Source: a virus. Taken from it: a stretch of DNA of 24,687 nucleotides. A model generated the notes under the pieces. The model ran no database searches. It was not told the DNA's origin and saw only the letters and a program-made list of their open reading frames with translations. The position numbers and the translations under genes are program-made. Below are positions 1-24,687 of the stretch, piece by piece. The stretch covers positions 1 through 24,687 of the IMG/VR virus record IMGVR_UViG_3300042691_013016; one strand, 5' to 3'. The number at the start of each line of letters is the position of its first letter. Positions within the stretch are counted from its first letter, which is position 1.

Positions 1-97
1 CGCTTCCGGTGAAACGTCCGAGGCGTAATTTATCCCACGCGCTGGTGTTCTGGGCCACGCTGGCCATGTATTCGGTTAAATAGGGGTTATTGCTCAT
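1..97 (-). CDS. Phage exonuclease, YqaJ/lambda-exonuclease type (N-terminus only)
   Basis: Partial gene that runs off the left end; only the first 32 residues are visible. The ATG at 95-97 overlaps the stop of the upstream annealing-protein gene by 11 bases. The visible end contains WDKLRLGRFTGS, which resembles the W-x(3)-R-x-G-x-[FIV]-T-[AG]-S start of YqaJ-like viral recombinases, PD-(D/E)XK nucleases that resect double-stranded ends to leave 3' single strands. The catalytic residues lie outside the window, so the call rests on this short motif plus the neighbouring Rad52-like gene, the usual partner of such nucleases. It could instead be another PD-(D/E)XK nuclease. Confidence 0.55.
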   Translation of the reverse strand, partial: MSNNPYLTEYMASVAQNTSAWDKLRLGRFTGS

Positions 98-752
98 TTT
101 GCTTTTCAATTAATTGGTTTAAATGTGTTTTTTGGCTGGGGCTCATTACGTTTTCCAGTGAGCCGATGGCTGCGATGGCGAGTGGATCGCGGTTCATTAT
201 TCCCACCTCCAGTTTATTGATTACGGCCTGAGGTAATTCGCCCACTTGTAATTTATAGGGCTGGTATTGATCCACGTTTTTTCGGTTAAGATCGCGGCCG
301 AATATCTTTCCCAGAGATTGGGCGGCGTTTTTTAAACACTCGCTTTTGAGTTTAGGGAAAGCCATATCGAGGGCATTGGCTTTTTTGTTGCTGGGATTGA
401 GAGCCCACTGATTGCGATCGGTGCCAGTTACGCCATCGGGTACCCGATCCACCATAATAACAATGGAGGCGGCTCCGGTGCGGCGAATCTCGAAACCTGT
501 TACGGGGTGGATACAAACGAGCTCAATGGATCCTTGCACCTCGTTGGCGATGGCGTTCCATTTAAAGTTTTCGGTTTTCCATTGGCCAAAAAATAATTCG
601 TCCAGAGTCATTTCGATATGTGAAATAACCACGGTTTGGGCCTTACGATCGGGAGTGGATTCCACGGCCAACTCGCTGGGTGCTGAGTTGAGCCGCGTTT
701 GAAATTTCTGGAGCGAATCCAGCGTTTCGGGGTTTAACGGATAAGTAAGCAT
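87..752 (-). CDS. Rad52/DdrA-like single-strand annealing protein
   Basis: 221-aa protein. The central part reads as a Rad52-like fold: a strand pair around HPVTGFEIRRTGAASIVIM (residues 82-100) and then the helix-turn region LKNAAQSLGKIFGRDLNR (residues 140-157), a pattern I associate with Rad52/22-family annealing proteins of phages. These proteins coat exonuclease-made single strands and pair homologous sequences during phage recombination and replication. The C-terminal 60 residues look like a flexible tail. The gene overlaps a downstream exonuclease start by 11 bases, giving a Red-like nuclease/annealer pair. The start is the first ATG after a 55-base AT-rich gap. RecT or Erf families are less likely because their conserved blocks are not seen. 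Confidence 0.55.
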   Translation of the reverse strand: MLTYPLNPETLDSLQKFQTRLNSAPSELAVESTPDRKAQTVVISHIEMTLDELFFGQWKTENFKWNAIANEVQGSIELVCIHPVTGFEIRRTGAASIVIMVDRVPDGVTGTDRNQWALNPSNKKANALDMAFPKLKSECLKNAAQSLGKIFGRDLNRKNVDQYQPYKLQVGELPQAVINKLEVGIMNRDPLAIAAIGSLENVMSPSQKTHLNQLIEKQNEQ

Positions 753-807
753 ATTAGAGTAATGATGTTTATTATTAATAAAACTCTGAGTTCGGTTCGG
801 ATATCAT

Positions 808-1086
808 TCATAGCGCTTGATTTATGCGCTCGAGAACGCGGTTGTACATTTCCATAAATTCTTCGCGCGTTATTGCCTTAACGCTGCTGTTAGTTGCTGC
901 CATTGGCACCTCGCTCAGTAACCAAATGTTCGCTTGTTTGATACGCACCCAATCATTAACGCTGAGAATCCTATCCTCGGCGAGTATTGCCCACATGGTA
1001 TAGGAGTCGGAACAATAATAAGGGAGCTCAATTTTGAGTGTGTCCACGGTGGTTAGGACTTTTACGGGGATTTCTAAAGTTGCCAT
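808..1086 (-). CDS. Small protein of unknown function (92 aa)
   Basis: I do not recognise this protein. It is 92 aa, mixed beta then alpha: an N-terminal strand-rich half (MATLEIPVKVLTTVDTLKIE) and a C-terminal helix (EEFMEMYNRVLERINQAL). There is no signal peptide, membrane segment or Cys cluster. It lies in the minus-strand early-type cluster between another small unknown and the Rad52-like gene, with a short A/T-rich leader ending TTTTTAAG before the ATG and no Shine-Dalgarno sequence, as is common in Bacteroidota. Codon style (GAG, CTC, GCC) matches its neighbours, which supports a real gene. Confidence 0.65.
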   Translation of the reverse strand: MATLEIPVKVLTTVDTLKIELPYYCSDSYTMWAILAEDRILSVNDWVRIKQANIWLLSEVPMAATNSSVKAITREEFMEMYNRVLERINQAL

Positions 1087-1107
1087 CTTAAAAATAGATT
1101 TTGGGGG

Positions 1108-1308
1108 TTAAAAATTGGATGTTAATTCGATTGAGTAATCGTTACCGATACCGCCAGCAATAAAGTTGCCGTGGTTATCCTCGCGGTATTCGAGGCCAAG
1201 ATCCTCGCAACGATCAATAAAGGAAATAAGCGCTTCGCGAATGTTTTGAAACTCGATAATTTGCGAGGTGCGATCCGGGTGGTTTGAAATAATAAGTGAG
1301 TAACTCAT
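1108..1308 (-). CDS. Small protein of unknown function (66 aa)
   Basis: Unrecognised 66-aa protein containing a predicted helix around NIREALISFIDRCEDLG and a Gly/Asn-rich turn (HGNFIAGGIGNDYSIEL) near the C-terminus. No motif that assigns a function. It is the first gene after the candidate attenuator at 1335-1360 and is followed 21 bases later by the 92-aa gene, so it probably shares their transcript. Short accessory proteins like this are common beside phage recombination genes, but no role can be inferred from the sequence. Confidence 0.6.
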   Translation of the reverse strand: MSYSLIISNHPDRTSQIIEFQNIREALISFIDRCEDLGLEYREDNHGNFIAGGIGNDYSIELTSNF

Positions 1309-1334
1309 AATAAAAGGGTTTTAAGTTGCTATGG

Positions 1335-1360
1335 AAAAAATGCGCGTTGATCAGCCGCGC
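1335..1360 (-). terminator. Rho-independent terminator or attenuator after the 67-aa gene
   Basis: Read on the minus strand: GCGCG (1360-1356), a 9-base loop, CGCGC (1346-1342), then A and six T (1340-1335). It begins 11 bases after the stop of the 67-aa gene at 1372. The stem is only 5 bp but all G/C and followed by a clean T run. The genes beyond it have no obvious promoter of their own, so partial read-through (attenuation) is more likely than full termination. Confidence 0.5.
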
Positions 1361-1371
1361 CCCTGAGGTTA

Positions 1372-1575
1372 TTACGCCCAGTTGAGGGCGTTTCTCAATT
1401 CTCTTAAACCATCTAATTGGATACAACTTTCTGGTTGAGCGCACGTGTGTAATCTTTCTTGAGTTTTAACTGGAGCCGAATGAATAATCGCGGTGTTGGT
1501 AGTTGTTACCTCAGCCGTTGCGAATAATGCGTTGAAATCGAAAGTTTCAATCGTGTAAAGTGTTTCTTTGTTCAT
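1372..1575 (-). CDS. Small protein of unknown function (67 aa)
   Basis: Unrecognised 67-aa protein, Thr-rich in the middle (EVTTTNTAIIHSAPV), with two Cys at CAQPESC that could form a small metal or disulfide site. It is the first gene behind the candidate promoter at 1600-1632 and is followed at once by a hairpin with a T run (1335-1360), so it may be the most strongly transcribed gene of this cluster. A longer reading frame on the same strand (1214-1444) overlaps it but has no leader or promoter and was treated as a shadow. Being first in a phage early-type operon would suit a host-takeover or anti-defence peptide, but that is only a guess from position. Confidence 0.6.
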   Translation of the reverse strand: MNKETLYTIETFDFNALFATAEVTTTNTAIIHSAPVKTQERLHTCAQPESCIQLDGLRELRNALNWA

Positions 1576-1599
1576 TGTGTTAATGTGTTAATTGTTTGG

Positions 1600-1632
1600 C
1601 AAATATATGTCGCAAATATGATACACACCAAA
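1600..1632 (-). promoter_or_regulatory. Candidate Bacteroidota-type promoter for the leftward small-gene/recombination cluster
   Basis: On the minus strand a -7 box TATATTTG (1607-1600) matches TAnnTTTG exactly, with a TTTG -33 box (1632-1629) 21 bases upstream. The predicted start of transcription is roughly 15-20 bases upstream of the ATG at 1575. The region (1576-1711) is the longest non-coding gap in the window and very AT-rich. The spacing is slightly longer than typical. Confidence 0.5.
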
Positions 1633-1676
1633 TCGAAGTTAACTTTTTTTTGATTGATTTTGTTAATAACCCCAAT

Positions 1677-1699
1677 AAACCCAGAATTGGCGCGGGTTT
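1677..1699 (-). terminator. Weak hairpin downstream of the large terminase gene
   Basis: Inverted repeat AAACCC (1677-1682) / GGGTTT (1694-1699) with an 11-base loop, starting 13 bases past the terminase stop. The minus-strand T run after the stem is short and interrupted (TTTATT), so it would be a weak terminator at best; it could also be incidental. Confidence 0.3.
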
Positions 1700-1711
1700 C
1701 AATGTTGAAAA

Positions 1712-3010
1712 TTAGGCGTATGAATACCGCCCATAATTGGGGAAAAGCTCGAAAAACATACGCATGGCTACCGCATCAGCGTAATCGGGTGAAATGCCAT
1801 GAGTTCGGGCAATTTCCTCTTTACCAGTTACCGCCAGTTTGCCATCGCCCTCGGGGTTTTTACGGCGTATTAAATCGAGTTCCTTAACGATCGTATCCCG
1901 GTGCTGGATCGGGAATGTGATTCGGTTTAATTCCACGAATTCGGCCAACTTAAAAAAACATTCGGCCTTGAGATTAACGAACCGCTCTGGCTTTGTGGCC
2001 CTTGAGCCGTTACGAAACTCGCGACACTTGAGCACATCCACCAGCCCCGCCCCCAGCCCATCGGCATCGGCGATAACATTCGATAATTTTACTTTGTGGT
2101 AATCGGCCAGTTCCCGAATGATGGCCGCCGTTTCATCGATCTTCTTTTTTCGGAGCTCTGTTATTTGAATCAGCGATAAACCACGCCAGAGGGCGATTAC
2201 GGTTCGATCCTTTCCCAGTCGCGCAATATCGGCCGTGATGTATAACTCACCCGTTTCGCTGGCTGGGCGAAAACATCGCAGTAAATCGTCCGTGGTAAAT
2301 AGCGCGTCCAGAGTTTCGTCAAAATCCCAATCGCCATCCAATAACCTTTTACGATCCACCTCTGGCAACCGTGCGAGGGTTTCGGCGTACGTGGGGGGTA
2401 AATGGGGATTATCAGCCACGCGGGATTGAATAAACACCAGATGGGGGGGCAACTGGTTCGCTCGAAACGGGGCGAAAAACTCGTTATATAACCAACCTTT
2501 GGAGGGGTTACAAGTGAGCAACGTTTTGGGGCTTAGATTGTATTGATTGAGGCGGTAACGAATACGGCTCCTTACGATATCGATGGCCTTTTTGCTCACC
2601 TGAGAGCATTCGTCAATAAATGAATCGGTAATTTCGAGCGATCCCAGAGAATCAAACGAAGGATCTGAGGGGTAAGCGAATAGATCCTTTAAAATAATTT
2701 CCGATCCATTCGAGAAAGTAATAACATTCGATTGGGCATTAAACTGGTAATGTTTATTCGCCACCAGCCCGAATAACCCCGCCACCTCGAAAAACGTTTT
2801 GAGCGTGGTTTTCTTCAGTGTATCGAGTTTTGATCGCCCGATCAGGCCGCGAGTCCCGGGATACTTTAAACGCCTCATAATTTGCCACGCGCAACCAGTA
2901 AACGATTTCGCACCGCCAGCGGCCCCGCCAAATAACACCACCTCAGCGGGGGAATCGAGCCCCAGCGCATCGAGGGCGGCGTTTTGCTTTGGTAAAAACT
3001 CAATGGGCAT
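1712..3010 (-). CDS. terL: Terminase large subunit (packaging ATPase/nuclease)
   Basis: 432 aa, normal TerL length. The N-terminal ATPase has a Walker A variant GGAAGGAKS (residues 28-36), Walker B SFIDECSQ with D133/E134, and the coupling motif TCNPS (166-170). The C-terminal RNase H-like nuclease has TADIARLGKDRT with D261, then IADADGLG (D315/D317) and the final acidic pair in SPDYADAV (D409/D412). TerL docks on the portal, pumps DNA into the prohead and cuts the concatemer. It is encoded on the minus strand, overlapping the upstream 62-aa gene by 11 bases, whereas the TerS candidate (5509-5856) and all virion genes are on the plus strand, which is unusual because TerS and TerL are normally adjacent. 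Confidence 0.93.
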   Translation of the reverse strand: MPIEFLPKQNAALDALGLDSPAEVVLFGGAAGGAKSFTGCAWQIMRRLKYPGTRGLIGRSKLDTLKKTTLKTFFEVAGLFGLVANKHYQFNAQSNVITFSNGSEIILKDLFAYPSDPSFDSLGSLEITDSFIDECSQVSKKAIDIVRSRIRYRLNQYNLSPKTLLTCNPSKGWLYNEFFAPFRANQLPPHLVFIQSRVADNPHLPPTYAETLARLPEVDRKRLLDGDWDFDETLDALFTTDDLLRCFRPASETGELYITADIARLGKDRTVIALWRGLSLIQITELRKKKIDETAAIIRELADYHKVKLSNVIADADGLGAGLVDVLKCREFRNGSRATKPERFVNLKAECFFKLAEFVELNRITFPIQHRDTIVKELDLIRRKNPEGDGKLAVTGKEEIARTHGISPDYADAVAMRMFFELFPNYGRYSYA

Positions 3011-3188
3011 GGATCCAGTAAATTAAATAAATCGGGTTATTGGTTCGTTTGTAAAGTTCGGCGGTAATCACATTTAGGCGGCGGCGTTTCTTTCGCTGAT
3101 CGACTGAGTTTTTATCTGGGGCAATTAGCAAGCGCCACCGTTCACCCCGTAATTCATCAGTTGAGTAATCAGCTAGTTTTTTCCTCAC
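3000..3188 (-). CDS. Small basic protein of unknown function (62 aa, GTG start)
   Basis: Unrecognised basic protein with a helical core (YSTDELRGERWRLL) and a Lys/Arg-rich stretch (QRKKRRRLN) that could bind nucleic acid. The frame is open up to an ATG at 3251, but that start would overlap the upstream DnaA-like gene by 67 bases. A GTG at 3186-3188 makes a 4-base GTGA overlap with the upstream stop, the same coupling used across this operon, so I prefer it and read 62 aa. Sitting immediately upstream of terL, it may be a packaging accessory, but nothing in the sequence proves this. Confidence 0.6.
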   Translation of the reverse strand: MRKKLADYSTDELRGERWRLLIAPDKNSVDQRKKRRRLNVITAELYKRTNNPIYLIYWIHAH

Positions 3189-3682
3189 GCTAAAATTTCG
3201 ATTTGGGGTAAAAAGTGGGCCAATCCATTTAGGTTTTTTTCGCTCAGGCATTTCGCCAAATCGTTTAACTTATTTCGCGTTTGGGGATCACACGAATAAC
3301 GAATGGCCATCGATTTTTTGGCGTGTATTACTGAGGCATGGTCGTATTTATGGTGGAATAATTTCCCGATCGTTTCAAAGGTTGCCCCGGGGAGTTCAAA
3401 GTAAAGCGCCACCATTACCATTTGGCGGCTCAGCACCTCGTTAAAACGGCGGCTGGTAGTTTTACCAATGTTTTCCACGCCCGTTAATTCGCTCACCATT
3501 TTAAAAACGAATTCGGTTATTTGCTCGGCCCCCATTGGATCGGCGTTTAACCCCTCGAGGTATGTTACCGCCTCAGCCATCATTTCGGGGGTAAAATGGG
3601 GCATGAGTAGGGTAATAACCTTTTTTTGGTACCTCTGAGGGATTAAGGCGCTGGCGGTTTTTAGTGTTTCAGTTGCGTTCAT
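3185..3682 (-). CDS. DnaA domain-IV-like DNA-binding protein without ATPase
   Basis: 165 aa. Residues about 65-130 resemble the C-terminal DNA-binding domain of DnaA: SRRFNEVLSRQMVMVALY, then TFETIGKLF, then HKYDHASVIHA (111-121), which parallels the DnaA signature with a D-H-x-[ST]-V-x-x-A core. No Walker motifs exist, so it cannot be an initiator ATPase. Known DnaA_C-only phage proteins are expected to bind specific double-stranded sites; possible jobs are binding the phage origin, competing with host DnaA for DnaA boxes, or recognising a packaging site, given that terL lies two genes downstream. Coupled to the HTH gene before it by ATGA (3679-3682). Confidence 0.65.
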   Translation of the reverse strand: MNATETLKTASALIPQRYQKKVITLLMPHFTPEMMAEAVTYLEGLNADPMGAEQITEFVFKMVSELTGVENIGKTTSRRFNEVLSRQMVMVALYFELPGATFETIGKLFHHKYDHASVIHAKKSMAIRYSCDPQTRNKLNDLAKCLSEKNLNGLAHFLPQIEILA

Positions 3683-3864
3683 AAAAGTTCACATATCGGT
3701 TTTTTAATTATTGCGCTCAAGCGATTGAGATCCTTTAAAGTCATTCGCTGGGGTTCTTTCACCCAGCGGTAACAAGTGTGGCGGCTTACTTTCATTCGAG
3801 CCGAAAAGAGCGCTTTGGTACCGAAATGCTCATTAATTATTTTATCGAGTTTATCGGGGCTCAT
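3679..3864 (-). CDS. Small Cro/XRE-like helix-turn-helix protein
   Basis: 61 aa, nearly all of it a single HTH domain: FSARMKVSRHTCYRWVKEP (helices 2-3 of the HTH) followed by MTLKDLNRLSAIIKKPICELL, the pattern of Cro/C1-type repressors with the usual trailing helices. It probably binds an operator, and the divergent promoter region at 4122-4162, two genes upstream, is the obvious candidate target. It overlaps both neighbours by ATGA. Too small to carry a cleavable repressor domain, so Cro-like autoregulation is more likely than lysogeny maintenance. Confidence 0.65.
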   Translation of the reverse strand: MSPDKLDKIINEHFGTKALFSARMKVSRHTCYRWVKEPQRMTLKDLNRLSAIIKKPICELL

Positions 3865-4121
3865 TCTGGTTCCTTTTGTAATTCTTTATTGACTTTTTTA
3901 AGATCTTCAAACGCTTGCTCATAACCAGCCATGTAAGCCGCGTTCATAAATGAGCGCTCGGCCTCGATAAATTGCTCGCCGAGTTTTAAAACCTCGCGGT
4001 AACCACCAGCGGCCAACGAGTTCGGGTTCCAATTGTAACGTTGCTGGATCAATGCCAGAAACTCATTTACGGGCGTTAACACCGTGCGTTTTTCTTCGTT
4101 AATAACTGAATCGGGTTCCAT
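3861..4121 (-). CDS. Unknown small helical protein (86 aa), first gene of the leftward operon
   Basis: Unrecognised. It is mostly alpha-helical and acidic/charged, with a long C-terminal helix (GYEQAFEDLKKVNKELQKEPE) able to form a short coiled coil. No membrane or signal segment. It is the promoter-proximal gene of the minus-strand terL operon and is joined to the HTH gene by an ATGA overlap (3861-3864). Confidence 0.65.
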   Translation of the reverse strand: MEPDSVINEEKRTVLTPVNEFLALIQQRYNWNPNSLAAGGYREVLKLGEQFIEAERSFMNAAYMAGYEQAFEDLKKVNKELQKEPE

Positions 4122-4132
4122 TGTGTATAGGG

Positions 4133-4162
4133 TTTAAATTAGTAGCCACAAAGATATGTTTG
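4133..4162 (+). promoter_or_regulatory. Candidate rightward promoter (TTTA / TATGTTTG)
   Basis: -7 box TATGTTTG at 4155-4162 matches TAnnTTTG exactly; a near -33 box TTTA (4133-4136) lies 18 bases upstream. It would start transcription near 4169 and drive the long plus-strand late operon. The box contains the ATG at 4156, so a message from here would not carry that start codon. Confidence 0.5.
4149..4156 (-). promoter_or_regulatory. Candidate leftward -7 box (TATCTTTG) overlapping the rightward one
   Basis: On the minus strand TATCTTTG fits TAnnTTTG exactly, about 28 bases upstream of the ATG at 4121. No clear TTTG -33 element is seen 18-21 bases upstream. Together with the rightward box it forms CAAAGATATGTTTG, a near-palindrome that could also be an operator. 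Confidence 0.4.
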
Positions 4163-4731
4163 TTTTTTGCTACATTGAAAAGGGTTTGAAAAAAGTTTTG
4201 GACACCGAACTGGAAAAGCATTACCCCACGTGGCGGCGGTTCGCTCGCGGCCTCACCCGCGACACGGTAAAGGGTGACGATCTACTGGCCGAAACGCTTT
4301 TGAAGATCTTGGAAAACCAACGTGAAAAGGCGGAGGCTCTGGCGGCTGAGGGAAAACTATTTTACTATGTTAACCGCGCTTTGTACCTAATGCACATCGA
4401 CCCATCGGGACGTTTTGGGGTGAAATATGGAAAGTTCGCTCGCAACTGGGAAACCCTAAGCGAGAAACATCTGGAGGAACCGATGGCCCCATGGCTGGGA
4501 TCGCGACTTGATAACGAGTATTTGGATGCGTATATCCAATTAATGCCCCAATTGGATGGCGTGGTTTTGAGGTTATATATGCTGGACGATTTCAGTTACA
4601 AGGAAGCCAGTAAGGCCACTGGCATACCGGTGAAACAACTTTACAAATTAGTCGAAAACGCAATTACTAAAATTAAAAAAAATGTTCAAAGTACCCCCAG
4701 CAATCGCGGCCGAAAGAATGGCGGCGTGTAA
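4156..4731 (+). CDS. Sigma-70-like (ECF-type) regulatory protein
   Basis: 191 aa from the first ATG. Residues 16-55 resemble sigma region 2 (YPTWRRFARGLTRDTVKGDD then LLAETLLKILENQ), and residues 128-175 resemble region 4: LMPQLDGVVLRLYMLDDFSY followed by KEASKATGIPVKQLYKLVENA, an HTH. Such proteins may redirect host RNA polymerase to phage late genes; here it is the first gene of the late-type operon. The ATG at 4156 lies inside the predicted -7 box, so a TTG at 4198 (protein starting MDTELEKHYP, 177 aa) is a better candidate start. The last 50 bases overlap the next gene. Function as a true sigma factor is inferred; TerS-like or other HTH regulators with this layout also exist. Confidence 0.6.
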   Translation: MFVFCYIEKGLKKVLDTELEKHYPTWRRFARGLTRDTVKGDDLLAETLLKILENQREKAEALAAEGKLFYYVNRALYLMHIDPSGRFGVKYGKFARNWETLSEKHLEEPMAPWLGSRLDNEYLDAYIQLMPQLDGVVLRLYMLDDFSYKEASKATGIPVKQLYKLVENAITKIKKNVQSTPSNRGRKNGGV

Positions 4732-5152
4732 AGAGTGTAAACACTATAAAACCGAAACCCAAAGTTGTGGAACGTTCCTTTTCGGGGGAAAGCTCTCGCC
4801 CGAGGATCTCGCCGAGGCTGAGGAATCCAACCAGATTACCCACTATCGAAAGAAACTCCGTTTGTGCGGGTGTAAAATGCCAGTTAAAACGAAATACGCT
4901 CTGGCACGGTGCCCAATAAACAAGTGGGGGCGGTATAAACTCAACGATCAGGAAACCGAGGCGTTGCAAGCGTTCATTTCGGGGTTACCCACTCAGGGCG
5001 TTTACACCAGCGAAATGGTAAAGGAAGCTGTTAACTGGTTTACTAAAATGACTGGCCAGCGCTATGGGTGCTCAACTTGTAAGGCGCGGGTTATTTTTGA
5101 CTTTCTGAAAGATTCCGTGTCGGTGGCCGATACGGACGATTTGGGGCAATAA
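4682..5152 (+). CDS. Cys-rich probable zinc-binding protein (156 aa)
   Basis: Eight Cys in metal-site spacing: C16-x2-C19, C29, C62-x-C64, C77 and a C-terminal C130-x2-C133. The N-terminal part (CKECKHYKTETQSC ... LCGCKMPVKTKYALARC) looks like a small zinc ribbon type I associate with Bacteroidota phage genomes; the family has no known function that I can name. The gene starts inside the last 50 bases of the sigma-like gene, with ATG directly after an A8 run, so it may be expressed by coupling to it. Its position suits a transcription or DNA-binding accessory, but this is inference. Confidence 0.65.
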   Translation: MFKVPPAIAAERMAACKECKHYKTETQSCGTFLFGGKLSPEDLAEAEESNQITHYRKKLRLCGCKMPVKTKYALARCPINKWGRYKLNDQETEALQAFISGLPTQGVYTSEMVKEAVNWFTKMTGQRYGCSTCKARVIFDFLKDSVSVADTDDLGQ

Positions 5153-5188
5153 TCGAAAACGAGCCGTTTTATAAGTAAATAAACAGCC

Positions 5189-5326
5189 ATGCCCCTACCA
5201 ACAAAGAAAGAAAACGAAACCAAGCCCGAATTTATCGCCCGTTGCATGGCCGATAATACACTGGTGGCCGAGTTTCCCGATGCACCCCAGCGGTTCGCCA
5301 TTTGCCAAACCCAATGGGCGAAATAA
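5189..5326 (+). CDS. Tiny conserved-type phage protein (45 aa)
   Basis: 45 aa. The pattern E-x(5)-F-I-x-R-C-M-x-D-x(5)-EFPDAPQRFAIC-x(3)-W matches a short sequence type I recognise from phage virion clusters, where it also occurs as a segment attached to larger head proteins; no biochemical role is known to me. Two Cys (19 and 39) are conserved features of the pattern. It has its own ATG after an A/T-rich leader (AAGTAAATAAACAGCC) and phage-like codon use. Confidence 0.6.
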   Translation: MPLPTKKENETKPEFIARCMADNTLVAEFPDAPQRFAICQTQWAK

Positions 5327-5402
5327 TTGTTAATATGTGCGATTTGGCCACCGATGAAACACCAGTAAAATAAGGAAAACAGAGATATTAACACCGAAAA
5401 AA

Positions 5403-5507
5403 ATGGAAACAAACGAAATACTCGGCTACGTTCTGGCCATTGCAGTGATCATAATCGGATTTTGCGGCACCATTGACGCGATTAAACAAACTAAACGTAA
5501 TAAGTGA
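5403..5507 (+). CDS. Single-span membrane peptide (34 aa)
   Basis: 34 aa with one hydrophobic span (ILGYVLAIAVIIIGFCGTI, about residues 6-24) and a short positively charged C-terminus (KQTKRNK), predicting N-out/C-in insertion. Start ATG follows an A-rich leader (CCGAAAAAA) and the stop is one base from the next ATG, consistent with a real cistron. Role unknown; small membrane peptides of phages can act in superinfection exclusion or lysis timing, but nothing here decides this. Confidence 0.5.
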   Translation: METNEILGYVLAIAVIIIGFCGTIDAIKQTKRNK

Positions 5508-5508
5508 T

Positions 5509-5856
5509 ATGGAAGATAGTTACGCACAATTCAACACCAAAAAAAGGGCGTTTCTGGAATCACTCGAGGCTAACCTCGGGATCGTAACGAAAGCCGCCGC
5601 CGCCGTTGGCCTGAGCCGTGACGTTCATTATTATTGGTTGAAAAACGATCCTGAGTATAAAGCGGCGGTTGAAAGTGTCGAGGATTCGGTTCTGGATTTC
5701 GCCGAGAGTAAATTGCACGGGTTAATTGATGGGGGCGATACGGCCGCCACTATTTTCTACATGAAAACGAAAGGCAAAAAACGCGGTTACGTGGAGCGTC
5801 AAGAATTAACTGGGGCCGATAACCAGCCAATCATTACGATCAGTTCGAACCTATGA
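5509..5856 (+). CDS. terS: Terminase small subunit-like DNA-binding protein
   Basis: 115 aa. An N-terminal HTH (LGIVTKAAAAVGLSRDVHYY, about residues 23-42, followed by WLKNDPEY) leads into a helical segment (AESKLHGLIDGGDTAATIFY) and a C-terminal tail, the layout of phBC6A51-type small terminase subunits. TerS recognises the packaging site and loads TerL. I use ATG 5509 rather than the upstream TTG at 5473, because 5509 follows the previous stop (TGATATG). It is joined to the chaperone gene by ATGA. Unusual: terL is 2.5 kb away on the opposite strand, and the DnaA-like protein next to terL is a rival candidate for site recognition. Confidence 0.7.
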   Translation: MEDSYAQFNTKKRAFLESLEANLGIVTKAAAAVGLSRDVHYYWLKNDPEYKAAVESVEDSVLDFAESKLHGLIDGGDTAATIFYMKTKGKKRGYVERQELTGADNQPIITISSNL

Positions 5857-6479
5857 AACTAAGGATCCCCGGGGAAATATCCCAGATAACGCTCAGCCAG
5901 TTCATGGCATACCACAACGCCGTGGACGATATCGAGCGGGTTATGGTAATCATAAACAAAAGCCGCGAATATTGCGAGGGCTTAAAAGCCGATTCGGTGC
6001 AAACGATAATAACCCTTTTCGAGGAGGTAATCGATGGGAGCGCGGCCGAGTTCGAACGTATCATTTCGGTTAATGGTAAGCGGCTCGGGTTCCTCCCAGA
6101 TATTAATTCCATGACGTTTCGTGAACACGTTGATTTGGATCAGTTGGCCCAAACGATATGGCGCGAGGGTAAGCCATGCGATTACACCGAGTTGCCACGG
6201 CTGATGGCGATCATGTTTCGCCCAGTAACCGAACAGGTGGGGGAATATTACAATATTGAGAAATACGATCTGGATAAAACCTCCAGATATATGCCCGAGA
6301 TAATGGCGCTTACATTGGATCGCGTTAATGGCGCGTTGCTTTTTTTTTCGAGTATCGGCGCGGAATTAGCAAACAATTCTCTGGTTTATTTGGATTCGAT
6401 CCTCAAGAAGGAAATGAGCACGATTATACCCCCTCAGGACTCGGGCGATGGGGCTGGTTCCATATCCTCGAGGCGGTGA
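5853..6479 (+). CDS. Tail assembly chaperone, short form (gpG-like)
   Basis: 208 aa, mainly helical. I infer a tail assembly chaperone from the built-in -1 frame extension (see next entry) and from its place in a tail gene cluster rather than from a conserved motif. These proteins bind the tape measure and tail tube protein during tail polymerisation. The N-terminal part (PGEISQITLSQFMAYHNAVD) and the middle (YMPEIMALTLDRVNGALLFF) are ordinary coding sequence. The zero-frame tail after the T9 run ends SGDGAGSISSRR. It overlaps terS by ATGA. Confidence 0.6.
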   Translation: MKLRIPGEISQITLSQFMAYHNAVDDIERVMVIINKSREYCEGLKADSVQTIITLFEEVIDGSAAEFERIISVNGKRLGFLPDINSMTFREHVDLDQLAQTIWREGKPCDYTELPRLMAIMFRPVTEQVGEYYNIEKYDLDKTSRYMPEIMALTLDRVNGALLFFSSIGAELANNSLVYLDSILKKEMSTIIPPQDSGDGAGSISSRR

Positions 6480-6613
6480 GCGGTAACGATCTCACGAAAC
6501 ACGATTTGGTTTTAGATAAGGCGGCCAGTTCGGTATTTACCCACCTCAGTTACATGAGGGATTTTAACGCCGAGCAAGCGCGAATAATGAAACAAGCATA
6601 CAAATTGAAATGA
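5853..6613 (+). CDS. Tail assembly chaperone, frameshift form (gpGT-like, -1 frameshift)
   Basis: The -1 frame is open from 6329 to the stop at 6611-6613 and reads as protein: RWGWFHILEAVSGNDLTKHD, then LVLDKAASSVFTHLSYMRDF, ending MKQAYKLK. Slippage must fall between 6329 and 6476. The best site is a run of nine T (6340-6348), read CTT TTT TTT TCG in frame zero, which offers a perfect T-TTT-TTT heptamer; a weaker alternative is the C5T run at 6429-6434. The -1 stop overlaps the start of the fibre gene as ATGA, the coupling used throughout this operon, which argues that the -1 frame really is translated. Programmed -1 shifts here are a conserved feature of long-tailed phages. Confidence 0.7.
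6340..6348 (+). promoter_or_regulatory. Candidate -1 ribosomal slippery site (T9)
   Basis: Nine consecutive T in the chaperone gene, frame zero TTT TTT at 6342-6347. Both tRNAs can re-pair after a one-base back-slip. It is the longest T run in the window and lies 12 bases after the last -1 frame stop (6326-6328). Confidence 0.55.
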
Positions 6614-9111
6614 TTACTCAAATAAGTTACAACGTATTGATCGAGCGGATGAGGGTTTTCGCCTCTGGCCACTTTCTCATTAAGGGATTTACTCACGGGC
6701 ACCCATCCAATATCGATATTGAAAAGGATCTCCAGTTCCCATGGATGCACGTTTACCCCGTTGAGGTTGAACCCCGGGCTGGATCGCGTTTGTATTCATT
6801 TATAATCACGTTCGCCGATTTGCCGCGTGACAAAGAAACGCCCGCCGAATACGAGCGCGAGGTAATAAGCGATTGTATAAAGTTGGCCGAGGATCTTATC
6901 GCCGAAATTCAAAACGGCCTCACCCTATTCGGGCCAACCGTGGAGCTCGAGGGCTCGCCATCGATCGAGGTGTTTATACAAGAATATTCCCAAACCTTAA
7001 CTGGCGTTAATCTGGCGCTCACCCTTTCGGTGCCATGGGATTGGAACGCTTGCGATATTCCAGCCGATTGGACGGTTGGCGGTTCGGGATCTGGCGGCAC
7101 GGGTTCGGGAGGATCTGGGGTAATACTGGAAACCAACGGCGTGTTAAATGGCGATCAGACTTTACTCAATTTGCAACAGGGCACCAACGTAACCATTACC
7201 GACAATGGATCGGGAACCATTACGATCAGCGCAACTGGCGGGGGCGGTGGATCTGGCACGGTAACCAGCGTGGGGCTTTCAGCGCCATCGGCTTTCAACG
7301 TTTCGGGCTCACCAGTTACAACCTCTGGCACCCTCGCAATATCTGGGGCGGGTAACGCGGGCCAATACATCGATGGCACGGGATCGCTTCAAACGTTCCC
7401 CACTATTCCAGCGGCTCAGGTTCCCGCCGATTGGAACGCCACCACTGGGGTGAGTCGAATACTCAATAAACCAACGATCCCCGCCGCTCAGGTAAATAGC
7501 GATTGGAACGCCTCAAGTGGCGTGGCTGAGATCCTAAATAAGCCAACCATACCAGCGGCCCAGATCCAAAGCGATTGGAACCAATCGAATAACGCGGCGC
7601 TGGATTTCATTAAAAATAAACCGACAATTCCCACTACGCTGGATAGCCTAACGGATGTAACCGCACCATCGCCAACCAACGGCCAAGTGTTAACATGGAA
7701 CGGAACGGCGTGGGTGAATAGTACGCCATCGACTGGGGGCACGGTTACCAGCGTGGCGTTAACGATGCCAGCGGCTTTCTCGGTTACTGGATCGCCGATT
7801 ACCACGGCGGGCACCCTCGCGGTTACTGGGGCTGGTAATACTGGCCAATATGTTCGGGGCGATGGTACCCTCGCAAATTTCCCATCGACTGGGGGCGGCG
7901 GCGGCCAAATATTTTATTTTAACGGGAATATCTCTCAGGGTACAATTGGGGGGAATGATTTTTACCAATTAGGTACGGCGGCCAACACTGGCCCAGCGGC
8001 TAACTTTACACGAAACACAACTGGAGCAATTGCGCGGTTTATTACGGATGTAAATAGCCCGAATCATTTGATAATTCCAGCGGGGGTTTGGACGGTGGAT
8101 GCATACCTGAGCGAAACGGGAGGGGGTTCGAATAACGCCGAAATAATCGCTGTTTTGAAGGTTTACAACGGATCGACTTTTACCACCATCGCGAGCTCAC
8201 CACTGGAGCAAATCACTAACGGCAACGTTCCCGATCTTTACACGTTCGCCATATCGGTACCGAATACCATAACCGCCGCAACCGATCGCGTGGTTATTGA
8301 GTTCGATATTCAGAACACCAATGGTAAAACCGTAACGCTTTACACCGAGGACGGGCGAATTGGTGAGGTGCATTCAACGTATGCCATCGGGATCAGTTCA
8401 TTAAATGGACTAACGGCCAACACCCAAACATTCGCAACGGGAACCACCGGAACCGATTTCGGAATTAATTCGGCTGGATCAGTTCACACGTTCAATTTAC
8501 CCACGGCCTCCGCTTCGAATCGGGGTGCTCTCTCGAGCGCTGATTGGGCCACGTTCAATGGTAAACAAAATTCGATCGGTTTAACCACGGTGGGAACCAA
8601 CCTCGCCACGTTGCCAAACCCTAGCGCGGTTCGTTACTTGAGAATAAATGCCGATAACACGGTGAGCGCGTTAACGATTGCGGCTCTGAAAAGCGATCTG
8701 GGTATTAATAGCGTGGTTTTAAGTACTAACTTTAGCAACGTAGGGACGGCGAATTACGAGGATGTAACGGGGCTATCTTTCCCCGTGACTGCTAATAAAG
8801 TTTATAAGTGGCGGGCCACGCTCGGCTACACCAACACGGCAAACATTCAATTTGCCATTGATGGGCCCGCGGTAACTTTTAACCGATATCGTTTCACCAC
8901 GGCGGGAACCTCAACAAGTAACCTCGTAAATAATCAGAGTAGTTATAATAACCCGAATTCAACTAGCGCGGCGGTAAACGGCGTTAGTACGGCAGATGGC
9001 TTAATAAGGCCCAGCGCGAGCGGAACGTTAATAATTAGGGCCCGCTCGGCTTCAGTTGGTGGGGTAACGGTGTTGGCTGGATCAATAATCGAATGGGAGG
9101 AAGTTTTATAA
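6610..9111 (+). CDS. Tail-protein/fibre fusion with repeat modules (receptor-binding candidate)
   Basis: 833 aa, composite. Residues 1-150 form a compact alpha/beta domain typical in length of a tail terminator or head-tail joining protein. A Gly/Ser linker (GGSGSGGTGSGGSG, about 157-170) connects it to a fibre: two copies of a GTVTSV...GSP[VI]TT[SA]GTLA module (about 216 and 376) flanking three tandem 24-26-residue IPAAQ...DWN...NKPT repeats, then a beta-sandwich region (about 440-590), a SNRGALSSADWATFNGKQ motif seen in phage fibres, and a C-terminal jelly-roll-like domain ending IIEWEEVL. It probably mediates host contact. Start coupled to the chaperone frameshift product (ATGA); stop overlaps the next ATG (TAATG). 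Confidence 0.7.
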   Translation: MITQISYNVLIERMRVFASGHFLIKGFTHGHPSNIDIEKDLQFPWMHVYPVEVEPRAGSRLYSFIITFADLPRDKETPAEYEREVISDCIKLAEDLIAEIQNGLTLFGPTVELEGSPSIEVFIQEYSQTLTGVNLALTLSVPWDWNACDIPADWTVGGSGSGGTGSGGSGVILETNGVLNGDQTLLNLQQGTNVTITDNGSGTITISATGGGGGSGTVTSVGLSAPSAFNVSGSPVTTSGTLAISGAGNAGQYIDGTGSLQTFPTIPAAQVPADWNATTGVSRILNKPTIPAAQVNSDWNASSGVAEILNKPTIPAAQIQSDWNQSNNAALDFIKNKPTIPTTLDSLTDVTAPSPTNGQVLTWNGTAWVNSTPSTGGTVTSVALTMPAAFSVTGSPITTAGTLAVTGAGNTGQYVRGDGTLANFPSTGGGGGQIFYFNGNISQGTIGGNDFYQLGTAANTGPAANFTRNTTGAIARFITDVNSPNHLIIPAGVWTVDAYLSETGGGSNNAEIIAVLKVYNGSTFTTIASSPLEQITNGNVPDLYTFAISVPNTITAATDRVVIEFDIQNTNGKTVTLYTEDGRIGEVHSTYAIGISSLNGLTANTQTFATGTTGTDFGINSAGSVHTFNLPTASASNRGALSSADWATFNGKQNSIGLTTVGTNLATLPNPSAVRYLRINADNTVSALTIAALKSDLGINSVVLSTNFSNVGTANYEDVTGLSFPVTANKVYKWRATLGYTNTANIQFAIDGPAVTFNRYRFTTAGTSTSNLVNNQSSYNNPNSTSAAVNGVSTADGLIRPSASGTLIIRARSASVGGVTVLAGSIIEWEEVL
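7405..7626 (+). repeat. Three tandem fibre repeats (72, 72 and 78 bases)
   Basis: Units at 7405-7476, 7477-7548 and 7549-7626 encode IPAAQ-x(3)-DWN-x(7-9)-I-x-NKPT. DNA copies have diverged at many third codon positions (ATT CCA, ATC CCC, ATA CCA), so these are old, selected protein repeats rather than a recent slip duplication. Confidence 0.8.
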
Positions 9112-9644
9112 TGGCCTCACTTTCTGAAAATAGAAAGATCCTCGATGGGTTTGGCGATCGCGTAATAAAAAGCGCTCAGGCCAACCTCAGAAAGAAACGC
9201 CAGATTCGCGGCCGATCAGTTAACCGAATCGATACCGGGAACCTTAGGGATAAATTAACTTATGGATATTTTAAACGAGGGCCGAAAATTATCCAGTGGT
9301 TCGGGGTGCCAGCTAATGACACCGCGACACGTAATTACGCCGATGTGATCGAGAAAGGAAGGCGGCCAGATAACAACCCCACCACGTGGCCACCAGTGGG
9401 GCCGATAATGGCATGGATGGAACGCAAGGGATTATTTAGCGTAACGGCCGAGGCTGAGGGTAATAAAAGCCGTGAGGCTTATGCAATGGCGAAAAGTATC
9501 GGTAAACGGGGGATCGTTGGCGTTTATTATATGAGGGATGCGTTTCAAACCGAGTTTCGAAAATCTGGTAAAGAGTTTCGAGAGTTTTATCGGAGGGAAA
9601 TTTTACAACAATTGAGGCTCAAGGCTGATAAATATATAAAATAA
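9111..9644 (+). CDS. HK97 gp10-like head-tail/tail completion protein
   Basis: 177 aa from ATG 9111. Basic N-terminus (QANLRKKRQIRGRS), then DTGNLRDKLTYGYF and the block YADVIEKGRRPDN ... PPVGPIMAWMERKG, followed by YAMAKSIGKRGIVG and a C-terminal amphipathic helix. This order matches HK97 gp10-type proteins, which complete the neck or tail terminus. An in-frame ATG at 9093 exists, but 9111 makes a TAATG overlap with the preceding stop and has GGGAGG about 10 bases upstream, a rare visible Shine-Dalgarno-like sequence, so I prefer it. Confidence 0.65.
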   Translation: MASLSENRKILDGFGDRVIKSAQANLRKKRQIRGRSVNRIDTGNLRDKLTYGYFKRGPKIIQWFGVPANDTATRNYADVIEKGRRPDNNPTTWPPVGPIMAWMERKGLFSVTAEAEGNKSREAYAMAKSIGKRGIVGVYYMRDAFQTEFRKSGKEFREFYRREILQQLRLKADKYIK

Positions 9645-9646
9645 AA

Positions 9647-10924
9647 ATGGCGATTACCATAAACGGGCAACCGTACACATTCACGCCGCGAGGGCAAAAG
9701 TTAATTTACGATCTCACATCCACCAATTCGGGCAATACTGGATTTAAATTCGGGATTGAGGTAACCGATGTGGCGGCGGGTAAAACGTACAACTTTTTTT
9801 TGGATCCCTCACCAGATGGCCACGCTTATTTCGATTTAAACCCACTCGTTAACCTGAGGAATAAAGAGAATACACCAATACATGGCACCACGGCCAGCCA
9901 ACACATCGAGCCCGAGGGCGATTCATATAACCGATACGAAATGCTATTTACCGAATGGTGGGTAATTAGTGGGGTATTAACTGAAAACGATGGCGTAAAC
10001 AATAGCGCCACAACGGCCGTTTATAATGGTTATTTGCAACCAATCGAAGGTTACCGCCCGAACGTATTCGGCAGTTCAAATAAAGAGGTTAAAATCGTAA
10101 ATAACTCGAATTCCGATTATATGCAAAGCGATCGGCGTTTTGATACGTTCACTTTTGCGCTGGCCCAGAGTTTAGGTATTACCCCCAGTTCGAATAAGGT
10201 ATTTATACCAGCGCTTTCGAGCGATTGGGGTTTATTGTTTGTTACTGGTTTGGACGAATTCGTCCCGAGCGCTCCAGATTCGTATCGCGTTTCGGTATTC
10301 GGTTCGTCCACATCGGCCGCGTTTATCAATTTCACGCCAGCCACTCAGATTGGGATTCCATGTTACCCTCAAAACTTAACGAATTCAACCAATCCACTGG
10401 TGCCCGATCCAATCGCATTGGATTGGGATTTTTACACTATCGAGGCATACAACGGGGCTAGCATAGTTAGTAAGACTTATTACTTTTTTAACGCTGAGAA
10501 ATACGGCCAATTTGATTGTCGTTATGATTACAAACGTTTGGCGTGGACTAACTCACGCGGCGGCTGGGATTATTTCAACTTTATAAAGAAAAACGAGGTT
10601 ACCAATAATATCGAGCGTAAACAATACAAACGAGTTTTATTCAATGGCACCTCAACGATTTTTAGCCGATACGATCGCCAGATGTATGATCGCCAAAACA
10701 TCGTTACACAAACGATTTCGCTGGCTTCCGATTGGGTGCAAGAAAACGAATTTGAGTTTTTACGTTCGTTAATGGTTTCGAACCAAGTTCATTTAGTTAA
10801 CACCGATGGCACACATATACCTGTTAGCGTGGACGAAAGTTCGTTTCTTGAGCGTAAGGAGCGCAATGGTAAATTATATAACGTGACTCTGAAAGTGAGT
10901 CACTCTCAAGATTACTCGAGTTAA
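9647..10924 (+). CDS. Tail-tip (distal tail/Dit-like) structural protein
   Basis: 425 aa, beta-rich, no signal peptide or catalytic motif. Conserved-looking landmarks: YDYKRLAWTNSRGGWDYFNF (about 290-310), ERKQYKRVLF, then SDWVQENEFEFLRSLMVSNQ near the C-terminus. This two-part layout occurs in Bacteroidota siphophage tail clusters just before the large hub protein and fits a distal tail ring, though the Dit assignment is by position and shape, not by a diagnostic motif. Its stop TAA (10922-10924) shares one base with the next ATG. Confidence 0.55.
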   Translation: MAITINGQPYTFTPRGQKLIYDLTSTNSGNTGFKFGIEVTDVAAGKTYNFFLDPSPDGHAYFDLNPLVNLRNKENTPIHGTTASQHIEPEGDSYNRYEMLFTEWWVISGVLTENDGVNNSATTAVYNGYLQPIEGYRPNVFGSSNKEVKIVNNSNSDYMQSDRRFDTFTFALAQSLGITPSSNKVFIPALSSDWGLLFVTGLDEFVPSAPDSYRVSVFGSSTSAAFINFTPATQIGIPCYPQNLTNSTNPLVPDPIALDWDFYTIEAYNGASIVSKTYYFFNAEKYGQFDCRYDYKRLAWTNSRGGWDYFNFIKKNEVTNNIERKQYKRVLFNGTSTIFSRYDRQMYDRQNIVTQTISLASDWVQENEFEFLRSLMVSNQVHLVNTDGTHIPVSVDESSFLERKERNGKLYNVTLKVSHSQDYSS

Positions 10925-13900
10925 TGGAAAACGAAGTTCAATTAATAGTAAAACGTGGCGGCAATATCAATTTATTGAGCCAAAGTGATTTGGCCAATTT
11001 TGGGGGTGTTGGTTCGCAAAGAATTATTGTTCCCGCGTTCCCAAATCAAAACGATATTGTGGGAACATCGGTTACATTAAGAAATGATATTGGCGAAACC
11101 AATACTCGATTTTGTAATTCGATCGTGGCCGATACGCCCTCACAGGGATTCACTCGCCTCAATTTCAATTTCCCAACTTTTACATATGATTTTCGGTTAG
11201 CTCGCGGAGGTTATATCGTTTGGGGCGATGAAAACGAAAATTATATTGATCTTTACCCGCTCGAATCCATTAGCCAGAATTTCAATTTTCAAGATGTGGG
11301 AACGTTTGCACCTCTGGGGGATTTCACCCGCGAGTTTCGAGTTCCCGCCAGCGATCGTAACCTCGAGGTTTTCGGGTTGCTCGATTCTTTCACCTTTAGC
11401 GATACGGCCAACGTGTATGGTACAAAGATACCCGCCGAAATTCGGGTTAATACGTTGCCCATAATGCGCGGCCATTTGCGGGTAATAAAAACGTTTAAGA
11501 AAAACGATCAGTTGGCCGATATCCAATTAAGTTTTTACGGCGAGGCTCCCGATTTATTCCGATCGATTGGGGATAAACTACTAACCAATCTGGAAATATT
11601 GCCCGCGTTCGATGTTACAATTGATTACGTTAACACAATAACCCCGCCCAATCCCGGGGAATTGTGCTGGGGATTAGTTGAGCGCGGCCAAAAGTGGGAT
11701 AACATGGGGGGCGGGCGGCCCATTACCAATAGCGAACAACCAATTTACCCCGCCGATCTCACGCCGTTTCTCAATGCATGGACGATCTTTTTTCATATCA
11801 TTAAAGAGGCTGGTTTTACCATTGCACCCACGCCGCTGGAAACGATCCTCTCGGGGTATTTTTGCCCGTGGATCAATTCCAAAAATGTAATCACAAACGA
11901 AAACGTTTCCAATTATTATTTTAGTGCTGGACTCACCAGCGCCACCAGCGTAACGGATGATAATTTTTTTAATTTTCCCGAGCTGGTAGATAATGGTGGC
12001 CAATATGGTTCTGGTTATTTTACCGCACCAGTTGAGGGGTTTTATTCGTTTCGTTTCTGGGCGAATTTTAATCCAGTGGGATCGTTTGGGCCCAATACTG
12101 GCGGGGTGAAATTTTACCGATTTACGGGCGCACCATTGAGCGGCGATATTGTCGTTAATTTTGAAATGGCGATTTCTGGATTTGATCAAAATAACGGAAT
12201 TCGCCAGCGCGTGTTTTTCACCACCGATCCAATTTATATGCTCGCGGGTGAAAAGATCCAGCCATATTCAGAGTTTAACGGCACCCCTTTATTTCTCAGC
12301 GATTCAAATAACAACCCTTTGGAGGGTACTGGCTGGGAGTTATTCACTTATTACCGTAACTGGGGCGATACATTAAACACGGCGGCCAACGCTCCAAACA
12401 TTAAACAAGTGGATTTTGTAAAGGATATATTGGCGATGCATGCGGCCGTAATTATCCCATCGCGATCGGTGCCAAACGAGGTAACCATTTTCCCGATTGC
12501 CGATTATTTGGCCACTGGTGAAACGCTTAACTGGACTCAAAAAATGGATATCGAAAAGGATATCACACTCAGCCCAACAACCGATATACAAAAGCGAAAT
12601 TTCCTCTGGAGTTATAAAAATGGCGGCGATATGTTTTCCAAACTTTACACCGATAACGGCCGCACCTATGGACAATATCAAATTTTAAATGGGTATTCGG
12701 TAACGAATGGCGCTCAGGTTAATGAGTTCGTAACCGGGGCGCTCAATGTAAAGTTAACGGCCGAATCCACGCCAGCGGTTTACGTTAATGGTACCACTAT
12801 TCCGATTCCAAAGTTTATAAATGATAAAGGGGAATTTGTAGCGCCCAATTTGCGTTTTTTGTTTCTGGCTGATATTGCCCGCCTCCCTATTTATGACGAT
12901 GGGATTAATGATGTGAGCGTTGGCGATATGAATATTTTTAACCATTACTCAAGCGTTAATGCCAGCGTGGGGGATTACGATCTGAATTTCAATCCAGAAA
13001 CGCCATTACACGCGATCACAACCAATCCATTTCGAAACCTATTCAATGAATATTGGCGGGATTACCTTAATGGGTTATATAACCCAGAGGCTCGAATCCT
13101 CGAGGCTTATTTCGCTTTAGATCTGAGCGATATCCTAACTTTTAAGTATAGCGATCGAATATTTATTAAAGATTCTTACTGGCGAATAATCGAGATTACC
13201 GATTACAAAGTTGGTTTAAACGAGTCCACGAAAGTTAAGTTAATAAAACTGGTGGAACCCGCGCCCGATTGCGAGCTCATTCCCACCACGGTGGTTATTA
13301 ATGAGGATATGACTCAGGCGATTGAGTTCACCGATTTCGCTGGCGATCCTCAGCCACCAACTGAGGCGTGTTGCGTTCGGTATGGTTACACATGGGAACC
13401 AACCCTCGGCCAATGTTTGGCATATGGTACGCCGATCGTAAGCGATCCCGGGGGCGGTGGCTCGGCTTTCGCCATGATGAACGCGGGGCAAAATGGAACG
13501 CCAACCAATGTGATCGCGAAAACCACCAATACCGCGATCAGTTCCGATAATACTTTCAGCGTTTTCGTTGGTGAAAATATCTCGATTGAAAAGGGCAACC
13601 AGAATACACTGGCCATCGGTGAGAGGTTGAAAATGGAGGGTGCGAACCGTGCCAGCGTTTTACTGGGCCGTAATGCTCTGGCGAATATTACGGGGGTGCA
13701 TTTCGGGGCTGGGGATCGCACCATTTCCCAAGATGAGGGCGCGAGCCAAACGGGGGTTATTGTTTTAACCAATGGAAACACATTCAGCGCCTCAGGCCAA
13801 ACGCTGGAGTTATTCCCATCGAATGACGTTTTAACGCGGTTATCAATGCCCGATAAAACTACGTGGGTATGTTTCTATATTTTACACGCCAGCGATGTTA

Positions 13901-14139
13901 ACGGGTTTTACATTTACGAAACTGGATCGTTTTATCTGGATAAACTCGGCGGGGTAACCAGCGCGAGCGCTCCCGTTGTGATCAGTTCGGATAATTCGGG
14001 GGGCACGGTTACGATTACTTTTGTAATTGATACGGCAACCGATACCAGCCAGCACCGATTCAAAATTACCTCTGGCGGATCGGGTTTCCCTCAGGATATT
14101 AATTGCAGTTTAACCCTTTACTATACCCAAATCCGATGA
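10924..14139 (+). CDS. Large tail hub/baseplate protein with carbohydrate- or host-contact modules
   Basis: 1071 aa. The N-terminal 700-800 residues look like a tail hub (Tal-like) body with a jelly-roll-like insertion at about 350-455 (GYFTAPVEGFYSFRFWANF ... YMLAGEKIQPYSEF, a C1q/TNF-like pattern). At about 815 comes ACCVRYGYTWEPTLGQC, a CC-x(4)-Y-x-W-x(6)-C motif I know from tail proteins of Bacteroidota phages. Residues 879-930 (GENISIEKGNQNTLAIGERL ... VLLGRNA) resemble a trimeric YadA-head-like beta roll, followed by a beta domain. The end overlaps the next gene by ATGA (14136-14139). Probably forms the tail tip under the fibre. Confidence 0.65.
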   Translation: MENEVQLIVKRGGNINLLSQSDLANFGGVGSQRIIVPAFPNQNDIVGTSVTLRNDIGETNTRFCNSIVADTPSQGFTRLNFNFPTFTYDFRLARGGYIVWGDENENYIDLYPLESISQNFNFQDVGTFAPLGDFTREFRVPASDRNLEVFGLLDSFTFSDTANVYGTKIPAEIRVNTLPIMRGHLRVIKTFKKNDQLADIQLSFYGEAPDLFRSIGDKLLTNLEILPAFDVTIDYVNTITPPNPGELCWGLVERGQKWDNMGGGRPITNSEQPIYPADLTPFLNAWTIFFHIIKEAGFTIAPTPLETILSGYFCPWINSKNVITNENVSNYYFSAGLTSATSVTDDNFFNFPELVDNGGQYGSGYFTAPVEGFYSFRFWANFNPVGSFGPNTGGVKFYRFTGAPLSGDIVVNFEMAISGFDQNNGIRQRVFFTTDPIYMLAGEKIQPYSEFNGTPLFLSDSNNNPLEGTGWELFTYYRNWGDTLNTAANAPNIKQVDFVKDILAMHAAVIIPSRSVPNEVTIFPIADYLATGETLNWTQKMDIEKDITLSPTTDIQKRNFLWSYKNGGDMFSKLYTDNGRTYGQYQILNGYSVTNGAQVNEFVTGALNVKLTAESTPAVYVNGTTIPIPKFINDKGEFVAPNLRFLFLADIARLPIYDDGINDVSVGDMNIFNHYSSVNASVGDYDLNFNPETPLHAITTNPFRNLFNEYWRDYLNGLYNPEARILEAYFALDLSDILTFKYSDRIFIKDSYWRIIEITDYKVGLNESTKVKLIKLVEPAPDCELIPTTVVINEDMTQAIEFTDFAGDPQPPTEACCVRYGYTWEPTLGQCLAYGTPIVSDPGGGGSAFAMMNAGQNGTPTNVIAKTTNTAISSDNTFSVFVGENISIEKGNQNTLAIGERLKMEGANRASVLLGRNALANITGVHFGAGDRTISQDEGASQTGVIVLTNGNTFSASGQTLELFPSNDVLTRLSMPDKTTWVCFYILHASDVNGFYIYETGSFYLDKLGGVTSASAPVVISSDNSGGTVTITFVIDTATDTSQHRFKITSGGSGFPQDINCSLTLYYTQIR

Positions 14140-14315
14140 AATTAAACACAATCAGCCCAGCCCTCGCATTGCTTAAACATGGCATTCGCGCAAACGAACC
14201 CTCGCGCCGTTTATATGGTAGCCGCAAATGGCTCTATTACGCGGCAAAATGGGGATCGTTTGGGGTATGGTGGGGGTTTATTGCTTATCTAATATTTAAG
14301 TGGTTTAATGGCTGA
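14136..14315 (+). CDS. Small membrane protein before the tape measure (59 aa)
   Basis: 59 aa starting at ATG 14136, which overlaps the hub stop as ATGA; a longer in-frame start at 14103 would overlap the hub gene more and is unlikely. Basic N-terminal half (GIRANEPSRRLYGSRKWL) then a hydrophobic span (FGVWWGFIAYLIFKWF) near the C-terminus. Function unknown. Its position just upstream of the tape measure could mean a tail-tip or DNA-ejection accessory. It overlaps the tape-measure start by 8 bases. Confidence 0.6.
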   Translation: MKLNTISPALALLKHGIRANEPSRRLYGSRKWLYYAAKWGSFGVWWGFIAYLIFKWFNG

Positions 14316-16632
14316 AAATTCAAACATATTAATTACCGTTACCGCCGACGATTCGGGGGCGATTACCAAAATAAATAAATTAGGTAATGAGATCAACACG
14401 GCGGGCGATGCTTCCAAAAGTTGGATTAAACAACTGGGTGAGTTAAAAACTCAACTCGGGCAAATCGATCCTAAATCGGCTGAGTGGGCTAATCTCGCGA
14501 TTCAATATAAGGAGCTCGGCGGTTCGGCCAAAGTTGTGAGCCAGTCATTCGAGGAATTACGCGCCCAATCGGCTGGGGTTGGCAATTCGATTCCAACCGA
14601 ACCAGTAAAGAATTTTCGCCAGCAAATAAAGGAGTTAACCAACGAGCTCCAAACCACGCGGCTCGATAAAACATCGGACGAATACCAATCGCTGGTTAGA
14701 AGATTGGAGGCGGCCAAAGATGCCCAGAAGGATTTTAACGAAAACATCGGAGCCAACGCGGGGCCAGCGTTTGAAAGCGCGGGTAATAATCTTCGAAATT
14801 TACAAAGCCGCCTCGGCTCGCTGGATTTCAGCGGTGCGGCCGATAGTATTAAAGGGCTCTCGGCAAATATTAAAGGGCTCAACTTTTCGGGGGCAACCGA
14901 TGGCGCTGGGGAATTCGGTAAATCAATAATTGGACTGGGCAAAGCCCTTTTAACCAACCCGATTTTTTTGATCGGTTCGGTGCTGGCGTTACTGATTACC
15001 AATTTCGATAAACTCGCCAACGTGGTTCCCGCTCTGGGAATTGCTTTCGAGGTTATTGGATCGGTAATCGGTGCGGTAAAAGATGCCATAACTGGTTTTA
15101 CTGATGCGATTGGTTTAACGGCCGTGGCCGCCGCTGATGCGGTCGATGGCGCGATTGGTAATTTAGAAGATAAACAGAAAACACTCGATAACGCCCGCCG
15201 TTTAGCGGTTGCCAATGCTCAAAAAACTGGTGGGGATGTGGCGGCCGTAAACGCTGAATATCGCCAAAAGGAAATTGCCGATAATAACAAACTGATCGCC
15301 GATATAAACGCTCTCGAGCGAAAGGGCGTAAAGCTAACCAGTGAGCAAATAGCGGCGAGAAAAAAGTTAATCGATCAAAATAAGGAAACCACAATTAAGG
15401 CGGCCGAGGAGGAAGCCGCCGCCGTTCAAAAAACACGCGAGGATGCGGCACGAGAGGAAGAAAAGAGGCTCGAGAAAGCCGAGCAAGCGGCTGAGAAAGC
15501 GCGTGAAAAGGCAAAGCAAGCGGCTGAGGCTCGAAAGGCTCGCGAGGCCGAGGTAACGGATGCAATAAAACAAGCCGAGGAAACCCGTTTCCAGAACACA
15601 CTCACCGCCGAGGATCGGGAATTAAGACAAGTCGAGTTAAAATACCAAACATTAAGAGAAAAGGCGGGCACCAACGCGGCGTTATTGACTCAATTGGAGG
15701 AACAACAATTCCAAGATCGCCAAGCCATACGCGATCGATACACCGCCGAGGAAATCGCGGCGCAAGATGCGGCCGATGCCAAACGACTCGAGGCCGAAAG
15801 GGCCGCCGCCGTGAAAGCGAATCAGGATCGAATCACTCGCGAGGATCAATTATTTAAACTCGATCAGGAAATTGAAAACCGCCGCACGGCTGAGCGTGAG
15901 GGAATCAATGCGGCCAAACGAGAAAAGGCAGTTGAGGATCTGGTTTCGGAATATGACGCGAAGTTTGAACAGGCCAACGGTAATGCCGAGCGTGAAAAAG
16001 CGTTACAAGATCAATTGAATAAAGAACTCGCCCGAATCAATAACCAATACCGCACGGATGAAAAGGCGGCAACGGATAAAAGTTCGGCCGATCGCCTCGC
16101 ATCATTTCAAGCAACGAGTGAACTGGTTACGAAATCGGCTCAAGATGGGATTTCCACCCTCCTATCGTTAAACGAGGCGTTCGCTGGTAAAAGTGAGGCC
16201 AGCCAAAAGAAAGCATTTCAACGAAATAAAGCGTTGCAAATCGCCCAAACGAGCGTTAACACATACCAGAGCGCGACCAGCGCTTACGCCTCTCAGGTAA
16301 TCCCCGGGGATCCAACCTCAGTTGTGCGAGGTGTGATTGCGGCGGCCTCAGCCGTTGCGGCTGGTTTGGCGAACATTGCAAAGATTAAGGCCACCACTTT
16401 ATCGAGCCCAGCGCCGAGCGGTGGGAATAATAACACAACGGGGGGATTAAATAGCGGGGGCGATTTGGCCTCTCAGGGCGTTGCCTCGAGTGGCGTTCCC
16501 CAGTTCAACCCATTGGGTAATTTAGGACTGGCCAACCAACCGAACCAAATCCAGCCCGCTTACGTTTTATCTTCAGATATTGCCTCGAGTATGGAAGCGC
16601 GTTCGAAAGTTGAGGACTTGAGCCGTTTATAA
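14308..16632 (+). CDS. Tape measure protein
   Basis: 774 aa. The N-terminus resembles other tape measures (TVTADDSGAITKINKLGNEI). Residues 60-200 are helical with SLDF/LNFSGA repeats, about 215-280 hydrophobic and Gly/Ala-rich (PIFLIGSVLALLITNF ... VIGSVIGAVKDAITGF), possibly inserting into the host membrane at ejection, and about 290-610 form a long Ala/Glu/Lys/Arg coiled coil. The Gly-rich end (SSPAPSGGNNNTTGG) is flexible. At about 1.5 angstrom per residue it would set a tail of roughly 115 nm. Unusually it follows the tail-tip genes instead of preceding them. Confidence 0.88.
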   Translation: MAENSNILITVTADDSGAITKINKLGNEINTAGDASKSWIKQLGELKTQLGQIDPKSAEWANLAIQYKELGGSAKVVSQSFEELRAQSAGVGNSIPTEPVKNFRQQIKELTNELQTTRLDKTSDEYQSLVRRLEAAKDAQKDFNENIGANAGPAFESAGNNLRNLQSRLGSLDFSGAADSIKGLSANIKGLNFSGATDGAGEFGKSIIGLGKALLTNPIFLIGSVLALLITNFDKLANVVPALGIAFEVIGSVIGAVKDAITGFTDAIGLTAVAAADAVDGAIGNLEDKQKTLDNARRLAVANAQKTGGDVAAVNAEYRQKEIADNNKLIADINALERKGVKLTSEQIAARKKLIDQNKETTIKAAEEEAAAVQKTREDAAREEEKRLEKAEQAAEKAREKAKQAAEARKAREAEVTDAIKQAEETRFQNTLTAEDRELRQVELKYQTLREKAGTNAALLTQLEEQQFQDRQAIRDRYTAEEIAAQDAADAKRLEAERAAAVKANQDRITREDQLFKLDQEIENRRTAEREGINAAKREKAVEDLVSEYDAKFEQANGNAEREKALQDQLNKELARINNQYRTDEKAATDKSSADRLASFQATSELVTKSAQDGISTLLSLNEAFAGKSEASQKKAFQRNKALQIAQTSVNTYQSATSAYASQVIPGDPTSVVRGVIAAASAVAAGLANIAKIKATTLSSPAPSGGNNNTTGGLNSGGDLASQGVASSGVPQFNPLGNLGLANQPNQIQPAYVLSSDIASSMEARSKVEDLSRL

Positions 16633-16640
16633 AAATAGAT

Positions 16641-17228
16641 ATGGAAAAAAAGAAAATTGTTAAGTGTGTTATTGACGATGGCGGTAAACTCGGCGTGGGT
16701 GCGATCTCACTGGTTGAGTTCCCAGCGATCGAGGAAAATTTCATCGCATTAAACGAGGTGAAAATGGCCAGCGTGAATAACGAACGCCGAATGTTATACG
16801 GCCCCGCGCTGATTCCAAATAAGTACATTTTGCGAATCGATAAAAATACTGGCGAGGATTATTACATTTATTTCGAACCCGAAACGATCGCCAAATGTGC
16901 CCATTTATACCTCAAAAAAAATTTGCAACATAACACCACGATCGAACACAACTTTTCGGTTATGGGTTGCCCAGTTGTGGAAAGCTGGATTATTGAGGGC
17001 GAAAAGGATAAGGCTTACCATTTCGGGCTATCGGCTCCGGTGGGCTCGTGGATCGTTGGCGTTAATGTTACTGATGACGAAATTTGGGCTGAGGTAAAGG
17101 ATGGGAATGTAAAAGGATTTTCGATCGAGGGCCATTTTAACGAGCTCGCCGTTCATATGCAAGCGGTGGACTCGGAGTCTGAAATATTGCGTGAAATAAG
17201 CGAGGTTATTGCTGGGTTTTTTGGTTAA
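16641..17228 (+). CDS. Prohead protease, XkdF family
   Basis: 195 aa. The sequence follows the XkdF-type phage serine protease pattern: GVGAISLVEFPAIEENF (19-34), MLYGPALIPNKYILRID, IEHNFSVMG with candidate catalytic H103, VVESWIIEG, APVGSWIVG and GFSIEGHF with candidate nucleophile S161. It would cleave the scaffold and capsid precursors during head maturation. It is the last gene of the long plus-strand operon and is followed by a strong terminator. It is separated from the scaffold and capsid genes by a gene on the opposite strand, which is atypical for a head protease. Confidence 0.85.
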   Translation: MEKKKIVKCVIDDGGKLGVGAISLVEFPAIEENFIALNEVKMASVNNERRMLYGPALIPNKYILRIDKNTGEDYYIYFEPETIAKCAHLYLKKNLQHNTTIEHNFSVMGCPVVESWIIEGEKDKAYHFGLSAPVGSWIVGVNVTDDEIWAEVKDGNVKGFSIEGHFNELAVHMQAVDSESEILREISEVIAGFFG

Positions 17229-17261
17229 TTTATACGTGTTTAAGTGTTTAAGTGTACAAAG

Positions 17262-17287
17262 AAGCCCCCAAACGAGGGGGCTTTTTT
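17262..17287. terminator. Strong, probably bidirectional rho-independent terminator
   Basis: AAGCCCCC (17262-17269), loop AAACGA, GGGGGCTT (17276-17283) and a T run to 17287. It lies between two convergent genes ending at 17228 and 17331. On the minus strand the stem is followed by CTTTGT, a weaker T tract, so it may stop transcripts from both sides. Confidence 0.9.
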
Positions 17288-17330
17288 GCAACAATAACAC
17301 ATATATAGAACCAAACGAGATTGGCCAAAT

Positions 17331-18377
17331 TTAAAACAACTTTTCCTCTCCCGTTTCTAAATTTATCGACTGGCCAATATTTTCATTTTTACCGCCAGCG
17401 GGTAAAAACTCCATGTAAGCCAATAACTCGGCCGATTCTTTCAGATCGGGGTTAAAAGTAAGCGTTTTCGTTTTCGCATCGTAACGGTTAATTGTACCCG
17501 CTTCGATGTTTATAGTAGTATCTTTATGGGGATCCAGAGGGATGTTAAGCGTTGAGCCATAAACGTTATCTGTTACGTTAACGGCTGGCCCATTATTCAG
17601 TCGGTACATTTGCATAAATCCAGTATATGTTTTACCAAACGAATTAATCAGCGTTTTGTAATTTAATGAATTCGATGGCTCGCCATTGATGTAAACCGTG
17701 CTCTTTATTTGGTTGGCGTTTCGCTCGATATCCATGGCGATGTTATTAATGTGAGTGGCTGGATCTGTTTTCACCAGATTATAAGTCCATCGGCTCTTAT
17801 AAATTACCTCGTCCATGGTAAGCCCGCAAATGCTCAGGAATTCCGATCGGCGAAGGCGTTTTTTTGGGGTAATCGCAAATCTCGAAGTCCAAACCACTTT
17901 TCCCGCTTTCATTATTCTGGCTTTGTATTGCACTCTCATAATCGGATCCTCCATATCGAGCGCCATGCCATTCATGGTGGTTTCGTATGGTTCGAACATT
18001 TGCTCGATCTTATCCTCGTTTAAAAGTAATTTGCCATCTACATAGTAAACGTTTTGCCCAGCTAGCCCGCTAATTGCTGGGTGAACAACCCACACGCTGG
18101 GGCGGTGCAATAGATAACCCTGAGGCGTTTCGCCCGCGTCCATGTAACCGCCGTGGTGTAACATACCAGCGATGTAATTTAAAGGGTATAAACCAAACGG
18201 GGCGGGTATCCCATCGCGGAATTGAACCTCGTAACGATTCACCGGAAGCGGCCCAGTTGTATCGGTTATTTCGTAAACCGTAATCGCGCGAGTAACGCGG
18301 GTTTGGATTTGCCCATCGAATCGGGCGAAGTGATCAGGGAGGCCCAATACCTCCAGAGTTTTTTGAATGTTTGCCAT
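17331..18377 (-). CDS. Unknown 348-aa protein inverted within the head gene cluster
   Basis: I do not recognise this protein. It is 348 aa, soluble, with no signal peptide. It has a Gly/Tyr/Pro-rich N-terminal part (PFGLYPLNYIAGMLHHGGYM), a middle with KARIMKAGKVVWTSRFAI, a basic patch (TPKKRLRRSEF) and a beta-rich C-terminal third. It is the only minus-strand gene right of 4121 and interrupts the protease-scaffold-capsid order, ending in the shared terminator. Codon use is like its neighbours, so it is not obviously a recent arrival. It may be an independently expressed extra gene (moron) or a structural protein moved by inversion. Confidence 0.75.
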   Translation of the reverse strand: MANIQKTLEVLGLPDHFARFDGQIQTRVTRAITVYEITDTTGPLPVNRYEVQFRDGIPAPFGLYPLNYIAGMLHHGGYMDAGETPQGYLLHRPSVWVVHPAISGLAGQNVYYVDGKLLLNEDKIEQMFEPYETTMNGMALDMEDPIMRVQYKARIMKAGKVVWTSRFAITPKKRLRRSEFLSICGLTMDEVIYKSRWTYNLVKTDPATHINNIAMDIERNANQIKSTVYINGEPSNSLNYKTLINSFGKTYTGFMQMYRLNNGPAVNVTDNVYGSTLNIPLDPHKDTTINIEAGTINRYDAKTKTLTFNPDLKESAELLAYMEFLPAGGKNENIGQSINLETGEEKLF

Positions 18378-18403
18378 TTGTGTGATTTTTTACGAAAATA
18401 GGG

Positions 18404-18427
18404 AAAACGGTTTTAATCCCGTTTTTT
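18404..18427. repeat. Inverted repeat between divergent genes (operator or terminator-like)
   Basis: AAAACGG (18404-18410) / CCGTTTT (18419-18425) with an 8-base loop and two further T. It sits in the 68-base gap between the divergent unknown gene (starts 18377) and scaffold gene (starts 18446), where a terminator for either is not needed, so an operator or RNA leader structure is possible. No convincing TAnnTTTG box was found in this gap. Confidence 0.4.
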
Positions 18428-18445
18428 CAACAAAATATTATACTA

Positions 18446-19045
18446 ATGTCAAATCTAAAAGAATCAATTGCGGCGATATTCCAAAAGTTCGCTGTCGATC
18501 CAAAGGCATACGGTATTAATCTCGAAACCGAGGTAAAACTCGAAACCGAGGGCAAACTAAAGGACGGCACGCCGATTTATACGAGCGCCGAATCTTTCGC
18601 CGTTGGTGTGGATGTTTACACAAAGGATTCGGAGGGTAATAACGTGCCAGCGGCTCAGGGCCGTTATGAGCTCGAAACGGGTGAGTTTATCGATGTAAAC
18701 GAACTGGGCCAAATTGCCGAGATGGGTATTCCAGAAATGGAAGAGGAAATGAGTTCGGTTGATCTCGTTAACGCCATCGAAAAACTCGCTGAGCGTGTGG
18801 CCTCTCTCGAAGGTTCCAACTCAAGTTTAACCGCTGAGCTCGCAACCGCTGAGAACAAAATTCAAGAATTGTCTTCGCTTTTGAAGAACACTAAAACCGA
18901 ATTGAGTTCACTTAAAAAGCAACCAGCCGCCGCTTCCGTTAAGGAAACTAAGCGCGTGGTTTTGGGTGCTGATCAAAAAGAAAAATCGTTTGCACAAATG
19001 ACGTTGCGCGAGCGTATCATTAAAAATATCGAAAACATTAAATAA
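18446..19045 (+). CDS. Probable scaffolding protein
   Basis: 199 aa. N-terminal beta domain (about 20-95) with acidic character, a linker EMEEEMSS, then a coiled coil (about 103-155: IEKLAERVASLEGSNSSLTA, then AENKIQELSSLLKNTK) and a basic C-terminal helix (MTLRERIIKNIENIK), the usual capsid-binding end of scaffolds. Directly upstream of the major capsid gene with 12 bases between. It would nucleate prohead assembly and be removed by the protease at 16641-17228. The N-terminal domain could instead be a decoration or stabilising domain. Confidence 0.6.
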   Translation: MSNLKESIAAIFQKFAVDPKAYGINLETEVKLETEGKLKDGTPIYTSAESFAVGVDVYTKDSEGNNVPAAQGRYELETGEFIDVNELGQIAEMGIPEMEEEMSSVDLVNAIEKLAERVASLEGSNSSLTAELATAENKIQELSSLLKNTKTELSSLKKQPAAASVKETKRVVLGADQKEKSFAQMTLRERIIKNIENIK

Positions 19046-19057
19046 AAAAAATTAGTT

Positions 19058-19957
19058 ATGCCAACGACTACATCGTTAACTACTACCTACGCGGGTAAAT
19101 ATGCTGGAGAGTATATTAAAGCCGCTTTCCTTGCAAACGAATCTTTGCAACACGTAACCGTAAAGGAAAACATCGATTACAAACAAGTCGTAAAAAAACT
19201 CGTTGATAATATCACGTTTGAAGCGCCAACGTGCGACTTTACCCCACTGGGTACCGTGACAATCACTGAGCGTACTTTGACACTTGAGAAATTCCAAGTT
19301 CAACGCAATCTTTGTAAAAATACTTTCCTCGCGGATTGGGGCGCTGGTTTCGTACAAAACGGCGAATTGGAGCCAGCTTTGGCCGATACCCTTATCGCGA
19401 ATATGCTCGAGGGTATTGCCGCGAAAAACGAGGAAATTTTGTGGACTGGTGTTAATGCAACAACTGGCCAATATGATGGCTTATTGACTCTTATGAACGC
19501 TGGTGGATCGGGTGTTTTGTTTGTTTCTACTCCCGTGGCAATTGACTCAAGCAACGTAATTGCTAAAATTGCGGAAACCGTGGCAACGTGTCCAACCGCC
19601 GTAAAGCGCTCAACTGAAAAGCCAGTTATTTACATCGCCCAAAACGTTTGGGAGGCATTCATGCAAGCAAGCGCGGCGGCTGGTAATGGCTGGTACACAT
19701 ACGGCGGCCCAGAAATGCCGAAATCATATCTCGGTTACCAGTTGGCAATTTGCCCGGGTATGCCAGACGATACGATCGTTATGGCTCAAAAATCAAACCT
19801 TTGGTTTGGTACCAATATCTTGGGCGATTGGAATAACATTCAGGTTGTGGATATGGGCCAATTTGCCGAGGATAACGTTCGCTTTAGCGCGAAGTTTTAC
19901 GCTGGTTGCCAGTTCGGAATCGGAAACGAAATCGCGGCCTACGGAACGTGGTTCTAA
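19058..19957 (+). CDS. Major capsid protein (HK97 fold)
   Basis: 299 aa. Supported by the layout before the tail tube gene and after a scaffold-like gene, and by family-like features: an N-terminal helix region (GKYAGEYIKAAFLANESLQH), the TLEKFQVQRNLCKNTFLADW segment, the spine helix region (ADTLIANMLEGIAAKNEEIL), EKPVIYIAQNVWEAFMQ and a C-terminal strand ending NEIAAYGTWF. Codon use is visibly shifted towards CTT, GGT, ACT and CGT compared with neighbouring genes, as expected of the most highly expressed gene. The ATG is preceded by an A8 leader. A terminator follows at 19969-19994. Confidence 0.88.
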   Translation: MPTTTSLTTTYAGKYAGEYIKAAFLANESLQHVTVKENIDYKQVVKKLVDNITFEAPTCDFTPLGTVTITERTLTLEKFQVQRNLCKNTFLADWGAGFVQNGELEPALADTLIANMLEGIAAKNEEILWTGVNATTGQYDGLLTLMNAGGSGVLFVSTPVAIDSSNVIAKIAETVATCPTAVKRSTEKPVIYIAQNVWEAFMQASAAAGNGWYTYGGPEMPKSYLGYQLAICPGMPDDTIVMAQKSNLWFGTNILGDWNNIQVVDMGQFAEDNVRFSAKFYAGCQFGIGNEIAAYGTWF

Positions 19958-19968
19958 AATATTAAAAC

Positions 19969-19994
19969 GGGGGGTTTCAAAGCCCCCCATTTTA
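19969..19994 (+). terminator. Rho-independent terminator after the major capsid gene
   Basis: GGGGGG (19969-19974), loop TTTCAAAG, CCCCCC (19983-19988), then ATTTTAC. The flanking AAAA/TTTT can extend the stem past a mismatch. It is 12 bases after the capsid stop and should limit transcription into the tail tube gene. Confidence 0.8.
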
Positions 19995-20019
19995 CACTAA
20001 CTAATTAAAAATCAATAAT

Positions 20020-20580
20020 ATGGCTTGTTTACTCGAAAGGGGCTTCATGCTCGAATGTAACGAAGGGGTCGGCGGGGTTAAAAATATATATATTGCCAAC
20101 TGGGAATTTTTCGAATCTGGTATTACAATCGATCCAGCCACTGGATTTATTGATGGCCTACCAGGAGTGGCGGGAAGCGTTGACGTTTTCCAGTACCAAC
20201 CAAACCGCAACACTGGAGCGGTTACGGTGGTGCCAACCGCAAACCTCGAAAATGGAACTTTGTATTACGATCAAACCGTGGAATTAACTCTCGGAAAGTT
20301 GGCTAATGCAAAGAAAAAAGAACTGGAAAACATGAGCAAAGCGAAACTAATCGTTTTCGTTCAATTGTACGATAACCAAATCGTATGTGTTGGCCGTACC
20401 GATGGCGCTTTCCTAACTGCTGGATCGTACCAATCAGGTAAGGCGAAAGGCGATCTAAATGGTTACCAGATTACTTTGAATGCTCAGGAACCAAACCAAC
20501 CAGATTTTTTGGAGGAATATTTCCCCGCGAGCGATGTACCTTTTAGCAATTTCCCCGGGATTACCGTTGTGAATTCGTAA
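20020..20580 (+). CDS. Major tail tube protein
   Basis: 186 aa, compact and beta-rich. The opening MACLLERGFMLECNEGVGGV followed by KNIYIANWEFFE resembles the structural tail protein I associate with Bacteroidota siphophages, and the middle (YDQTVELTLGKLANAKKKEL) has the central helix of tube proteins. Flanked by strong terminators on both sides, it appears to be set apart as a highly transcribed unit, in line with tube subunits being needed in hundreds of copies. Assignment by pattern and position. Confidence 0.7.
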   Translation: MACLLERGFMLECNEGVGGVKNIYIANWEFFESGITIDPATGFIDGLPGVAGSVDVFQYQPNRNTGAVTVVPTANLENGTLYYDQTVELTLGKLANAKKKELENMSKAKLIVFVQLYDNQIVCVGRTDGAFLTAGSYQSGKAKGDLNGYQITLNAQEPNQPDFLEEYFPASDVPFSNFPGITVVNS

Positions 20581-20605
20581 TAGATAATTGGGTTAAATTC
20601 AAAAC

Positions 20606-20634
20606 GGGGGTGGGTTATTGCCCGCCCCTTTTTT
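20606..20634 (+). terminator. Rho-independent terminator after the tail tube gene
   Basis: GGGGTGGG (20607-20614), loop TTATTG, CCCGCCCC (20621-20628), one G-T wobble, then six T (20629-20634). It is 7 bases upstream of the next start at 20642, so genes to the right need read-through or a separate promoter, which I could not find. Confidence 0.88.
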
Positions 20635-20641
20635 ATAAACG

Positions 20642-21031
20642 ATGAACTATTTAACTACAAACCAAGCGGGCCAAACGTTGCGACTTTCATTAAATGAGAG
20701 CCGCCAGTATTTCGCCACGGCGTTCACTCATTATTTGGTAATTTTAACCCATGAAGAAAATTCCACAACTGGAACCGATCTCGCTCAGGTGGCTACTATT
20801 TTAAACGAAAACCAACGTATTACCACGCTTATCATTACAACCGTGCCGCTGGATCTCTCAGGGCGTTATCGTTATGAGATTTATGGCCAAAATTCAGCCG
20901 TAAATTTAAACCCATTGAATGCCTCGGTTGTGGGATTGTGTCGCATTGGTTGGCTGGATATGACTGATAACGCCACTTTTTACGATGTGCCCTCTATTAC
21001 TATTAATGACGATGTAATTTACAATGGATAA
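20642..21031 (+). CDS. Unknown virion-type protein before the portal (129 aa)
   Basis: 129 aa, beta-rich with no Cys cluster or membrane span. Recognisable features are THYLVILTHEENSTTGTD near residue 29-46 and the run GRYRYEIYGQNSAVNLNPLN, which looks like a small beta-sandwich of the sort found in phage adaptor or decoration proteins. I cannot name a family. It overlaps the portal start by 8 bases (21024-21031), so it is probably translationally coupled to it and belongs to the head or neck. Confidence 0.6.
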   Translation: MNYLTTNQAGQTLRLSLNESRQYFATAFTHYLVILTHEENSTTGTDLAQVATILNENQRITTLIITTVPLDLSGRYRYEIYGQNSAVNLNPLNASVVGLCRIGWLDMTDNATFYDVPSITINDDVIYNG

Positions 21032-23390
21032 AACATTAAATAACGCGGTTAGTGTGAAACTGGCCGATTACACGGTTATAAGTTCGGCCGAGAAAACCGA
21101 TCGCGGCGGCTGGGTTAATTTCGGGGTAAACAATTTATTCCCCCAATACCTCAGGGAACTGGCCCAAACTGGGGCGGTACATGGTTCGCTTTGTATTTCC
21201 ATTGGCGATATGATCGCGGGTAAGGCTTTGAACGCTGGAATTTACAACCGCCGTTTAACTGAGCTCGAGGCATACGATGTATTTTATGGTTGCGCCCATG
21301 ATTATAAAAAATACGGCGGCTTTTACATGGAGGTTATTTACACTTATGATCGCGAGAGCGTGGCGAAGTTGCGCCATATCCCTTTCGAGGAATGCCGCCT
21401 CGGGGTGAGTGGCGAGGACGAAGAAATTACGGGCGTATGGCATTCGAATGACTGGGCGGCAACAAAGCGAAAGCGTAATAAACCCGAATTCGTGCCACTT
21501 TATAACGTGGCCAAAAAGGCCGAGGAACCACGCCAAATTTATTATTGTTTCAATTATACCAGCGGGCAATTTTACCCACGCCCAGATTATTACTCGGCGA
21601 TTAATTCGATTGAGTTGGCGAAGGAAATTAGTATTTACCACATCAATAACATCGTTAACGGGTTAATGCCATCGTTTATCGTTTCATTATTTCAAGGTGC
21701 ACCAGATCCCGATCAACAGAACCAAATGAAACGCGACTGGGAGCGTGAGTTAACTGGTGCTAAAAACGCTGGTAAGTTCATAATGACGTTTAACGAGCGC
21801 GATACACCGAAACCAGATATTACAACTTTTCCGCTTTCCGATGCTGATAAACAATATCAGTTTTTAAGTACCGAAAGCACCTCGTTAATAATGGTGGCGC
21901 ACCGCGTAACGACTCCACTTTTGTTTGGTATTCGTGACGTTGCCACGGGCTTTGGATCTAATAAAGACGAAATGGCGGTGGGATTGGAAATTTTCACCAA
22001 TCAGGTAATTGAGCCCGCTCAGCGTAAAATATCGAAAGCGTTCGAAGATGTTTTATCGTTTGAAATGCCCGGGATTCAAATAAACGTGGTTCCAAATACT
22101 CCATTGGCTGGTGGTGTTGCCATCGCGCCAGCGGGTGAGGTTTCAATTGAGGAAACCGCGCCAGCGGCTGAGGCTTCAAACGTAGCGGGTACCGCTCTTA
22201 ACGGGGCGCAAATCGCCTCAATGGTTGAGATATTGATCCAAGCGGCAACGGGTATTTTACCAATCGAAAGCGCCAAGGGTGTAATCCGTGCAAGTTTCCC
22301 AACGCTCACCAACGTTCAAATCGATGAAATTTTCAGCGGTATAAAAGCGGGTTCGGTTAATCCAAACGAGGTGGCGATGGGTGCGTTTCAAACTTTTCTC
22401 AGCCATGTTAATGGTGAAAAAAAAAAAGAATGTACGTGTTTGGCGGCTGAATCATTCCCGCCCACTGGCGAGATGAAAGCGGCCGCCGAATTGGGGCTAA
22501 AGTGGCGGGATGAATATAACCGAGGTGGTACCGAGGTGGGCGTGGCGAGAGCTCGCGATATTTCAAACGGCCGTAATTTATCGATCGAAACAATTACTCG
22601 AATGAATAGTTATTTCGCCCGCCACGCGGTGGATAAAGAGGCCAGCGGCTGGAATCAAGGCGAGGACGGTTTCCCCAGTGCTGGGCGTATCGCGTGGGAA
22701 TTGTGGGGCGGGGATGCTGGCCGCGATTGGGCGGCGCGTATGGTTGAAAGGATCGAGCGCGAAAACCTCAATTCTGAAATCGCTGATGAATTAATTAAAC
22801 TGGGTGAGGATGCACCAGAGGGCTATATTTTAATCGATAGTTACGAGGTGGATTACGATAATGACGATCTGGAAAACGAGGAACTAATAAAGATCGAAGC
22901 CCACGAACTGGCGGTTTCAACTGGTTCGGCCAAACCAATGGCCCCGAGCGATCAGGATGAAACCAATTACGCGGGGGTTACGTTTATGACTCGTTACCGG
23001 TACTTTGGAAAATCCTCGAGTAATCGCCCATTTTGCGCTAAAATGATGGCGGCCGATAAACTTTACCGAAAGGAAGATATCGAGGCAATGGAAAATAAAG
23101 TGGTAAACCCCAAGTGGGGGCCAAATGGAACCGATTATTATTCGATTTGGCTTTATAAGGGCGGAGGAAATTGCAACCATGCATGGCGAAAGGAAACGTT
23201 CATTAATGCCAAAGGAATAAACCCACTCGCCAACGATGCCCAGCGTATCGCGGTGGCGAAAGCGGCAAAGATGGGATATCGAGTGAAAAACGATGAACTG
23301 GTGGCGTTGCTTCCAATCGATATGGATTACAATGGGTTTTTAGAAACAAACCCCGTTTATGGTAAAGAGGGTAAAAATTATAGAAGATAA
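21024..23390 (+). CDS. Portal protein with a long C-terminal fusion (788 aa)
   Basis: Residues 1 to about 470 are the portal core: RYFLIKE regions such as GGWVNFGVNNLFPQYLREL, FYMEVIYTYDRESVAKLRH, IMVAHRVTTPLLFGIRD and the end block LNGAQIASMVEILIQAATG (about 392-410). Portals of this kind are normally 400-550 aa. After the run of 11 A at 22417-22427 (KKK, 466-468) comes an extra 320 residues: a block ARARDISNGRNLSIETITRM, MNSYFARHAVDK and GRIAWELWGGDAGRDWAARM (about 504-575), then RYRYFGKSSSNRPFCAKMM (about 656-675) and KGGGNCNHAWRKETF (about 712-726), whose C/C/H residues could bind zinc. Overlaps the previous gene by 8 bases. Confidence 0.8.
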   Translation: MDKTLNNAVSVKLADYTVISSAEKTDRGGWVNFGVNNLFPQYLRELAQTGAVHGSLCISIGDMIAGKALNAGIYNRRLTELEAYDVFYGCAHDYKKYGGFYMEVIYTYDRESVAKLRHIPFEECRLGVSGEDEEITGVWHSNDWAATKRKRNKPEFVPLYNVAKKAEEPRQIYYCFNYTSGQFYPRPDYYSAINSIELAKEISIYHINNIVNGLMPSFIVSLFQGAPDPDQQNQMKRDWERELTGAKNAGKFIMTFNERDTPKPDITTFPLSDADKQYQFLSTESTSLIMVAHRVTTPLLFGIRDVATGFGSNKDEMAVGLEIFTNQVIEPAQRKISKAFEDVLSFEMPGIQINVVPNTPLAGGVAIAPAGEVSIEETAPAAEASNVAGTALNGAQIASMVEILIQAATGILPIESAKGVIRASFPTLTNVQIDEIFSGIKAGSVNPNEVAMGAFQTFLSHVNGEKKKECTCLAAESFPPTGEMKAAAELGLKWRDEYNRGGTEVGVARARDISNGRNLSIETITRMNSYFARHAVDKEASGWNQGEDGFPSAGRIAWELWGGDAGRDWAARMVERIERENLNSEIADELIKLGEDAPEGYILIDSYEVDYDNDDLENEELIKIEAHELAVSTGSAKPMAPSDQDETNYAGVTFMTRYRYFGKSSSNRPFCAKMMAADKLYRKEDIEAMENKVVNPKWGPNGTDYYSIWLYKGGGNCNHAWRKETFINAKGINPLANDAQRIAVAKAAKMGYRVKNDELVALLPIDMDYNGFLETNPVYGKEGKNYRR
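22417..22427 (+). promoter_or_regulatory. Run of 11 A between portal core and C-terminal extension (possible slippage site)
   Basis: Longest homopolymer in the window, reading GAA AAA AAA AAA GAA in frame. Polymerase or ribosome slippage in either direction would end the protein within about 7 (-1) or 15 (+1) codons, giving a portal without the extra domains. Whether it is used is inference. Confidence 0.4.
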
Positions 23391-23395
23391 ATAAC

Positions 23396-23962
23396 ATGGC
23401 TGAAATACTTTTGATTTCCGATGTGTACGTTAAAAAGTACACGAACATAAATGGAGCGGTGGATCCTAACCTACTTTACCCCTCCATTTATTTGGCTCAG
23501 GATAAACACCTCGCGCCATATTTGGGTACTAACCTTTACGAAAAAATTAAAGACGATATTTTAAATAACACGCTCGCGGGGGCGTACCAAACATTGGTTG
23601 AGGATTACGCCCGCCGAGTTGTGTTATGGTGGGCAATGGTTGAGGCGGCCCCCACTCTCACGTATAAAGTCGATAACGGTACCATGGTGCAACGTACCTC
23701 AGAGGACTCTCAGCCCGTGGGGGATGTGATTTTTAAAGATCAATTGGCCCGCTGGCAACAAAACGCCGAATATTACACCAGTTTAATGGTGGATTGGTTG
23801 TGTGCCAACTCAAGTTTATTGCCCGAGTATTCGAATAATCAATGGCCACAACGTGCCCCGATTGGCTGGCAAAAGAGTTCAGCCAGTTATATTTTCAGTT
23901 CGGGCAATACCGCCAGCTCGCGCACCGGGCCACGTTACCGATCAATTAACCAAATCCCATGA
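23396..23962 (+). CDS. Head-tail connector, DUF6712-like
   Basis: 188 aa, mainly helical, starts five bases after the portal stop. The pattern SDVYVKKYTNINGAVDPNLL, then YLGTNLYEKIKDDILNN, LVEDYARRVVLWWAMVEAAP, and a C-terminal helix then Trp/Pro-rich tail (NNQWPQRAPIGWQ) matches the small adaptor proteins found after portal genes in Bacteroidota phages (DUF6712-type). It should join the portal ring to the neck. Ends in an ATGA overlap with the next gene. The family name is from memory of the pattern, not a search. Confidence 0.65.
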   Translation: MAEILLISDVYVKKYTNINGAVDPNLLYPSIYLAQDKHLAPYLGTNLYEKIKDDILNNTLAGAYQTLVEDYARRVVLWWAMVEAAPTLTYKVDNGTMVQRTSEDSQPVGDVIFKDQLARWQQNAEYYTSLMVDWLCANSSLLPEYSNNQWPQRAPIGWQKSSASYIFSSGNTASSRTGPRYRSINQIP

Positions 23963-24060
23963 AAACAGAAAGTAAAACCGCCGAGAAACGCCGTTTATAC
24001 CTCGAAGCGTTGAAACGCTACGAAAAACAATTACTCTCCAAAACGAAAAAAAAGAAATGA
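23959..24060 (+). CDS. Small basic peptide (33 aa)
   Basis: 33 aa, extremely Lys/Arg-rich (KRRLYLEALKRYEKQLLSKTK and a KKKK end), single helix. Too short for a normal gene call, but its ATG overlaps the connector stop (ATGA) and its stop overlaps the holin start (ATGA), so it fits the translation chain. Function unknown. Confidence 0.5.
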   Translation: MKTESKTAEKRRLYLEALKRYEKQLLSKTKKKK

Positions 24061-24383
24061 GTTTTTTCGAATACATTTCCGAAATTGTGAGCGATTCGGC
24101 TAGCTGGGTGATGGGAATTATTATCGGTATCCTCGGTAAAATATCATATGAAATATACATGAAACGAGCACTCTCAGTAATGCAATGGGTTGCCGTTATC
24201 GGCCTCTCAGTTTTTTGCGGTTACCAAACCGCCATTTATTGCCAGATGAACGGGCATGAAACGGAATCGACTTGGGCGGTACCGATGGCCACGTTAATGG
24301 GCGAAAAAATGTTTATTTACGTTATGAGTAATTACAAAAGGATTTTTACGGGGATCCTTGCGTTTTTCATGCCTAAAAAGTGA
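24057..24383 (+). CDS. Holin-like membrane protein
   Basis: 108 aa with hydrophobic spans at about 15-33 (ASWVMGIIIGILGKI), 41-60 (VMQWVAVIGLSVFCGY) and 72-105 (including YKRIFTGILAFFMPK), and a Lys-rich C-terminus. Size, span number and place at the edge of the head genes suit a phage holin that permeabilises the inner membrane for lysis, though no endolysin lies within the window. Coupled to both neighbours by ATGA/GTGA. It could instead be another phage membrane protein. Confidence 0.55.
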   Translation: MSFFEYISEIVSDSASWVMGIIIGILGKISYEIYMKRALSVMQWVAVIGLSVFCGYQTAIYCQMNGHETESTWAVPMATLMGEKMFIYVMSNYKRIFTGILAFFMPKK

Positions 24384-24687
24384 GCAAAAAAAACCCGAAT
24401 AAAAAACCCGTTGGCGAGCGAATTAAGGGCTCGAAATTCGGCGTGTTTATTCGCGACAAAGTAAAACCCGTGGCGGGCGATATTCTCGAGATCGCTGGCG
24501 ATATTACGGGCATTCAGGCGCTGGAAACCGTGGGCGCGTATCTCAATGGCCAAAAGCATAAAAGTGACGAACATAACGCACTGGCTTTGGAGTTCGAAAA
24601 GTTGCGGTTAAACTTTGAGTTGGAAATGACTCGGCTGGATATGCAAACCGAGCTCGAATATTACAAGGCTGAGGTGAGCGATCGCGA
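24380..24687 (+). CDS. Phage protein downstream of holin, partial (C-terminus missing)
   Basis: GTG start at 24380 within a GTGA overlap with the holin stop; runs off the right end after 102 visible residues. It begins basic (KKNPNKKPVGER), has a KVKPVAGDILEIAGDITG segment, then a long charged helix (LALEFEKLRLNFELEMTRLD). This 'KVKPVAGDILE' region followed by coiled coil is something I have seen in Bacteroidota phage genomes beside holins, but I know no assigned function. A membrane span may follow outside the window. Confidence 0.6.
   Translation, partial: MSKKNPNKKPVGERIKGSKFGVFIRDKVKPVAGDILEIAGDITGIQALETVGAYLNGQKHKSDEHNALALEFEKLRLNFELEMTRLDMQTELEYYKAEVSDR

Follow-up and report, generated by a model that had tools for sequence, protein, structure and literature searches.

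Near-elimination of CCWGG and of other short words from a probably lytic phage of a likely Bacteroidota host is consistent with Type II restriction-site avoidance

The phage and its relatives

The window, i.e. the whole stretch of DNA analysed here, is a 24,687 bp IMG/VR virus record that carries the genes of a tailed phage (terminase, portal, prohead protease, tape-measure and tail proteins; Table 1) and represents most of one tailed phage genome. An overlapping record (G002, locus L004), with 100% identity over 15.5 kb, contributes about 5.9 kb of extra sequence, which encodes YqaJ, DnaB, a C5 cytosine methyltransferase and NinG. Relatives were found by means of the large terminase, and the sample comprises 80 of the many closer relatives in IMG/VR; G001 and other relatives are ~31 kb long, and several have repeated ends. 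Within the window, positions 8001-8800 and 17201-18400 are mosaic stretches that are nearer to G006/G007 (82-91% identity) than to G001, which is the top match elsewhere. The sigma factor-like gene sits where two gene blocks of the window diverge, and positions 3185-3682 show a weak match, under the Pfam cut-off, to the DnaA C-terminal DNA-binding domain.

The isolated phages with the most similar terminases are Flavobacterium phage 11b, at 46% identity, and Cellulophaga phage phi10:1, at 42%, and Bacteroidia genomes hold more distant terminase homologues; judging from these homologies, the host is thus likely a member of the Bacteroidota. The phage is probably lytic (i.e. non-temperate), and a search limited to Phage_integrase gave no matches in 31 records, with the positive controls detected.

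Table 1. Features of the window and positions of the words discussed in the text
Feature	Position	Strand	Details
Large terminase	1712-3010	-	PHROG 2, E 2e-33; bait for relatives
Sigma factor-like protein	4156-4731	+	Pfam PhyR_sigma2 and Sigma70_r4_2
Tail fiber-like protein	6610-9111	+	Mosaic; 8001-8800 has 86-91% identity to G007
Tape measure-like protein	14308-16632	+	
Prohead protease	16641-17228	+	Peptidase_S78_2
Portal protein	21024-23390	+	C-terminal extension
Only CGWCG	14346-14350		
Only CCWGG (CCAGG)	20161-20165		Codons CCA GGA of gene 20020-20580
Near-absent words	1-24687		CCWGG 1, CGWCG 1, GGWCC 0, GDCGHC 0
Scarce words	1-24687		GACC/GGTC 5, AGAC/GTCT 8, GCAG/CTGC 11, ACAG/CTGT 18

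Depletion of CCWGG

The window contains a single CCAGG (20161-20165) and no CCTGG, together with 140 CCAG, 10 CCTG, 11 CCCGG, 14 CCGGG and 167 GATC; the counts in the first-pass annotation (one CCAGG at 20161, no CCTGG, more than 100 CCAG and about ten CCTG) were thus right. Base composition predicts 38.3 CCWGG sites, close to the roughly 40 estimated earlier, and first-order and third-order Markov models predict 28 and 27.2 sites, respectively. We also used a strict null, in which synonymous codons were swapped only between identical neighbouring bases, so that proteins, codon usage and all dinucleotides were kept. In 100 shuffles, restricted to the coding part, this null gave 36.7 +/- 4.7 CCWGG sites with a minimum of 24; in the comparison with Markov and codon-preserving models that had been proposed, the one observed site therefore lies below both expectations (27.2 and 36.7). 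Under the same null, CCSGG was normal (25 observed vs 25.8 expected), as had been noted, and GATC, described before as frequent, was in fact raised (about 158 vs 103). The depletion of CCWGG is real and strong, and it is tied to the whole word, as CCSGG is normal and the subword CCAG is abundant. Record G002/L004 has no CCWGG in 21.4 kb, which, together with the one site in the window, leaves one site in about 30.6 kb of known phage sequence.

Two side observations concern the abundant words. CCAG occurs at ~3x its dinucleotide-based expectation in the window, and GATC is over-represented 1.5-2x in the window, with near relatives depleted in or devoid of GATC.

Other depleted words

The depletion had been taken as specific to CCWGG, which did not hold, as CGWCG, GGWCC, RCAG, GACC, AGAC and GDCGHC are comparably depleted. 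Relative to a plain codon-shuffled null, the observed and expected numbers were 1 vs 34 for CGWCG, 0 vs 16 for GGWCC, 0 vs 24 for ACWGT, 3 vs 38 for GCWGC, 5 vs 94 for GACC and 8 vs 73 for AGAC. An apparent avoidance of CAG resolves into RCAG. A general avoidance of GAC was considered and rejected, as it resolves into AGAC, DGACC and CGACG, with GGACG, TGACG and CGACT near normal.

We then applied an unsupervised greedy search over all degenerate words of up to 6 bases under the strict null, in which accepted words were added as constraints; in the resulting lists the degenerate letters are approximate, and counts on both strands double the symmetric words. The search yielded 11 avoided words in the window, at least 14 in each of G001, G018, G020 and G022, 3-13 in the other relatives and none in four shuffled genomes. 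In Escherichia phage T7, which served as a positive control, it returned GATC and CCWGG first, i.e. the sites that we take to be the classical avoided sites of this phage. Many entries in the word lists of the family are symmetric or correspond to known Type II sites; the latter comprise CCGG, GATC, CCWGG, GGWCC, GCWGC, CATG, CTAG, GGNNCC, GCNNGC, GDGCHC, RCCGGY and AAGCTT.

The number of words also bears on the idea that the phage avoids the sites of its own nuclease for degrading host DNA, rather than those of host enzymes. Some phages encode site-specific nucleases, and NinG- and YqaJ-type nucleases are present here; however, none of the scanned genes could be recognised as restriction-endonuclease-like (several small genes being unannotated), and enzymes for ten or more words are implausible for one small genome, which makes this explanation exceedingly unlikely.

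Not all depleted words are palindromic, the exceptions being RCAG, DGACC and AGAC. In addition, the asymmetric AGCNC/GNGCT is eliminated in G022 and G023 (loci L121-L124), with 0 and 2 occurrences vs 149 and 137 expected on both strands; its asymmetry makes it a poor fit to ordinary Type II sites. These asymmetric words (RCAG, DGACC and AGAC in the window, AGCNC in G022) count against a pure Type II reading. Their near-elimination would be accommodated if Type III or IIG systems, BREX-like systems or CRISPR PAMs caused part of the avoidance, at least for the asymmetric words, with CCWGG itself a Type II case. We regard this combination as unlikely, if well short of remote: it leaves the symmetric words unexplained, overlapping palindromic sites could mimic some asymmetric words, and, in a survey of prokaryotic viruses (PMC6286503), the sites of Type I, IIG and III systems were avoided rarely or not at all.

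Turnover of avoided words among relatives

CCWGG occurs 0-1 times in G000, G001, G028, G029, G020 and G023, and is raised in G003 (32 observed vs 18 expected), G004 (31 vs 13) and G027 (70 vs 29). G001, which shows 81% identity to the window, likewise lacks CCWGG, GGWCC and CGWCG, and lacks CTAG, GCWGC and CASTG as well; GATC numbers 34 vs 100 expected in G001 and 167 vs 82 in the window. A wider group is entirely without CCGG, and other relatives lack GATC, AGCT, CATG or CTAG. G022 and G023 (85.7% identity) differ in CATG, GGWCC, GCWGC and CCWGG. These comparisons indicate that the banned words change quickly, i.e. between phages of 80-86% identity. As a further observation, CCGG is absent, at 0-2 occurrences vs 50-90 expected, over whole contigs of 16-32 kb in G005-G016 (e.g. 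L014-L045), a clade whose terminases are 85-89% identical to that of the window.

This turnover also bears on whether the depletion is a by-product of an oligonucleotide signature common to phage and host. Phages often resemble their hosts, and AG/CT is low in the window (0.62). However, fixing codon usage and dinucleotides does not remove the depletion of CCWGG, and neither CCAG, which is abundant, nor CCSGG, whose count is normal, shares it. Moreover, phages that are 80-86% identical differ in the words they ban, and the sole candidate host MAG has a normal CCWGG frequency. A shared signature is therefore very unlikely to be the cause.

The slot directly after DnaB varies among the relatives, from a C5 methyltransferase or an enzyme of the adenine/N4 type to no recognised methyltransferase. 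For the phage studied here, the gene in this slot is the C5 cytosine methyltransferase gene just beyond the window edge (L004:16137-17024); the slot is also seen in L130-L152, mostly about 1340 bp from the DnaB start. Its predicted product probably shields some sites while others are purged. When C5 recognition domains were compared with spared words, the clusters consisted almost entirely of copies of a single phage, and no link was drawn; across the family, no tie was found between methyltransferase types and banned words. It is conceivable, though we lean against it, that the sets of banned words, including the asymmetric RCAG, DGACC and AGCNC, switch within 14-20% nucleotide divergence in step with this exchangeable slot, so that the lexicon would record the recent restriction repertoire, including Type IIG/III-like systems. 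Type IIG/III-like systems are not known to drive site avoidance.

Loss of sites by substitution

Among codons aligned to CCWGG sites of relatives, the window retains 8 of 219, as compared to 22/136 for CCSGG, 146/353 for GATC and 354/1173 for CCAG; these instances are non-independent, as the relatives share ancestry. Of the single-base differences at the relatives' CCWGG sites, 48 were transitions and 45 transversions, and most fell on positions 1, 3 and 5. Between G022 and G023, retention was 22/111 for CATG, 0/19 for GGWCC and 2/22 for GCWGC, as compared to ~60% for the control palindromes TCGA, GCGC and TGCA, and the losses of CATG, GGWCC and GCWGC involved changes at every position. Comparisons of this kind indicate that selection rather than mutation removed the sites.

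The alternative that CCWGG was methylated by a Dcm-like enzyme and then lost by deamination of 5-methylcytosine to T, without selection, might draw on the C5 cytosine methyltransferase that the phage encodes just outside the window. Deamination, however, predicts inner C to T or G to A changes and raised CTWGG/CCWAG, and the deamination product CCAAG/CTTGG is instead low (15 vs 27 expected). The listed classes of change, which cover 86 of the 93 single changes, include no inner C to T or G to A; losses fall on the outer and central positions with transitions equal to transversions, and words without such chemistry are depleted equally. We consider this route scarcely credible.

At the one remaining CCAGG, a synonymous escape was possible. 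About eight of the sampled relatives have CCAGG or CCTGG at the matching codons, and the best-matching relative switches in the part of the genome around this site. The leftover site may have persisted from an ancestor or been imported recently.

Restriction as the probable cause

The explanation that we consider highly probable is that this phage of Bacteroidota, itself probably lytic, avoids Type II restriction sites in the classical manner; both the host and the role of a host enzyme as the selective agent are presumed. Host Type II enzymes cutting CCWGG (EcoRII-, PspGI- or MvaI-like) would select against the sites; genomes poorer in CCWGG would be likelier to survive entry, and substitutions of all types, most of them synonymous, would go to fixation until about 30.6 kb contained a single site. 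The same selection by other enzymes could have depleted about ten further words, and the exchangeable phage methyltransferase may protect other sites. As EcoRII requires more than one site to cut (PMC4081073), a phage with a single CCWGG would be nearly immune to it.

The search for EcoRII/dcm-like enzymes in Bacteroidota that had been suggested recovered EcoRII-C nucleases from 10 of the 395 Bacteroidia genomes sampled; at 8 of the 10 loci, a C5 methyltransferase, assigned by motif, lies close by. MvaI_BcnI nucleases, a family that cuts CCWGG or CCSGG, occurred in 28 of the 395; for either family, membership does not prove specificity. A Flavobacteriaceae MAG with a related terminase was tried as the host and set aside; its composition and CCWGG frequency are ordinary, and it gave no EcoRII-C or MvaI_BcnI match, which counts against the restriction reading, though its related 4.5-kb phage contig is possibly mis-binned.

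The first-pass annotation had left the choice between a host restriction enzyme and a methylase. The former gains from the strict null, the company of other Type II words, the turnover among relatives and the diversity of substitutions. A methylase alone falls away: an enzyme that only modifies would not purge CCWGG, and it is rejected because the substitutions lack the deamination pattern.

Comparison with known systems

Site avoidance itself is known; what is unusual here is how many words are affected, that some of them are asymmetric, and how quickly they turn over. The purging of short, mostly symmetric Type II words from a dsDNA phage with no integrase match agrees with the prokaryotic viruses surveyed previously (PMC6286503); the phage studied here differs in having about ten depleted words in a 24.7-kb window (at least 12 in several relatives), some of them asymmetric. 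In that survey, near-complete elimination of sites was seen in about one-tenth of the genomes and was commonest in non-temperate phages (PMC6286503), a trend with which the lack of integrase matches in 31 records is consistent.

T7 shows the same near-zero CCWGG (a single site in its analysed coding sequence), with GATC and CCWGG as its top words; it is unrelated, has five avoided words, and avoids GATC, which is raised in the window. Bacteroides phage B40-8, also a phage of Bacteroidota, had ten avoided words by the same search, so that multi-word avoidance is not unique to the family of the window; its words are, however, CGNCG, GGNNCC and CTAG, and do not include CCWGG. The closest isolates, Flavobacterium phage 11b and Cellulophaga phage phi10:1, each encode methyltransferases, as the window phage does, but have only 0-1 and 2-4 avoided words, respectively. 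With the exception of B40-8 (10), the other phages searched had 0-5.

If the restriction reading is true, the missing words would be a fingerprint of the restriction enzymes of the hosts and could serve host prediction for uncultured phages. Relatives that differ in banned words and methyltransferases would form a natural series for the rate and order of site purging, and the same series could show whether asymmetric sites are purged too.
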